The notes under the pieces are model-generated. The model saw nothing but the letters and a program-made list of their open reading frames with translations, made no database searches and was not told the origin of the DNA. A program made the position numbers and the translations under genes. DNA of 64,000 bases from Chloropicon primus (Eukaryota; Chlorophyta; Chloropicophyceae; Chloropicales; Chloropicaceae). Positions within the stretch are counted from its first letter, which is position 1. Each line of letters starts with the position of its first letter. The stretch covers positions 620,001 to 684,000 of the forward strand of contig CP060761.1 of assembly GCA_023205875.1 (NCBI GenBank). The letters are read 5' to 3'. This document shows positions 1 through 64,000 of this stretch, piece after piece.

Positions 1-1367
1 ACCTCGTCGTGCTCTTGGATCTCGTCGTAGCCCCACGAAGGATCGATGGGGCTCTCCCTCAGGGTCTCGCAATTTGCCAGGCACCACGGCTCGAAACTGT
101 CGAAGCCCGACATCTCGTGGAGCGTCTTGTCCCTCAACCTCCCCTCGTCGTACTCCTTTTGAATCCTCTGAACCAGCGGCGAGTCCAGAAGGCACGACCG
201 GAGGTCCTCCTTGGTTTCCACGTCCGGATCGCACCCCGCGCTCTCCGTCGCGAATTCCTTGCAGTACAACCCAAAGTCCGTTTCGTGGCAAACGTCCACG
301 AACTTGTCAAAGGTGGACGGATACAACGAGTTGGAGCTCACCGCCCACGACCTTTCGTGATTGTACACGGCGTGGAGCGTCGCGGGAGGCAAGTAAATGA
401 AATCGCCGCCGACGAGGGTTCCCTCGTGTACCGTAACGTCCGCCAAGTCTGGAAAAGCTTCGAGGTCAGGATTCCATACTTCCAATTGCCTCGTCTCCTC
501 CTCCCCGGGCCCCTTCGAGCGGATCGTCGTGCTGGGCCTGTCTTGATCCTCGTAGAAAGACAGAGCCTGCGAGCTTCTCGTCTCGTTGTACAAGATGGTC
601 CTAAAGGTTTTCTTGCCCTCGTAGACAACCATCCAGAAAGGAATCAGCATCGAGTCCATGTGGAGCTCGCTCTTCGTTCCTGCGGGGCCGATGAAAACCT
701 CGGGCTGGCCTTGCTGCAGGTACTTGGCTTCACCGCCTTCGGTTGCGTTGTTGTAGACCTGGTCCACGGGGATGAGCGCGGACGACACGAAGCTGGGGAT
801 TTTGGCAAAGTGATCCAGCGGAGGACACAATTCGGGAATTCCGACGCCGCCCGAAGCATACCTGAGTTCCTCCTCTCCACCGCCACCAGAGAGCACGTGC
901 CTCTCAATGTATGTGGCCAGCTTCATCTTCTTTGTGTCCTCAAGGCCAGCCCAATCCGCAGCCGTCTCGCTGTACGTCGTCGTCTCGATCGTGCTTCCGC
1001 CACACAGGTCTTTCAGCCCCTGCCACCCCAGCCCGAACGCCGGGTGGCTTCGTGCTTCCCCCTCAACGATGACCACCTCGTCTCCGTGCTTGTCGAAGAA
1101 CTCCTTCACGCTGATCGAGCCCGCAGGGATCCTGGTGATTGGGACGATATGGAGCCCATCCCTCCGCTGCACCTCGCCAGGAGATCCCTCGCCGCTGTCC
1201 GTGGGGGTGTCATCACCCCTGATCAGACCCGAAAGCCTCCTCGGTGGAGGGCGGGCCCCACGATACCACCTCAAGGAACACAGTGATGCCAAGGCGAACA
1301 CCGATAGAGCAACGATGATGATGTTGATCCTCCCACCGGACCTTTGCCTCGCATACGGCACCCCCAT
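1..1367 (-). CDS. JmjC-domain protein with N-terminal membrane anchor (3' end outside window)
   Basis: One open frame runs from an ATG at 1367 off the left edge (455 codons visible), so the C-terminus is missing. Residues about 14-34 are a single hydrophobic segment after a short basic N-terminus, predicting a signal anchor with the rest in the ER/Golgi lumen or outside. From about residue 70 the protein matches the JmjC/cupin-8 fold: an entry strand (HIVPITRIPAG), then the iron-binding pair H236 and D238 in LHMDS after a GPAGTKS turn, and a distal histidine H332 in LPPATLHAV. These are the three ligands of Fe(II)/2-oxoglutarate dioxygenases, so it is probably an active hydroxylase or demethylase; the substrate is unknown. 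It is divergent from the ZMYND10-like gene. No other ATG lies in frame for at least 60 bases upstream of 1367. Confidence 0.8.
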   Translation of the reverse strand, partial: MGVPYARQRSGGRINIIIVALSVFALASLCSLRWYRGARPPPRRLSGLIRGDDTPTDSGEGSPGEVQRRDGLHIVPITRIPAGSISVKEFFDKHGDEVVIVEGEARSHPAFGLGWQGLKDLCGGSTIETTTYSETAADWAGLEDTKKMKLATYIERHVLSGGGGEEELRYASGGVGIPELCPPLDHFAKIPSFVSSALIPVDQVYNNATEGGEAKYLQQGQPEVFIGPAGTKSELHMDSMLIPFWMVVYEGKKTFRTILYNETRSSQALSFYEDQDRPSTTIRSKGPGEEETRQLEVWNPDLEAFPDLADVTVHEGTLVGGDFIYLPPATLHAVYNHERSWAVSSNSLYPSTFDKFVDVCHETDFGLYCKEFATESAGCDPDVETKEDLRSCLLDSPLVQRIQKEYDEGRLRDKTLHEMSGFDSFEPWCLANCETLRESPIDPSWGYDEIQEHDE

Positions 1368-1666
1368 GGCTTCTCCCAGATCCGATGCACCCCTAAGCAA
1401 GCATTGAGGCCATGGCAAGGAAGGATCACCATTCGCCTCACCACTTCATCGCCCTCCCACCCAGAGCTCCTTTCTCTCCTACCTCCTGGTCCACCTCCTT
1501 TGCCTGTCAAGCAAGATATTACTTGGAGCACGAGCACGCTCTGGAGTCCACCAAGGGTGAAAGGTAGCGAGAACGGTGGATCACCACTCGCCTCACCACC
1601 TCATCGCAATGAAGCCCTCCCCTCCACCGCCTCCCTCTCTCCCACCTCCTCCTGATGCCCTGCTGA

Positions 1667-1850
1667 CCAGCAGCTGGAGAGACCTCCCAGGAGGCTCGAA
1701 AGATGTTCCTCAAAACGGGCCAAGCGAGGGGTCAAACGAAAGGTCTCGAGGTCTAGTTTCGCTCCACGGGGTCAGACAAGAGTTTCACGCGCTCTGTTCG
1801 CCTCTGCTTCACCCTTTGTGCTGCCAAAGATGGGATCTTGGGTTGGATCT
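1667..1850 (+). repeat. Dispersed intergenic repeat, family A, copy 1
   Basis: Its reverse complement recurs at 13496-13679, by eye about 85% identical. Both copies lie just upstream of genes and contain the upstream CTTTC element near their middle. No open frame or transposase signature is visible. Confidence 0.75.
1726..1750 (-). promoter_or_regulatory. Upstream CTTTC element, for the JmjC gene
   Basis: On the minus strand it reads CTCGAGACCTTTCG then TTTGACCCCTC, about 360 bp before the JmjC ATG and pointing toward it. It lies inside repeat A copy 1. Confidence 0.5.
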
Positions 1851-1879
1851 TGCTGAATTCTGTCCATCTGGAGCTTTGA

Positions 1880-2093
1880 AATACGACAGACGAAAGTCCA
1901 TCGAGGCCAAGGCGGTCGAGAGGGAGAGAGAGGGTAAGTTATCGATAAGATGGACGCACGAAGTGGAGAGGGGAACAAGAGAGAGGGTGATGGATGGAAA
2001 GATCATCTCGCGCTCTTTCGAAAGAGCCCTCTCTCAAAAGGAATGGCGTCCTGTGGTGGTTTTGGTGTACTGATCAAGTTTGTTTTCGGGTTT
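1880..2093 (+). repeat. Dispersed intergenic repeat, family B, copy 1
   Basis: The 214 bases match the reverse complement of 23368-23581 with a single mismatch found by eye (position 2049). The block ends 26 bp before the ZMYND10-like ATG. The other copy starts about 210 bp upstream of the IQ-protein ATG, in the same orientation relative to its gene. Confidence 0.85.
2001..2033 (+). promoter_or_regulatory. Upstream CTTTC element, for the ZMYND10-like gene
   Basis: Reads CATCTCGCGCTCTTTCG then AAAGAGCCCTCTC, about 90 bp before the ATG. The core forms a perfect palindrome, GCTCTTTCGAAAGAGC. Confidence 0.55.
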
Positions 2094-2119
2094 GACTATG
2101 CAGAGAGAGGAGAGGCAAG

Positions 2120-3874
2120 ATGGACGGCGGAGGCTTAGGGATGACGAACCTGATCACTCCCTACGAGGCGGAGCACAAGATTGAAGGCCTCTGCAACTTG
2201 GGGATAGAGCTCGTCGGCAGCACGAAGTACATGCAGCAAGTGAGGACTGTGGAAGAGTTGAACCTTCAAGCTCACCACAACGCCCTGAATCACTCGGATG
2301 AGTTTGTCTCTGACCTCTTGGTCACCCTGGACAAGATCCCGACCCTGATTCACGAGCTCCTGGTCATCGAGGTCTGGAAGATGAAAGTTTTGCCTCACCT
2401 GGAGGAAACTCTCACGTCCTCGTCCATGTCTGTGCCCGTTTACCTCATACTCCAGCACGAGCTTCAAGTGATAAACTTGCTCGAGTGCACGCTGTACCAC
2501 AAGCAAGCGGTGGAGTCCACTGGCGGCGATGCGATTGTGGAGCTGGTGGATTACTGCTACAGGAAGCTCGTGTACTTGAACACGGAGGCGAGGGAATACG
2601 CAGAGTCGACGAACTTGGACAAGGACCTGTCGGTCAAGGACGTGATGAACACGACGTCGGAACAGGAGCTGAAGAAGAAGATGGACGAGACCAAATTCGC
2701 GTGCTCCATGTGCAGCCTCGCCGTGCTGAGGTACCTCACCGACCACCTCGGTGGCCTGGATCCCGGCGTCATGGCGAGGCTGCTGGACACGCACGACGTT
2801 TGCATGTCTCTCATCCCCTTGCTGGAGGATCCTCCGTGGTGGAGGGTCAGCAACAGGACGAGGCAGATCGAGAGCTACGAGGACAACGCCTGGAAAGCGC
2901 TCAAGGGGGACGAAAGGCTTCGAGTGAACAAGCACGCCGCTCAGATCTGGCTGGCCCTCAACAACCTTGTCGTGGATCCGGAATGCAGGAAGAAGTACAC
3001 TTGGACGAATTACAGCATCGAGCAGGCGTCTCACTTGAAGAAGTACTTCAACGAGCTCTTGTTCGACCAGCTCCCAGTTCTGAAAGACCTGGCGAGGGTC
3101 GTGGACGAGATCATCCTTGGAGCAAGCTACCGGACCGAGGAGGTGATGAAGAGCTCGTTGATTCTCGAGCAGATTCCAGAAATCTTCGACTCCCTCGTGT
3201 CCCGAACCCGTGAGAACTTTGTGAGCATCGCCCAAAGGCAAGCCAAAGATTACTTTGATCCCGAGGACGGCGAAGCCATCAAGTCCACCAAGTCGCAGCT
3301 GGAATCGATGCTGAAGAGCTTCGAGTTCCTCGCGAACTTGGAGGACGAGACCAAGAAGCAGGGCAAGGTCGGGAACGACAAGGACAATGCGGCGGGGGAG
3401 AGTGATCACGTGAATGTGCAGATCTACAAGAACCTCAAGGAGAAGGGAGAGGAGTGGGAACAAGTGATCGACCTGTCGCTCAAGAGGAACGCCAAGAAGG
3501 ACCCCGAGGAGGTCGAGCAGCCGGCCAAGGAGCTCGGGATAACGATCAAGGGCCTGCGGTGCCGTCTCAAAGTGAGCAAGAAGAGCAAGACGGGCACGAA
3601 CCTGCCCCTGCCGAGCAAGGGGAAGATCACCGTGTCTCACAAGTCCAACACGGCGACTTCCACGTACGAGATTCCAGAGAGCGGAGCCTCAAAAGTGTTT
3701 TGGATCTCTGTGGGCAACCTCGGAGTCAACCAGTTCGCGCTGCAGCTGAAGAGCAAGCTCACCGAATCCATCAACGACGACGGCGGGGTGCCAACCTACG
3801 TCCCCGAAGGCGGGGCTCTCACTGTGCGAATGGAGGGCCAAACGAATTTTGTCGTCCCAGCCGGTGGGCAGTAG
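2120..3874 (+). CDS. ZMYND10-like dynein assembly factor lacking the MYND finger
   Basis: 584 aa, single exon, ATG at 2120. Residues about 10-420 follow animal ZMYND10 (DNAAF7): an N-terminal helical part, the stretch resembling PTLVEELIAVEMWKQKV (here PTLIHELLVIEVWKMKV), ELVDYCYRKL, an AVLRYLTD helix, and LILEQIPEIFDSL near the end of the core. ZMYND10 is a cytoplasmic chaperone for axonemal dynein heavy chains, so it implies motile cilia. Family members normally end in a C-terminal MYND zinc finger of paired cysteines. Here that region (about 440-584) has no cysteine cluster; it is replaced by a lysine-rich linker and a novel beta-rich tail ending at GGQ. The homology is clear; loss of the finger is read directly from the frame. 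A missed downstream exon is possible but the stop is clean. Confidence 0.85.
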   Translation: MDGGGLGMTNLITPYEAEHKIEGLCNLGIELVGSTKYMQQVRTVEELNLQAHHNALNHSDEFVSDLLVTLDKIPTLIHELLVIEVWKMKVLPHLEETLTSSSMSVPVYLILQHELQVINLLECTLYHKQAVESTGGDAIVELVDYCYRKLVYLNTEAREYAESTNLDKDLSVKDVMNTTSEQELKKKMDETKFACSMCSLAVLRYLTDHLGGLDPGVMARLLDTHDVCMSLIPLLEDPPWWRVSNRTRQIESYEDNAWKALKGDERLRVNKHAAQIWLALNNLVVDPECRKKYTWTNYSIEQASHLKKYFNELLFDQLPVLKDLARVVDEIILGASYRTEEVMKSSLILEQIPEIFDSLVSRTRENFVSIAQRQAKDYFDPEDGEAIKSTKSQLESMLKSFEFLANLEDETKKQGKVGNDKDNAAGESDHVNVQIYKNLKEKGEEWEQVIDLSLKRNAKKDPEEVEQPAKELGITIKGLRCRLKVSKKSKTGTNLPLPSKGKITVSHKSNTATSTYEIPESGASKVFWISVGNLGVNQFALQLKSKLTESINDDGGVPTYVPEGGALTVRMEGQTNFVVPAGGQ

Positions 3875-3958
3875 GAGGTTTGCACGCCTCCCCCCGTCCC
3901 TGTACATTATGATCATAACTTTAATCCTAATCTCGCTGCGCAAAAGATTTTGCCTTTC

Positions 3959-5608
3959 TCAAGTCGGCGAGCCTTGCTGCTGGTCCAGTCCCAACTCTTT
4001 CCATTCCTGCTCCACGTCCTCCCCGCTCACTTTCCCCAAGAACTCGAATGGAGACCCTTTCTCGATGAAGGATTCCTGCGAGCTCGACAACGACGATTCC
4101 AACTGCAAGGCTTCCTCCACCACCTCGGTGGGATCTTGCATGTACTCCCACCGCTGCAAGCTCAAGCCCTTCTCCTCCGAGACGCACAACCCGAAGCTTT
4201 GCACGCCGTCCTCAGCGGCGCTGCCCTCGTTGAACTGCAGCACGAGGGGCTTGGGAAAGGAGAAAGCGTTCCACCTCGTGGATGTCAGCACGCCGTTTTT
4301 CCCCGAGCGGCACATCTCGTAGTCCGCCTCGCTCTGCTCCTTGCTTGACTTCATGCCCTGGACGCAAAAGTTGCTCCCGTCGAGGACAAAGGAACTCTTG
4401 ATGTCAAGCTCGAACCCTTCCCCGTGCACGAGGTCCCCCTCCCCCTGCCCATCCTCCTCCGGCTCCGCCGCTAATTCCCGGCCATGGCGTATATCGGCAT
4501 TCTTCACCTTCACCAAGATGATTTTGACAACCTCCTGAGACGGCTCCTTGTTCTTAAGGGCGTCCCCCGGGAACCAACTCGCGACAGGATACGCGTAGTA
4601 CTCGTCGAAACCGTCACCGTCGTCGTCATTCCTTTGTGGAAACTCCCCGTGCATCTCAGGCACCGAGTACATTTCGGTCGGCTTGTGGTACATGTAGACG
4701 TCCGCGAGGTCAAGGAAGAGCCTTCCGTCCCCTGATTCCTCCCTGCTCCTCACGAGAAAGTCGACGTCGGACGACAAGGCAAAGACTTGATGCCCGGGGA
4801 ACTTCTCCTTGTGAACCCGGACATCCTCGCCGCCTCCCCTCCACGAGTAACCCTCTGGCAAAGCGCTGTACCCTCTCAACATGTCTTCGCTGTCCGCAGG
4901 AACAGCAGGGACGTAATCCCGCGACTCGAGCTCGGCGTTCTTCTCCAAGTCAAAGTGAGTGCTGATGGACCTCATCGCCGGATCCACCGGGGCACTCACG
5001 AGCTCTGCGTCGCCAAAGAGGGGCTTCCCGAGAGGGCCGAGGCCCATGCTCCCCTCGTCAAAGCCACCGGAACCGTCGCCAAAGTTGCCCCCCGCGGTGC
5101 TCTGCACGTCGTCCCACGTCGAGAAGAACGCGTTGGCATCCCCCGAACCGCCCTGCTCCATGGCCAGGCTCTGGTTCGGCGCCGAGGCGGAAAGGAGCCT
5201 GTCGATGAGAACGGCCTTCCTGCCACTCACGGGGAGGCCGAGAGTCCTCAACCTCTCCTTCAGCTCGGACACCGTGAGCTTCTGAAACTCGGCCTCCCCC
5301 TTCTGCTCCCTCGCCTTTCCCTCTCCCTGGCCGTCCGAGGCGTCGGAAGAGGAAGCCGGCGCAAACTTCTCCTCGCCAGGGCTGCGCTTCCTCTCCTCGT
5401 CCTCAAGCTCGCGCATCAGCTTGTCGATCTCATCCCAATCGTCGCTCCCGTCCTCCTCGACCCCGGAAGCCCTCACCCCCCAGTCCCTCGCCTTCCTCCC
5501 GGGCCTCCTCCCCGCTCCAACCCTCTCCGCCAGCGCGGGCACCGGTCGAGCACCAACAGGCCCCGCAGTCCTCCACCCTCCAGCCACTCGCCTCAAGGCC
5601 CTTGCCAT
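3959..5608 (-). CDS. SAP-domain protein, probably organelle-targeted
   Basis: 549 aa from the ATG at 5608; the frame stays open a little further upstream but has only a TTG there. The first 45 residues are rich in Arg/Ala/Gly/Pro with almost no acidic residues, as in plastid or mitochondrial transit peptides. An acidic stretch follows, then a SAP helix-hairpin-helix at about 110-142 (LTVSELKERLRTLGLPVSGR, KAVLIDRLL), a DNA/RNA-binding fold. Residues about 220-549 form a conserved-looking globular part I do not recognise. It is convergent with the ZMYND10-like gene (85 bp apart) and divergent from serine racemase. Plastid nucleoid or RNA-binding function is inference from SAP plus transit peptide. 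Confidence 0.7.
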   Translation of the reverse strand: MARALRRVAGGWRTAGPVGARPVPALAERVGAGRRPGRKARDWGVRASGVEEDGSDDWDEIDKLMRELEDEERKRSPGEEKFAPASSSDASDGQGEGKAREQKGEAEFQKLTVSELKERLRTLGLPVSGRKAVLIDRLLSASAPNQSLAMEQGGSGDANAFFSTWDDVQSTAGGNFGDGSGGFDEGSMGLGPLGKPLFGDAELVSAPVDPAMRSISTHFDLEKNAELESRDYVPAVPADSEDMLRGYSALPEGYSWRGGGEDVRVHKEKFPGHQVFALSSDVDFLVRSREESGDGRLFLDLADVYMYHKPTEMYSVPEMHGEFPQRNDDDGDGFDEYYAYPVASWFPGDALKNKEPSQEVVKIILVKVKNADIRHGRELAAEPEEDGQGEGDLVHGEGFELDIKSSFVLDGSNFCVQGMKSSKEQSEADYEMCRSGKNGVLTSTRWNAFSFPKPLVLQFNEGSAAEDGVQSFGLCVSEEKGLSLQRWEYMQDPTEVVEEALQLESSLSSSQESFIEKGSPFEFLGKVSGEDVEQEWKELGLDQQQGSPT

Positions 5609-5745
5609 CTCCTCGTCTCGGGTGACAATCGTGGTGACCAGCAGGAACCACCCTTCCAACGCTCCCCCTCCCTCTGCAACCTTTGCTCTCCCGGACCCTT
5701 CCTCCTCCCCTCGTGAGCCACCTCGAGCGAACGGGGGTCGTGTGA

Positions 5746-5782
5746 CGCACCAATCGAAAGATCACGAGATGAAGCTTCCGCC
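5746..5782 (-). promoter_or_regulatory. Upstream CTTTC element, for the SAP gene
   Basis: On the minus strand: GGCGGAAGCTTCATCTCG, then TGATCTTTCGATTGGTGC, ending about 140 bp before the ATG at 5608. Confidence 0.55.
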
Positions 5783-5920
5783 TGGCGATCCTCTCTTTCA
5801 CTCCTTCCTCGTTCTCGTCGCTGAATTCCTCACTGATTGCGCTTGACTCCTCCCCTTCCCTCGCCAGGAATCAGCCAATCTCGTTCACAAGGCGAGTCAA
5901 TCCTTTGCCGATGCCGTCGA

Positions 5921-5948
5921 CCAAGGTATCAATGGAAAGATCTCAAGA
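5921..5948 (-). promoter_or_regulatory. Inner CTTTC-type motif of element 1, left arm
   Basis: On the minus strand: TTGAGATCTTTCC then ATTGATACCTTGG. This is the second motif type found in each arm of the inverted-repeat elements. Confidence 0.4.
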
Positions 5949-6182
5949 AGCACTTTCGTGTGGTGCCCTCGCCTTGCGCTTCCTCTCTCGTCCTCGTCGT
6001 CAACTCTCGTCACAAAAGTGTCGTTTCTCGTTTCGCCGCCGTGGGCTCCAAACTGGATAAGAAAAAGCGTCAAGCCAGAGCCTATCAATCAGAGGTTTGG
6101 GAGGAGTGGACCGCAATCAGCGAGGAGTTTCGCAACGAGGACGACCGAGGAAGCGCAAGGCGAGTTGATCATACGAAAGTGC

Positions 6183-6216
6183 TTCTTGAGATCTTTCCAT
6201 TGATACCTTGGTCGAC
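6183..6216 (+). promoter_or_regulatory. Inner CTTTC-type motif of element 1, right arm
   Basis: Mirror copy of 5921-5948 facing the serine racemase gene: TTGAGATCTTTCC then ATTGATACCTTGG. Confidence 0.4.
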
Positions 6217-6350
6217 GGCATCGGCAAAGGATTGACCCGCCGTGTGAACGATTGGCTGATTCCTGACGAGGGAAGGGGAGGACTCAAGCGCAAGCAGCGA
6301 GGCATTTGACGACGAGGACGGGGGAGGAGTGAAGAGCAAGGTCGCCAGGC

Positions 6351-6385
6351 AGAATCATCGTCTCGCGATCTTTCGATTGGTGCGT
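6351..6385 (+). promoter_or_regulatory. Upstream CTTTC element, for serine racemase
   Basis: Reads ATCATCGTCTCGCG, then ATCTTTCGATTGGTGCG, about 90-120 bp before the ATG at 6475. It is the mirror image of the copy at 5746-5782. Confidence 0.55.
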
Positions 6386-6474
6386 GACACGACCCCATTG
6401 GACGGACGGAGTTGTGAAGGGAAGGTCTGAAGGACAATTGCAGGAGGAAGCAGAGCTCGAGGGATTGGTTGACG

Positions 6475-7530
6475 ATGGGAGGAGAGAGTAGAAGTGAGTA
6501 CGTGTTCAAGGGGGAGGGGGAGGAAATTAGCCTGGATGATGTGTACGCCGCGAGGGAGATCGTGTCCAAGCACGCGAAGCGGACTCCGGTGTTCACCAAC
6601 GAGACGATAAGCTCTCTGGCGGAGAGGGAACTGTCCTTCAAGATGGAAGTGTTTCAGAAGACTGGAAGCTTCAAGATCCGCGGGGCGCTGAATGCGATCT
6701 TCTCCCTCTCGGACGAGGAGGCTGCGAACGGCGTGGTGACTCACTCGAGCGGGAACCACGCCCAGGCCACGGCCCTCGCCGCAAAGCTGAGAGGCATACC
6801 GGCGTACATCGTGGTGCCCGAGAACGCTCCCAAGGTGAAGGTTAAGGCGATTAGGGGGTACGGTGGGCAGATAACCTTCTGCGGTCTCACGATGCAGGAC
6901 AGGGAGGATGCCTGCAACAAGATCCAGAGCGAGAAGGGGTGCACCTTCGTGGCGCCTTTCAACCAGAAGGAGACCATCTGCGGTCAGGCCACGATCGGTC
7001 TGGAGCTCATGGAGCAAACGGACTGCGGGCTCGATGCCATCGTTGTCCCGATCTCTGGAGGGGGGATGACCTCTGGAATCGCCATCGCGGCCAAGTCCCT
7101 CAACCCGAACATAAAAATCATTGCCGCCGAGCCCAGGGGGGTGAACGATGCCGCCGATGTGCACAAGAGCAAGTGTGCTGGAGAACTTCAGGTGGACGCG
7201 GCCAAGCCCAAGACGCTCGCCGATGGCTTGCAGGCGAAGATGGGCAACCTGACGTGGGCAGTGGTCAAGGAGCTCGTCGATGACGTCATCGTGGTCTCCG
7301 AGGAGGAGATCGTGCAAGCCATGCAGCTGATTTACGAGAGGATGAAAGTTGTCGTCGAACCCTCCGCTGCGGTGGGCGTGGCCGCGACCCTGTCCGAGGA
7401 AATGAGACAAAAGTTCGACAAGAGCGAATACAGAAACGTTGGCGTCATCCTTTGCGGCGGGAACGCGGACTTCTCCGCCGTCGGCTTCTGGGACGCGTGG
7501 ACCAAGCGCTGGAAGTCATTCGCTTCGTGA
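6475..7530 (+). CDS. Serine racemase / threonine dehydratase-family PLP enzyme
   Basis: 351 aa; the first ATG is at 6475 (an in-frame TTG lies two codons earlier). A fold-type II PLP enzyme: the Schiff-base lysine lies in GSFKIRGA, followed by SSGNHAQA (cofactor-binding Asn), and the phosphate-binding glycine loop is SGGGMTSG. Length and the lack of a C-terminal ACT domain fit eukaryotic serine racemase rather than the longer biosynthetic threonine deaminase. It would interconvert L- and D-serine and eliminate serine to pyruvate and ammonia in the cytosol. It is divergent from the SAP gene through the inverted-repeat element and convergent with PAC4 with only 14 bp between stop codons. A serine or threo-hydroxyaspartate dehydratase role is the main alternative. 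Confidence 0.85.
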   Translation: MGGESRSEYVFKGEGEEISLDDVYAAREIVSKHAKRTPVFTNETISSLAERELSFKMEVFQKTGSFKIRGALNAIFSLSDEEAANGVVTHSSGNHAQATALAAKLRGIPAYIVVPENAPKVKVKAIRGYGGQITFCGLTMQDREDACNKIQSEKGCTFVAPFNQKETICGQATIGLELMEQTDCGLDAIVVPISGGGMTSGIAIAAKSLNPNIKIIAAEPRGVNDAADVHKSKCAGELQVDAAKPKTLADGLQAKMGNLTWAVVKELVDDVIVVSEEEIVQAMQLIYERMKVVVEPSAAVGVAATLSEEMRQKFDKSEYRNVGVILCGGNADFSAVGFWDAWTKRWKSFAS

Positions 7531-7544
7531 ATACATAACTTGGG

Positions 7545-7955
7545 TTACGAAACTTGGTGTTGCTCCATATATTTATCCGTGATTGATTTGCAGATCAAGT
7601 TCGTTAGAACGTCCAACTCCTCCTGGGGAAAGGAAGTCTTCACGTTCCAGCTGCTCACGACAGGTATCCCTAGCTTCTTGCAGAGCCTCATCGATATCTT
7701 TTCACCCAAAGCGTTGAACCTGTTCCCAAAGAGAGTCGTGACGCTCTCGGAACCCCCGCCGGCGCGGCCGCCTTTGGATCCAATCGCAAAATGCATGCTC
7801 TCCAGCAGGGGGTTGGCCTTGTCCCCGATCCAGACGAACATCTGGTGCTCCAGCAAGAGCATCGATACGCTTGCTCTCGCCGTCCCTAGCTCCTCCGGCA
7901 GAGCCACCACGAACTCCACACTCCTGATGCCCTCCCTCCCTTCCCCTTCCTGCAT
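7545..7955 (-). CDS. Proteasome assembly chaperone 4 (PSMG4/PAC4)
   Basis: 136 aa from the ATG at 7955, close to the usual 120-130 aa. The pattern follows human PAC4: strands SVEFVVALPEEL and VSMLLLEHQMFVWIGD (human ...FFLWVG), a loop, then TTLFGNRFNALGEKISMRLC, then IPVVSSWNVKT and a final helix of the SITDKYME type. PAC4 pairs with PAC3 to scaffold the alpha ring of the 20S proteasome. The frame stays open upstream to 8099 but without an ATG, so 7955 is preferred; a spliced 5' exon cannot be excluded. Confidence 0.75.
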   Translation of the reverse strand: MQEGEGREGIRSVEFVVALPEELGTARASVSMLLLEHQMFVWIGDKANPLLESMHFAIGSKGGRAGGGSESVTTLFGNRFNALGEKISMRLCKKLGIPVVSSWNVKTSFPQEELDVLTNLICKSITDKYMEQHQVS

Positions 7956-8158
7956 TGCGTCCAGTCGGTCGACCAGCGGATCAATCCAAAGCTCTCGAGA
8001 AGACGTTTTGCGATGTGATGCACCTGAAGCCCCTACCCCCTCGCCCTCCCCGCCAACTTCCTTCCTCAGCCTTATCCTGTTCTGTTCCTCTCCCTCCACC
8101 AGTCACTGCACCAAAGTCTCCTCGATCTCGAGCACACCTCGGGTCGATCCGGTGCAGC

Positions 8159-8196
8159 CAAGGCACCAATCGAAAGCTCACGAGATGAAGATTCTG
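8159..8196 (-). promoter_or_regulatory. Upstream CTTTC element, for PAC4
   Basis: On the minus strand: CTTCATCTCGTG, then AGCTTTCGATTGGTGCC, about 205 bp before the ATG at 7955. Confidence 0.55.
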
Positions 8197-8332
8197 ATTG
8201 ACGACCTTGCTCTTCGCCCCTCTCTCGTCCTCGTCGCTGAATTCCTCGCTGATTCCGCTGCACTCCTCCCCTTCCCTCGTCAGGAATCAACCAATCGTTC
8301 ACACGGCGGGTCACTCCTTTGCCGATGCCGTC

Positions 8333-8362
8333 GACCAAGGTATCAATGGAAAGATCTCGAGG
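8333..8362 (-). promoter_or_regulatory. Inner CTTTC-type motif of element 2, left arm
   Basis: On the minus strand: TCGAGATCTTTCC then ATTGATACCTTGG, equivalent to the inner motifs of element 1. Confidence 0.4.
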
Positions 8363-8592
8363 CGCACTTTCGTATGATCAACTCGCCTTGCGCTTCTTCG
8401 GTCGTCCTCGTTGCGAAACTCCTCGCTGATTGCGGTCCACTCCTCCCAACCCGTGATCTCCTCCGAGGGACCCATTCTGGAGAGACCAGGACGAGAGGCG
8501 ATGGGAACAACAGGAACATCGCACCTTTGTCGAGGACAGTGGCGACGTCAGAGGAGAGGAAAGCGCAAGGCGAGGGCACCACACGAAAGTGC

Positions 8593-8626
8593 GCCTTGAG
8601 ATCTTTCCATTGATACCTTGGTCGAC
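8593..8626 (+). promoter_or_regulatory. Inner CTTTC-type motif of element 2, right arm
   Basis: Reads CCTTGAGATCTTTCC then ATTGATACCTTGG, facing the RuBisCO-like gene. Confidence 0.4.
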
Positions 8627-8753
8627 GGCATCGGCAAAGGAGTGACCCGCCGGAACGAGATTGGCTGATTCCTGACGAGGGAAGGGGAGGAGTGCAGCGC
8701 AATCAGCGAGGAATTCAGCGACGAGGACGGGGGAGGAGTGAAAGAGAGGATCG

Positions 8754-8797
8754 CCAGGCGGAAGCTTCATCTCACGGTCTTTCCATTGGTACCTTGG
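8754..8797 (+). promoter_or_regulatory. Upstream CTTTC element, for the RuBisCO-like/cupin gene
   Basis: Reads GGCGGAAGCTTCATCTCACG, then GTCTTTCCATTGGTACC, about 60-100 bp before the ATG at 8856. Confidence 0.55.
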
Positions 8798-8855
8798 TCG
8801 AAGGCATCGTCAAAGGATTGAGTCGGATCGAGTCGAACAGCTTGTTGTTGTTGGG

Positions 8856-10607
8856 ATGGCGGTGGAGGGGGAGAAGGACTTTGTGGTGGATTACGTGGTG
8901 AGGGCGGAGACGGAGGAGGAGGCGAGGCAGCAGGCTGGGAAGATAGCGCACGAGCAGACGGTGGAGCTTCCTGAGGCATATGTCAGAGACACTTATCCAG
9001 AGATCTCGGAAACGGTGGTTGGCAAACTGGTGGGGCTTGAGAGGGTGAGCAACGAGGATCGGTTGTGGAGGCTGTCGATCGCCTACCACGAGGACACGAC
9101 CGGCTTCGAGCTCCCGCAGTTCCTCAACGTTGTGTTCGGCAACACGAGCATCAAGGCGAACGTGCAAGTGGAAGATATCAAGTTGAGTAAGGGGCTTGCT
9201 GATGCGTTCCCGGGTCCGAGGTTTGGGACCGAGGGCTTGCACAAGCTCGTTGGGGTTGCTTTGGGCGAGCCGCTCGTGATGACGGCGCTCAAGCCCATGG
9301 GCCTCTCTGTCGAGGCTCTCGCGCACCAGACGTACTGCTTCGCAAAGGGTGGGATCGATATCATCAAGGACGATCACGGGCTCTCGAACCAGTCGTGGGC
9401 GCCCTTCGAGGAGAGGGTGAAAGCCTGCGTGGCCGCAGTGAAGAAGGCGAACGCGGAGACCGGGAGGAACTCCCTGTACGCACCGACGCTGAGCGGTCCC
9501 ATCGACAAGCTCTTCAGGATGGCGAGGTTCGTGAAGGAAGCTGGCGCGGGAGCGGTGTTGATGCTGCCAGGCATCACAGGGTTCGACTCCATGAGGGCTC
9601 TTGCGGCGGATGACTCGTTCAATCTCCCGATACTGTGCCACCCGGCCCTTATGGGCTGCATGCTGGGAGGAAGCCTGACGCCGGGGAACCTTCACGGCTT
9701 TGCCTTCGACGTGGCTCTCTCGCTGATTCCTCAAATCAGCGGCGCGGACGCCACCATCTTCCCGAACGTCGGCGGGAGGTTCGGATTCACCTTGAAGGAG
9801 TGCCAGTCCATCGTGGAGAGGTGCAGGAGCACGGAGGGGCCGTACAAGCCCATCGCAGCGACGCCGGGCGGCGGAATGACGTTGGATCGAATTCCCGAAA
9901 TCTTGGAGATCCTTGGGAGGGACATCACCCTCCTCGTCGGCGGCAGCGTCTTCGCGAGATCCCCTGACCTCGAGGGCAACTCAAGGGCATTCGTTTCGTC
10001 CACCGGAAGGAAGATGGAGAACTTTTCTGTTTCCCTGTCCAGCAGCAACGGCCACGTTCCGTCTCAAGAGCAGCTGGAACAGATCAGGAAACTTAGGGCT
10101 TTGAAGTACCCCGCGGTCAAGGGGAACCACGGGAAGTTCCTCGAGTTCAAGAAAAACTTCTCGGGGAGTGGGGTGATGGGCGAGGATGACTCGAGCCACT
10201 GGTTGAACGTTGCCCTGGAGATGTACAAGCCCGAGGCTGGGAACAAGAGCTGGGGCGGAGTCACCAGAACCGAGCTGATCGGAAAAAGGGATGAATCAAC
10301 CAAGTTCCATGTCAGGTACTTTGAGGTGTCCCCGGGCGGGCACAGCTCCCTGGAGAAGCACGAGCACGAGCACGTGGTGATATGCATCAAGGGAGAGGGG
10401 AAGTGCACGGTGGGCCAGCGCGTTTGGGACATGTCTTTCGGTGACATTTGCTACACCTCGCCATGGGACGTCCACCAATTCTGGTGCCCCGAAGACAAGA
10501 AGGAAACCTTTGCTTTCTTCTGCATCGTCAATGCCGAGAGGGATAAGCCCGTTCTCGTGGATCCGACCGGACTGGAGCTGGCTGACATGCCGAGCAGCTG
10601 CGGATGA
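8856..10607 (+). CDS. RuBisCO-like protein (form IV) fused to a C-terminal cupin
   Basis: 583 aa, one exon, ATG at 8856. Residues 1-425 are a full RuBisCO large-subunit fold: an N-terminal alpha/beta domain, LPQFLNVVFGN at 86-95, catalytic-type lysine K146 in ALKPMG, then IIKDDHG with K171 (carbamylated Lys position), D173 and H174. H174 replaces the magnesium-ligand Glu of true RuBisCO, and no loop-6 lysine motif is seen, so this is a form IV protein that should not fix CO2. Residues 485-570 are a cupin: KHEHEHVV with H502/H504/H506, then SPWDVHQF with H540. In Rhodospirillum rubrum an RLP isomerises 5-methylthioribulose-1-phosphate and a separate cupin releases methanethiol to give DXP. A fusion of these two partners fits that MTA-isoprenoid shunt. 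Function is inferred; other RLP lineages are decarboxylases or enolases. Confidence 0.88.
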   Translation: MAVEGEKDFVVDYVVRAETEEEARQQAGKIAHEQTVELPEAYVRDTYPEISETVVGKLVGLERVSNEDRLWRLSIAYHEDTTGFELPQFLNVVFGNTSIKANVQVEDIKLSKGLADAFPGPRFGTEGLHKLVGVALGEPLVMTALKPMGLSVEALAHQTYCFAKGGIDIIKDDHGLSNQSWAPFEERVKACVAAVKKANAETGRNSLYAPTLSGPIDKLFRMARFVKEAGAGAVLMLPGITGFDSMRALAADDSFNLPILCHPALMGCMLGGSLTPGNLHGFAFDVALSLIPQISGADATIFPNVGGRFGFTLKECQSIVERCRSTEGPYKPIAATPGGGMTLDRIPEILEILGRDITLLVGGSVFARSPDLEGNSRAFVSSTGRKMENFSVSLSSSNGHVPSQEQLEQIRKLRALKYPAVKGNHGKFLEFKKNFSGSGVMGEDDSSHWLNVALEMYKPEAGNKSWGGVTRTELIGKRDESTKFHVRYFEVSPGGHSSLEKHEHEHVVICIKGEGKCTVGQRVWDMSFGDICYTSPWDVHQFWCPEDKKETFAFFCIVNAERDKPVLVDPTGLELADMPSSCG

Positions 10608-10963
10608 GACCACGTGATGATATCCTATCGTATCAAAGTTATTAATAAACAAACACTTATCCAATTCTTGGAGTTTTTTTGGAAAGCGTTTGAGCGTTTG
10701 AAAATAATTCTCATTGGCCCCTCAAGGACAAGGGGGCCATCCAATCTCAGTAACGGACGTTCGAACAGGGGAGGGAGAAGGCGAAGGGAAGCGAAGAGGA
10801 GGACGGACGTTTGGTCGACGGAGGACGCGACAAGCGGAAGCACCGTCTCTTCCTCTTTCGTGAGAGCCCTCGCACGAAGGAAACGGCGGTCTGGCGAGGA
10901 TTTGAGGACGAGAAGAAGTGAGAGAACGTAACGCTCGAGGAGGAGAAAGTGAGACATAGTAGG
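10608..10963. other. Intergenic region between the RLP/cupin and F-box genes
   Basis: 356 bp holding the RLP 3' end, with an A/T-rich stretch at 10620-10710 that probably carries the polyadenylation region, and one CTTTC element near the next ATG. No other feature seen. Confidence 0.6.
10833..10873 (+). promoter_or_regulatory. Upstream CTTTC element, for the F-box/ankyrin gene
   Basis: Reads AGCGGAAGCACCGTCTC, then TTCCTCTTTCG and TGAGAGCCCTCGC, about 90-130 bp before the ATG at 10964. Confidence 0.5.
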
Positions 10964-13276
10964 ATGAAGGAGACGGAAGAGAACAAGAGGCAGAGGACGG
11001 AGGCCCCCCCAAAACACGCACTGGATGTGCTGCCAGAGGTTCTGTGGAACATCGTCGGCAAGCATGTGGCCGAGTACGACCGCCTCGCCTTTGGGTTGAC
11101 CTGCAAGACGTTCCTCGAGGCGGTGGCGGCGGTGAACCCTGACCTGAAGAAGGGTAACAAGGTTGTCCTGAAGACGGCCCTGGGACGCGTGTTGTTGTTC
11201 GAGGAGATGCCTTGCTTCAGCATGGGTTGGTTCCAGTGGGTGTTTCGCTCGTTCAAAAGGAAGAAGGGAGCGATCGCGATCGGTGGGAGGTGTGGACGGT
11301 ACTCCGACCACTTGTGCGACGCCGACCTGATGTTGCTCGCTGCTTTCCAGGGCAGCAAGGGGGTTCTGGAGTGGTTGGTGGTGAACCAAGGGATCCCTTT
11401 GAATATCAAGTATATGCATGGCGAAGAGGTAGCAGCTGGAGGTGCTGCTGCAGGAGGTCACATCGATGTGCTGGAATGGCTGAGGAGCGAGGGGTGCAAG
11501 TTCAATTGCTGGACCTGTTCTTATGCAGCTTTTGGAGGTCACCTTGGTGTTCTGCAGTGGCTTCGAAGTCAGGACTCGCCTTGTGATTGGGACGACAAGA
11601 CTTGTGATTATGCAGCTAAAGGAGGTCACCTTGATGTCCTGCAGTGGGCTCGAAGCCAGGATCCGCCTTGCCCTTGGAACGACAAGACTTGCTCAGTGGC
11701 AGCTTATGGAGGCCATCTCGAAGTTCTGCAGTGGCTTCGAAGCCAGGATCCGCCTTGCCCTTGGCACTGGGATACTTGTGATTATGCAGCTAAAGGAGGT
11801 CACCTTCATGTTCTGCAGTGGCTTCGAAGCCAGGATCCACCTTGCCCTTGTGACCAGTGGGCTTGTGCTCAAGCAGCTACACGAGGTCACCTTCATGTTC
11901 TGCAGTGGCTTCGAAGCCAGGACCCGCCTTGTGATTGGGACGAGAGGACTTGTGAAGGGGCAGCTATATATGGTCACCTTGATGTTCTCAAGTGGGCTCG
12001 AAGCCAGGACCCGCCTTGCCCTTGGGACGAGAAGACTTGTGTTAAGGCAGCTGAAGGAGGTCACATTGATGTTCTCAAGTGGGCTCGAAGCCAGGACCCG
12101 CCTTGCCCTTGGAACGAGATAATTTGTTGTTGGGCAGCTAAAGGAGGTCACCTTGATGTTCTCAAGTGGGCTCGAAGCCAGGATCCACCTTGCCCTTGGA
12201 ACGAGAGAACTTGTAAATATGCAGCTAAAGCAGGTCACCTCGAAATTCTGCAGTGGGCTCGAAGCCAAAACCCGCCTTGCCCTTGGAACGAGAAGGTTTG
12301 TGAGGTTGCAGCTAAATATGATCACCTCGAAATTCTGAAGTGGCTTCGAAGTCAGGACCCGCCTTGCCCTTGGAACCTGTGGACTTTTTCTCGTGCAGCT
12401 AAAGCAGGTCACCTGCATGTTCTGCAGTGGGTCCGAGGCCAGGATCCGCCTTGGCCTTGGGACATGTGGACTTGTTGCGGTGCAGCTGAAGGAGGCCATC
12501 TTCATATCCTGCAGTGGGCTCGAAGTCAGAATCCACCTTGTGATTGGAACGAGAACACTTGTACTGAGGCAGCTCGAGGAGGTCACCTCTATGTTCTGCA
12601 GTGGCTTCGAATCCAGGATCCGCCTTGCCCTTGGAACGAGGAGACTTGTTCTAAGGCAGCTTATGAAGGTCACCTCCACGTTCTGCAGTGGGCTCGAAGT
12701 GAGGACCCGCCTTGCCCGTGGGACATCTGGACTTGTGCTGGTGCAGCTAGAGGGGGTCATCTTCATATTCTGCAGTGGGTTCGAAGCCAGAATCCACCTT
12801 GCCCTTGGGACGAGTACACTTGTCTTTGTGCAGCTGAAGGAGGTCACCTTGATGTCCTCAAGTGGGCTCGAAGCCAGGACCCGCCTTGCCCTTGGAACGA
12901 GGGGGCTTGTGAATATGCAGCTAAAGGAGGTCACCTTGATGTTCTGCAGTGGGCTCGAAGCCAGGATCCGCCTTGCCCTTGGAACGAGGGGACTTGTTTT
13001 GAGGCAGCTAAATATGGTCACCTTGATGTCCTGCAGTGGGTTCGAAGCCAAAACCCGCCTTGCCCTTGGAACGAGGGAGCTTGTCTTGTCGCAGCTCAAT
13101 GTGGTCGTTTCCACGTTATACAGTGGCTTCTTCGTCAGGATCCGCCTTGCCCTTGGGACCCAGTTGCTTGCAGAGCTGCAGCAGAGCAGAATGGCTACCA
13201 GGACGTCGTCGCGGAGATCGATACATTCCTTGGAGTGAGGTTGATCGAAGAAATGTTCGCCGTCCAGGGATGGTAA
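10964..13276 (+). CDS. F-box protein with about 20 ankyrin-type 29-residue repeats
   Basis: 770 aa; the first ATG is at 10964 (a GTG lies 5 codons earlier). An N-terminal F-box-like segment (LDVLPEVLWNIVGKHV, then DRLAFGLTCKTF) precedes about 20 tandem units of 29 residues with the pattern GGHLDVLQWARSQDPPCPW followed by NExTCxxAAx. These belong to the algal/protist ankyrin class. At DNA level the unit is 87 bp and many units are nearly identical, giving a repeat tract at about 11455-13190. The F-box would recruit SKP1/CUL1 ubiquitin ligase and the repeats would bind a substrate. Target unknown. Confidence 0.85.
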   Translation: MKETEENKRQRTEAPPKHALDVLPEVLWNIVGKHVAEYDRLAFGLTCKTFLEAVAAVNPDLKKGNKVVLKTALGRVLLFEEMPCFSMGWFQWVFRSFKRKKGAIAIGGRCGRYSDHLCDADLMLLAAFQGSKGVLEWLVVNQGIPLNIKYMHGEEVAAGGAAAGGHIDVLEWLRSEGCKFNCWTCSYAAFGGHLGVLQWLRSQDSPCDWDDKTCDYAAKGGHLDVLQWARSQDPPCPWNDKTCSVAAYGGHLEVLQWLRSQDPPCPWHWDTCDYAAKGGHLHVLQWLRSQDPPCPCDQWACAQAATRGHLHVLQWLRSQDPPCDWDERTCEGAAIYGHLDVLKWARSQDPPCPWDEKTCVKAAEGGHIDVLKWARSQDPPCPWNEIICCWAAKGGHLDVLKWARSQDPPCPWNERTCKYAAKAGHLEILQWARSQNPPCPWNEKVCEVAAKYDHLEILKWLRSQDPPCPWNLWTFSRAAKAGHLHVLQWVRGQDPPWPWDMWTCCGAAEGGHLHILQWARSQNPPCDWNENTCTEAARGGHLYVLQWLRIQDPPCPWNEETCSKAAYEGHLHVLQWARSEDPPCPWDIWTCAGAARGGHLHILQWVRSQNPPCPWDEYTCLCAAEGGHLDVLKWARSQDPPCPWNEGACEYAAKGGHLDVLQWARSQDPPCPWNEGTCFEAAKYGHLDVLQWVRSQNPPCPWNEGACLVAAQCGRFHVIQWLLRQDPPCPWDPVACRAAAEQNGYQDVVAEIDTFLGVRLIEEMFAVQGW
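11455..13190 (+). repeat. 87-bp tandem coding repeat (ankyrin units)
   Basis: About 20 head-to-tail copies of an 87-bp unit encoding 29 residues, with conserved stretches such as CCGCCTTGCCCTTGGAACGA. Uniformity between distant units points to ongoing unequal crossing-over or conversion. Confidence 0.85.
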
Positions 13277-13495
13277 TCCATAGATAATAGTTTTCCTCTC
13301 CTCGCAAACCACGCGTGGAGGAGGAGAGAGGATCCGCAACAAGCCCGACCAAAAGGTGGTGGCAGTGCACTACCCCCTCTGCCCCCTCTCCTCACCAGAG
13401 GAGTCCAGCGGTGATAACGGCAGAGATGTCTTTCAGAAGAAGAGATATTGTATTCAAATCGTGAAGGATGATTGTTCCAGAAGCTTATTAGTGCA

Positions 13496-13679
13496 AGATA
13501 CAACCCAAGATCCCATCTTTGGCAGCACAAAGGGTGAAGCAGGGGGAGTGAGAGGCCAAAAGACTCTTCTCTGACCCCGTGGAGCGCAACTAGACCTCGA
13601 GACCTTTCGTTTGACCCCTCGCTTGCCCGTTTTGAGGAACATCTTTGGAGCCTCCTGGGAGGTCTCTCCAGCTGCTGGC
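13496..13679 (-). repeat. Dispersed intergenic repeat, family A, copy 2
   Basis: Reverse complement of 1667-1850, by eye about 85% identical, 75 bp before the DNAAF1 ATG. Confidence 0.75.
13596..13621 (+). promoter_or_regulatory. Upstream CTTTC element, for DNAAF1
   Basis: Reads CTCGAGACCTTTCG then TTTGACCCCTCG, about 130-160 bp before the ATG at 13754. Confidence 0.5.
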
Positions 13680-13753
13680 CAAAGCAAAGGCTAAAGAGGG
13701 AGAGAAGAGAGGCCTTGAAGTGGCGGACAAGGGGTGAAGCGACGAGGGCAAAC

Positions 13754-15475
13754 ATGGCATTTGAGATGTCAACGGAGTCCCTGAGGAAGCACTGCAGGAA
13801 GCTCAACCTGTACAGCAGCAGGCTTGACTTGAATGAGATTTTGCACTTGCAGTGCAAAGGCATCACAAAGATCCAGGGCTTGGAGGAGTTTACCGGGCTT
13901 ACGACGCTGTACTTGGAGTCAAACGCTATATCAGACATCGAGGGCCTGGAGCCCGTGCTGAAGCTGACGAGCCTTTACCTTGCCAAGAACTTCTTGAGCA
14001 GCACCGTGGGACTCAGCATCTTGGTGAACCTGCAGGTGCTGGACTTGGCTGACAACAACCTGTCCGAGTTGCAGGAGCTGGGAGAGCTAAAACAGCTCCG
14101 GACGCTTAACATCTCCGGCAACAAACTGATGAGCCTTGAGAGTATGGCAGAGATCAAGAAACTTCCTGAGCTGATCTCGCTTGACTTGTCGAACAACCGC
14201 TTGGGCAAGCGAGCGGGCGGCGAGAACGGCGACGGCAAGGAAGGAGAGGCTGAGAAGGACGATGAACTGATGGCTTTCTTTTGCACGCTCAAGCTCAAGT
14301 GGCTCAGGCTCGTGGGCAACCCGTTCTTGAGGAGGGTCAGGGGTTACAGAAAGATTCTCATTGGACGGATGCCGACCTTGAACTACCTGGACGACCAACC
14401 GGCCTTTCCCAAAGATAGAAGGCTGGCTTTGGCTTACTTGAGCGGCGGCATCGAAGGAGAGAGGGAGGAGAGGAAGAAGATCAACCAAGAGGAGAAGCAG
14501 AAGAGGGAGGACAGATCGAAGGAATTCGACAGAATGATTGCCGAAGCGAGGGAGCGCGCAAAGACGAATCCAGTCAAACACGACCCAAGCATCTTCAGGG
14601 CCAAGGAACCGGAGCCGGAGCCGGAGCCGGAGCCATCCATCGCAGAGGTCGAAGACTCTGACGATGGCGGCAGTGGTGAGGCCGAGTCCACCGCCGCAGA
14701 GCCGGAAGGAGGCCACGGTGGAGAGCAGTCGGAAGCTGCGGATGGGGCTTGTGATGACGATGGTGGCGGTGATGATGACGCCGAGGAGGAGGAAGAGGGT
14801 CCTTCCACTTCTGATCCAATGCTGGAGAGCCACCCGCTGACCGGCTGCGCGGACGGCCACGTGGAGCTCGACGGGGCGAGCAGCCAAGGCAACGACGTTC
14901 CGGCAGGCCACTTTGTGTTGCAGAGCCACCTCACCGACATCACGAGTTTAGACAAAGAGGAGCTGAAGGAGAGGCAAGCGCAACACAGGACCAAGATCTT
15001 GCAAAGGGAGTTCGACCGAGCGACCCTGAGCATCCAACAAAGGACCGAGCAGCAGCAGCAAGCCTCCTCTACGTACAAGCGACCGGTGATCTGGGGGACG
15101 GACAGATACAAGCAGCTGTTCGCGATGGCCGCCAGCATGCCAGACCCCAAGCCAGAAGAGAGGGAGGACCCACCTGGACGGGAGGGAGCTCAGGATCCCG
15201 AGCACGAGGAGCCAGACTCCATCGGCGCGCAGTACAGGGCAATGCTTGACCAAAGCCGCGACCTCACGGGTGCTCTGTCCGAGTTGGAGTCCGAGACCGA
15301 GAGCAGCAGCTTCGACCCCATGGACGAATACACGGTGACAAACCACCAGCACCAGCACCAGCAACACCACGAGGTGATCCTTGCACGGGATCTCGGGCGC
15401 GAGGAAGGGGAGGACAGCGACGAGGGCATCGAAGTCATCGAAAGGGAAGTCATCGATTTCGAGGCCATGGACTAA
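13754..15475 (+). CDS. Dynein axonemal assembly factor 1 (LRRC50/ODA7 family)
   Basis: 573 aa from the ATG at 13754, which has a good start context (AAACATGGC); the frame begins 13 codons earlier at a TTG. Residues about 20-170 are SDS22-type leucine-rich repeats (LHLQCKGITKIQGLEEFTGL, then LYLESNAISDIEGL) capped by LVGNPFLRRVRGYRKILI, then LNYLDDQPAFPKDR, the DNAAF1 signature. A basic coiled-coil region follows, then a long acidic low-complexity region with an EPEPEP run, and a short KRPVIWGTDRYKQLFAMA block. DNAAF1 acts in the cytoplasm to pre-assemble outer and inner dynein arms. Together with the ZMYND10-like gene it indicates a motile flagellum. Histidine- and acid-rich simple sequence occurs near the C-terminus. 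Confidence 0.88.
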   Translation: MAFEMSTESLRKHCRKLNLYSSRLDLNEILHLQCKGITKIQGLEEFTGLTTLYLESNAISDIEGLEPVLKLTSLYLAKNFLSSTVGLSILVNLQVLDLADNNLSELQELGELKQLRTLNISGNKLMSLESMAEIKKLPELISLDLSNNRLGKRAGGENGDGKEGEAEKDDELMAFFCTLKLKWLRLVGNPFLRRVRGYRKILIGRMPTLNYLDDQPAFPKDRRLALAYLSGGIEGEREERKKINQEEKQKREDRSKEFDRMIAEARERAKTNPVKHDPSIFRAKEPEPEPEPEPSIAEVEDSDDGGSGEAESTAAEPEGGHGGEQSEAADGACDDDGGGDDDAEEEEEGPSTSDPMLESHPLTGCADGHVELDGASSQGNDVPAGHFVLQSHLTDITSLDKEELKERQAQHRTKILQREFDRATLSIQQRTEQQQQASSTYKRPVIWGTDRYKQLFAMAASMPDPKPEEREDPPGREGAQDPEHEEPDSIGAQYRAMLDQSRDLTGALSELESETESSSFDPMDEYTVTNHQHQHQQHHEVILARDLGREEGEDSDEGIEVIEREVIDFEAMD

Positions 15476-15690
15476 TGCATCCATCCACTTGGGGGCATGA
15501 GCAAGGACACGAGAGGACGGGACAATGACCGGGAGATCCAAGTCACCGGAGGGGGAGTAAAGGAAAGGAAAGGGGGATGCACCACCTAAATGGTTTCCCT
15601 CTCAATCCCCTCGCTTAAACCCCCCCCACACCGGAGGATGTTTCAGTTTTGTGATCAAAAAAATTTTTCATGTTCATTCATATTTTTGTC

Positions 15691-17179
15691 ATGGAAGGGA
15701 CCAAGCCAACAACCTCGCAAGCGGCAGACGTGCAGCGCGAGCACTGGAGGGGAGCGGTGAGTCAAACGCACACCCTTCACCCGACCCAAGCGACGAACCT
15801 TCCTCTCTCTCTCTCTCTCTGTTTCTCTCTCTCTCTCTTCCACGTGACTGACTTGTCTCTCTCTTTTGGGGGTTTGATTTGATTTGGTTTGTGTCCAGGT
15901 TGCTCTGAAGCTCGAGCTTCATCCGGATGAGGTCACGACCGTGCCACCTCCAGCTCCTCTCTTCGTAAGTCTCACTCACGCTCTCTGCTTTGCTTTGCGT
16001 TTCTTCTTCTTCTTCCTCCTCGTTTCACAAATCCTTCCTCTGCTGCTGCTCTTGCTTGAGTGACTGACTGACTTCTCTTTTGCTTTTCTGGGTTTCAGGT
16101 TTTGGCTCCGAGGTTAGGTTACTTGCCACAGGTCGCGCAGCAAGCTTTGGAACATTTTGGGGTGCGTCACACTCGACACTGCCACGCTGCTCTCCTCATC
16201 TCTCTTCTCATCTCATCTCATCTCTTCTGTTCTGTTCTGCTCTGTTCTGACTTGTGGCTTGCTTCTTGTGCGTGGGACAAACACCGCGGGTGCAGAGTGT
16301 GCTTCCTCCTGGAGAGAATGAGATCTGGTTCGAGTACCAAGGGGTGCCACTCAAGTGGCACATACCCACAGGAAGCTTATTTGATTTGTTGTCGGAAGGC
16401 GACGGGCAGTATCCTTGGTGTCTCACGGTGAGTCCACGGCATACGCCGGGTGCGCGCGCGCGTGTTGGGTGACAAGGGGCTGACTCGAGCATCTGCACCT
16501 TCTCTCTCTCTCTCTCTCTCTCTGTCTTCGTTGCTGCCTCGATGAAAGGTTCACTTCCGGTCGTACCCGAGGAATATCTTGCAGCAGGTCACGGGGGACA
16601 GTATGCAAGCAAGCTACTTCAACTCGCTCAAGGAATCCGCGTACGTACTCACGGGGAGCAGCAATTCTGTGATGTCGCTGACGAAGAAGTCTCAGCAGGA
16701 GCTTTGGCAGAACGTCCTACAGAGCCAGGACGTCGAGTTCTTCGCCAACATGCAAAAGATGGACCTCGCGAAGCCCACGGTAAGCTTCGTTTCTTCCTGA
16801 CCAATGCTCCTTCAGCTGATGGGCTGGACTGACGGTTTGCGTTGCGGTTGCCGCCTCTCTCGTCTCGTCCCTGCTGCAGAGGTCCAGAATTCCGATTCGA
16901 GTGTATCATAGGGAGAAGGTCTTTGACTCGTTCACGGGATGGAAGTCGATTGATTACCTGTCGAAGTCGTTTGACATTGATGCAGAGAAGGACGAGCTAA
17001 CGGCCAGGCACCTCTTCAGAGATTGCCTCAAGAGCCACAGCGAAGAAGAGCTCGGCAAAGTGAAGCTAGTTGTCGCGGGGGTCGAGCTGAGCCTAGACGT
17101 GAATGTTGGTGACATGTACTCCCACCTGAAGAACGCGGATAATTGGCTGTATTTGGTCCTCAAACCCGCGACCTCGTGA
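15691..17179 (+). CDS. ATG5: Autophagy protein ATG5 (six exons)
   Basis: 285 aa after splicing of exons 15691-15756, 15899-15964, 16099-16161, 16296-16427, 16549-16779 and 16880-17179. All five introns are GT-AG, 100-142 bp long, and all fall between codons (phase 0). The protein follows plant ATG5: VLAPRLGYLPQV, then EIWFEYQGVPLKWHIPTG, LFDLL, YPWCLTVHFRSYP across an intron, a central helical domain, RIPIRVYH, and a C-terminal ubiquitin-like fold with a VELSLDVNVGDMYSHLKNAD core. ATG5 is conjugated to ATG12 and, with ATG16, promotes ATG8 lipidation on the phagophore. The acceptor lysine should lie in the exon 5 region; I did not assign it with certainty. Convergent with the J-protein gene. 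Confidence 0.9.
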
Positions 17180-17250
17180 TAACTTAAATATTGTTTGTTT
17201 GTACCAAAAAGCCTTACATCAGCATCGTACCTCACACGCAAGATGGTGGA

Positions 17251-18373
17251 TCACGCCCCCTTCAAAGCTGCGGTGAACGAGGCATTCAGGATCTGGAAGT
17301 TCTCGTTCAGGCGGCTCTGGATGGCATCCCTCTCGCCCTCCTTGAGCTTGCTTCCATACTTTCCCATGAACTTGTCCGGGTGCCACCGCAAAGCGCAGTG
17401 CTTGTATGCTGATTTCACCTTGGCCTTGTAGTTTTGGGACTCGGGCTGCTTCTGCGTCGCCCACTGGAGCAGCTTCTCTGAGTGTGGAGGCCAAGGTATG
17501 GACGCCATGGGGATCACTTCCAACTCCACGAAACTCGCCCACTTGGTCTCGTACTCGTTCCACTGGCCGGACTGACCCTGCGTCATCGCAGCATCGACTG
17601 GGTTCCTCCTCCTCTCCGCATCCCTCTCTTGCCTCGCTCTTGCTTCCTCGGCACGCTGCTCGGGCGTTTTCTCGGCGCTCTGCTTCTGCCTCTCCGCGTT
17701 CTTTCTCTGTCTCTCTTCGGCTTCCCTCACCTCCCTCTCCCTTTGCTCCATCAGGAACCTAAACCATTGGTCTTCATCCTCCTCGAGCTGCTTCCTCGCG
17801 TGAGCGACCTTTTCATCGATGACCTTGCGTTGACTCGCACGCTCCTTTTGGGCAAGGTTCTTGCGCGCCTGCGTGGTCGCCCGAACCGTCTTGTTCTTCA
17901 TCGTCATCGCCGTGAGGTCCTGCTGCAGCTTGTCCTGCTCCGACAGAAAGTCGAACGGCTTCGATGATGATGCAGACGACCCCGAGGGAGGTGGAGGGGG
18001 ATCTCTGGGGGGAGGGGGCTTGGACCCTCCGCTGTTGAATGACGGGCGCCTCCCAAAACCTCCCTGCTGCGCTCCACCACTGCCATCATCATCATCATCA
18101 TTGCTGGAGCGTGAGTACACACCCTTGTTGTCCGCGGTCGTTGTGGTGAACTTGCTGACGTTTCTGTTGCTTGCCTTGGCCGCACCTCCTCCTTTCTCTC
18201 CGCTGTCCATCCACTTCACAGGGAGAGGAGAAAAGAAGCGAAGCAGACCCGGGAAGCAGTGCCTCGGAGTCAGTAACAACAGGACAAGGAAACCTTGCAA
18301 CCTTGCACAGCATCCATTTGTGGGCTCGAGCACTGGTTTGGCTTACCTGGAAAGCGGGATTGAATCCGCTCAT
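17251..18373 (-). CDS. J-domain protein of the NFKBIL1 type
   Basis: 329 aa as a spliced model: exon 1 18347-18373 (MSGFNPAFQ) joined in phase 0 to exon 2 17251-18213 (WMDSGEKG onward); the intron begins GTAAGC and ends TGAAG on the minus strand. If exon 1 is not used, an ATG at 18210 gives 319 aa. It has an N-terminal low-complexity Ser/Gly/Pro region, then an acidic/basic coiled coil rich in E, R, Q and K. The C-terminal degenerate J domain has IPWPPHSEKLLQWA, then LRWHPDKFMGKYG with the HPD tripeptide, and LNENFQILN. This order matches NF-kappa-B inhibitor-like 1 proteins, implicated in mRNA processing. The partner Hsp70 could be the one encoded at 28190-30190, but that is only a guess. 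Confidence 0.78.
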
Positions 18374-18703
18374 GATGTGTGGAGATTGATCCTCCCTCGG
18401 TTGCAAGGGCTTGCCTCAACCCAACTGGAACCTTGCCCGTCTTTGACGACGAGTCCTTCCTGCGAAGTGGGGTCTCCCTGTCCACCTAAGATTGCACAAG
18501 ATGGTCCTCCACTCGTCCCAACAAAGGGTGCCGAATGGAATTAAAGTAGTTTTGAAGCCCGCTCACCGGTCCTGAAGCGCTCCCCTCGCGCCTGCGCCAA
18601 TCCCTTGGGATGCAAACCACTCGCCCCTTCCCTCCTTACCTTCCACAACACCCCTCACCTTCTATTCCACTTGAACAGATCCTTCAGAGCGCCAAACAAG
18701 TCA

Positions 18704-18730
18704 ACCGAGGTATCAATCGAAAGCCCGTGA
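18704..18730 (-). promoter_or_regulatory. Upstream CTTTC element, for the J-protein
   Basis: On the minus strand: TCACGGGCTTTCG then ATTGATACCTCGG, about 330 bp before the ATG at 18373. Confidence 0.45.
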
Positions 18731-18960
18731 AACAACGTTTCGTTTAATCGACACCTCCTGTGCTGCTTCAGCCGCTCTCTCCCTCCACTGGCTCCCAAAA
18801 AGACGGCTCCTCCTCCTTCCCTAATGATGGGGCCCGATACTTACGATTGAGGAACACGTGACAGATTGCAGACCGTTGACGACAGAGGCGAGGGCAGAGG
18901 TGAGTTTTGTGACGACATTGTGGACGAGGGCGAGGACGAGGGCGAAGGAAAGGTCCAAAG

Positions 18961-19005
18961 GTAGAATCTTTGTCTCGTTATCTTTCAATAGACCCCTCGG
19001 TGGAC
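18961..19005 (+). promoter_or_regulatory. Upstream CTTTC element, for the NlpC/P60-like gene
   Basis: Reads TAGAATCTTTGTCTCG, then TTATCTTTCAATAGACCCC and TCGG, about 260-300 bp before the ATG at 19266. Confidence 0.45.
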
Positions 19006-19265
19006 CAAGTCGACGTCCTGGTGAAGATTTGAGCGACTGAACCGTGTGTCGTCTTGGCAGTTTCGACTGGCTTGTGAAGGGGAAGGCGACTGGGCTGGAG
19101 ACAAAGGGAGTCGGTCGAGCAGAGTCGTAACGCTCGACGAAAGGTGTTATCTTTTTGACGGGTTCCTTGCATTGCAGTGAATCCCGCCAGGAGGAGGAGG
19201 AGGAGGAGGAGTGCTTTGGTTGGTTCTGAGTTGCAGAGAAGAGAGACAGCAGGAGGACGGGCCCT

Positions 19266-20340
19266 ATGACTTGTGCTGTGGCGGAGACTGGAGGGAGGCA
19301 GTGCGGCTGCGTGGCGGAGCCCACGGCTTGCCTTGCGGACGCCTTCAAGGAATTCCGAGAGAAGAAGCTCTTGGAGAAGAAGAAGCTCAAGGAGCTCAAG
19401 AAGAAGGCCAACGAGAAGAAAAGGTAAGTGGGAGAGGCGCCGAGTTTAGTCTGCCCTCTCGAGTGTTGTCGTTCCTTTTGCTGACACGCCTTTCGCTCCA
19501 CGGGGTGAAACCAGGACGCAATCTTTCAAGGACCACCTCAGGAGAAAGTTCGTGGAGCAAGCAAGGCACTACCTTGGTGTACCCTATGGCAAACGCTTCC
19601 ATAACGTCGAGGACGAGGCCGCTTGCGAGTGCGAAGGCTGCAAGGAGGCAGGAAGGCAACTCCGAGACGATCCCATGTTCTTGGTACGATCAAAGCCGCT
19701 TGTACTACGCCACCCATTCCCCTCAGACACGGAGGACCAAAATCTGATGGATTCCCTCACTCTGCTCTCTGCTCTCTTTGCTCTCTGCTCTCTCTCTGCA
19801 GGATTGCTGCGCGCTAGTGAGGAAGTGTGTCCACGATCTTCGGGAGGACTTCGGTTTTGTGCTGGGCGCCGGGAACCAGGCTTTCCAGTTCGACACGCTG
19901 CCTATGCGAGTGGACTCTGTGGACGGCCTCGAGCCCGGTGACCTCATCTTCTTCAGCGGCGAGTACTATAGCGACAAGTGCAGAGAGCAGAAGCACGACA
20001 TGGTGCACGTTGAGATTTTCGTGGGCGGCGAAACAGGCAAGGCGGTCATCGGCTCCCGTGAGAAGCAAAAGTGGGTGAAAGAATACGACACGTACGAGTT
20101 TGACTCCAAGTCGTGGAAGCTGAAAGAGCTCTTCTTCGTCAAGATTGATACGGTAAGTCGTTGGTCGATTCTTCCCCCCTGTGCTCGCCGTTCGTCTAAC
20201 GCTTTCGCTTCCGTTTTCCCTTTCAGTGGCTCAACGGTGAGCTTAAGTCCCACTGCAAGGAGCACAACTGGGCCAACTTCCTTCAACCAAAGCATTCCTC
20301 GAGGAACTCTCTCTTCTTTGTCGAGGAGACGGAGGAGTAA
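19266..20340 (+). CDS. NlpC/P60-like cysteine peptidase family protein (four exons)
   Basis: 263 aa from exons 19266-19423, 19515-19683, 19802-20152 and 20227-20340; introns of 91, 118 and 74 bp are GT-AG. Exon 1 encodes a Cys-containing N-terminus and a Lys/Glu helix. The core starts with HYLGVPYGKRFHN and continues to DCCALVRKCVHDL, where Cys sits at the nucleophile position of NlpC/P60 folds. Next come FQFDTLP and PGDLIFFSGEYY, then HDMVHVEIFVGG with a histidine at the catalytic position. I know similar proteins in other eukaryotes but no firm function. Peptidase or amidase activity is inferred from the Cys/His placement only. The frame joins perfectly across all three introns, so the model is firm. 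Confidence 0.8.
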
Positions 20341-20428
20341 GCGAGGTGGATGGCGCGGAAACAATGAAGCCCCTCTCTCGTTCGCCTGTAATCTATATAA
20401 AAGTATACTTTTCAACGATGCTGGTGTT

Positions 20429-23158
20429 CTAGTTTAAGTGCCTCCTTTTCGTGGAATAGAACGCTTTTGCCATGTGAGAAGGCTTCCTGTTGTCCTGCGA
20501 TTTGAGAGCCGCGAGACCCCGAGAGAGGCCGGGAGGGGCGCCCAAACCCGGAGGCGGGCACATCATGACCGGCTCCTGCTCCGGCACCTTGTGCTCCTTC
20601 TCGACCGCCTTGGTCTTCTCGACCGCCTTGGTCTTCTCGACCCTCGGCTTTCTCGAGTTCCTTGAAGCGTCTCTCGCCTTCTTGCCCGCAACAGCTGACT
20701 GAGCATCGCTTTGAACCGCTTGCAAGTTCAGAGATGGTGGCACGCTGGAGTTTCTCCTCCTCCTTCTCCCCCTCGACAGGCTCCTCGATTTCTTGTGCTT
20801 CTGAGCCTGCTGCTCCCCCCCATTGGATCCGCCAGCTTTATCGCTGCATTCACTTCCCCTCTGCGCAGAAAAGCTTCTCTGGTATTTGTTCTTGCTCCTG
20901 TGCCTCGTCGCGCTCCTTCCTCTCTTGGAATGCGGAACCCTCTCGTTGGACTTCACTTCCGACCGCAAGAGCTCCAACTCCTTTCGGAGAGATGCCAACT
21001 CTTCCCTGAGCTGACTGGATTCGCTTGCAGAGGCAGCGGCCGTTATCTTCTTCTTCTTCTCATTCGATTCGGCCTCGACTGCATCGGCCCAGTTCGACAC
21101 CGGGGTGACGTTGAGGGAGACAGGAGACACGGCAGCGGCACTCTTTTGCTCTTGGCTCGTGCTGGTCTTCGTGACATTGGAGGGAGTCTTCTCCTCCACC
21201 GCTGGCTTAGCCTTAGCCTGCTTCTTCGAGCACAAGTGCTTCCTCCAAGCGGTCTGAATCATGACGGATGAAATCGTCTTTCTTGCAGACAGAAGGATGC
21301 CCTCTGACTTGCGCTCCAGCAGCTTCCTCCTCCACATGGTTTGGATGACTATGGAAGCCCTCTCGAGCTCTTGGTGCTTCTTGTAAGCCTTTTGGTATTT
21401 CTTGGCCTTCTCGTTGCTGTCCACAACTGCCTGGATTGCGCACTCCATATCGCAATGCAGCTTAACGGCTTGCCTCATTCCAGTCGCGAGCGACAACTCC
21501 GTCACAGATTCCACGACGCCCAAGTACCTCTCCTGGTAGCTCGATCCTGCCGCGCCAGAGAGCGAGGCCAGCTTCTCGTTGTCTTTCCTCAACTGGATCA
21601 TCGCTTTCATCAGCTTCCTCGACGTGAACAACATGAACGCCCTCGTGATTGTCCTCGCGGCCTCGTCCTCGGCATTCACCTGCTCAACAACAACAACCTG
21701 CTCCTCGGACTCGGAAGCCGAAGCTTCCACGGTGTTGCTGTCGACGCTAGATTCTGGGGTCTCCTTGCTAGGCGCATCGCTCGCGTCCTCCCTCTTTGGG
21801 GTCTTCAAGAACTTGTGCACAAGAGGATTCACGAACGTCATGTGCTTGTACACTTCTCTAGGCGCGCAATGCTCAGGCCCCTCGACGTCGACGACCGCTT
21901 CTGCTTCCCTCGGTGGCGGTGGCGGTGGCTTGGCCCTCACGGCGACTTGACTCTCCGCTGGCGGAGCCTCGACGTCAATCACCTCCTCTGGCGCGATGGC
22001 CACCGGAACAGCAGCGGTGGTGCCCTCCGTGCTGCCTTGCTGAATCACCGTCGAAGGAGCCTCCACGTCAACAACTTGGCATGGGACAGCAGCAGCGCAT
22101 TCAGTCTCAACGTGGATTGGGCCGCAATCATCGACGACGGTCTTCACCTCCTCCTCCGTGCCCATCGGAATCAGAGTGACGGTCTCCAAGTCTTGGAGCT
22201 CCCCTTCCTCCTCTGCGCCGTTCACGGTCATCTGAAAGTCTGGAGCGGCTGGCGGGGCCTCAACATCAAGCACAGTGCTTCTGTTCTGGAGAAACGTGGG
22301 CGTGGGAAATTTGATCTCTTCCTCTTCGCCCCCCTTTCCGCTCTTGATGGTCACGATGGAGGCGTCCCTGGCGATGGCGGCGAACTTGTTCGCAGGGAAG
22401 CCCTCCTTCTTCAAGGCCTTCTCCTTGGCGGCCATCTTCTTGGGCATTGTCGAGAACTTGGATTCGGGCAGAGCATCGAACTTCTCACCGTCGTCGGTGT
22501 TGCTGAAGAGCTTCTCCTTCATGTAAGCCTGCTCCCTCATGTACTCCTCGTGGAGCATCCTTTCCTTCTCCTCTTCTTGCACGGAGAGCGCGAGCGTCAT
22601 GTTCAAGGGCCACAACGGGACTTGAAGCTGGTAGCTCCAAGGCGACTTGGCCGATTCGGCGTTCTGCACTTGTATCCTGTGCTCGGGCGAGCCAACCGCC
22701 GCGGCGAACTGACGGACCGGTGCGTCCTCCATCGAAGCTTTCATTCCATCTGATGGACGAGGCGGTCCCCCGAGAAAGTTTTCGTTCTGACTCGGTTTGC
22801 CACCGCCCTTCTTCTTCTCGAGAAACTTTTTGAAAGTCTCCATCCCGAGCTCGCCAGCTTTGCTCTTCGACACCTTGTGGAAGTTCCAAGTCGACTGCAT
22901 GTGCTCGTTGATGCTCTTGCTCTCCTCCTCTCGGTTCGAGAGGTCACCAAAAGGAGCCCTCTTGGTTCCCGCGTGCCCCTTGAACGGAGACCCGACGCCA
23001 ACCGTATGGTCCAAGTTCAAAGCCGTCGCTGTCGCCATACCGAGACTCATTCCTCCCAGGGATCCCATGCCAACCCCGCCGCCCTTCTTCATTGGGGACG
23101 CGAAGGGAGACGCTTGGGCGCTCCTCCCACCCCTGCGTCGAAGGCCACTCTTGTCCAT
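20429..23158 (-). CDS. Large IQ-motif, low-complexity protein of unknown function
   Basis: 909 aa, single exon, ATG at 23158. The N-terminus has short conserved-looking blocks including APFGDLSNR, a motif also seen in some cell-cycle proteins. The middle has four repeats of a V(V/L/I)DVE(A/G)P motif (VLDVEAPPAAP, VVDVEAPST, VIDVEAPPAE, VVDVEGPEH). Two or three IQ-like motifs follow (RTITRAFMLFTSRK, IVIQTMWRRKL, VMIQTAWRKHL), predicting calmodulin or myosin-light-chain binding, then a leucine coiled coil (LREELASLRKELELL) and an SR/K-rich basic tail with a small EKTKAV duplication. A cytoskeletal or centrosomal scaffold is plausible but is inference only. The stop lies 88 bp from the stop of the NlpC/P60-like gene. 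Confidence 0.75.
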   Translation of the reverse strand: MDKSGLRRRGGRSAQASPFASPMKKGGGVGMGSLGGMSLGMATATALNLDHTVGVGSPFKGHAGTKRAPFGDLSNREEESKSINEHMQSTWNFHKVSKSKAGELGMETFKKFLEKKKGGGKPSQNENFLGGPPRPSDGMKASMEDAPVRQFAAAVGSPEHRIQVQNAESAKSPWSYQLQVPLWPLNMTLALSVQEEEKERMLHEEYMREQAYMKEKLFSNTDDGEKFDALPESKFSTMPKKMAAKEKALKKEGFPANKFAAIARDASIVTIKSGKGGEEEEIKFPTPTFLQNRSTVLDVEAPPAAPDFQMTVNGAEEEGELQDLETVTLIPMGTEEEVKTVVDDCGPIHVETECAAAVPCQVVDVEAPSTVIQQGSTEGTTAAVPVAIAPEEVIDVEAPPAESQVAVRAKPPPPPPREAEAVVDVEGPEHCAPREVYKHMTFVNPLVHKFLKTPKREDASDAPSKETPESSVDSNTVEASASESEEQVVVVEQVNAEDEAARTITRAFMLFTSRKLMKAMIQLRKDNEKLASLSGAAGSSYQERYLGVVESVTELSLATGMRQAVKLHCDMECAIQAVVDSNEKAKKYQKAYKKHQELERASIVIQTMWRRKLLERKSEGILLSARKTISSVMIQTAWRKHLCSKKQAKAKPAVEEKTPSNVTKTSTSQEQKSAAAVSPVSLNVTPVSNWADAVEAESNEKKKKITAAASASESSQLREELASLRKELELLRSEVKSNERVPHSKRGRSATRHRSKNKYQRSFSAQRGSECSDKAGGSNGGEQQAQKHKKSRSLSRGRRRRRNSSVPPSLNLQAVQSDAQSAVAGKKARDASRNSRKPRVEKTKAVEKTKAVEKEHKVPEQEPVMMCPPPGLGAPPGLSRGLAALKSQDNRKPSHMAKAFYSTKRRHLN

Positions 23159-23367
23159 GGCGTTTGCTGGGAAGAGACGAAAACAACTTGTGTGCTACAA
23201 CGCGGCAACGATACCTTCCCTTTCCCTTTGCGGCGTGAGAGTTGGACCAACCCAAAGATGGCAGCAAAGATTCGATCTTTCGAGCCTTTGACTCGATCCT
23301 CTGCACGCTCCGCTTCCACCTTCCTCCTCTGCAGCCGGTCACCCAAGGTTCAGGACGAAATAGAGCA

Positions 23368-23581
23368 AAACCCGAAAACAAACTTGATCAGTACACCAAA
23401 ACCACCACAGGGCGCCATTCCTTTTGAGAGAGGGCTCTTTCGAAAGAGCGCGAGATGATCTTTCCATCCATCACCCTCTCTCTTGTTCCCCTCTCCACTT
23501 CGTGCGTCCATCTTATCGATAACTTACCCTCTCTCTCCCTCTCGACCGCCTTGGCCTCGATGGACTTTCGTCTGTCGTATT
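23368..23581 (-). repeat. Dispersed intergenic repeat, family B, copy 2
   Basis: Reverse complement of 1880-2093 with one mismatch seen over 214 bp, 21 kb away. Such identity in non-coding DNA implies recent copying or conversion. Confidence 0.85.
23426..23460 (-). promoter_or_regulatory. Upstream CTTTC element, for the IQ gene
   Basis: On the minus strand: ATCTCGCGCTCTTTCG then AAAGAGCCCTCTC, about 270-300 bp before the ATG at 23158; identical to the copy at 2001-2033. Confidence 0.55.
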
Positions 23582-24018
23582 TTGGATTCGAACGGATTTC
23601 CTCTTTTTTTCAGAGGGGAACGTTTTTTCAACGGATTGTTCTCAACGGATGTTCTAGACAGCATGCCGCAGGATCCCCTTGTGTCCAATGACCAGAGGAC
23701 GCACGTAAGTCTCCGGAAGAGCAATGGATCCTCCATCAGAGCCACGGTAAACCTTTTGCCCAAGCCATCCCAACACCAAATCAAATCGAGAGACAAGTCA
23801 GCAGCTGAGTTTCCACAACATCAACCCAAAGGTAGCCGAGCCATCGCCACGAGAGAGGAGAGAGAGAGATGAAGCAATGCCAAGACGGGAAGGTGGGAGG
23901 CGGGAGGGAGATCGTGCACCGGAAAGTGATCCCAATCTTCACCTTTCTTGAGAGACTCGTTCGAGCGCTGTAAAATTGTAATCGTACACACGGACGGACG
24001 ACCGAGAAAACTTTAAGC

Positions 24019-25167
24019 TTAGTTGACGTCGATGATCTGCGTGCCCAAGACTTTGGCTCTTCCCTTCCCGTTTCCGTCTTTGCCACAGATCTTTTGGTAG
24101 TAATCTCTGAACTCTGACTTTCCTTTGAGCTCGTCGCAGTTGAAGCTGCTCACTTTCGTGAGGTCCTGCTTGCGACCTCTCCGCTTCTCTTCCCGCCTCT
24201 GGGCCCTCCTTTTGGCGCGCCTCTCTTGTCGCTCTTTCGCTTCCACTTGCTTTCTCAGGTCGTTCTCCTCCTGGATGACGTCGATGTACACCAAGCAGGC
24301 TTGGGACGTCTCCTCGGCCCGGTGGATCTCCAGCTTGCTCGCCCTCGCGATGTTTTCGAGCTGCAACAGCCACGGCAGGTTTGCCTCGCTCACCCCCATC
24401 TGGAGCTTCTTCTCCCTCCTGTCCATGGTCTTCTTGATCGAAGCATCGGCTTGCTCGATCAGCGTCTCGGTGCAAAACACCTGCTTCTGCCCGATCGTCG
24501 CTTCCGGGTTGGCCTCCAGGTTCTGCTTCCAGTCGGAATAAAACTCCGACACCATCTTCATGGGCTGCAAGTCCACCTCGTCGTCGAGCCACCGGATCAC
24601 CATCGCGGTCGTCAGGTTGAGGGTCACCTCCTCCATCTTGGTCAGCACCGGAGCACACGTGCAGACCGCATCCATGTCCCTAAGAGTGGTGGGACAGCAC
24701 TCGAACAGTTTGGGGTCGTCTTGGTCAGCATCCATGAGGGTGTTGAGGGGCCTGAGCTCCACTCCAGGGTCCACCTCCTGCTCGAAGGCGCTCCAGCCGT
24801 CATCACCAGCACCAGCACCAGCACCAGCACCAGCGAGTTCGTCCTCCTTGTCCTCGTCCTGCTCCTCCTCGTGACCGCCAGCACCACCAGCGGCCGCGGA
24901 GGTCGGGAGAGGAGGCGTCAAACGCACCGCAGCTTGCTGCTCTTTCAGCCGTATCGTGATCCCCGCCGGCAGTCTCAGCACCAAGGGCTTGTGGCCTGAC
25001 CTCCCACCAAAGTCCAGGAGCACCAGGACGAGGAGAACGAAAAGGAGGAACAAGTTCCGGAACAAGTTCCTGCTTCTGGAGCACAACCCCTTCCTCCCCA
25101 GACAAGGGAAGAAGAAGATGGGGTTGTGCTTCTTCTTCTTCTTCTTCTTCACTTGCATCATCTGCAT
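24019..25167 (-). CDS. Single-pass membrane protein of unknown family
   Basis: 382 aa from the ATG at 25167. A short N-terminus with a run of seven lysines precedes a hydrophobic segment at about residues 37-53 (LFLLFVLLVLVLL), suggesting a type II anchor with positive-inside topology. Then comes an Ala/Gly and acidic linker containing (AG)n, a globular part at about 125-290 with several conserved-looking cysteines (FECCPTTL, DAVCTCAPVL), and a strongly basic coiled coil (KERQERRAKRRAQRREEKRR) before the C-terminus. No family recognised. A homologue search restricted to green algae would show whether the Cys-rich part is conserved. Confidence 0.6.
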   Translation of the reverse strand: MQMMQVKKKKKKKHNPIFFFPCLGRKGLCSRSRNLFRNLFLLFVLLVLVLLDFGGRSGHKPLVLRLPAGITIRLKEQQAAVRLTPPLPTSAAAGGAGGHEEEQDEDKEDELAGAGAGAGAGDDGWSAFEQEVDPGVELRPLNTLMDADQDDPKLFECCPTTLRDMDAVCTCAPVLTKMEEVTLNLTTAMVIRWLDDEVDLQPMKMVSEFYSDWKQNLEANPEATIGQKQVFCTETLIEQADASIKKTMDRREKKLQMGVSEANLPWLLQLENIARASKLEIHRAEETSQACLVYIDVIQEENDLRKQVEAKERQERRAKRRAQRREEKRRGRKQDLTKVSSFNCDELKGKSEFRDYYQKICGKDGNGKGRAKVLGTQIIDVN

Positions 25168-26105
25168 CACCGTGGTGGTGGTGGTGGCGGTGTCACCTCA
25201 TGGCAAGCCACAAGACGACGGCAAGGCGGTCGTCCGCATTCATTCCAATGCAATGCAGTCGATCCACATGCAGACACACAAACTCACACACACGTTCAGT
25301 TCAGTTTCGTGTTATGTTATGTGATGTGTTGTCCAACCTCAAGAGAAGAGAGGAAGGAAGAGAGGAAGGAAGAGAGGATGCTTTCCCGATGTCCTTGATC
25401 CGATGTCTCCTTGCTCCTTGCTCCTTGCTCCTTCTCTCTGGTGTTGTCTCTGTCTGTGTCTCTCTGTCTCTCTGACTCTGGTGTGGTGTGGATCCAAGAT
25501 ATATATACTCTATATCTAAAATCGCTTGATAATGATAACCAAAGGTGGCGTCTTGGAGGACGAAGAGAGACACAAACACAAACACAGAGAGAGAGAGAGG
25601 GAGAGGGAGGGAGAGAGGGAGAGGGAGGCTCCCTTGGTCCCTTGTCGTGGGCAAGGAACACAATGGGGCAGCCTTGAGAGGCACGGAGGAGGAGAATGCG
25701 AGGAAGGTGCAGACTTTGGAGAGAGGCCCTTGGAGTCGTTCAGTTCCCCATTCCACAGGATTCCTGGAAACATTTCCGAAATTAAATTCTAATTCCAATG
25801 TGGACGTTCTTTACTCTACTATGACTTCACATTTGAAATCATCTCAACATTTCCACCCAGCGGAATCAGTGGCTCGCGTGATCTGTCGCCGCCGGACTTC
25901 TAGAATCTGCGTATTAGATCGGCGCCCCAAGGTAAGGAGAAAGTTTTGGTTTGGTTTGGTCCGTCAACGCGTGACGACGACGACGACAACGGTGAGGGAG
26001 GTGTCGAACGAAGAGTTCGTGAGGTGTCGACCTTTCCGACGACCCTTCGCACGCCTCGAACGCCGCTCGGGTCGACGAGCACCGCCCCATTTCCCATTTC
26101 CCATT

Positions 26106-26139
<34 letters not shown>

Positions 26140-26219
26140 TGACTTTGGAATCTTCTTCGCATTGTTTTTCAGCATTAGACGAGAGAGAGAGAGAAGACGA
26201 GAGAGAGAGAGAGAACATC
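25168..26219. other. Intergenic region with microsatellites and the SAM synthetase leader
   Basis: No gene. It holds GGAAGA repeats (25350-25380), GAGAGG-type runs (25560-25630), an (AG)n run at 26106-26136 and another just before the SAM synthetase ATG. A possible 5'-UTR intron starts CCAAGGTAAGG near 25930 and ends TTTTTCAG near 26171. A weak CTTTC-like sequence lies at 26026-26053 (GTGTCGACCTTTCCGACGAC). Confidence 0.55.
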
Positions 26220-27398
26220 ATGGCGGAGGAGACCAGCTTTCTATTCACATCCGAGTCCGTGAACGAGGGACACCCGGACAAGCTCGCGGATCAAGTATCG
26301 GACGCCGTGCTTGACGCATGCTTGGAGCAGGACCCGGAGGCCAAGGTCGCGTGCGAGACCGCGACGAAGACGGGGATGATCATGATCTTCGGCGAGATCA
26401 CGACCAAGGCCAAGGTGGATTACGAGGCTGTGGTGCGCAAGGCCGCGAGGGACATTGGGTTCACGCACGAGGACGTGGGCCTGAACTGCGACACCATGAA
26501 GGTGATCGTGAACATCGAGGAGCAGAGCCCGGATATCGGCCAGGGCGTGCACGGCATGGGAACCAAGACCCTCGAGGAGCTCGGTGCGGGAGACCAGGGC
26601 CACATGTTCGGGTATGCCACCGACGAGACCCCTGAGCTCATGCCCCTGACCCACGTCCTCGCGACCAAGATTGGGTACGAGCTGACCAAGGTCAGGAAGA
26701 ACGGCACGTGCGCCTGGCTCAGGCCCGACGGAAAGACCCAGGTCACCGTCGAGTACGAGAAGAAGGGAGGCTTCCTGACCCCGAAGAGGGTCCACACCAT
26801 CCTGATCTCCACCCAGCACACCCCAGACGTCACGAACGACAAGATCGCCGCGGACTTGATGGAGCACGTCATCAAGCCAGTCGTCCCCGCCAAGTACTTG
26901 GACGACAAGACGATCTTCCACCTGAACCCCTCCGGGAGGTTCTGCATCGGGGGCCCCCACGGAGACGCCGGCTTGACCGGAAGGAAGATCATCATCGACA
27001 CCTACGGGGGTTGGGGAGCCCACGGAGGCGGAGCCTTCAGCGGGAAGGACCCCACCAAGGTCGACAGGTCCGCGGCCTACCTCGCCAGGCAGGTCGCCAA
27101 GTCCGTCGTCGCGGCAGGCTTGGCCGCCAGGTGCATCTTCCAAGTCTCTTACGCCATCGGCGTCCCTGAGCCCCTGTCCATCTTCGTCGACACTTACGGC
27201 ACCGGCAAGGTCCCGGACTCTGAGATCTTGGACAGGGTCAAGAAGGCCTTTGACTTCAGGCCAGGCCTGATCGCCAAGAACCTCGACTTGATGAGGGCCA
27301 CCACCGAGGGGGAGGGCAGGTACAGGAAGTCCGCGGCCTACGGCCACTTTGGCAGGGACGACGCCGACTTCACCTGGGAGAAGGTCGTGCCGCTCTAA
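26220..27398 (+). CDS. S-adenosylmethionine synthetase
   Basis: 392 aa, ATG at 26220. It matches the eukaryotic enzyme end to end: [15 protein letters not shown] (ATP/methionine site), the [11 protein letters not shown] hexapeptide region, [20 protein letters not shown] (phosphate loop), [19 protein letters not shown] with its catalytic lysine, and a YGHFGR-type C-terminus. It makes SAM from methionine and ATP in the cytosol. Codons are almost all G/C-ending, as expected for a strongly expressed gene. Product flow to the RLP/cupin fusion via methylthioadenosine is a plausible metabolic link, not a demonstrated one. Confidence 0.96.
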
Positions 27399-27604
27399 AT
27401 GTAATGAAGAGAAGGGGGGAAATGAGGAGGGTGATAATAGTAAAAGAGAAAGTATACAACATCAGAAGGATAAAAATAAAAACCGGTTTTAAGAGTAATT
27501 TTATTTGCATTTTCAAGCGAACGTCTTCTCTCCTGTGTCCATCTTGGACATCACCATCTTGGACATCTCTCAAGAGGAGGTCCTTCACCTCTAAGGTCCT
27601 TCAC

Positions 27605-27700
27605 CACTTGGATCCATCCTGTCTTGGATCCATCCTGTCTTGGATCCATCCTCTCTTGGATCCATCCTGTCTTGGATCCATCCTGTCTTGGATCCATCTT
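27605..27700 (+). repeat. 16-bp minisatellite
   Basis: Six head-to-tail copies of a unit reading TTGGATCCATCCTGTC, with small variants. Confidence 0.85.
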
Positions 27701-28020
27701 GCCAATGCTTTGAAGAAGGTGGACGATCCTCCCCCCCTGTTCACCCATCCTCGTCCTAATCCTAATCCTAATCCTAATCCTACAGTTCCCCCTCCCTCCC
27801 TCCTTCCTCCCCCCCAGGGCTCCGAAATCCTGTCCAGGGGATGGAGGTTATCCTGTCTTGGATCCATCTTGCCAATGCTTTGAAGAAGGTGGACGATCCT
27901 CCCCCCCTGTTCACCCATCCTCGTCCTAATCCTAATCCTAATCCTAATCCTAATCCAGTTCCCCCTCCCTCCCTCCTTCCTCCCCCCCAGGGCTCCGAAA
28001 TCCTGTCCAGGGGATGAAGG
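27681..28020 (+). repeat. 170-bp direct tandem duplication with internal CCTAAT runs
   Basis: 27681-27849 and 27851-28020 are nearly identical at an offset of 170 bp. Each contains about five CCTAAT hexamers (near 27752 and 27925), then a pyrimidine tract ending CCCCCCAG. The layout resembles a repeated branch-point plus 3' splice site, but no matching donor was identified. Confidence 0.8.
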
Positions 28021-28189
28021 TTCTCGAAGGTGAAGATCTTTCGGTTCGGCGGCCGGAGACGAAAAGAATTTGGGGAGGGAAGCGTTTTTTGCGGACGGCC
28101 AGAAAACAGCGAAGCGCGGCGCACAAGAGCGAGCGCTACGACGAGGAACGAGGACGCGAAGCAAAGGAAGGGAAGAGAACAAGATCAAG

Positions 28190-30190
28190 ATGGCCGCGGC
28201 GAACGAGGGACCAGCGATCGGTATCGACTTGGGTACGACGTACTCTTGTGTGGGTGTATGGCAGCACGACCGTGTGGAGATCATCGCGAACGATCAAGGA
28301 AACAGGACGACCCCATCGTATGTTGCTTTTACGGATAGTGAGAGGTTGATCGGTGATAGCGCGAAGAACCAGGTCGCGATGAATCCAAGGAACACCGTGT
28401 TCGATGCCAAGCGCTTGATCGGCAGGAAGTTCCAGGACTCGAGCGTCCAGTCTGACATCAAGCTCTTGCCCTACAAGCTGGTGTCCGGCAGCGGGGACAA
28501 GCCCCTGATCGAGGTGGACTTCAAGGGGGAGAGGAAGCAGTTCTCCTCGGAGGAGATCTCCTCGATGATCCTGACCAAGATGAAGGAGACCGCCGAGCAG
28601 TACTTGGGCAAGACGGTGAACAACGCCGTCGTCACCGTCCCTGCGTACTTCAACGACTCGCAGAGGCAGGCCACCAAGGACGCCGGGATCATCGCGGGGT
28701 TGAACGTCATGAGAATCATCAACGAGCCCACCGCCGCTGCGATCGCCTACGGACTCGACAAGAAGGCCTCCTCCGTGGGGGAGAAGAACATCTTGATCTT
28801 CGACTTGGGCGGCGGAACCTTCGACGTGTCCCTTTTGACCATCGAGGAGGGCATCTTCGAGGTCAAGGCCACGGCCGGTGACACCCACCTGGGAGGTGAG
28901 GACTTCGACCAGAGGCTCGTGCAGTTCTTCTGCGCGGAGTTCAAGAGGAAGTACAAGAAGGACATCCTCGCCGCCAACAACCCGAGGGCGTTGAGGAGGC
29001 TCAGGACGCAGTGCGAGAGGGCCAAGAGGACCTTGTCGTCCACCGCCCAGACCTCCGTCGAGATCGACTCCCTGTTCGAGGGAATCGACTTTTACAGCAA
29101 CATCACCAGGGCCAGGTTCGAGGAGATGAACTCGGACTTGTTCAGGAAGTGCATGGAGCCCGTCGAGAACGTCTTGCAGGCCGCCAAGATGGACAAGTCC
29201 ATGATCCACGAGGTCGTCCTGGTGGGAGGATCCACCAGAATTCCAAAGGTCCAGCAGATGCTCAGCGACTTCTTCGGGGGCAAGGAGCTCTGCAAGTCCA
29301 TCAACCCGGACGAGGCCGTCGCCTACGGAGCCGCCGTCCAGGCCGCCATCCTGAGCGGAGACACCAGCGAGAAGGTCCAGGACCTCCTGCTGCTGGACGT
29401 CACCCCGCTGAACTTGGGTCTCGAGACCGCGGGTGGGGTGATGACCGTGCTCATCCCCAGGAACACCACCGTGCCAACCAAGAAGGAGCAGGTGTTCTCC
29501 ACCTTCGAGAACAACCAGCCGGGCGTGCTCATCCAGGTGTACCAGGGCCAGAGGAGCAGGACCAAGGACAACAACCTCCTCGGAAAGTTCGAGCTCACTG
29601 GAATCCCTCCGGCGCCCAGGGGAGTCCCCCAGATCAACGTCATCTTCGACATTGACGCCAACGGTATCCTCAACGTGTCCGCCGAGGACAAGACCACCGG
29701 CATCAAGAACAAGATCACCATCACCAACGACAAGGGCAGGCTCTCGAGCGACGAGATCGAGAGGCTCGTGCAGGAGGCCGAGAAGTACAAGGCCGAGGAC
29801 GAGGCCCACAAGAAGAAGGTCGACGCCAAGAACGGCTTGGAGAACTACGCGTACAACATGAAGAACACCATCAGCGACGACAAGGTCAAGGACAAGATCG
29901 AGGCCGACGACAAGAAGAAGATCGAGGACGCCATCGAGGAGACCATCAACTGGCTCGACAACAACCAGCTCGCGGAGATCGACGAGTTCGAGGACAAGCT
30001 CAAGGAGCTCGAGGGCGTCTGCAACCCGATCATCTCCAAGCTCTACCAGGCCGCGGGAGGTGCTCCAGGTGGCATGCCAGGAGGAGGGATGCCGGGAGGC
30101 ATGCCAGACATGGGAGGCGCCGGCGGAATGCCAGACATGGGAGGAGCCGCCCCATCCGGAGCCGGACCAAAGATCGAGGAGGTCGACTAA
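28190..30190 (+). CDS. Cytosolic heat shock protein 70
   Basis: 666 aa, ATG at 28190 (AAGATGGCC). Signature blocks are [15 protein letters not shown] at the N-terminus, [32 protein letters not shown], a substrate-binding domain, a helical lid, a GGMPGG-type tail and the C-terminal EEVD that binds TPR co-chaperones, marking the cytosolic/nuclear form. No organellar leader is present. Codon choice is extremely G/C-biased, consistent with heavy expression; this also leaves a 700-codon open frame on the opposite strand, which is an artefact. Convergent with the secreted-repeat gene. Confidence 0.97.
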
Positions 30191-30451
30191 GTTGTGGTTC
30201 GGTGCTTGAAAAGGGAGCGCAGCTATTCTTTTTTTTTGGGAGAAAACACGGTAGTAAAAGAAAGAAGAAATTGGATCCACTCTTGGGATAAATGCAAACC
30301 TGTACAATCAGAACTATTAGAAAGAATTTCTTTTGCAAGACGGAAAAAGACTCAAAGCTCTTGAGGGAAAGCAACACGTCATCACGATTGCATCGTTTCC
30401 CTTCCCCTCTCCAAAGGATAAAGATCTTCTTTCTCCTTTCCTTTGCCCACT

Positions 30452-31859
30452 TCAGCCCTCATGTGGGTACGCCGCGACGTTGATGGCGGTCACGGGAATG
30501 TACCCACCCCCCAGGGACTGCAAGGTCTGCAGCACGCCGTGGAGGGCAGGATCGGTCCCCGAAGTCGCGGCACCCGCTCCGGCGCTTCCGCCGCTGAAGT
30601 ACGGCGAGGCGATGGAGACGTCGTTACCGGAGGAGAAATCGATGGGCCTCTCGCTGTAAGGCGACCTTCCGGTGGAGAAGAAGTGAGTGTTGGCCGTCCC
30701 GTGTGGACTGTAGTTGGTGTTCACCATGTTGGCCTCGGAGTAGCTGGTGGCCTCGGTGTCATTGCCCCTGGAGGCGTCCATCGTCTGGCGGATGGTCTCC
30801 GTGTTGGCATCCCCTCTCGAGAAGGCATCGGCGTTACCGAACAATCCGGAGGAGGCGTAAGAGGCAGAGTTCGCCAAAGACCTGCAGAGGAGAGCAGATG
30901 GAGGGGGTGGCAGGGTGTCAGATCGAATCCTGTGATCGAAGCAGGGGGAGGAAGGTTTAGGGAGGAATCTCTCTCTCTTCTTTCTCTCTTCTTGCTTACC
31001 AGTCGGTTCCGAGTTGGGCGGAGGGCCTGTTGGCCTTGAACGCAATGACGCCGTTGCCCGAGCTGCTCGAAGATTGGAAGCCCTTGGAGGACACGTGGGA
31101 TCCGGCGGTGGCACGGGCAGCGAACCTCTTTGCTTTTGGGATCGACGCAAAGCCCTCCTCTTCCCCCGCGTCCAGGAGCCTCCTGCCGTGGTACAAGGGG
31201 GACACGCCCACGTCCACGGCGGAGTAAGGGAGGGCCCCGCCACCCAGGCGCCACAGGCTCTCGTACAAGCCGTGCAGGGTGGGTATCTTGTCAGCGGTTC
31301 CTGCAGAGGCGTGGGTGGATGCCCCGGCGTACTCGCCGGTCGAGATGGACACGTCGTTCCCGCTCGCGGACTGGACGGCCCGGACCGGATCGTCCGCCAT
31401 GCCGCTGAAGTGAGAGTTGGCATACCCTTTGGGGCTGTAGTGGAAGTTCTCCATCACGGCGTCCGAGTACGACTGCGCCTCCGAGTCCCTGGATCGGTCG
31501 CTGTCGTCCTCGAACACCCTGGTGAAGGCGAGGGCGCCCGAAGTGCCGTTGGCCAAGCCGTGCAGGCCAGAGTTCGTCCAGGTCGCGGAGTTCGCGATCG
31601 AGTAGTCCGCGGAATGCCGGTTCTTGTACCCGATGGCGCCATTGCCGGAGGTGACCTGGGCGTGCGGGCCGTTGGCCTGAACGTGGGACCCCCCGAACGA
31701 CGTCGAGAGCCTCGGGGGAGGCAACGGCCTGCCAGGGGTCGGGCCCTTCCCCATGCACTCGACCCCCCCTCCGAGGAGGCCCAGGCAGAGAGCACAGAGG
31801 AGAACAAGAAGGGGAGCGGAGGTGGAGCAACAACGAGTGGCAGAGCAAGTCGTCATCAT
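30452..31859 (-). CDS. Secreted protein with two copies of an unrecognised domain
   Basis: 429 aa from exon 1 31000-31859 and exon 2 30452-30881; the intron (118 bp, GTAAGC...CTGCAG on the minus strand) splits a Trp codon. The N-terminus is a classic signal peptide (APLLVLLCALCLGLLGGG). The mature protein is two divergent copies of a domain of about 150-190 residues. Shared landmarks are GSHV, SGNG(A/V)I, a Ser/Asn-rich stretch with (I/L)ANSA(T/S), SYS(D/E)A, NxxYSPxGxANxHF, SGNDVSI and a PxLHG...LGGG block. Asn-Gly, Ser and Ala are abundant with no free cysteine pattern in the mature part. A wall, matrix or surface role is likely. I recognise no named family. Confidence 0.75.
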
Positions 31860-32582
31860 CTTTCTCTGATGCTGATGCTGATGCTTCGGATGCTTCGGAT
31901 GCTGATGCTGATGCTTGGCGTACAGTAAAATGTCTCCCCGCCCAGACGAGGTGTAACGTACTTTTTGGAGAACCAGAACCGAAGAAGGCGATACGGGTCG
32001 CTCAATAAATGAACTGAACCTCTCCCGGCCTCCCCCCTCCTCCTCAGACCCCAGCCAATGGATAATCACCGCGCGCCACAGCAGTTATCCATTCAGTTAT
32101 CCATTCGTTTTGCCCCTTGCAGTGGCAAAAGTTTCCACGTTGTGAAATGTCCTAGTATTACTCGAACATTTGCTCATGGAAGTCTGGGAAACGGAAACGC
32201 CTCCGTTGACTCGAAGCAGCGCAGAGAGAGAGAGAGAAGCACACAGAAGTGATCGATCGATCGCGATCGATGTGATCGCGCCCACCGAGCCGAACGATCG
32301 AGCAACCCACTCCCTACCTCCATCCCTTGGTCGTCGAGTCGAGTCGAGTCGAGTCGAGTCGAGTCGATCGATCGAAACGCTTTTCAAGCAGCAGCAGTGT
32401 TTGCAGGTGCTGCTGCGTGGGAGGGAGCAAGAGAAGAAGCGAGAGAATCGTGGCGATCACTCCACGATCACTCCGCGATCACTTCTCCTTCATCTGGCTT
32501 CACTTCACTTCACTTCACTTCACTTCGGTTGGCCTTGTGTTTTCGTAACGCCCCGGGGCGTGGATCACGATCGATCGCGAGG
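31860..32582. other. Divergent promoter region with GATC and GTCGA runs
   Basis: No gene. It holds a repeat of CTTCGGATG-type sequence (31880-31910), GATCGATC clusters (32250-32275), five GTCGA units at about 32335-32365 and a CACTT run before the mannanase ATG. No clear CTTTC element. Confidence 0.6.
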
Positions 32583-34330
32583 ATGATGCCTCGTCGCAAG
32601 CATGCCGTCGTCGCCGTCGTCGCCGCCGCGTGGTGGTTCGTGCTCGCGGCCGCCGCAGTCGCCGCCGCCGCGTACGACGACACCATCCGTAGGGACGACG
32701 CGGGCTTCGTGCACCGCCAAGGGAGTCACCTGTACGACGCCAGAGGAAACCCATTCTTCATCGTGGGAACCAACTCGTACTACCTCCTCGAGCACGCCAG
32801 CGAGTCCGAGTCGTGGCTGAAGCGGTCGATCGTCGACGAGACCTTCGAGGCCGCAAGGAACCTCGGCCTCAACACCGTCAGGTGAGTCGTGGAGCAAAGA
32901 GTTCGACACCACGCCGCTCCGACGCTGACCTCCTCCTCCTCTCCTCTCTTCCTCTCCTCCTCAGGACTTGGGCGTTCTACGACGGGAAGCTCCAGACTTC
33001 GCCGGGAGTCTACGACGAGGACTGGCTGGACGCCCTCGACTACGTGGTGGCGAGGGCCGGCGAGCACGGCCTCAAGCTCGTGCTGACACTGACCAACTAC
33101 TGGGACGCTTACGGGGGGATGGAGGAGTACGTCAAGTGGGCGAACGACGCGAACGAGACGGCTGGCCTCTCCATCACGGAGTTCTACACCTCGGAGGCGA
33201 TCAGGGACATGTACAGGAGCAACTTCTTGGCGCTCAAGGACAGGGTCAACACGTACACGAACTTGACGTACGCGAACGACCCCACGATTCTGGCCTGGGA
33301 GCTCGCCAACGAGCCCAGGAACCCCGGGGACTTCACCGGGGAGGTCCTGCAGGGCTGGATCGCCGAGATGAGCCAGTTCGTCAAGGACCACGCCCCGAAC
33401 CAGCTCGTCACCAGCGGCTCGGAGGGTTTCTTCGGGCCCTCCACCCTGCAGTACATGTACCTCAACGGGAACGGGACGTTCGACCACAAGCAGTACACGG
33501 CCCAGATGTGCACCGGGGTGGACTTTCTGACGAACCACGACGAGACCACGGCGATCGACTTGCCCAGCTTCCACCTGTACCCCGACCACCACGCCGAGGA
33601 GCTATGCGGCAGGGGGGCTCCGGCCAGCGACTGTGCCCTGCAGTGGGCCCGGGCCCAGACGGAGGCCAGGCTCCGGCTCGCCAGCCAAGTCTTGGGGAAG
33701 CCCCTTTACCTCGGCGAGTTCGGCAAGATGAAGCACCCCCTGATGGAGGGCACCCTCGACGCCCAGGTCGTGTACAGGAACCGCCTCTACTCCCAGGTGT
33801 ACAACATGATTCAGCAGAGCGCCGTCGACGCCTTTGATGAGGAGAGCCAGGAGTTCTCCAACGCGGTGGGGGTAGGCGGGGGGTCGACCTTCTGGATGCT
33901 GGCCAGCCCGGAGTACAAGGACTACGACAACTTCACGGTGTACTCCGGGGGTAACGGCCCGTCCCTCCCTCCCCCGTGGGTCCCCTCCATGGAGGCGGTC
34001 GCCACCCAGAGCGATTTCAGGAACTACCGGGAGGAGCAGGAGTGCGTGGCCAAGGTGCTGGGGCAGCACCCCGACTGGACGGACCACCACTGGTTCGTCG
34101 CCGGCAGGGACGCGGACGAGTGGTACGACACGGTGAGGAGGATGGAGGAGGACGACAGGGTGTACACCCGGAAGTTCACGAGCGGCCACCACCCGGAGTA
34201 CACCTTCACCTTTGACCCCGCGATCGCCGAGAAGTGGTACCTGGACGCCTCCACCGTGGCCCTCATCCAGAACCACGCGAGCAACATGAACCAGCTCGCC
34301 AGGCTGAACAAGCACAACTGGTGGGGCTAG
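32583..34330 (+). CDS. GH5 endo-beta-1,4-mannanase, secreted (two exons)
   Basis: 554 aa from exon 1 32583-32881 and exon 2 32965-34330; the 83-bp intron splits the Arg of NTVRTWAF. Residues 8-32 form a signal peptide or anchor. The catalytic barrel follows plant mannan endo-beta-mannosidases: an N-terminal FIVGTNSYYLL strand, NLGLNTVRTWAF, acid/base E216 in WELANEP, and nucleophile E351 in YLGEFGK. It should cut beta-1,4-mannan outside the cell or in the secretory route. The C-terminal 120 residues beyond the barrel are unusual in length and contain WYDTVRRMEEDD; I do not recognise them. Divergent from the secreted-repeat gene, so both secreted products share one promoter region. Confidence 0.88.
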
Positions 34331-34484
34331 GGAGAGGGACGGAGGGAGCTAAAAATGCAGTAGAGTAGTATACTAAAGAAACTCGATACTAATTCTAATT
34401 TCAGATCAAAATGCATCAGACCAGGCCAGCGTACTATACCCGCGTCCTCGTCGTCTTTGTCGTCTTCCCTTCACTGTCTTCCCT

Positions 34485-35309
34485 TCACTGAGCCAAGGCC
34501 AAGGAGGTCTGCTGCTGCTGCTGCCTGAGCACCTTGGTGAGGGTGCTCAGGTCGAGCCCCCTCCTGGCGACCGCGGCGGGGGACTGCGGCAAAGTCTGCG
34601 GCAAAGTCGGACCCTTCTTGGCCTGCTGCTGCCGCAGGTGGATCGTGTTCTGGATCTCCGCCAGGACCGAGCTCACCTTCTCCTTCTCCCTGTCGCGCTG
34701 CTGGCTCGCCAGGAGCTCCACCGCGGCCACCAGCGCGCTTCCGGTCGACGCCGTGGAGAGCTGCCTGGAGAGCTCCGACAGGGCCGGCGCCGACGTCGGG
34801 GTGGCCACCCCCACCCTCTCCTGGGCCCTCACGGGGGTGGACACGAGGGCCTGGACCGCGGACATGGCCGCCTGCCCCTTGTTCGACAGGTCCACCAGCT
34901 TGTAAATCAGGTGGATGGTGTCGTCGAGGACCTCGGTCATGTTCTTCACCCTCAGGGACACGGGGTGGAAGCTCCTCAGGATGTCGATCCTCTGCCTGAT
35001 CTCCATCCTGCGCTTCTTCTCCGAGAGCGCAGCCTTCCTCACGGGCCTCCCCTCCCCAGTCTGCCTCGACATGTCCGAGCTGCTGTTCATCTGGGCGTGC
35101 TCCTCGTCCAGCCTGCGCAGGAACTCCTCCTTGTCCAACACGTGCTGGCCTGTCTTCGCCGTCGCCTGGGTCATCGTTTGGGTCATCGCCTCGCCCAGGG
35201 ACCTCTTCTCCCCGACCCTCTTCAGTGAAGTCTTCACCTCAGGGCTCGGAGGGGACAACTCCTCGTCGGACAACGTCACCACCGCCCCCCTCTCCTCGCT
35301 GCTCGTCAT
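34485..35309 (-). CDS. bHLH-like transcription factor, paralogue B
   Basis: 274 aa from the ATG at 35309 (the frame is open further upstream without ATG). A central bHLH has basic part SEKKRRMEIRQRIDILRSF, a short loop, and helix 2 KNMTEVLDDTIHLIYKLVDL. Gln-rich and Ser/Thr-rich regions follow, with a poly-Gln end (RQQQQQTS). It shares the bHLH signature SEKKRR-EIR-RI-LR then KN-TEVLDDTI with the next gene downstream on the map, 777 bp away, so the pair arose by tandem duplication. It would bind E-box-like DNA as a dimer. No second zipper or ACT domain is evident. Confidence 0.75.
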   Translation of the reverse strand: MTSSEERGAVVTLSDEELSPPSPEVKTSLKRVGEKRSLGEAMTQTMTQATAKTGQHVLDKEEFLRRLDEEHAQMNSSSDMSRQTGEGRPVRKAALSEKKRRMEIRQRIDILRSFHPVSLRVKNMTEVLDDTIHLIYKLVDLSNKGQAAMSAVQALVSTPVRAQERVGVATPTSAPALSELSRQLSTASTGSALVAAVELLASQQRDREKEKVSSVLAEIQNTIHLRQQQAKKGPTLPQTLPQSPAAVARRGLDLSTLTKVLRQQQQQTSLALAQ

Positions 35310-36086
35310 CTTCTTCTTCTTCTTCTCTCGAGACTCGAGACTATCACTACGCCGGGCGGGTAACGCACCAACGAACGTCGCGCGCGCACACACACACCAA
35401 AAGAACCACCAAAAAAAAAAGGAACGAACAACAGGCGACGACGGTCGACAACTGCAACTGACAACTACAACTACAACTCGGGGGACGACCAGATGGCCTC
35501 TCTCCCGTTTCGCCGTTCTCTGGGGCACGATTGCCGTTACTTTGCCGCTCTCTCTTGCTCTTGTTTTGCCGAAAAATTTTTGGCGGGAAGAAAAAAGTCG
35601 GAGACGAGGAGATGGAGATAGGAGGGGGGAGGGGAAGAAGCCAATAGCACTGCAGAGCGGGGCAGGAGGGGCCTTTGGCTTATTTTTTTTCGGGGGGGGT
35701 GGTGTTGGGTGGTTAGGTTTATTTTATTTTGTTCTTGGCCTTGTTTTGCTGCTCCCTGCACCCCCACAAACAACGACACACCCTGCTTGGCTTTTTTTGT
35801 GTGTCAAACATTCATTGTTTATTATTGTTGTTCATATGTTACGTTAGTTCTTGAGTTATGCTAAAGCTAATTCTCAGCAAACGGGAACGACTGGCTACTT
35901 CACGCAACGCACGTAGTCATCGTCGCTCGCGACAGCTTGGCCTTGTGTGTGCGTGTGCGTGTGTGCACACTCCCACTCCCAGCCCAACTCCCACTCCCGT
36001 GGTGGTGGCAAGAAAAAAGCAAGAAGAGAGCCCCCTGCCTGCCCCCCCTGTAGTAGCGCTCTCTCCCACTCTACCGCTCTCTCCCT
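35310..36086. other. Region between the two bHLH paralogues
   Basis: No gene seen. A-rich and CA/GT-rich simple sequence is present (35390-35420, 35940-35970), plus a G-run at 35690-35700. No convincing CTTTC element. Confidence 0.55.
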
Positions 36087-37031
36087 CTACGAGTCCGCCT
36101 TGATTGGTGGGTCTCCGGTGAGGGGCTCCTTGGCGAGGTACAACGAGGTGTCGTCCTGGACGGCCTGCTGGTTGGCCGCGAACCGGAGGCCGGCCTGGGC
36201 CTGGGGCCAGGCCTGCTGCTGCTGCTGCTGGAGGTACTGGCTCAGGGCCTGGGCCTGCTGCTGCTGCTCGAGGGACATGCCGCTCACCCCGACCCCCACA
36301 CTGACGCCCGGGATGCCCGCCTGCTGCAGGCGGTTCTGCTGCATCATCGAGGTGATTTCCCCCGCGAGCCTGTAGTCCCCCTGCTGCCCCCCTGGCACAA
36401 CATGGTGCGTCGGCGCTCCCATCAGCTGGAAGCTCCCCGGAGCAGCGGCCAGCTGGAAGCTCGTCTGCCTCTGCGCGTTCTCGAGCATCGCCTTCAGGCT
36501 GTTGATCAGCAGGATGGTGTCGTCGAGCACCTCGGTCACGTTCTTGTTTCGCACGCTGTCCGGGAGCATCTCCCTAAGCGTCTCGATCCTCCTCCTGATC
36601 TCGTTCCTGCGCTTCTTCTCCGACTGCGCCGCGGTCGACGTCCCGCCCTTGGTCACCCCCAGCACGCGCTTGCCGGCCACGCACCTGCCCGGCTTCCTCT
36701 CGCTCGGGCCCGGCCCGTTCCCCTGCTGCTCCTTCTTGGCCCCCGTGGGGTGGAGCACCGCCTTGACGTTCACCGCGTCGTTCCTGCTCGAGTCCAGCAC
36801 CATCGGCACCGAGCCCGTCGGGGACGTAGGCACCTCCACCCTCGCGTCCTCCGTCTCCCTGCTGCTCGACCCTGGCGGGGACGACGCGTTCGTCTCGGCC
36901 GTCGTCGTCCCCTTGGCCGCCGTGTCCTTGGGCTTGGGCGAGGAAAGCTCCGTCGTCGTCGTCGTTGCCTTGGCGTTCGTCCCGACCGTGCCCGCAGTGG
37001 ACTCGCTCAGCTCGTTCTTCAGAGAGCACAT
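36087..37031 (-). CDS. bHLH-like transcription factor, paralogue A
   Basis: 314 aa from the ATG at 37031. After a Thr/Ser/Ala-rich N-terminus comes bHLH region SEKKRRNEIRRRIETLREML, loop PDSVR, helix 2 NKNVTEVLDDTILLINSLKA, then a Gln-rich activation-like tail (SQYLQQQQQQAWPQAQ). Between helix 1 and helix 2 the conserved KN(V/M)TEVLDDTI block is unusual; typical bHLH proteins have DKA-L-AI here. An upstream in-frame TTG extends the frame to 37223 but no ATG supports it. Confidence 0.75.
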   Translation of the reverse strand: MCSLKNELSESTAGTVGTNAKATTTTTELSSPKPKDTAAKGTTTAETNASSPPGSSSRETEDARVEVPTSPTGSVPMVLDSSRNDAVNVKAVLHPTGAKKEQQGNGPGPSERKPGRCVAGKRVLGVTKGGTSTAAQSEKKRRNEIRRRIETLREMLPDSVRNKNVTEVLDDTILLINSLKAMLENAQRQTSFQLAAAPGSFQLMGAPTHHVVPGGQQGDYRLAGEITSMMQQNRLQQAGIPGVSVGVGVSGMSLEQQQQAQALSQYLQQQQQQAWPQAQAGLRFAANQQAVQDDTSLYLAKEPLTGDPPIKADS

Positions 37032-37995
37032 CTCACAGGATGATGAAGCTGAAGATGTTCCCCTTGCCTCTTGATGCCTTCGAAAGGACTTTTTCCCCTC
37101 AAAGAGCAAGCAACCTTCCCCTTCCTCTGCGATGACGAAAGAAAGCCGAGCGAGCGAGAGAGAGGGAAGCGGAGAGCGAGACGCCTCAAAGAAAGAAAAG
37201 AAAGGAAAACGTTTGGAAAACAATCCCCTTTGGCTTTGGCTTCCCTTTGGCTTTGGCTTCCCTTTGGCTTTGGCTTCCCTTTGGCTTTGGCTTCCTCGCC
37301 TGCGGATTTGTTTTCAAATCAAGACAAGGCGTGGGTCCCTCGTATTGACCAAGACCTCGTTGGAAAGATCTCGACAAGACGCTTCCAATGATGTCGACGC
37401 CGTTCTTGTCTCTTGGGTACTCAACCTCCCAATCGTCTTCGAGTTCCCCCGCGCGCAAGCCCCCACACAGCGCCAATGATCGCTCGGCTTTGAGAGACCT
37501 CGAGAGACCTCTTCCTCTCCGCCGTTTTCGCTGTAGAAAGTGCAGCTTAAATCGCCAAAGCCACGTGAATTCGTCGGACCGAGAGAGTGCAAAACGCATG
37601 TTAAATCTTAACCCACGTGGGAATGTGGGGGTCGCTTATTCGGTGTAATGTGAGTGTGTACACCAGAAAAAGAAAAAGAAAAAGAACATCAACAGACGAC
37701 CGACGTGGCTTCTAGACGCGGCTTCTAGGCTTGTTCTTCGGGGTGGCACTGCCACCGTGCCACGAGGAGAGGATTGTTGTTGTTTTTGTTGTTGTTCTCT
37801 CTCTGTCTCCTCTCCTCTCCTCCGGCTCTCCCCTCTGTCTCCTCCTGCCGTTCTTACTTTAGGTGTGAAGGGAGGGAGTCCACAGTGTGGGGCTGTGAGC
37901 GCCTCCTCGCAGCATGCAGCTCCCCTCGAGTTGGAATGGAAGGAGAGGATCTTCTCCTCGGGGGGGGGGGGGGTTGAGGATGGATTGGTTTTTGG

Positions 37996-38040
<45 letters not shown>

Positions 38041-38740
38041 GTCGGATCTCGGATCTCGGATCTCGGTTACACTCATGTGTAGCCTTGGCCCTCGGCGACC
38101 CCATCGAGTGGGGGGGAAACCACAAAAGTCGTAACCGACGAGAAGGCGTTACCTTGCCATCCATCCTCCGCATCGGGCTGACACAAGACCGGAACAGTGG
38201 AAAGGGGGGGGGAAAGACACATCAACCTTCCTTACCTTCCTTCCCGTGGAGCTCTTCTTCTTTTTTGTTTGTGGACGACGACGACGAAGAGAGTTCTCTC
38301 GCTCTCTCGCTCGCTCTCTGCTGTGTCTCTTGATTGACTGGACTGGATTGGGGCGCTCTTACTCGCTTTGCTCCTTTGCTTGTGGACGTCACGGACATCG
38401 CGACCACCCACTCAGCAATTGTCGTTGGCCTAGTCGTTGTCCTTCGTGGCTTCTGGACCAGCAGCAGGGGAGACGAGAGACGAGACCTCTCCTGCCTTTG
38501 ACTGCTGTGGTGGGGAGGGACGAGGAGGGAAGCCGGGGAGGACGCGACGACGCGACGGCAACGGGGCCTCCACGACCTCCTCGAAGGTTTTTCGGCGCCA
38601 ACCCGACGGAGTTGCCGTCCATCGACGCGGCTTCCTCATGCCTGCCGAGGAATACCCTAGCAGCAGCAGCAGCAGCAGGTTTAGACCACACACACACACA
38701 CACACACACCTTTGAGCTTTTGAGGCCTTGAGACGGGCAG
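37032..38740. other. Long divergent intergenic region
   Basis: 1.7 kb between bHLH A and the receptor kinase. It contains a 17-18-bp minisatellite (37225-37300, unit GGCTTTGGCTTCCCTTT), one CTTTC element, a GAAAAA run, a G-run (37960-37973), an (TC)n run (38000-38040) and an (AC)n run (38690-38711). A 160-codon open frame at 38246-38731 shows no recognisable protein. Confidence 0.6.
37349..37387 (-). promoter_or_regulatory. Upstream CTTTC element, for bHLH A
   Basis: On the minus strand: GGAAGCGTCTTGTCGAG, then ATCTTTCCAACGAGGTC, about 320 bp before the ATG at 37031. A looser match than others. Confidence 0.4.
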
Positions 38741-41194
38741 ATGGACTGCGGGCCTAGCAGCAGCAGCAGGAGAGGTACCCTGGCGACGAGGACGAAGCCC
38801 CGGAACCGCGCTTCTACTTGTTGTTCTTCTTCTTTGTCGTGGGTCCAACTCACCACCACCACCACCACCACCACCCTCCTGGTCCTCCTCCTGGTCCTGG
38901 TCCTCGCCACCACACCCGCCCGAGCACAGCTGCGGCGGCGGCTCGGCGCCGCCGCAGCGGCCCCGCCCCCGCCACTGCCGAACGACACCACTGCCCACTG
39001 GATGATGACGACGACGACAGACAACAACTCGTCGTCGTCGTCGCCGCCCGTGTTCCGGATGGGCGGCGTGGCGGACGGCGCCAACGGGGGGCACTACAAC
39101 TCGATGCTCTCGGCGACGAACAACAACAACTTTCAGAACCTCACCGCGGAGGGCTTCGTCCTGGACGACGACCTGGACGTGGTCCAGCCGGACGTCGCCG
39201 AGCCCGTCATCGACGAGGGCGCCACGGACTTTGGACCCGTGGACCAGATGAGGATCCAGGGGATCCAGGAGCTCCTGAGCCAGCTGAACTTCATCGACAT
39301 GCAGCTCGACCTGGAGCTGAAGAGGAGGAGCAACTCCTCCTCGCCCTCGTCCTCCGCCTCGCCGGGGTCCTCCCTGCAGGAGCTCATCGCGTCCCCGCAG
39401 CTGTCGAGCGCCGACGGGATCCTCTCCGGCCTGGGGATCAGGACCCAGAGGGAGATCGAGACGGCCTCGGAGTTCCTCTCCAGCACGAGCTGCTACTTTC
39501 CCCTGAACGGGAGCCCGAGCGTGAGCAAGGAGGAGTGGATGTACTACCTGGCGAGCAGGGCCCAGTCGTACGAGGCCGAGGAGGGCACCGCCGTGGACTC
39601 CATCCTCAAGGAGCTGCCTTGGGCGACCTTCCCCATCCTGTGCCAGAACTCCACGTTCAACGTCCCGCAGTGGCTCGGGAAGTACGACTGGATGAACGAC
39701 ATGGTGACCAGCGTCGAGATCCCCGTGTACGCCAAGGCGGTCGGGAGGATCCCGGAGTCGATCGGCAACCTGTCCAAGCTCAGGACCCTGAGCCTCCAGG
39801 GCGGGGTCGAGGGGACCATCCCACCCTCGATCGGGGAGCTTCAGGAGCTCACGTCCCTGATGCTCCAGAACAACGATCTCATCGGGTCGATACCCCCGGA
39901 GATTGGCAACTGCACCAGCTTGGTCAAGCTCTGGGTCTTCAACAACGAGCTCACGGGGTCGATCCCGGACGACATCGCGGACCTGGACTCGCTGGAGGAG
40001 TTCTTCGCGCAGGACAACCAGCTCACCGGGCAGGTTACGCCGGCCCTCGTGGGCGTGCAGCAGAAGCTCGGCAGGAACTTCGCGATCACCGGGAACCCGA
40101 TGTGGGCGGAGACTCAGGGGGTGGCGGCGACCCGGGTGGAGGAGAGCGAGCTGGAGGGGTGGGAGATCGCGCTCATCGTGGTCGTGGCCATCGTGGCCGC
40201 GGCGTCCGCGGCGACCCTGTTGGTCTGGGCGGTGCGTAGGGGAAAGCTCGCGATGACGGCCTCCATGAGGGACCTGGCGATGAAGGAGTTCGAGGACGAC
40301 TGCGAGACCCAAGCCATGTTTTGCATCAACAGGAAGGACCTTCAACTCGTCAAGCTGGTGGGGAGGGGGACGTACGGCTCCGTCTTCGAGGCCAAGTGGA
40401 ACGGCAACCCCGTGGCGGTGAAGATCATGAACGTGATGGACTCCCAAGTGCACTCGAGGGAGGAGTCCCGCAAGTACATCAGGACTTTTGAGAAGGAGGT
40501 GGAGTTCCTGTCCCAGTTCAAGCACAGGAACGTCGTCAAGCTCTTCGGTTACTCGCTGGTCTCCCCCCACGTCTACATCGTCCAGGAGCTCCTGTCCCAG
40601 AACCTGAGCCAGGTCACGAGGTCCAAGCAGTACAAGCCGGATGACCTGAAGATCTTGAAAATCATTCAGGACATCTCCACCGGCCTGTCCTACCTCCACC
40701 CGAGGATCGTGCACTGCGACCTCAAGCCGCAGAACATCCTCCTCAGCTCCAAGGGGGAGGCGAAGATCGCAGACTTTGGGATCTCCAAGGGGAAGCAGGG
40801 AACCTTCATCCAGTTCACCAAGCACGCCCACGTGCCCGGGAGCGTCATCTACATGGCGCCCGAGTGCTTCAATTCGCCGGAGGAGGTGGGAGAGAAGTGC
40901 GACGTGTACTCCCTCGCGATGATCATCTGGGAGTGCTACACGGGGTGCGAGCCGTGGGAGGAGCTGCCGAGCCCAATTAGCGTCGTCAACGCGGTGGCCG
41001 TGCAAAACAGGAGGCCGCTGATTCCCGAGAACGTTCCTCGGGACATCACCAGGCTCATCCGCAAGTGCTGGTGCACCGAGTACCACAAGCGCCCGTCTTG
41101 CGCTGAGATCGCAAAGCTTTGCGAGCTCATGATCAAAGACAGGAAGGCCCTTAGCAAGGATCCCTCCAAGCTAATGCAATCTAGAACTCTATAA
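38741..41194 (+). CDS. LRR receptor-like protein kinase, non-RD type
   Basis: 817 aa, single exon, ATG at 38741. Residues about 40-62 are a signal peptide or anchor (TTLLVLLLVLVLATTPARA), followed by a long poorly conserved ectodomain and about four plant-type LRRs at 335-435 (IPESIGNLSKLRTLSL, IPPSIGELQELTSLML, IPPEIGNCTSLVKLWV). Transmembrane helix 474-497 is followed by a TKL-type kinase: GRGTYGSVFEAKW, K561 in VAVKIM, catalytic HCDLKPQN, DFG and APE motifs. The catalytic loop has Cys instead of Arg before Asp, making it a non-RD kinase. It would sense an external ligand at the plasma membrane and signal inward. Codons are strongly G/C-biased. Confidence 0.88.
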   Translation: MDCGPSSSSRRGTLATRTKPRNRASTCCSSSLSWVQLTTTTTTTTLLVLLLVLVLATTPARAQLRRRLGAAAAAPPPPLPNDTTAHWMMTTTTDNNSSSSSPPVFRMGGVADGANGGHYNSMLSATNNNNFQNLTAEGFVLDDDLDVVQPDVAEPVIDEGATDFGPVDQMRIQGIQELLSQLNFIDMQLDLELKRRSNSSSPSSSASPGSSLQELIASPQLSSADGILSGLGIRTQREIETASEFLSSTSCYFPLNGSPSVSKEEWMYYLASRAQSYEAEEGTAVDSILKELPWATFPILCQNSTFNVPQWLGKYDWMNDMVTSVEIPVYAKAVGRIPESIGNLSKLRTLSLQGGVEGTIPPSIGELQELTSLMLQNNDLIGSIPPEIGNCTSLVKLWVFNNELTGSIPDDIADLDSLEEFFAQDNQLTGQVTPALVGVQQKLGRNFAITGNPMWAETQGVAATRVEESELEGWEIALIVVVAIVAAASAATLLVWAVRRGKLAMTASMRDLAMKEFEDDCETQAMFCINRKDLQLVKLVGRGTYGSVFEAKWNGNPVAVKIMNVMDSQVHSREESRKYIRTFEKEVEFLSQFKHRNVVKLFGYSLVSPHVYIVQELLSQNLSQVTRSKQYKPDDLKILKIIQDISTGLSYLHPRIVHCDLKPQNILLSSKGEAKIADFGISKGKQGTFIQFTKHAHVPGSVIYMAPECFNSPEEVGEKCDVYSLAMIIWECYTGCEPWEELPSPISVVNAVAVQNRRPLIPENVPRDITRLIRKCWCTEYHKRPSCAEIAKLCELMIKDRKALSKDPSKLMQSRTL

Positions 41195-41526
41195 TAGCAA
41201 TAGACTTAATATGACCCCCTTTCTCACTCCACAGGCCAGCATCGACCTCGACCGTTTCAATGCAAACCAGAAAAAAAAAAAACCTTCGAAACCATCAGGC
41301 AAGAAGGGGACCAAGGAAGGAACTTGTCGCGGTAGACGGCGAGGGAGGGGGGCGAGTGGGAGAGGCGAGGGGCAGGCGGAAGCACTGTCTCGCGTTCTTT
41401 CGAAAGAGCCCTCGCTTGAGAGGAATGGCGTGCTGTGGAGGATTCTGAAGCCTCTTTGTCTTGGGGGGCTTCGCGCGAGAGGAGAGGGGAGGGGAGGGGA
41501 GGTCCACCTTGGCGCCTTCGTTGAGG
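41195..41526. other. Intergenic region upstream of the fatty acid hydroxylase
   Basis: 332 bp holding the kinase 3' end, an A-run at 41271-41281 and one CTTTC element. No gene seen. Confidence 0.6.
41374..41415 (+). promoter_or_regulatory. Upstream CTTTC element, for the fatty acid hydroxylase
   Basis: Reads AGGCGGAAGCACTGTCTCG, then CGTTCTTTCGAAAGAGCC and CTCGC, about 110-150 bp before the ATG at 41527. It is one of the fullest matches. Confidence 0.6.
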
Positions 41527-42645
41527 ATGGGGGAAGCCGAGGGGAGGGGTCGCGAAGAGGGAGACACATCGGCGTCGTCCACACCGTCGGCGTCGTGGAG
41601 GTTCACCATAAGGGAGAGAAGGTATTGCGTTCCAAAGGACTTTCAGCATCCGGGTGGACAGGGTTGGATGCGTCAACACACTGGGAAGGACATCAGCCAC
41701 TTGTTTCCGTCAGGGACGGACGGTGGCGTTGACGGCGAGGGATGTGGCAAGTCGGCGGTCCACTTCCACAGCAGCGCCGCGGTCCGCTTGCTCGAGAGGT
41801 TTCATCGGTTGGAGAAGGAGCAGTCGGAAAGGGGCGACGCGGAGGGGAGCGAGGTGGACAAGAAGGACGGCGCGGGGAGCAAGGTGGAGGTCGTGAACGG
41901 CGTGTCGATTGATTTGTGCAAGCCTTTGGTCTTTCAAGTGGGAAAATTGCGTGAAAATTACCAGAAGTGGGTGCACAAGCCTGAGCTGGGCAAGCCGAGA
42001 TTCTTCCGCAGCGAATTCTGCGAACAGCTGTCGAAGACGAACTGGTGGGTGGTCCCGCTGGTTTGGATTCCAGTGTCCATTTACCTGGTCTTCCTATCCC
42101 TGTGGCGGTGTGAGGGGCTTGTCGGAACGGGTGACGGCCTCGGTTCCGTCATCAACAAGAGGGGAAACTTGGCGGCAATTCTGTTGATCTGCTTCGTGTT
42201 CGGCACTCTGTTCTGGTCTCTGGTGGAGTATGCCGTCCACCGATTCATGTTCCATGTCGACACGAGCAGCTACTGGTGCAACACTCTGCACTTCATGTTC
42301 CATGGGTGCCACCACAAGTTCCCCATGGACGACATGAGGCTGGTCATGCCCCCCGCCGGGGCGCTTCCAATCGTTCTCATGGTTTACGCCGTGGAGTACC
42401 TTTTTTTCGGTGCGTACCTCGCTCCCGTGGTGCTGGCGGGCACGTTGACGGGGTACATGGTGTACGACATGATACACTACCACTGCCACTTTAGCGAATT
42501 CACAAACAGGATTGAGTGGCTGAGGCAGATCAGATCAAGTCACATGGACCATCATTACAGGGACTTCACCAAGGGCTTTGGGATCAGTACGCCCACCTGG
42601 GACTTCGTGCTAAGCACGCAGAGATCCAAGGCGTCGCTCCTGTGA
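41527..42645 (+). CDS. Fatty acid 2-hydroxylase with N-terminal cytochrome b5
   Basis: 372 aa from the ATG at 41527; the frame starts 22 codons earlier at a TTG. The N-terminal part is a cytochrome b5-like domain: YCVPKDFQHPGG supplies the first haem histidine and HFHSSAAVRLLERF the second, as in FA2H/Scs7. The C-terminal part has several membrane helices and the histidine boxes of the hydroxylase superfamily: HRFMFH, HGCHHKFP, HYHCHF and HMDHHYRD, binding a di-metal centre. It 2-hydroxylates the N-acyl chain of sphingolipids in the ER. Length (about 370 aa) is normal for the family. Confidence 0.9.
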   Translation: MGEAEGRGREEGDTSASSTPSASWRFTIRERRYCVPKDFQHPGGQGWMRQHTGKDISHLFPSGTDGGVDGEGCGKSAVHFHSSAAVRLLERFHRLEKEQSERGDAEGSEVDKKDGAGSKVEVVNGVSIDLCKPLVFQVGKLRENYQKWVHKPELGKPRFFRSEFCEQLSKTNWWVVPLVWIPVSIYLVFLSLWRCEGLVGTGDGLGSVINKRGNLAAILLICFVFGTLFWSLVEYAVHRFMFHVDTSSYWCNTLHFMFHGCHHKFPMDDMRLVMPPAGALPIVLMVYAVEYLFFGAYLAPVVLAGTLTGYMVYDMIHYHCHFSEFTNRIEWLRQIRSSHMDHHYRDFTKGFGISTPTWDFVLSTQRSKASLL

Positions 42646-42803
42646 CGCTCGTCTTCTTTCCACGTCGTCATATGCCACGCATGTAATACACACACAGACC
42701 CAATTGACCTTGAGTCAACGACTCACAAAACAAACTTCGAGGCAGCCTTCTCTAACGCCTGTCGTCTCAAAGGGAGGACCACTCCTCTTTGCCAAACCCT
42801 TCA

Positions 42804-42830
42804 GCCGAGGTATCAATCGAAAGCCCTTGA
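42804..42830 (-). promoter_or_regulatory. CTTTC element with no obvious target gene
   Basis: On the minus strand: CAAGGGCTTTCG then ATTGATACCTCGG. It faces the 3' end of the fatty acid hydroxylase gene, so it is the one exception to the orientation rule. Confidence 0.4.
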
Positions 42831-43066
42831 GAAGTTCTTCTGTTCTTTCAACACCTCCTCCCCTTCACCGTCACCGTCCTCGCACAAAGTCCTCGACAAT
42901 TACCCTCTCTCTCCCCGTCATGCCCCCGAGCGTTAATCCGCTCTCTCCCTCCTCTCGTCATTTTGATTCGCAGGAAGGCGACGAGGAGTCCGTCGGTCGA
43001 AGGGCGAAGGGAGAGAGGGGAAGGACGGCGAAAGGGGGGAGACGGGGACGAGGAGAGTGGCGTCAG

Positions 43067-43106
43067 GGGAATCTACGTGTCGCGAGCTTTCGACTGATAC
43101 CTCCCT
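43067..43106 (+). promoter_or_regulatory. Upstream CTTTC element, for exosome RRP42
   Basis: Reads GGGGAATCTACGTGTCGCG, then AGCTTTCGACTGATACCTC, about 75-110 bp before the ATG at 43178. Confidence 0.55.
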
Positions 43107-43177
43107 TGACGCATTTGACGTCGTGGAGGCTGAGGAGTTGGACGAGGAGTGGTGTTTTGACAGGTGGACGGCTTGGG

Positions 43178-44165
43178 ATGGCGACCACAGGGGAGGACGT
43201 GTGGGTGGCAGGGGTTCGTGGGAACGTGAGACAGGACGGGAGGGAGAACTCCGAGTACAGGAGGATTACCATCCAGAACGGAACGATAGAGCATGCGCAA
43301 GGGTCAGCATTGGTACAGATAGGAGACACCAAGTAAGTTGGACCATCAAATGGACGAGCCAGCCGCCTCGAAGACTGACGATCTCATCCTCACCTTCCAT
43401 TCTCTCTCTGTCCGTCCGTCTGTCTTTGACTTGTGCAGAGTTCTCGCTGCGGCTTCGTTGGAGATAGGAGAGCCGCGTGAGGGTCGACCAAAGAGCGGAG
43501 TCGTGCGCGTCACAGTGGACTGCACTTTGTGTTACCCTGTGGATGGGACGAACTGGCGTTCGTATGATAGGTATGGGAAAGACCTCGCGAGTCAGGTGGA
43601 GGACTTGTACAACGGGCCAAGGGGGAGCTCCAAGGGAGTCCTCGATGAGGAGAATGATCTTTGCTTGGCGGAGGGCCAAAGCGTTTGGTGCTTCACCATC
43701 GACTGCGTCGTTCTCTCTGATGACGGGTCTCTCCTGGACTGCTTGAGCCTGGCTTGCAGGTCTTGCCTCTGTGATGTGGGGATACCCAAGTTCGAGGTCC
43801 TGGAAACGAATGAGGTTGGACCGTCCGGACCAGAGATCACGATAGAAGAAGACCCGAATCAGTACTGGCAGCTTCAGTGCGCTCGGGTCCCCGTGTACGT
43901 CTCCCTGGGGCTCGTGGAGACCCTGTGGGTGTACGACTTGTGCAAAAACGAGGAGAATCACTGCAGGAGCAGGTTGACTTTCGGCGTGGATGCGAGTGGT
44001 GCGATCAAGCAGGTCGTGAGCGGGGCGAGCGGCACCTGCGTGAATTATTCTAGGAACGTGGCAAACATCATAGAAGCGGCTTGCCTTGCAGGCCGGAAGC
44101 TCTTGTCCTCTATAGACTCTGTGGACCAAGGAAAGGACCAGCACCTCTTCCACATCGGAAAGTAA
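43178..44165 (+). CDS. Exosome complex subunit RRP42/EXOSC7 (two exons)
   Basis: 293 aa from exon 1 43178-43332 and exon 2 43439-44165; the 106-bp GT-AG intron splits a Lys codon in GDTKVLAAAS. The RNase PH fold is clear: VRGNVRQDGRENSEYRRITI, GSALVQIGDTKVL, then the EGRPKSG loop, VRVTVDC, and a second half with VWCFTIDCVVLSDDGSLLDC and a C-terminal LTFGVDASGAIKQVVSG strand. Similarity is best with EXOSC7 among the exosome ring subunits, from the order of motifs and the spacing GxPxxxxPxxG. It belongs to the catalytically inactive ring that threads RNA to RRP44/RRP6. Confidence 0.85.
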
Positions 44166-44485
44166 AGCGCGTAGAATCGTCAGTGTCAACAGGAACAGAC
44201 CTTTTCTTTGGCCTCACGGTCGAGAAAACGAACACACAACTCTCCTGCATCGGGGCAGGGCGTAATATGTAATAATCGACACGAGGCATTGTCCACCAAA
44301 AGCCCTGCGAGCTGAAAGTTCGTTCAACCCTGCCCCTCCAAACCAGGATCGTCAGTCCCAACACTCGACCCATTCCTCCATCGCCATCGCCATCGCCATC
44401 CTTGTCGCACAACCAGCCTACCATGGTCTGAGTCTAAAGCTGTCCTCTGCTACCTTTCCTCCTCCTCGACGAGTGCGTGAAGTTC
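44166..44485. other. Short intergenic region upstream of the YqeH-type GTPase
   Basis: 320 bp. A CATCGC microsatellite occurs at 44370-44400. No clear CTTTC element and no gene. Confidence 0.55.
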
Positions 44486-46423
44486 ATGGCGGCCAAGCAG
44501 GGCGCACGAGTGAGGCAAAGGGTGGCGGTGAGGGGAGGCTTTGTCGCGAGAGGCTGGTTGGGATCATGCGTGAGGTCTCCTCGTGTTCGCGTCCGCCAGG
44601 AACCGTCGAGGAAACTGTCGAGACGCTCGAGGAAGGAAGAAACGAGCCGCCGAGTCGTGGTGCATGGCTTGAGCAGTGATGAAATCGATGACTTGTTGGT
44701 GTTCCAGGAGCCGGAAGAGGAGGAGGCGAAGGGCGAGTGCTACGGTTGCGGGGCTCACTTGCAGACGAGGAGCGAGAAAGCGGCGGGTTACGTCAAGAGG
44801 GAGACGTACGAGGCGAAGAAGAAGCACAGGCAGTTGAACCAGATACTCTGCTCTCGGTGTCACCTTCTCTGTAATGGGAAGATGGTGCCAGGGATTGAGG
44901 ACTGGGGCACGAGGCTCATTCGTGGTGGGCAGGAGGAGGCCGGGCCGAGTGGAAGCGGCGGAGACTTCGAGCGGGAGAGCTTGCTGACGCCGGACGAGCT
45001 CCGAAGGCAGCTGCTTGGCCTGAAGTCGAAGAGGAGTCTTGTCCTTCACTTGGTGGACCTCACAGACATTCAAGGAACGTTCTTGAGAAACATCAGGGAC
45101 CTCGTGTCGAAGAACCCTGTGATGATCATCGGGACGAAGATGGACCTCCTTCCAAAGGGCTCGAACGTGAAGGACGTGGCCGACTGGCTCCACCAGTACA
45201 TCGAAGACAAGGGGCTCAATCCCATCAGCGTGGTGCTGTGCAGCAGCAAGAGCAGGTTCGGTATAAGGCAAACGGCGAGCTTGATGAAGAAGAACAGGAA
45301 AGGCAGAGACGTCATGGTCATCGGGGCGGCAAATGTCGGCAAGTCGGCCTTCATCCGGTCCTTGCTGAATGAGATGAGCTCGATGAAGTCGGCCAATTAC
45401 GACGTCGGTGCCGCACAAATCAGGCACAAGCCCGTGGAGTCCGACATGCCGGGAACGACGCTTGGAATCATTCCGCTGAGGGCTTTCGAGAGGGGAGGGG
45501 TCCTGTTCGATACCCCGGGACTGCACTTGGAGCACAGGCTGATCCACATGATGCTGCCGAGCGAGGTGAAGTCTGTCCTGCCTCGGAGGCCCCTGTCGCC
45601 GTACATCGCCAAGACTCCGGCGAGCATCCTCTTCGAATCCAAGCTCGTGGAGCAGCAAGAGCGGGGGGAAAGGATGTCGGGTGTCGGTGATGCCGAGGAA
45701 GATGGCGGCGCAACGCCTACTGGTTACGAGGAAGATTTGCTGGACGACTTGCTCGAAAACCCTGGGGCCGTTGAAGGGGCCAGCGCGACTTACTTGTGGG
45801 GAGACGTGGCGAGGCTGGACGTCCTTAGCTGCCCAATGAGCACCCACCTCGTGTTCTGCGGCTCCAAAGCGATGAGGATCACTGCTCAGCCCCTGGTGAA
45901 GGACGCCGAAGAGGAAGAGAAAGAGGAAGAGACCGTCAACCTCTGGGGGGACGCCGCCACGACGGATGATTCCGCTGAGGCGGACGTCGGGGAGGACCTG
46001 GGTGGCCTGACCGTGCCCCTGCTGAAAGAGAGACTTCGGGACGCGGGGTTGAAGGTGGGCGGCAGGAAGGACGAGCTCATCGAAAGGCTTCTCCAGCACG
46101 AAGCCTCAGTCTCTCCCTCCCGGACTACCGATGGAAAAGAAGACGCGTCGTTGTCATCGGACGGCGAGAGCAGCGAGCACGGACTCGTCTCGGTGAGAGC
46201 TAGGGGGGGCTTGACGATGACAAAAGAGCTCGTGATCCAAACTCCAGGCTACAGCGGCAACGCAATTCAGCCGATTGTGGACATCTGCATCTCTGGCGTG
46301 CCAGGCTGGATCACAGTTTATGCCAAGAGCAGTGACGAGCCGATACGGTGCAGGGTGTACACGCCGCGCGGGATCCAGACGTTCCTCAGGGAGCCCTTTC
46401 CGATCGACGTCATCGAGTACTGA
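44486..46423 (+). CDS. Organelle YqeH-type circularly permuted GTPase with a SAP domain
   Basis: 645 aa from the ATG at 44486 (the frame starts at a GTG three codons earlier). The first 60 residues are strongly basic, as in a transit peptide. A zinc finger of paired Cys follows (CYGCG at 85-89, CSRCHLLC at 122-129). The GTPase motifs come in permuted order: G4 (GTKMDLLP, 216-223), G5 region, G1/P-loop (GAANVGKSAF, 280-289) and G3 (DTPG, 342-345). In bacteria and plant plastids YqeH acts in 30S ribosome maturation. Residues 508-537 are an extra SAP motif (LTVPLLKERLRDAGLKVGGR, KDELIERLL) between the GTPase and the conserved C-terminal domain; I do not know this in other YqeH proteins. Confidence 0.9.
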   Translation: MAAKQGARVRQRVAVRGGFVARGWLGSCVRSPRVRVRQEPSRKLSRRSRKEETSRRVVVHGLSSDEIDDLLVFQEPEEEEAKGECYGCGAHLQTRSEKAAGYVKRETYEAKKKHRQLNQILCSRCHLLCNGKMVPGIEDWGTRLIRGGQEEAGPSGSGGDFERESLLTPDELRRQLLGLKSKRSLVLHLVDLTDIQGTFLRNIRDLVSKNPVMIIGTKMDLLPKGSNVKDVADWLHQYIEDKGLNPISVVLCSSKSRFGIRQTASLMKKNRKGRDVMVIGAANVGKSAFIRSLLNEMSSMKSANYDVGAAQIRHKPVESDMPGTTLGIIPLRAFERGGVLFDTPGLHLEHRLIHMMLPSEVKSVLPRRPLSPYIAKTPASILFESKLVEQQERGERMSGVGDAEEDGGATPTGYEEDLLDDLLENPGAVEGASATYLWGDVARLDVLSCPMSTHLVFCGSKAMRITAQPLVKDAEEEEKEEETVNLWGDAATTDDSAEADVGEDLGGLTVPLLKERLRDAGLKVGGRKDELIERLLQHEASVSPSRTTDGKEDASLSSDGESSEHGLVSVRARGGLTMTKELVIQTPGYSGNAIQPIVDICISGVPGWITVYAKSSDEPIRCRVYTPRGIQTFLREPFPIDVIEY

Positions 46424-46536
46424 GGTGATGGTGATGGTAAACAATTTCATAATCATAAATACATATGTATATATATGTGTGCATGGGGTGCAAAAGAACG
46501 TTATATTTTGTCCGTGCCCTTTCCTCACGACTCCCT

Positions 46537-47757
46537 TTAATCAGCCTTCCCTCTCAACTTTGTTTTCCCAATGAGTCCACCGTCACTCTTCGCAGTTCGA
46601 AGTGGGTTCTGAGAGCCCAGCGTCGCCTCCCCGAGGTCAATCAGTTTTATGCCGCTGCTGGACCGTGCCGGGGGCAGCGCAGGCTTGTTTGCCACCTTCT
46701 TGATCTTCTCGAAAAAGGATTCCTTCTTCTGGGTGGAGGCCGCGGATACGGAGGCCTTGGCCCCGCTGAGCTGCTTTGCCGTCTTCTTTGAGTCAAACAA
46801 GGGCGGTCTGATGACAAGCCCGTTGTCCTTGCTTGGGGACTTGGGGACGTTGGCCTTCCTCAGGGGCGAGTTGGAGGGCTTGCTGCTTCCCGCGAGCATG
46901 CCGTCATCCTTTCCCCTCTTCCGAATGAGAGCATCGCTGACCATCGCCCCGTTCGAACCTTTCTCCTCCACGACGACCGTCTTCCCACCGTTGCTCTTCA
47001 TCATCACGCTCTGCTCCCCCTTCTTCAACTGCAGGGACTCCTCCTGCTTCTTCATGATGGTTTCCACGATCCCAGAGTGGCTCAGGGAGGGCTTGAAGCT
47101 CTGCTGCTCATTCTTCGCGCCAGCCCCGCTGACACCTCCCCTGTCCATCCTTCCCCCCTCCTCGGGAAAGCCAGCCCTGCTGCCCCCTTCCCCAGGCTCC
47201 CCAGGCTCCCCAGGCTCCCCCGCAACCGTCCCGTAGTAGCTCTTCAGCTGGGTCATCGCCACGCTCATGCTTCCCTGGCTTGCTGCCACTCCCGCGCTCA
47301 CTCCGCCCAGGTTCAACCCCCCACCTCCATTTCCCACCGAAGCCTTCGACTCAGGCTTGTAGTACATCGACGGATGAAGCTTCTTCCTGGGTATCTTGAC
47401 GTGGTCTCTCGCAAAGAGGGACATGTCCGAGTGCAAACCATTCGCCCTCTTCAACTCCCCCACCTGAACGTTGTACTTGATAGCTATCCCAGCAAGCGTA
47501 TCAAGCTTACTCACCTGGCAGCAACGCGAGACAAAAGAAACGCGCAGAGGGAAACCGAAAGCACGCACGAGCACGCCAAGGACAAGTCAGCAACCGAGGC
47601 GAGAGGCTTTCCAACCTCGAAGGCGACCCACTGTCCACCTTACCTTGTGGAAGACGAAGAATTCCGTTTCCGTGATAATGCTCGAGGACGAGGACGTTGT
47701 CGCCGGGGACGACGAGTCCTTTTGCCTCGACTTTCCCGTGCCGTTCAAGGTGTCCAT
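46537..47757 (-). CDS. LysM-domain protein (two exons)
   Basis: 363 aa from exon 1 47644-47757 and exon 2 46537-47514, joined in phase 0 by a 129-bp intron. The junction falls inside the LysM domain: FVFHK from exon 1 joins VSKLDTLAGIAIKYNVQVGE and LKRANGL from exon 2, then LFARDHVKIPRK. The rest is low-complexity, rich in Ser, Gly, Lys and Pro (a GEPGEPGEPGE run), ending with a short conserved-looking SGIKLIDLGEATLGSQNP block. There is no signal peptide or membrane segment, so it resembles intracellular plant LysM proteins rather than secreted chitin receptors. Function unknown. Confidence 0.8.
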
Positions 47758-48356
47758 CACGACCTCCGCCACCGCCGTCTGGTCCCTCCCTCTCCCTCTC
47801 TCTCTCGTACCCCTAAAAGAAGCAGCAACATGTTTCAGTCTCAGAATCCGCCACACCGCGTCATTCCCTTCGACGAAGGGGTCAAACGGAAGAGAAAGGC
47901 ACGACGCTTCGGTCCGCAACCCTTCCCCTCGCTCCCGCCCCCCCTCCCTCTCGCTCCTCAACTCACCTCTTGTCGCCCCTCGCCGTGTCGGACCGACGCA
48001 ATCGTCAATTCCTGTGGCCTCAGGAGGCGCCAGGATGTCTGCAGGACCCCAGAACCATCAATGGCCGCCCAGGTGATGGAGGGGGGGAGGAGAGGGGGGG
48101 AAGGGGAGGCAATTGGACGTGCACGACGATGGGTAGATCCCCTCTTCATCTTGTGCTTTCTCGTTTGAATCCTTCCTCGCAAGAATCGGACCGGTTTAGA
48201 GGGACTCCAGGGGACGCGATTGGGATTGGGGTGGCACAAAGGGTGGAAACGCCGCGTCTTCCTCTAGTGCCACATCAATGAATGCGATGCTGTGCTGTTC
48301 TACACAATAATTACATGGTTTGGTGAAAGCAAGTCACAACTTCTCCTTCGATGTGA
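47758..48356. other. Intergenic region between the LysM and Ku70 genes
   Basis: 599 bp. One CTTTC element near the LysM start; purine-rich G runs at 48080-48110. No gene. Confidence 0.6.
47871..47915 (-). promoter_or_regulatory. Upstream CTTTC element, for the LysM gene
   Basis: On the minus strand: CGAAGCGTCGTGCCTTTCTC, then TTCCGTTTGACCCCTTCG, about 115-160 bp before the ATG at 47757. A small insertion splits the core. Confidence 0.4.
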
Positions 48357-50237
48357 TTACTTTGCCTTCTTCCCCTTTGCGCTTGCTTTGGTCGAGCCGG
48401 CTCTCTTCTTCGACACGGTCATCTCTGGGAACTCCATGGCGAACCTTGAGATCGTCCTCGCGGCGGCCTCGAATCGGTCCGGATCTGGAAGGGTCTCGTC
48501 AGGGGCCCGCTTCGTTTTGGTCGGATCTTCGCCCAAAGCTATCGCCTGCAGGGTCTCGTAGTGCCGTTGCAGGGAAGGGTTCGACACGTAAGTCGAATCC
48601 CAGTCCCCCTCGAGCTTCAGAGCCCCGATGAGCTCCCTCGCTTTCGCCACTTGGTCCTCGCTGGAAAAGCAAACCTCCTCCCCCTTCTTCCTCGGAATCT
48701 CTTCTGGAAACCTCATGTCGTCCGCGAAGGGCAAGAAAACCACCCACATGCCAGGCGGGTCGATCTGGTTGCCGTACTCGTCCTTGGCCTCCTGCTGGGC
48801 CACGAGGGCCACGATGTCTGCGCCGGTAGAGCTTGTCCTCGTGGACGCGAAGCTGCAAATGGCCACCTGATCCAGTTGCAACATCTTCTCGTGAAACATG
48901 AGAAACAGCTTGCACGTCCCCGGGTGTTCCTTCTCGTTGGGGTACACAAACGCAGAGGCCCTCACTTGCTGATGGGGCTTGAGGTAGCTCGCTGGCTTGA
49001 ACCCCAGAAGGTTGAATCCGGGGGGAATATCGCAGTCCTTGATGCATTTGTACTCGAGGGGGGTCGCGTGCACTTGGCGCAAGAAGGAGAAGGAGAGAAA
49101 ACGAAAGGAGCGAGGAGTGTCAGCGAACGCTCGTGATTCTTGTTCTGCGCCCCCAAGCGGCTTCGGACTCGTACCGTTCTGTCCCCTCACAGTCCAGCCC
49201 TTCAAAATCTTGTCCTCCTTCTGAAGCACCTCCCCAGTCTCATGGGAAACGTACGCGGTATGCGATTTCAGCAAGGAGTTCGTCCGGGCATCCACCGCCC
49301 TCTGCACCTTGGTTTGCTTGCTCAGCATCAGATAGTACTCCAGTTGGATCTTCACCCGGTCCCCGATTCGCAAGTGAGTTTTCAGCCACCGCTTCTTCTT
49401 GTTGATTTTCCTTCGGATCATCTCAAACTTGTCCGCCTGAATCAATTGCATCTCCTCGAGGAAGTCGCTGTCCCCCGACGAGCACGCCTCAATCACTTGG
49501 CCCCAAAACTCTGGGGAGAAGCGCTCCCCCGGCTCCCCCAGTGGGTACAACTGCAGGTCGACTTTGAGCTCTTTCAAGGCGCCCATCCGGTCCAGAGCCT
49601 GGGAGGTGGTCACCTTGTCACCGCTGCAAGGGTCGTCGTCGTCCGTGAAGATGAACACCCGCTTCTCGACGTTGTCCCTAGGAAAAGAAAAAGAAAAGAA
49701 AAGAGGAGGGAAAACGACTCTCGTCAGCAAGCAGCCCCGCAGTTGCCCAGCGCCTTCCTTTTCGGCAGGGCTCACTCACTTTTTGGAGTACTCCTTGAGC
49801 ATGTGGCTGCAAGTCCACAACGCGAGCTTCAGGGACAGTCCCCGGTGGTCTTCGCTCCCCGGGTAGCTCAAGTCCTCCACTCTCTGAAAGGCCTCCGTCA
49901 CGTCCCTGATGTACCGAGCGGACAAGCTGCCCAGCTTCTCAAGGACGTGCACGTGGTCCAAGCCATACTCGTTGCTCTGGCCGTGCGTTCCATACAAAAC
50001 GATGGCGACCTTGTCGTGGGGCGACTGGATGATACGAGACTTGAGAAAGTTCTCCAAGCAGGTCCCCACGTACTGGATACAAGTCTCACCCGAAGGCAGA
50101 ACCTGGTCCATCATGTGCTTCCTCACGTCCACTAGGAAGCACACCGCCTCGAAGGACTTCTCCTCGGCGCTCTTCAGGGCCTGCGTCGCCTCGTCGTCGT
50201 CGTCCCCATCCACCACAGAAGCATCGTAGAAGAACAT
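48357..50237 (-). CDS. KU70: Ku70, DNA end-binding subunit (three exons)
   Basis: 558 aa from exons 49780-50237, 49175-49677 and 48357-49072 (minus strand), with two 102-bp GT-AG introns that join in frame. The N-terminal vWA domain carries SFEAVCFLVDVRKHM (usually D-S in integrin-like vWA) and RVFIFTDDDDP. The central beta-barrel follows: GFNLLGFKPASYLKPHQQ, then SAFVYPNEKEHPG, and MWVVFLPFADDMR, a Ku70 hallmark. It pairs with Ku80 to encircle DNA ends for NHEJ and at telomeres. The C-terminus ends in a basic Ala/Lys tail with no recognisable SAP motif, which animal and plant Ku70 usually have. A missed 3' exon is possible but the stop is clean. Confidence 0.92.
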
Positions 50238-50280
50238 CACTAAAACCCAAAGAAGCTTGCTTTTCAGTCCGCCAATCCTT

Positions 50281-50328
50281 TCGACCGAGGAGTCCAACGA
50301 AAGAAGAGGCCACGATGCTTCCGCCTGG
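50281..50328 (-). promoter_or_regulatory. Upstream CTTTC element 1, for Ku70
   Basis: On the minus strand: AGGCGGAAGCATCGTGGCC, then TCTTCTTTCGTTGGACTCC and TCGG, ending about 45 bp before the ATG at 50237. Confidence 0.5.
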
Positions 50329-50460
50329 CACCCACACCCTCGCGTCCTACCTCGCCCTCCTCGACCAGAGCGCCCTCCGCAACCTCTCCCCTGTCTGTCT
50401 CCCTTGGAAGAGAAAGCAATCGTTTTTCAGTCCTAAATCCTCATTCCTTGGTCATTCCTT

Positions 50461-50508
50461 TCGACCGAGGAGTCTAACGAAAGACAAGACCACGACGCTT
50501 CCGCCTGT
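50461..50508 (-). promoter_or_regulatory. Upstream CTTTC element 2, for Ku70
   Basis: On the minus strand: GGCGGAAGCGTCGTGGTC, then TTGTCTTTCGTTAGACTCC and TCGG. It is the second copy in the duplicated unit. Confidence 0.5.
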
Positions 50509-50706
50509 CACCCACACCCTCGCGTCCTACCTCGCCCTCGCCTCCCAGAGCGCCCCCAAAGACGACTCCCCCTGGGCCTCGGTCTCCTGGAGTGTACTTG
50601 CTTTTTTGCACTGATCGAGAGAGCCGAGCGTTTCATTTTTTTTTTTACCGACGACGAAAAACAAAAAAAAAGAAAACGCTCGACGAAACAAAACGCAAAA
50701 CGACGA

Positions 50707-50741
<35 letters not shown>

Positions 50742-50775
50742 GACAGAAAGAGAAAGCGAGGAAGCGTAGAGCATC

Positions 50776-50932
50776 ATGCCGTTCGACCTTATCGTAAGTC
50801 ATCGCTACCGTCACCGCTACCGTTTTTGTTGTGGAGAAACTCGCTGCCTCTCCTAACGAGTCGGAGAAGGTTTTCCTCCTCATTCTCCTCCTCCTTGTTC
50901 GGAAGCCTCCGCCGCTCCAGTGGACGAAGACC

Positions 50933-50967
<35 letters not shown>

Positions 50968-51499
50968 GTGACGCTGACTGGCTTGTTTTTTTGTTTTTTT
51001 TTTTCTGCAGAGTGGGAGGTTCATCCCTGAGAAGAGCAACATATGGAGGGACTGCGTGGACGGGTACTACGATTGGGTGAAGGAGCACATCGCAGAGGGT
51101 GCGCCAATAAATGAGGCGGATCATTGCGGGGATCCGCCTCTGTTGCTCGCCGCAGGAAACGGACACCTCGCTGTGGTGAAGCTCTTGCTGGAGGAGGGAG
51201 CCGACCTCGAGCAGAGGGGAGTCACCAAGGAGACTTCGTTGAACAGGGCTGCCCACAACGGCCACTTGCAGACGGTGAAGTTCCTCGTCGAGAAGGGTGC
51301 GGACATCAACTGCCTCGACCTCGGAGAGAACACCCCGTTGCACTGGGCTGCCATGAGAGGACACGTGGAGATCTGCAAGTACCTCCTGGACTGCGGCGCG
51401 GATAGGAACGTTAGGAACAAGCAGGACAAGCTCCCTATCGACTTGTGCAAGCCGTGCTGGAGCAACTCGTACAAGTTCTGCCAGGCCGTCCTCGCTTGA
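50776..51499 (+). CDS. Small ankyrin-repeat protein (two exons)
   Basis: 168 aa from exon 1 50776-50793 (MPFDLI) and exon 2 51011-51499, joined in phase 0 over a 217-bp intron with a strong pyrimidine tract before TTCTGCAG. About four canonical ankyrin repeats are seen: NGHLAVVKLLLEEGADLE, NGHLQTVKFLVEKGADIN, RGHVEICKYLLDCGADRN and a terminal cap. No catalytic or membrane segment. It is a cytosolic protein-interaction adaptor of unknown partner. The ankyrin class differs from the long 29-residue repeats of the F-box gene and is the ordinary 33-residue type. Confidence 0.82.
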
Positions 51500-51813
51500 G
51501 CCCCGTCACCGTGACGTCTGACCTGGAGAGACACGCTCTCTCTCGCTCTCTCTCTCACGCGCGCTGCGCTCGTGTCGTGTCGTGTGAGAAGAAGAATTTT
51601 GAGGTTGTGCGTGGCAACAAAAAAGATGAGAGAAGGGTCGTCCGTGGCTCTTTCTATAGATCTAATACACAGTCATTTACATCCACCAATGTTCGCCCTC
51701 TCGAAAAATTGATGCCGCAATTCGCAAAAAAAAATCAGTTTCGCTTTCCATTCAACGTCGAGTTCCTCGTCCTCCGCCCCCTCGCACCTCGTCCTCCGCC
51801 CCCTCGCTCCTCC
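51500..51813. other. 3' convergent region
   Basis: 314 bp between the stops of the ankyrin and remodeller genes, with a (TC)n run (51535-51560) and an A-run at 51726. Nothing else seen. Confidence 0.55.
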
Positions 51814-53964
51814 TCACGCGTTCACGTTGGAGAGAATGCCCGCGCCAGAGCTCGACACGACGACCTGGAATCCCTTGCCCTTCTTGGCCAAGATTGGCTT
51901 GAACTTGGCCAGGTCGGACCTGTCCAGGAGCTTGTTGAGGTCCTTCTCGGAGATGTTGCAGCCTTTCACTGCCCCGTCCATCTCCATGGAATCGCTCAGG
52001 ATCTCCTTCATCTCGTCGACAGAAAAAGTGATCTTCTTGTCCATGTCGTCTTGCACGAAGGCGCCCTTCTTGATCACAAGCCTCTCCAGCTTGAGCTTGC
52101 TCTCGGCCTTGGCGAGCATTCTCTCCTCCACCGAGTTGGCCGTGATCAGCCTGAAGACGAGGACGGGCTTGGTCTGACCGATCCTGTGGCACCTGTCCAT
52201 GGCCTGCAAGTCCTGCTGCGGGTTCCAGTCCGAATCGTAGATGATCACGGTGTCCGCGGCGGCCAGGTTGATGCCCAAGCCCCCGGCCCTCGTGCTGAGG
52301 AGAAAGTAGTTGTAGGCAGGGTCGTTGTTGAACCTGGCAATGTTGTCCCTCCTTTCCAGCAACGGGACGTTGCCGTCGATCCTGCAGGCCTGCTCCCCCT
52401 TGTCCTCCAAGTACACCTCAAGGAGGTCCAGCATCTTTGTCATCTGAGAGAAGATCAGGACCTTGTGGTTCTTCTTCCTGAGCTTTGTCAGGAGTCTGTC
52501 AAGGAGCTTCATCTTGCCGCACTGCTGCACCAGCTCGTCCCCGCTTGGCAGCAAGTACGACCCGTCGTACTCCCCGGTGATTAGATCGGGGTGGTTGCAG
52601 TTCTTCCTCATCTGCATCAGGATGTTCCTCAACTTGCTCACGTTGGCGCCCTTCAAGAATTGCCTCGCCTGGACCCTGAGGTTCTTCTCCAGCGTTCTGT
52701 CCAGAAGTTGCTTGTTGATATTCTTCTGGTGATCCGTCATCGTTGGAAACAAAACGATCTCCTTCTTCATGGGGAGAGAGACGATGACGTCGGCCTTGAG
52801 CCTCCTCAAGAGAAACGGCTTGAGGATGTTGTGAAGCTTCTCGACGATCATCGTGTGCTGGGTCGCTGACTTCTCGTCCGCGTCGTTCACCTTGCTGAAG
52901 TCGAACCACCTCTCGAAATCGGCCAAGGAGGAGAAGACGTCCGGGAGCAAGAAGTTGAGAAGGGACCAAAGCTCAGAGAGGTTGTTCTGCAGCGGCGTCC
53001 CCGTGAGAAGGAGCTTGTTCGCGACATCGAAGTTCCTCAGCTCCCGAATCAGCTTGCAGTTGAAGTTCTTCAGCCTGTGGCCCTCGTCCACGACCATGTA
53101 CTTGTAGTGGTACTTTTGCAAAGGCTTTGCGTCCCTGATGGCGATCTCGTACGACGTCACGATCACGGGGAAGGTGGGGAAGCCGGGGTTGGCGAACCTC
53201 TCCAACATCCTCATCTGCGCCCTCTCCTCCGCGGTCCCGTGGTACAGGACGACAGGAATATCGGGCACCCACTTTTGGAACTCTTGGACCCAGTTGCTCA
53301 GCATGGAAAGAGGCGCAACAATGAGGAAGGGCCCCACGATGTTCTTGTCCCACAAGTGAGAAAGGAAGCCGATGGCCTGCACCGTCTTTCCCAGACCCAT
53401 CTGGTCGGCAAGGATGCCGTTAAGACCGTTCTGCCACAGGGACATCATCCACTTGACGCCCTTGATCTGGTACTCTCTCAAGATCCCCCCCTTCATCAGC
53501 GGCAGCAAAAACTCTTGCGTCGTCTCCTTGGCCTTCTTGCTGCTCTTCTCCTCCTTTCCCACGGCCTGCTCGATCTCATCCATCTGCTCCGACAGGAACT
53601 TTGAGTACAAGTTCGTCTGGTCAAGCAAGTGATTCAGCTGGACGTACTTCTTCTCGTCCAGGGTCAGGTCGCTCTCCTCCGTCCCCCTCTTCTTCTCCGC
53701 GGCGGCGCGCTCCTCCTCGCTCGGGTCGTAGTCCCCGTCCTTCTCCTCCTGAGCCTCCCTCTCCTTCCTGATCTTCTCCTCCTCCGCCACTAACCCCGCG
53801 TCCGCGTCCACCATACCGCTGTTGCTCGTGTTGTCGTCGCTCGTGCTCCCTTGCTCGAACACCGTTCGTGGAGACTCGTCCGTCCTCACCCTCTTGCTCT
53901 CCCCAGACCCCGCAGCCTTCCTCGCAGACGCCCTCGGCGGGCTTCCTCGCTTCGTTCCACCCAT
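51814..53964 (-). CDS. SNF2-family chromatin remodeller, DDM1/HELLS type
   Basis: 716 aa, single exon, ATG at 53964. After an acidic/basic N-terminus comes a full Swi2/Snf2 ATPase: LREYQIKGVKWMMSLWQNGL, Walker A in ADQMGLGKTVQ, VVDEGHRLKN (DEGH box), LTGTPLQNNLSELWSLLNF, then the C-lobe with KVLIFSQMTKMLDLLEVYL, LLSTRAGGLGINLAAADT, and QAMDRCHRIGQTKPV. The C-terminal KGCNISEKDLNKLLDRSDL block is shared with plant DDM1 and animal HELLS/LSH. It remodels nucleosomes so that DNA methyltransferases and other factors reach heterochromatin. No bromodomain, chromodomain or SANT/SLIDE is seen, which excludes ISWI, CHD and SWI2 types. Confidence 0.93.
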   Translation of the reverse strand: MGGTKRGSPPRASARKAAGSGESKRVRTDESPRTVFEQGSTSDDNTSNSGMVDADAGLVAEEEKIRKEREAQEEKDGDYDPSEEERAAAEKKRGTEESDLTLDEKKYVQLNHLLDQTNLYSKFLSEQMDEIEQAVGKEEKSSKKAKETTQEFLLPLMKGGILREYQIKGVKWMMSLWQNGLNGILADQMGLGKTVQAIGFLSHLWDKNIVGPFLIVAPLSMLSNWVQEFQKWVPDIPVVLYHGTAEERAQMRMLERFANPGFPTFPVIVTSYEIAIRDAKPLQKYHYKYMVVDEGHRLKNFNCKLIRELRNFDVANKLLLTGTPLQNNLSELWSLLNFLLPDVFSSLADFERWFDFSKVNDADEKSATQHTMIVEKLHNILKPFLLRRLKADVIVSLPMKKEIVLFPTMTDHQKNINKQLLDRTLEKNLRVQARQFLKGANVSKLRNILMQMRKNCNHPDLITGEYDGSYLLPSGDELVQQCGKMKLLDRLLTKLRKKNHKVLIFSQMTKMLDLLEVYLEDKGEQACRIDGNVPLLERRDNIARFNNDPAYNYFLLSTRAGGLGINLAAADTVIIYDSDWNPQQDLQAMDRCHRIGQTKPVLVFRLITANSVEERMLAKAESKLKLERLVIKKGAFVQDDMDKKITFSVDEMKEILSDSMEMDGAVKGCNISEKDLNKLLDRSDLAKFKPILAKKGKGFQVVVSSSGAGILSNVNA

Positions 53965-54130
53965 TCTCTCTCTCGCACCCGCACCACAAGCTCGTGATCA
54001 ACCTCCTGCTGCTGTGTCCAACGCCAAACAAACAAACAAACAAACAACGATGATGACGATGATGATGATGATTTGGTGTTGATTTTGATGATGAAACATG
54101 GAAAGAGAATATCAGTCTCCCGGGTTCGAT

Positions 54131-54172
54131 CCCCTTCGACTGAAGCGTCGTTCGAAAGAGCGGGACGAGACG
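54131..54172 (-). promoter_or_regulatory. Upstream CTTTC element 1, for DDM1/HELLS
   Basis: On the minus strand: CCGTCTCGTCCCGCTCTTTC, then GAACGACGCTTCAGTCGAAG, about 170-210 bp before the ATG at 53964. The spacer after the core differs from the others. Confidence 0.4.
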
Positions 54173-54335
54173 GTTCCATCGATCCCGCTCCCCCCGCCCT
54201 CCGCCGCAAACTTACTCTCGTTCTTCACCGCGTTCGATCGAGGAGGATCGAGGAAAAAAACAACAAGAACAAGAACAAGATCGAATTGACGAAAAAAAAG
54301 TCTCAGCGCCAACCACCCCAGCCGCCAAATCCTTC

Positions 54336-54372
54336 AAGAGAGGGTTCGATCGAAAGAGCACGAGGAGACGAA
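54336..54372 (-). promoter_or_regulatory. Upstream CTTTC element 2, for DDM1/HELLS
   Basis: On the minus strand: TTCGTCTCCTCGTGCTCTTT, then CGATCGAACCCTCTC. Confidence 0.45.
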
Positions 54373-54574
54373 TCCACCGATGCCTTACCCTCACGCCCTC
54401 GTGTCCTCGTTCGTGCCCACCTTCGCGTCGAACTTACCTCGCTCCTCTCCTCGCGTCGCCGGATTCTCTGCTTTTTGTAGTTCCTGCGTCTTGAGAGGTG
54501 GACGAATGGAAAGCCACGAATTTTCGTCCCCCTCGCGCGAGGAATTTTTTGGCGGGAAACGGAGGAGGCGCTAG

Positions 54575-54870
54575 CTGGGATGGATCCTCATTGAGGGGAG
54601 GGAGGAAAGCCGAGGCCTTGATGCAAGATGGAGGAGGAGGAGGAGGCTGGGATGGATCCCCTCATTGAGGGGAGGGAGGAAAGCCGAGGCCTTGATGCAA
54701 GATGGAGGAGGAGGAGGAGGCTGGGATGGATCCCCTCATTGAGGGGAGGGAGGAAAGCCGAGGCCTTGATGCAAGATGGAGGAGGAGGAGGAGGCTGGGA
54801 TGGATCCCCTCATTGAGGGGAGGGAGGAAAGCCGAGGCCTTGATGCAAGATGGAGGAGGAGGAGGAAGCA
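54575..54870 (+). repeat. 74-bp minisatellite
   Basis: About four head-to-tail copies of a 74-bp unit containing GGAGG runs, AAAGCCGAGGCCTTGATGCA and a palindromic CCCCTCATTGAGGGG. Copies are nearly identical. Confidence 0.9.
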
Positions 54871-55022
54871 TTGATGGAGGCGTCGTCTCGTCTTCGGCAA
54901 GGACTGCTCAGTCCGGGGGAAAGCATTAAGAAAAAGGAACTAAAATTGTTATTAAACTTTTTTTTTTAGTTCGGTTAGTTATTTTGATTATGATTTTTTG
55001 TTTCAAGTTCTCTCGAACCGCC

Positions 55023-58000
55023 TCACTTGCGGGTCTTCAAGAAAGACTTGATCACGATGCGAAGCGTTCTCGTCCTGTTGCTGAGCCTTGCCATCCTGCT
55101 GATGCTGGACTGGTTGATTCCCAGGGCCTCAGCCAGAATTTCCTGCGCCCTCTCTGGAAGGGACGTCAGCGTCTCTATGGACAGGACTTGGTCGGCCGCC
55201 TTGAGCTCTCCAACGAGCTCCACGACGAGCTTCTTGTCGATCGTTCCCAGGAACTCCTGCAGGATGTCCTGGTCCTCCTGACTCACGTCTCCCTCAGCCA
55301 TCCTCGCTCTCAGCCACCGAAGAGCTTCCTCGCTCTCGTAGTCGAGCTCCTCGTCCACAGTCTCGCTCGTGGATTCTCCGCTCGAACTGGCTTCTGGTCT
55401 CCCGTTTCCATTGGCGTGGGCTGCCATCTTTTTCATCCATTTTGGTTGTGCCACCGGAATGCACCCCAAAACAGTTGTCTTTCCTCCACCACCATCTCCG
55501 GAGACGTCACCCCCGTTCTGCGCCGGGATGCACCCCAGGATCGTTGACTTGGGCGCCTGGTCTTCCCCTGCTGGAGCTGGTGCTGGCCTCAGCAAGAGCT
55601 TTTTCTTCTTTCCATACTTTCCTTTCCCGTTCTTTCCGGGCAAGAAAGCGCGGAGCCTGTCTTGGAGAATGCCACCCTCGTTGTGGTGCCACTCCACAAA
55701 TGTCTTGAAAACCGTTCTCCAGAAAGGCAGGTTTTCGAATTTGGCCGAAGGAAGCATGGTGAAGTGGTCTCCCGGAACATCCACAATCTGGAAATTGTTG
55801 CAATGCTCGTGCCATCCAATGACGTGATGGAAGTCGATGTTAAACAGATCATCAACTAGTGGTAGTCCACCTCTCACCATGGGGCGGAAGTAGAGCAGTG
55901 TCCCCCTCTCCAGTTTCGATGTCACGTTGTATTCCTGTGGTCTCAGAGCCCCAAAGTTCCACCAAGACTCCATATACTCGATGCTCTCGTGGAAAAGATC
56001 CTTTCCAAAATCTCTACCAATGATTGCGGAATAGATTTCCAAGAATTCTTCCATTCGCTGGTCCGGTGTCATATCCGGCCACGTCTTTGAAAACCTGGGC
56101 CACATGTAGTGCCTTTGTAGTACTCGCTGCATCACAAACTCGGCTTTCTCCTCAAATGGAAGCTGGGCACATGCACCAAAGTCCCGTAACTGCACAGGAT
56201 GTAAGCCGTCCATCAGAACCAACTTCTCCACGAAATAAGACTGCTGCTCCAATTTGACAGCCAAGTCATATGCTACTATTGCCCCAGCGGACCAGCCCAT
56301 GATAATGAAAGGTCCCTGCAGCTTCATAGACAGTACCTGGAACAGATACTCAGCTGCTAACTGTGCTACAGGCTTGTCAGTGCTGCCTGACAGAGTGTAA
56401 ACGCCTCTTGAAGTCCATGTCATAAATGACCTGATTTGCACAACATCCTCCTCTGAAAGACCAGGAGATATCAACAAAACAATTGGCGTGGATTCACTGA
56501 GCATGCTGTCCGACTGATAGGAAGACGCCGCCACATTCTGAATTCTGGGGACATGCTTTTGTACTGCCTTCTCTTTCACAAATTGATCATGTATGCCAAC
56601 AAGATGATCCGCTACGAGGTGAATTGATTTCAGTTTTGCTGCAATTGTGTTGATGAAGAAATGGTCTCCATCCATTTTGAATATCTTGTACACATGTGAA
56701 GTGTAATGTTGCCAACTGAGAACGTCGTTGTACCCAAGCGTAGTATCAGATTCGCCATAGAGGCACATAATTGGCATCGGCAATGGCTTCTTGTTTTTAG
56801 GTCTGTAACTCAGACACAATTTGCTATCACACAGAATGCCAGGCATGATGAAGTTGTATAAGTCATCGCTCTGGCGGAGCTTGTCGATTCCTGAAAAGAC
56901 GCTAGTCTTTTCCAATACATCTAGTACAGTGTCTTTCGGAAGCTCATCCATGTACTCCATCAGCTCTGCGATACTGGAATCAAAATCATATGAAAGATTT
57001 GTAATTCCTCTCAGATCACCTTCATCTTTACTCGCAAACATCCTTTGCACAAAGAATGGGAATACATGTGGTGCAGGACAAGCAGCTGGGAACAACGCCA
57101 TGATGTTATCTAGTTTCTCAGTTTCTCCATGGTCAACCAGCCACACTATGGTTTCGTACATAATTATGGCACCTGTTGAGAGAGCAAAGAAAGCACAAGG
57201 CTTGTCAAATGCCAAATTTGTCGCCAAATTTTCAGCTATGCTGTGAACATCAGAAGAAGCACTTTCGTGGAATCTCCTCCCATGACCAGGAAGCTCAATT
57301 GGACAAATCTGAATGCTAGCAGGTAGGTACAAAGACCATTCTGCAAATATTTGCTCACTCACTCCTCCTGCATATGCTAAACAGTACAGTCTCATTGTAG
57401 CATCCACATTGCTAGGAATGAAAAGAACTTCCTCTTTAACATCCTCTTCAATGTCAACACTCTCAATAGTCTTGATTTCACCACTAATATAAGAAGAAAC
57501 CGCATTGATGTTTGGATAATCAAACACCAAAGTAGTGGGCAATTCCACACCCATGCTCTGTTGAACCGTGTTATGAAGCTCCACAGCTCCTAAGGAGTCC
57601 AAACCTGCATCCAAGAGCGGCTCATCCCCACCAACTTCACGGCCGAGAACGTCTCCAACAACACCTGTGAGGTAAGTTTCAATCTGGGACGTGCGCTCGT
57701 TTTCTGAAAGCTTTGCAAGCTGTGCAGCAAAGCCAGTCTGACCTGAAACAGATTTGCTACCATCAGCTTCAAGCGCATCTCTTTCTACTTCACTGAAGAA
57801 AGCAGGAACAGAAGGCATCAATTTCAGGAAGCGGCCCCATGAGATTGGTGCTGCCGCTACCAAAGGCAAAGACATGCCAGCACTGACACTATCATTGGCG
57901 GATCGCAAGATACTTCCCAAAACACACAAACCTTCAACTGACGTCAAAGATTGCATGCCAACACGTTCCAGTCTCGAGGACGTAGAGGAAGACTGCAGAG

Positions 58001-61000
58001 CCATTCCTCCACCAGACCATGCTCCCCACTGAATGCTGGTGGCACAGCCTCCCTGAGACTCCATGGCGCTGGACCACGTGTCCAAGTAGGCATTGGCTGC
58101 ACTGTAGTTGGATTGACCCGCTGAGCCTAGCAACGACGCTATGGAAGAGAACAACAGTTGAGAGGAAACACTGTGACCCCAAGAGCGCGCATGCAAATGA
58201 TGCAAGGCATCCACCTTGGGTGCAAAGACAGTGCGTACACTCTGCATGCTCTGAGATCCCAAAAGCATATCAGACAGCAAGCCTCCAGCATGCATCACTT
58301 GAGCCAAAGGCATGTCAAGGCCTGGCCACGACAAAGCACTGCTGCACTCCTCCTGGGAGCCTGCATCGCATCTAATGGCACAGAACACTGCACTGCTCGA
58401 TGGATCTTGCAAACTCAACAAGGCAGACTTGGATTTGTCCATGTCAACAGGCAACCTGTAATGACCAGAACGTCCGGCAAGCCTGAGATCAGGGGTCATG
58501 TGTTGGGCAGCCCACTGACCCATAAGGGATCCAAGGGCACCCAAACCACCTGTCACAAAAGAGCAACCAGACTCCTGCATACTCAACAGGCTTGTGGTGC
58601 CAAGACCCTGGCTCACAACAACCTTGCCAACATGCTTAGCACCAGCCAGCCAACGGAGGGCAGCTTGAACGCCGTTCAGTGTATGAGAAGTACTTCTCAG
58701 CCCTGACACGGCACCCTCTGCAATACCACCAGCAAGACGGCACAGTGCCTGGTGTGTCCTGGCAGGAGGCAAGAAGTCCACCGCCAAAAGACTGTAAACC
58801 ACATCAGGACGCTCCCGGTGTACACCAGATGGACTCCAAATGTCGCGCTTACCAATCTCCACCAACTGACCACCAAGGTGCAAGCAAGATAAACTTGCTC
58901 CGACCATACCTGATGATGTCAGCGAGTTGAGAATCAAGCCCATGCCTTCCACCTGTCCATTGTAAGCCGTTTGTCCCAAATCAGCATACCTGGTCGATCG
59001 CGAACTCACAACATGTTGTACGCCCATAGATCTCAGCAAGTGCCTCTTCAAACTGCTACCTGCTGTGGCCCACATCTCGCCACCAAGGGCATGAACCACT
59101 TGACAAGCAGCCAGGCCTATGCCTCCCGCAGCGGCATGCACCAGTACAGCCTGACCTGCATTGCTTGGAAGAGATGCTGCATGGCACATGGCAACATCTA
59201 CGGTCATGAACACAGTGACCATGGTGCATGCCTCCACAAAACTAGCGGCCTTGGGAATAGGCACAACAAGCTGATGCAGAGTGTATGCGTGCGATCCCAG
59301 ACAACCAGGTGCCAAACCTGCCACCCGGATGCCAACCTGCAATGCATCTGGAGCATCATGCAGATGACGGGTGTCCCACACATCACTCACGATACCAGAC
59401 ATGTCACTTCCTGGAGGACCAGGATCTCCTGGATAAGCTCCAAGAACATTCAAGACGTCCCTGAAATTTAGACCAACAGCCATTACCTGAAGGAATACCA
59501 TGCCCTCCCCTCCCGCGTCAGAATCCAGCTTGTGTGCAGCCAAACTACTCAAAGAGCCCCTTGGGCTGGGTACAAGCTGAGAATAAGACAAAGAGGAAGA
59601 CACTCTACCATGCAGCAAACGAGACTGGAGCCAAGTGTTTTGCCTGATAGCAGCTTCCAGGTCGTGCAATGACGTTGTCAGGCTCTGTGCAGACACATCA
59701 CTTGGAGCATACATATCAAGATCCACATCATGCATTGCTTGACGTGGGCGCTCCTGAGCCAATGTACGCATCAAACCCAGCATACTTCCGAATGACCAGT
59801 TGCTGAGGGACGAGGAGCTGCTTGACCAAGCCGCAGGCAAGCATCCCAAAACAAGAGCAACAAGCTTGCTCGCGCCTGTTACACTTTCAGGAAGCTGTTG
59901 CAGTAAAGCCATTACTGCTTGAGTCACCAGCATACTGGCATTCACGCCAAGGCCAGGATGTACTTCAAAAGCAATCTCACTCTGGTCCTGCTCCAACAAA
60001 ATGGTGAAGCGAGAAAGATCATGTCCTTGCAACGAAGAAGAAGATGGCAAAACAACACTATCACATTGCCAAGAAACCTCGTACAGGAGGTCCTTCTTTT
60101 CTGTGACAGCCTGGGCCCTACCCACTGGACGGGCACCCATCTGCCTTGCCTCCAACTCACTCAGAACGGCAACAGGGGCACCGCTCTTCCTCTGGAGCAC
60201 GTGATTTGTGATCACAGACTGTGAACCAGAAGGTGGTGCCACGGACTCTGCCAAAGCATACATATGCAAGTCATGCGTCTTCTGTGGCACACTGAAAGCT
60301 CCAAAGCCGGCAGGCACATAAGCTCCTCCAGACATACCGGATGACTCCGCAGAGTCACTTCCAACGTGCATCACGGCAGCCAGCTGCAAGCAGCCATCTA
60401 AGGCAGCAGGGTGAACCATCATACCTGACTCATCGTGATCACCTGGAAGGTGCTCAGGGATACTCTTCATGCATCCTTGAGCAGCCCTACCTGTCTTCAC
60501 ACGCACATTCCATGCACCACTGAACTGGGGACCGTACTGAAGGCCCGCCAAAGCCAAACCTTGGCGCACTTGTGACCAATCCAGTGGTCCTTGGCAGAGA
60601 CTGCGGGTACAATCTATAGAAACGTTTGTGTCCGTAACAGCATCTGCGCTGACGATCTCACTGACAAGCCGAGAAGCTAGAGAACGCATGTGTACGCTGC
60701 CTCCGCTCGGGCCTGACATGCTGGATGAAGAGCCTATCTGAAGCTCGCCCGTCAAACACCAAATCTTGCTTTCCAAGTACAGAGGAGCACTTGTTGAGTC
60801 ATCTGTTGGCGAGACTGGCAGCATCAGAGGTGCAGCGATGGATGCCTGCACTGCAGCTCCAGGCAACGACCCTTGATGAGCCACCGCAACCAACGCACAG
60901 GCTGTCTCCATGAAGCCAGCTCCAGGGAAGAGCACACGGCCCATCACCCTGTGATCCCAAATCCATTGCAGACTTGGACGCATCAGTTGGCTGTATGTGC

Positions 61001-64000
61001 ACACATGAATGTCGTCGTGCAGAACGGGAACAGCGGCCAGAACCAAAGGATGGGAAACAGGTCCCACCCAGAAGCGCTGATTCTGCCAGTGCTGGCCCAC
61101 CCAACTTGAGAGCACTCCTACATTCATCATGGTGTGTCGCACCAAAGCATGAGCATTGGTTCCTTGGAACGCAAATGCACTCACACCAGAGGCATGTGTA
61201 GACTCACTCCAAGTCAAACCATTTTGCTCACGGCACAAATGACCCATGCGAGCTCCTTGCGCAGATTGAGATCCTCCCAAAATACGCGTCAGATGAGGGT
61301 TAATGTGACGCAAATGAAGCACAGGAGATGTTGTTCTATGGCATGTGCCATGAATAGCATGGATCAGGCCAACAGCTCCAGCAGCAGGCTCAGTGTGACC
61401 CACGTAGGTCTTGCCCGCCTGAACACTGAGAGGCGCAGTTCCCTCCAAATCAGCACTTCTGGATTGCAAAAGCACCGCGTGGGCTGCACCAATCTCAATA
61501 GGGTCTCCGAGCGGAGTACCCGTACCATGCATGTTAAGGATAGCCACAGAGGAGCTTGCCAAAGAAGCCCTCTGCATTGCACTGGATATAACCTTTTGTT
61601 GTGCAGGGCCGTTTGGTGCAGTCAAGGCAGATGAGCGACCATCTTGGTTCACAGCAGATCCTGCAAAGCACACCACATGGCCTCCTGTCTCAGCAGACTT
61701 GCCTTCTGCGTCAAGCAACAAAACACCACAAGCTTCTCCACGCACATATCCATCGGCATCTGCATCGAGGGTCTTGCACCTGCCATCAATGGCCAACATA
61801 CCAGCCTGCTTGAACACAACACCAGTATCAGGAGCCAAGGTCAGGTTCACACCACATGCAAGTGCCATAATGCACTCCCCAAGCAACAGACTGTCACATG
61901 CCACATGAGATCCTACTAAAGAAGAGGAGCAGGCAGTATCTGTGCTGATTGCAGGACCTTGTAAACCGTATGCATACGAAACACGACCTGCAGCAACACT
62001 CAATGCGTTACCTGTTCCTGCATAAGGACTCACATCAGTCAGGTAATGCGACATGACCTTACTGTAGTCCATGCTCGAAATTCCAACAAAAACACCCACT
62101 AAGGACGACCTTGTAGGCATTGGTGTCAAAGCTTCCCAAGCACTTTGCAGGAGAAGTCTCTGTTGAGGGTCCATAAGCATTGCTTCGCCTTGAGACATGC
62201 GTAGACATTCTGAGTCAAACATCTCAACTTGGCATATCAATGCACCGAAGTATGCCCCCATAGGACCAGCACGCCATGCAATAGATTCTGCATCTGCACG
62301 CTCATACACTGCACTGCAATCCAAACCACACGTCTCCTCAAGGGTACGCATCTTTCCTGGAGCACGACTAGACACCGATGACACATATATCAACATGTCC
62401 TCGGAGATCTTGCCACCGGGAATGCCTTGCGCAACGGTCTGCTCTTCCATTTCATACACAGCGTCTTCAGGAGCCAGTGTCTCGCTGATGAACCCTGCGA
62501 CTGCATTGATGTTTGGATAATCAAACACCAAAGTAGTGGGCAATTCCACACCCATGCTCTGTTGAACCGTGTTATGAAGCTCCACAGCTCCTAAGGAGTC
62601 CAAACCTGCATCCAAGAGCGGCTCATCCCCACCAACTTCACGGCCGAGAACGTCTCCAACAACACCTGTGAGGTAAGTTTCAATCTGGGACGTGCGCTCG
62701 TTTTCTGAAAGCTTTGCAAGCTGTGCAGCAAAGCCAGTCTGACCTGAAACAGATTTACTACCATCAGTTTCAAGCGCATCTCTTTCTACTTCACTGAAGA
62801 AAGCAGGAACAGAAGGCATCAATTTCAGGAAGCGGCCCCATGAGATTGGTGCTGCCGCTACCAAAGGCAAAGACATGCCAGCACTGACACTATCATTGGC
62901 GGATCGCAAGATACTTCCCAAAACACACAAACCTTCAACTGACGTCAAAGATTGCATGCCAACACGTTCCAGTCTCGAGGACGTAGAGGAAGACTGCAGA
63001 GCCATTCCTCCACCAGACCATGCTCCCCACTGAATGCTGGTGGCACAGCCTCCCTGAGACTCCATGGCGCTGGACCACGTGTCCAAGTAGGCATTGGCTG
63101 CACTGTAGTTGGATTGACCCGCTGAGCCTAGCAACGACGCTATGGAAGAGAACAACAGTTGAGAGGAAACACTGTGACCCCAAGAGCGCGCATGCAAATG
63201 ATGCAAGGCATCCACCTTGGGTGCAAAGACAGTGCGTACACTCTGCATGCTCTGAGATCCCAAAAGCATATCAGACAGCAAGCCTCCAGCATGCATCACT
63301 TGAGCCAAAGGCATGTCAAGGCCTGGCCACGACAAAGCACTGCTGCACTCCTCCTGGGAGCCTGCATCGCATCTAATGGCACAGAACACTGCACTGCTCG
63401 ATGGATCTTGCAAACTCAACAAGGCAGACTTGGATTTGTCCATGTCAACAGGCAACCTGTAATGACCAGAACGTCCGGCAAGCCTGAGATCAGGGGTCAT
63501 GTGTTGGGCAGCCCACTGACCCATAAGGGATCCAAGGGCACCCAAACCACCTGTCACAAAAGAGCAACCAGACTCCTGCATACTCAACAGACTTGTGGTG
63601 CCAAGACCCTGGCTCACAACAACCTTGCCAACATGCTTAGCACCAGCCAGCCAACGGAGGGCAGCTTGAACGCCGTTCAGTGTATGAGAAGTACTTCTCA
63701 GCCCTGACACGGCACCCTCTGCAATACCACCAGCAAGACGGCACAGTGCCTGGTGTGTCCTGGCAGGAGGCAAGAAGTCCACCGCCAAAAGACTGTAAAC
63801 CACATCAGGACGCTCCCGGTGTACACCAGATGGACTCCAAATGTCGCGCTTACCAATCTCCACCAACTGACCACCAAGGTGCAAGCAAGATAAACTTGCT
63901 CCGACCATACCTGATGATGTCAGCGAGTTGAGAATCAAGCCCATGCCTTCCACCTGTCCATTGTAAGCCGTTTGTCCCAAATCAGCATACCTGGTCGATC
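55023..64000 (-). CDS. Modular type I polyketide synthase, AT-less, two terminal thioesterases (5' end outside window)
   Basis: About 2,990 codons are open with no stop or intron, running off the right edge. From N to C (falling coordinates): C-terminal part of an enoylreductase (64000-63610), ketoreductase (63600-63000, VTGGLGALGS and NYSAANAYLD), acyl carrier (62735-62505, GLDSLGAVEL), ketosynthase (about 62400-61130, DTACSSSL, HGTGTPLGDP, GHTEPAAG), dehydratase (61125-60120, DHRVMGRVLFPGAGF and HPAALDGC), enoylreductase (59530-58605, HAAAGGIGLAA), ketoreductase (58599-57999), acyl carrier (57734-57500), a type II-like thioesterase (57445-56560) with FALSTGA in place of the usual GxSxG, a second thioesterase (56500-55650) with intact GWSAG and DHF, and a tail. 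No acyltransferase lies between ketosynthase and dehydratase, so loading must occur in trans. The product is a fully reduced polyketide chain of unknown length. Confidence 0.95.
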   Translation of the reverse strand, partial: STRYADLGQTAYNGQVEGMGLILNSLTSSGMVGASLSCLHLGGQLVEIGKRDIWSPSGVHRERPDVVYSLLAVDFLPPARTHQALCRLAGGIAEGAVSGLRSTSHTLNGVQAALRWLAGAKHVGKVVVSQGLGTTSLLSMQESGCSFVTGGLGALGSLMGQWAAQHMTPDLRLAGRSGHYRLPVDMDKSKSALLSLQDPSSSAVFCAIRCDAGSQEECSSALSWPGLDMPLAQVMHAGGLLSDMLLGSQSMQSVRTVFAPKVDALHHLHARSWGHSVSSQLLFSSIASLLGSAGQSNYSAANAYLDTWSSAMESQGGCATSIQWGAWSGGGMALQSSSTSSRLERVGMQSLTSVEGLCVLGSILRSANDSVSAGMSLPLVAAAPISWGRFLKLMPSVPAFFSEVERDALETDGSKSVSGQTGFAAQLAKLSENERTSQIETYLTGVVGDVLGREVGGDEPLLDAGLDSLGAVELHNTVQQSMGVELPTTLVFDYPNINAVAGFISETLAPEDAVYEMEEQTVAQGIPGGKISEDMLIYVSSVSSRAPGKMRTLEETCGLDCSAVYERADAESIAWRAGPMGAYFGALICQVEMFDSECLRMSQGEAMLMDPQQRLLLQSAWEALTPMPTRSSLVGVFVGISSMDYSKVMSHYLTDVSPYAGTGNALSVAAGRVSYAYGLQGPAISTDTACSSSLVGSHVACDSLLLGECIMALACGVNLTLAPDTGVVFKQAGMLAIDGRCKTLDADADGYVRGEACGVLLLDAEGKSAETGGHVVCFAGSAVNQDGRSSALTAPNGPAQQKVISSAMQRASLASSSVAILNMHGTGTPLGDPIEIGAAHAVLLQSRSADLEGTAPLSVQAGKTYVGHTEPAAGAVGLIHAIHGTCHRTTSPVLHLRHINPHLTRILGGSQSAQGARMGHLCREQNGLTWSESTHASGVSAFAFQGTNAHALVRHTMMNVGVLSSWVGQHWQNQRFWVGPVSHPLVLAAVPVLHDDIHVCTYSQLMRPSLQWIWDHRVMGRVLFPGAGFMETACALVAVAHQGSLPGAAVQASIAAPLMLPVSPTDDSTSAPLYLESKIWCLTGELQIGSSSSMSGPSGGSVHMRSLASRLVSEIVSADAVTDTNVSIDCTRSLCQGPLDWSQVRQGLALAGLQYGPQFSGAWNVRVKTGRAAQGCMKSIPEHLPGDHDESGMMVHPAALDGCLQLAAVMHVGSDSAESSGMSGGAYVPAGFGAFSVPQKTHDLHMYALAESVAPPSGSQSVITNHVLQRKSGAPVAVLSELEARQMGARPVGRAQAVTEKKDLLYEVSWQCDSVVLPSSSSLQGHDLSRFTILLEQDQSEIAFEVHPGLGVNASMLVTQAVMALLQQLPESVTGASKLVALVLGCLPAAWSSSSSSLSNWSFGSMLGLMRTLAQERPRQAMHDVDLDMYAPSDVSAQSLTTSLHDLEAAIRQNTWLQSRLLHGRVSSSLSYSQLVPSPRGSLSSLAAHKLDSDAGGEGMVFLQVMAVGLNFRDVLNVLGAYPGDPGPPGSDMSGIVSDVWDTRHLHDAPDALQVGIRVAGLAPGCLGSHAYTLHQLVVPIPKAASFVEACTMVTVFMTVDVAMCHAASLPSNAGQAVLVHAAAGGIGLAACQVVHALGGEMWATAGSSLKRHLLRSMGVQHVVSSRSTRYADLGQTAYNGQVEGMGLILNSLTSSGMVGASLSCLHLGGQLVEIGKRDIWSPSGVHRERPDVVYSLLAVDFLPPARTHQALCRLAGGIAEGAVSGLRSTSHTLNGVQAALRWLAGAKHVGKVVVSQGLGTTSLLSMQESGCSFVTGGLGALGSLMGQWAAQHMTPDLRLAGRSGHYRLPVDMDKSKSALLSLQDPSSSAVFCAIRCDAGSQEECSSALSWPGLDMPLAQVMHAGGLLSDMLLGSQSMQSVRTVFAPKVDALHHLHARSWGHSVSSQLLFSSIASLLGSAGQSNYSAANAYLDTWSSAMESQGGCATSIQWGAWSGGGMALQSSSTSSRLERVGMQSLTSVEGLCVLGSILRSANDSVSAGMSLPLVAAAPISWGRFLKLMPSVPAFFSEVERDALEADGSKSVSGQTGFAAQLAKLSENERTSQIETYLTGVVGDVLGREVGGDEPLLDAGLDSLGAVELHNTVQQSMGVELPTTLVFDYPNINAVSSYISGEIKTIESVDIEEDVKEEVLFIPSNVDATMRLYCLAYAGGVSEQIFAEWSLYLPASIQICPIELPGHGRRFHESASSDVHSIAENLATNLAFDKPCAFFALSTGAIIMYETIVWLVDHGETEKLDNIMALFPAACPAPHVFPFFVQRMFASKDEGDLRGITNLSYDFDSSIAELMEYMDELPKDTVLDVLEKTSVFSGIDKLRQSDDLYNFIMPGILCDSKLCLSYRPKNKKPLPMPIMCLYGESDTTLGYNDVLSWQHYTSHVYKIFKMDGDHFFINTIAAKLKSIHLVADHLVGIHDQFVKEKAVQKHVPRIQNVAASSYQSDSMLSESTPIVLLISPGLSEEDVVQIRSFMTWTSRGVYTLSGSTDKPVAQLAAEYLFQVLSMKLQGPFIIMGWSAGAIVAYDLAVKLEQQSYFVEKLVLMDGLHPVQLRDFGACAQLPFEEKAEFVMQRVLQRHYMWPRFSKTWPDMTPDQRMEEFLEIYSAIIGRDFGKDLFHESIEYMESWWNFGALRPQEYNVTSKLERGTLLYFRPMVRGGLPLVDDLFNIDFHHVIGWHEHCNNFQIVDVPGDHFTMLPSAKFENLPFWRTVFKTFVEWHHNEGGILQDRLRAFLPGKNGKGKYGKKKKLLLRPAPAPAGEDQAPKSTILGCIPAQNGGDVSGDGGGGKTTVLGCIPVAQPKWMKKMAAHANGNGRPEASSSGESTSETVDEELDYESEEALRWLRARMAEGDVSQEDQDILQEFLGTIDKKLVVELVGELKAADQVLSIETLTSLPERAQEILAEALGINQSSISRMARLSNRTRTLRIVIKSFLKTRK
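57504..58999 (-). repeat. PKS module repeat, downstream copy
   Basis: The 1.5 kb coding for the enoylreductase end, ketoreductase and acyl carrier is repeated at an offset of exactly 5,001 bp (62505-64000) with three mismatches seen, two of them silent. Divergence begins abruptly after the NINAV codons of the carrier domain. Confidence 0.95.
62505..64000 (-). repeat. PKS module repeat, upstream copy (continues past window)
   Basis: Matches 57504-58999 at an offset of 5,001 bp. Identity still holds at the last base of the window, so the repeat extends beyond it. Confidence 0.95.

Follow-up and report, generated by a model that had tools for sequence, protein, structure and literature searches.

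A directional 53-bp element upstream of unrelated genes in the picoalga Chloropicon primus

Genes and element copies in the window

The DNA analyzed here is a 64-kb stretch of Chloropicon primus (contig CP060761.1, positions 620,001 to 684,000; hereafter the window) in which 27 genes have their start. Pfam searches back the assignments PAC4, RuBisCO-like/cupin (RLP), RNase PH (RRP42), LysM, fatty acid hydroxylase, SNF2 (DDM1-like), HLH at 36-37 kb, SAP with GTPase (YqeH), polyketide synthase, SAP, PLP enzyme (serine racemase), Ku70, SAM synthetase and HSP70. The JmjC gene has a Cupin_8 match, JmjC itself falling slightly under the cut-off, while the F-box gene matches ankyrin repeats only and the DNAAF1-like gene leucine-rich repeats only. 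No Pfam family was found in the submitted stretches of the ZMYND10-like, IQ, J and NlpC-like genes, nor for the bHLH gene at 34-35 kb; these names are those of the original prediction, made from the sequence alone. Neither tRNA genes nor known RNA genes were found in the window, including the surroundings of the orphan copy at 42818 on the minus strand.

Alignment and a matrix scan of the window yielded 25 copies of an element, directional and some 53 bp long, located upstream of 17 of the 27 genes (Table 1), in keeping with the "about 17 unrelated genes" originally predicted. Two copies had been described for Ku70 and DDM1 alone; both pairs are present, but SAP, serine racemase and RLP also have two copies each and PAC4 has three. 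The proposal that the most G/C-biased genes lack the element proved correct on average: mean GC3 is 0.86 for genes without a copy (n=9) and 0.77 for genes with one (n=15; p=0.005), as measured for 24 of the 27 genes (JmjC, NlpC and ATG5 left out). It does not hold gene by gene, since the bHLH gene at 36-37 kb has a copy at a GC3 of 0.94 and YqeH lacks one at 0.77. A TATA box does not divide the two classes, being found in 1 of 17 genes with the element and 1 of 10 without.

Table 1. Element copies and copied promoter blocks in the window
Feature	Coordinates	Strand	Remarks
JmjC/cupin gene element	1709..1761	-	ATG 1367; group A
ZMYND10-like element	1996..2048	+	ATG 2120; group B; divergent partner 1709-1761, separation 270
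SAP proximal element	5727..5779	-	ATG 5608
SAP distal element	5906..5958	-	179 bp upstream of proximal
Serine racemase distal element	6174..6226	+	divergent separation 251 from SAP distal
Serine racemase proximal element	6351..6403	+	ATG 6475
PAC4 proximal element	7958..8010	-	ATG 7955
PAC4 middle element	8143..8195	-	185 bp from proximal
PAC4 distal element	8320..8372	-	177 bp from middle
RLP distal element	8584..8636	+	divergent separation 247 from PAC4 distal
RLP proximal element	8760..8812	+	ATG 8856
F-box/ankyrin-repeat gene element	10836..10888	+	ATG 10964
DNAAF1-like element	13585..13637	+	ATG 13754; group A
J-protein element	18690..18742	-	first exon ATG 18373, by eye
NlpC-like element	18963..19015	+	ATG 19266, by eye; divergent separation 256 from J copy
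IQ gene element	23413..23465	-	ATG 23158; group B
bHLH gene (36087-37031) element	37334..37386	-	narrowest margin in group-out test
Fatty acid hydroxylase element	41378..41430	+	ATG 41527
Intact copy, no gene found ahead	42790..42842 (42818-)	-	divergent separation 261 from RRP42 copy
RRP42 element	43068..43120	+	first exon ATG 43178, by eye
LysM element	47859..47911	-	first exon ATG 47757, by eye
Weak copy, probably decayed, no gene ahead	48139..48191 (48150+)	+	divergent separation 263 from LysM copy
Ku70 proximal element	50270..50322	-	ATG 50237
Ku70 distal element	50450..50502	-	180 bp upstream of proximal
DDM1-like proximal element	54125..54177	-	ATG 53964
DDM1-like distal element	54323..54375	-	198 bp upstream of proximal
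Promoter block A	1664..1853	-	90.5% identical to 13493-13681 (+)
Promoter block A, before DNAAF1	13493..13681	+	pairs with 1664..1853
Promoter block B	1879..2093	+	99.5% identical to 23368-23582 (-), 215 bp
Promoter block B, before IQ gene	23368..23582	-	pairs with 1879..2093
Palindromic double block C (SAP/serine racemase)	5734..6396		part 5749-6383 84.5% identical, inverted, to 8163-8790
Palindromic double block C (PAC4/RLP)	8158..8797		pairs with 5734..6396

Sequence and statistical support of the element

The gene-strand consensus of 19 copies, GGAAnCnTCnTCTCGnGnTCTTTCGATTGAnnCCTCGGTCGAnnGGnTTGGC, agrees with the motif first described. That the block recurs was confirmed with the 14-mer of the original prediction, which at two or fewer mismatches gives 37 matches compared with 9.5 (sd 2.9) in shuffled sequence; matches to this pattern were kept only where the longer core was present. 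The 25 copies fall into 13 groups in 10 superclusters and several carry long copied blocks, so that they do not represent 25 independent events. In a group-out test, a 56-column matrix was built for each copy without that copy's whole homology group. On both strands, all 25 copies outscore every one of the 121,140 other positions, the narrowest margin being that of the bHLH copy (25.4 vs 24.8). Under the full matrix, scores run no lower than 34.9 bits among the copies and no higher than 23.7 bits at any other position. The best further match is the weak copy 48150+, which is also the sole weak candidate to exceed 14 bits under the directional matrix; 26024+, 30378+, 23515+ and 1933- were considered and rejected, none of them rising above 14 bits. 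All remaining candidates were shadows, on the opposite strand, of copies already listed and were left out.

Ten unrelated representatives define a core of 46.6 bits. Their pairwise identity is 0.58-0.69 across positions -10 to +29, where 0.25 is expected, and has dropped to 0.25 by +50, confining the likeness to the element. Conservation is very uneven from column to column, with an invariant CTT at +8 to +10 and an invariant G at +17. A direct repeat is present inside the matrix at an offset of 12 (z = 3.7, 27 offsets tried), while a helical (10-bp) periodicity of conservation was not significant (best period 9.5, permutation p = 0.16).

Placement, spacing and copied promoter blocks

All 25 copies lie outside gene spans, which fill 76% of the window and leave 24%, and none of the 25 lies in a convergent intergenic region. 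As originally predicted, the copies share one direction relative to their genes: 24 of 25 face the start of a gene, the exception being 42818-. This copy, first noted at 42804, indeed has no target gene, but it is not the sole exception it was thought to be, as a weak gene-less arm also exists at 48150+. The distance of 40-360 bp to the ATG first claimed becomes, with corrected start codons, 44-383 bp for the start of the nearest copy (median 143; 74-160 in 10 of 17 genes), the values for J, RRP42, LysM and NlpC being approximate because their first exons were read by eye.

Copies placed head to head show separations of 270, 251, 247, 256 and 261 bp (and 263 bp with the weak arm 48150+), while copies on the same strand follow each other in steps of 176-198 bp. 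Random placements in five independent regions gave separations agreeing within 19 bp in 6e-5 of cases and within 23 bp in 8e-5. This geometry, divergent and same-strand, is a new observation, and the spacings of the copies appear nucleosome-like. The weak copy 48150+ sits at the divergent spacing from the LysM copy, which had seemed unpaired. When partners were sought at this spacing for eight unpaired copies, LysM alone had one, with an empirical p of 0.01 that is modest given eight tests; p for the other seven was 0.2-0.96.

Sharp-ended blocks of 190-640 bp are common to unrelated promoters, and the copying between promoters is of several ages. Blocks A and B are the two halves of one divergent promoter, copied separately and each correctly oriented at its second site. 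Block C forms a palindrome whose arms, approximately 240-265 bp long, are 87-88% identical, and it is the only block with long inverted arms. The shared blocks, one pair of them 99.5% identical, indicate that half-promoters have been copied between genes, and some of the blocks may be of mobile origin. A mobile repeat had been named at the outset as the main alternative to a promoter element; the copied blocks bear that proposal out in part, but mobility accounts neither for the orientation of the copies nor for the likeness of unrelated copies in the 53-bp core only.

A directional promoter element and its alternatives

Strand, position and fixed geometry make an orientation-dependent promoter element common to ordinary genes the best-supported reading, and we put the probability that the element is a directional, double-stranded promoter element at roughly three in four. 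The original prediction of an element of the promoter or start-site zone is supported; for its variant, a structured 5'-leader, structure prediction offers no support, as RNAalifold found no consensus pairs among 19 of the 25 copies. Depletion of upstream ATGs, which would follow from initiation immediately beyond the element and served as a proxy for the start site, was not significant (8 ATG to 32 CAT downstream, 20 to 35 upstream, p = 0.11). The broad range of distances to the ATG and the intact gene-less copy 42818- also count against the promoter reading.

An unlikely alternative is that a short non-autonomous mobile element of the MITE or foldback type entered open promoter chromatin, with the element as its terminal repeat and orientation as a by-product. 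The sharp ends of the blocks, the near-identity of the B pair and the palindrome of block C speak for such an origin. However, no direct repeat of at least 3 bases was found within 5 bases of both ends in any of the four copies of blocks A and B, mobility predicts no orientation toward genes although 24 of the 25 copies have one, and the halves A and B moved apart with their orientation right each time. The absence of copies from gene spans and from regions between convergent genes, together with the uneven conservation of a core that is all unrelated copies share, also argues against this origin. Less probable still is a reading in which the element is part of the transcript, as a 5'-UTR intron, an introner-like element or a leader RNA, so that sense orientation is required. 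The strict orientation toward genes would follow, a well-formed donor (GGTAAGT, near 1934) is present in block B, and an acceptor-like CAG, seen by eye, precedes the ZMYND10 ATG; yet inspection by eye revealed no consistently placed donor or acceptor signals across the other copies, and introns within coding regions contain none of the 25 copies and not the next best match either. The common core is also only about 53 bp long, no consensus RNA structure is predicted from the 19 copies, and the window has no Rfam match at gathering scores. Least probable, and in our estimate very improbable, is homogenization on its own, whereby promoter duplications of differing age left the element as their best-preserved remnant, with no function of its own. 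Copying at several ages is clear, but neutral decay would not leave invariant columns beside random ones, and the fixed divergent spacing in unrelated promoters would be unexplained.

If the element is a promoter element, a sequence-specific protein or complex would bind it, perhaps through repeated contacts, as parts of the core are alike at a 12-bp step. The putative factor would hold a nucleosome-free gap open and, for a large class of genes, steer initiation in the downstream direction. Elements placed back to back would then create a divergent promoter of fixed width, and where one side has no gene, its arm would persist (42818-) or decay (48150+). Copying among unrelated genes has also involved half-promoters, about 200-300 bp long, that include the element. 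A broader proposal, possible yet doubtful, is a genome-wide system in which one architectural factor reads the 53-bp sign, sets a divergent width of about 250-270 bp and spaces tandem sites by one nucleosome, while half-promoter cassettes of about 200 bp, copied by conversion or transposition, give unrelated genes ready-made promoters.

The closest known counterparts differ from the element in several respects. Sites for yeast Reb1, Abf1 and Rap1 are short and maintain nucleosome-free regions at numerous unrelated genes, and Rap1 reportedly also limits divergent noncoding transcription. Yeast general regulatory factors limit such transcription and so set promoter direction, according to Wu et al. 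(PMC9481977). The element would resemble these sites in its candidate role in promoter direction and in a nucleosome-free region, but is longer (about 53 bp, 47 bits) and occurs in fixed-spacing pairs. Drosophila Motif 1 and DRE are directional and lie near the start site of TATA-less, broadly expressed genes; the element is far longer, has another sequence and multiplies at steps of about 180 bp. The CCAAT box bound by NF-Y is promoter-proximal and linked to a nucleosome-depleted region. The majority consensus ends 3' in nTTGGC, which resembles a reversed CCAAT box, but exact ATTGGC occurs in only 1 of 25 copies and the conserved core is situated in another part of the element. MITEs and introners are short repeats, dispersed and nucleosomal in size, introners being strand-specific, whereas no target duplications were found at blocks A and B, coding introns lack copies and unrelated copies are alike in the core only. 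A pattern scan of IMG/VR gave three matches, to be regarded as chance given a best matrix score of 5.2 bits across those three contigs.

A narrow literature search found no published report of the element. The string TTTCGATTGA returned no title about an algal genome, and among the matches listed for Chloropicon promoters no title concerns the promoters of this alga. In the available portions of their texts, the 2019 genome paper does not contain "promoter" and uses "motif" once, about RWP-RK proteins, and the 2025 genome paper contains neither "motif" nor "upstream". Most of what is established about core-promoter signals comes from animals, yeasts and land plants. If the promoter reading is true, a compact picoalgal genome would offer a clean test of how DNA writes promoter direction and nucleosome phasing, and the copied half-promoters would be a case of promoters spreading between unrelated genes.

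Detection and internal structure of the element

The original prediction described a block of 30–45 bp before about 17 genes, and this observation stands: every one of the 25 copies finally listed outscores background. The 14-mer read from that block, with at most two mismatches, matches the window 37 times against 9.5 expected, and alignment of the copies on this core revealed a common sequence that extends about 11 bases ahead of it and, counted from its first base, about 41 bases onward. The copies fall into 13 sequence groups and 10 superclusters. When each copy was scored with a weight matrix built from all copies outside its own supercluster, and the whole window was scored on both strands, all 25 ranked above the whole background of 121,140 positions lying clear of the listed copies, the narrowest margin being that of the bHLH copy (25.4 versus 24.8). 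Under the full matrix, no listed copy scores below 34.9 bits, the value of the weakest, and the next position in the window has 23.7.

Among ten representatives, one per supercluster, the information content of the 53 core columns is 46.6 bits, compared with 7.2 in the upstream and 4.6 in the downstream flank of equal length. Mean pairwise identity among the ten representatives is 0.58–0.69 at −10 to +29, 0.46 and 0.39 in the following two 10-bp bins, and 0.23–0.33 from +50 on (expected, 0.25). The slight increase at −60 to −11 (0.33–0.43) is read as composition, because a strongly purine-rich tract lies there. The matrix resembles itself at a 12-column offset (z = 3.7, 27 offsets tried) and, among 61 shifts tried, shows palindrome-like symmetry about column 20.5 (z = 3.7) and about column 14.5 (z = 3.0). 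Read by eye on this modest statistic, the core may consist of TCTCGnGA, TCGATTGA and TCGGTCGA, spaced roughly 12 bp apart and preceded by GGAAnC. Conservation of period 10 along the element was not significant.

Position relative to genes

Gene models were open reading frames, with Pfam assignments where matched, and the first exons of the J-protein, RRP42, LysM and NlpC genes were placed by eye. No copy lies inside the gene spans, some with approximate ends, that make up 76% of the window. At least one copy precedes 17 of the 27 genes starting in the window, the nearest beginning 44–383 bp before the ATG (median 143; 10 of 17 at 74–160) with some first exons set by eye. Twenty-four of the 25 copies point toward a gene start: where a gene starts on one side only, eight of nine are correctly oriented, the exception being the intact orphan copy 42818−, and between divergent genes all 16 face outward, toward the assigned gene. 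GC3 is higher in genes without a copy, as would be expected of two promoter classes, but the window's genes with and without a copy are not told apart by a TATA box.

The window is 56.7% GC and contains flagellar-type genes, as named in the original prediction. Together with the introns of about 100–140 bp in the ATG5-like gene and the polyketide synthase in a low-GC stretch, these features point to Chloropicon, most probably C. primus. The C. primus genome paper gives 57.5% GC, introns averaging 152 bp, a nearly complete flagellar gene set and, on chromosomes 3, 5 and 8, polyketide synthase regions of low GC (PMC6731263).

Copied blocks and other features of the window
Feature	Position (strand)	Description
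Block A		90.5% identity over 190 bp; found upstream of JmjC and of DNAAF1
Block B		99.5% identity over 215 bp; found upstream of ZMYND10 and of the IQ gene
Block C		84.5% identity over ~640 bp, each copy a palindrome; makes up the divergent promoters at SAP/serine racemase and at PAC4/RLP
Interval around the ZMYND10 element	1934–2103 (+)	element flanked by donor-like GGTAAGT and acceptor-like TGCAG; possibly within a 5'-UTR intron
RLP gene	8856–10607 (+)	cupin domain fused to RuBisCO-like protein
Repeats within the F-box gene	11523–13084 (+)	eighteen 87-bp repeats coding ankyrin repeats
ATG5-like autophagy gene (named by eye)	15691–17182 (+)	several ~100–140 bp introns (by eye); no element copy
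Tandem duplication	27680–28025	~170-bp period, 97%; separates SAM synthetase from HSP70; followed immediately, on the way to HSP70, by a partial element-like GATCTTTCGGTTCGG (by eye)
YqeH-like gene	44486–46423 (+)	SAP domain on YqeH-like GTPase
Tandem repeats	54574–54866	four near-identical 74-bp repeats; DDM1-like gene to polyketide synthase interval
Low-GC stretch	55–64 kb	holds polyketide synthase; internal 5-kb repeat (57499 and 62500, 99% over 300 bp)
Polyketide synthase	55026–63998 (−)	open frame of 2,991 codons, extending past window edge; KR, ketoacyl synthase, dehydratase, ADH, carrier and thioesterase domains

Copied promoter blocks and spacing

Three families of blocks (A, B and C) share similarity longer than the element. 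A and B are the halves of a single divergent promoter, with their junction at 1853/1879, and each has been copied singly to a separate gene in the right orientation; at Ku70, too, the two copies represent duplicated sequence in tandem (103 bp, 89%). Direct repeats of at least 3 bases within 5 bases of both ends were absent from all four copies of A and B. Recent promoter copying is therefore real, but it does not account for the core common to copies whose flanks are unrelated.

The fixed spacing geometry is an addition to the original observations. Where one intergenic region holds a minus copy and then a plus copy, the two are 270 bp apart at JmjC/ZMYND10, 251 at SAP/serine racemase, 247 at PAC4/RLP, 256 at J/NlpC and 261 between the orphan 42818− and RRP42, and same-strand neighbours within one promoter lie 176–198 bp apart. 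The LysM copy seemed to be unpaired, but the top-scoring unlisted position in the window, 48150+, lies 263 bp away from it and on the right strand; this position faces no gene and looks like a decayed arm. A divergent-partner test gave an empirical p of 0.01 for LysM and 0.2–0.96 for the seven other unpaired copies, or one in eight. With two positions placed at random and uniformly in each of five independent regions, SAP/serine racemase representing both C blocks and the weak arm included, agreement within 19 bp has a probability of 6e-5 and within 23 bp of 8e-5.

Proposed mode of action

Conserved RNA pairing was not found in the element and no known RNA family matched in the window; the best reading is therefore a double-stranded DNA signal. 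The distances between copies suggest spacing on the scale of nucleosomes: about 180 bp approximates a single nucleosome repeat, and 247–270 bp between two divergent starts would leave suitable room for a nucleosome-free gap or for one nucleosome with its linkers. We propose a model whereby a putative protein binds the element, holds the gap open and steers initiation downstream; such a protein would account for the orientation, the pairs, the series and the orphan arms. It is likely, at roughly three chances in four, that the element is a promoter element; binding, chromatin effect and start sites are predictions of the model. Shared promoter elements are a kind already known, and this one is set apart from those known to us by its length, its fixed divergent spacing and its copied half-promoters.
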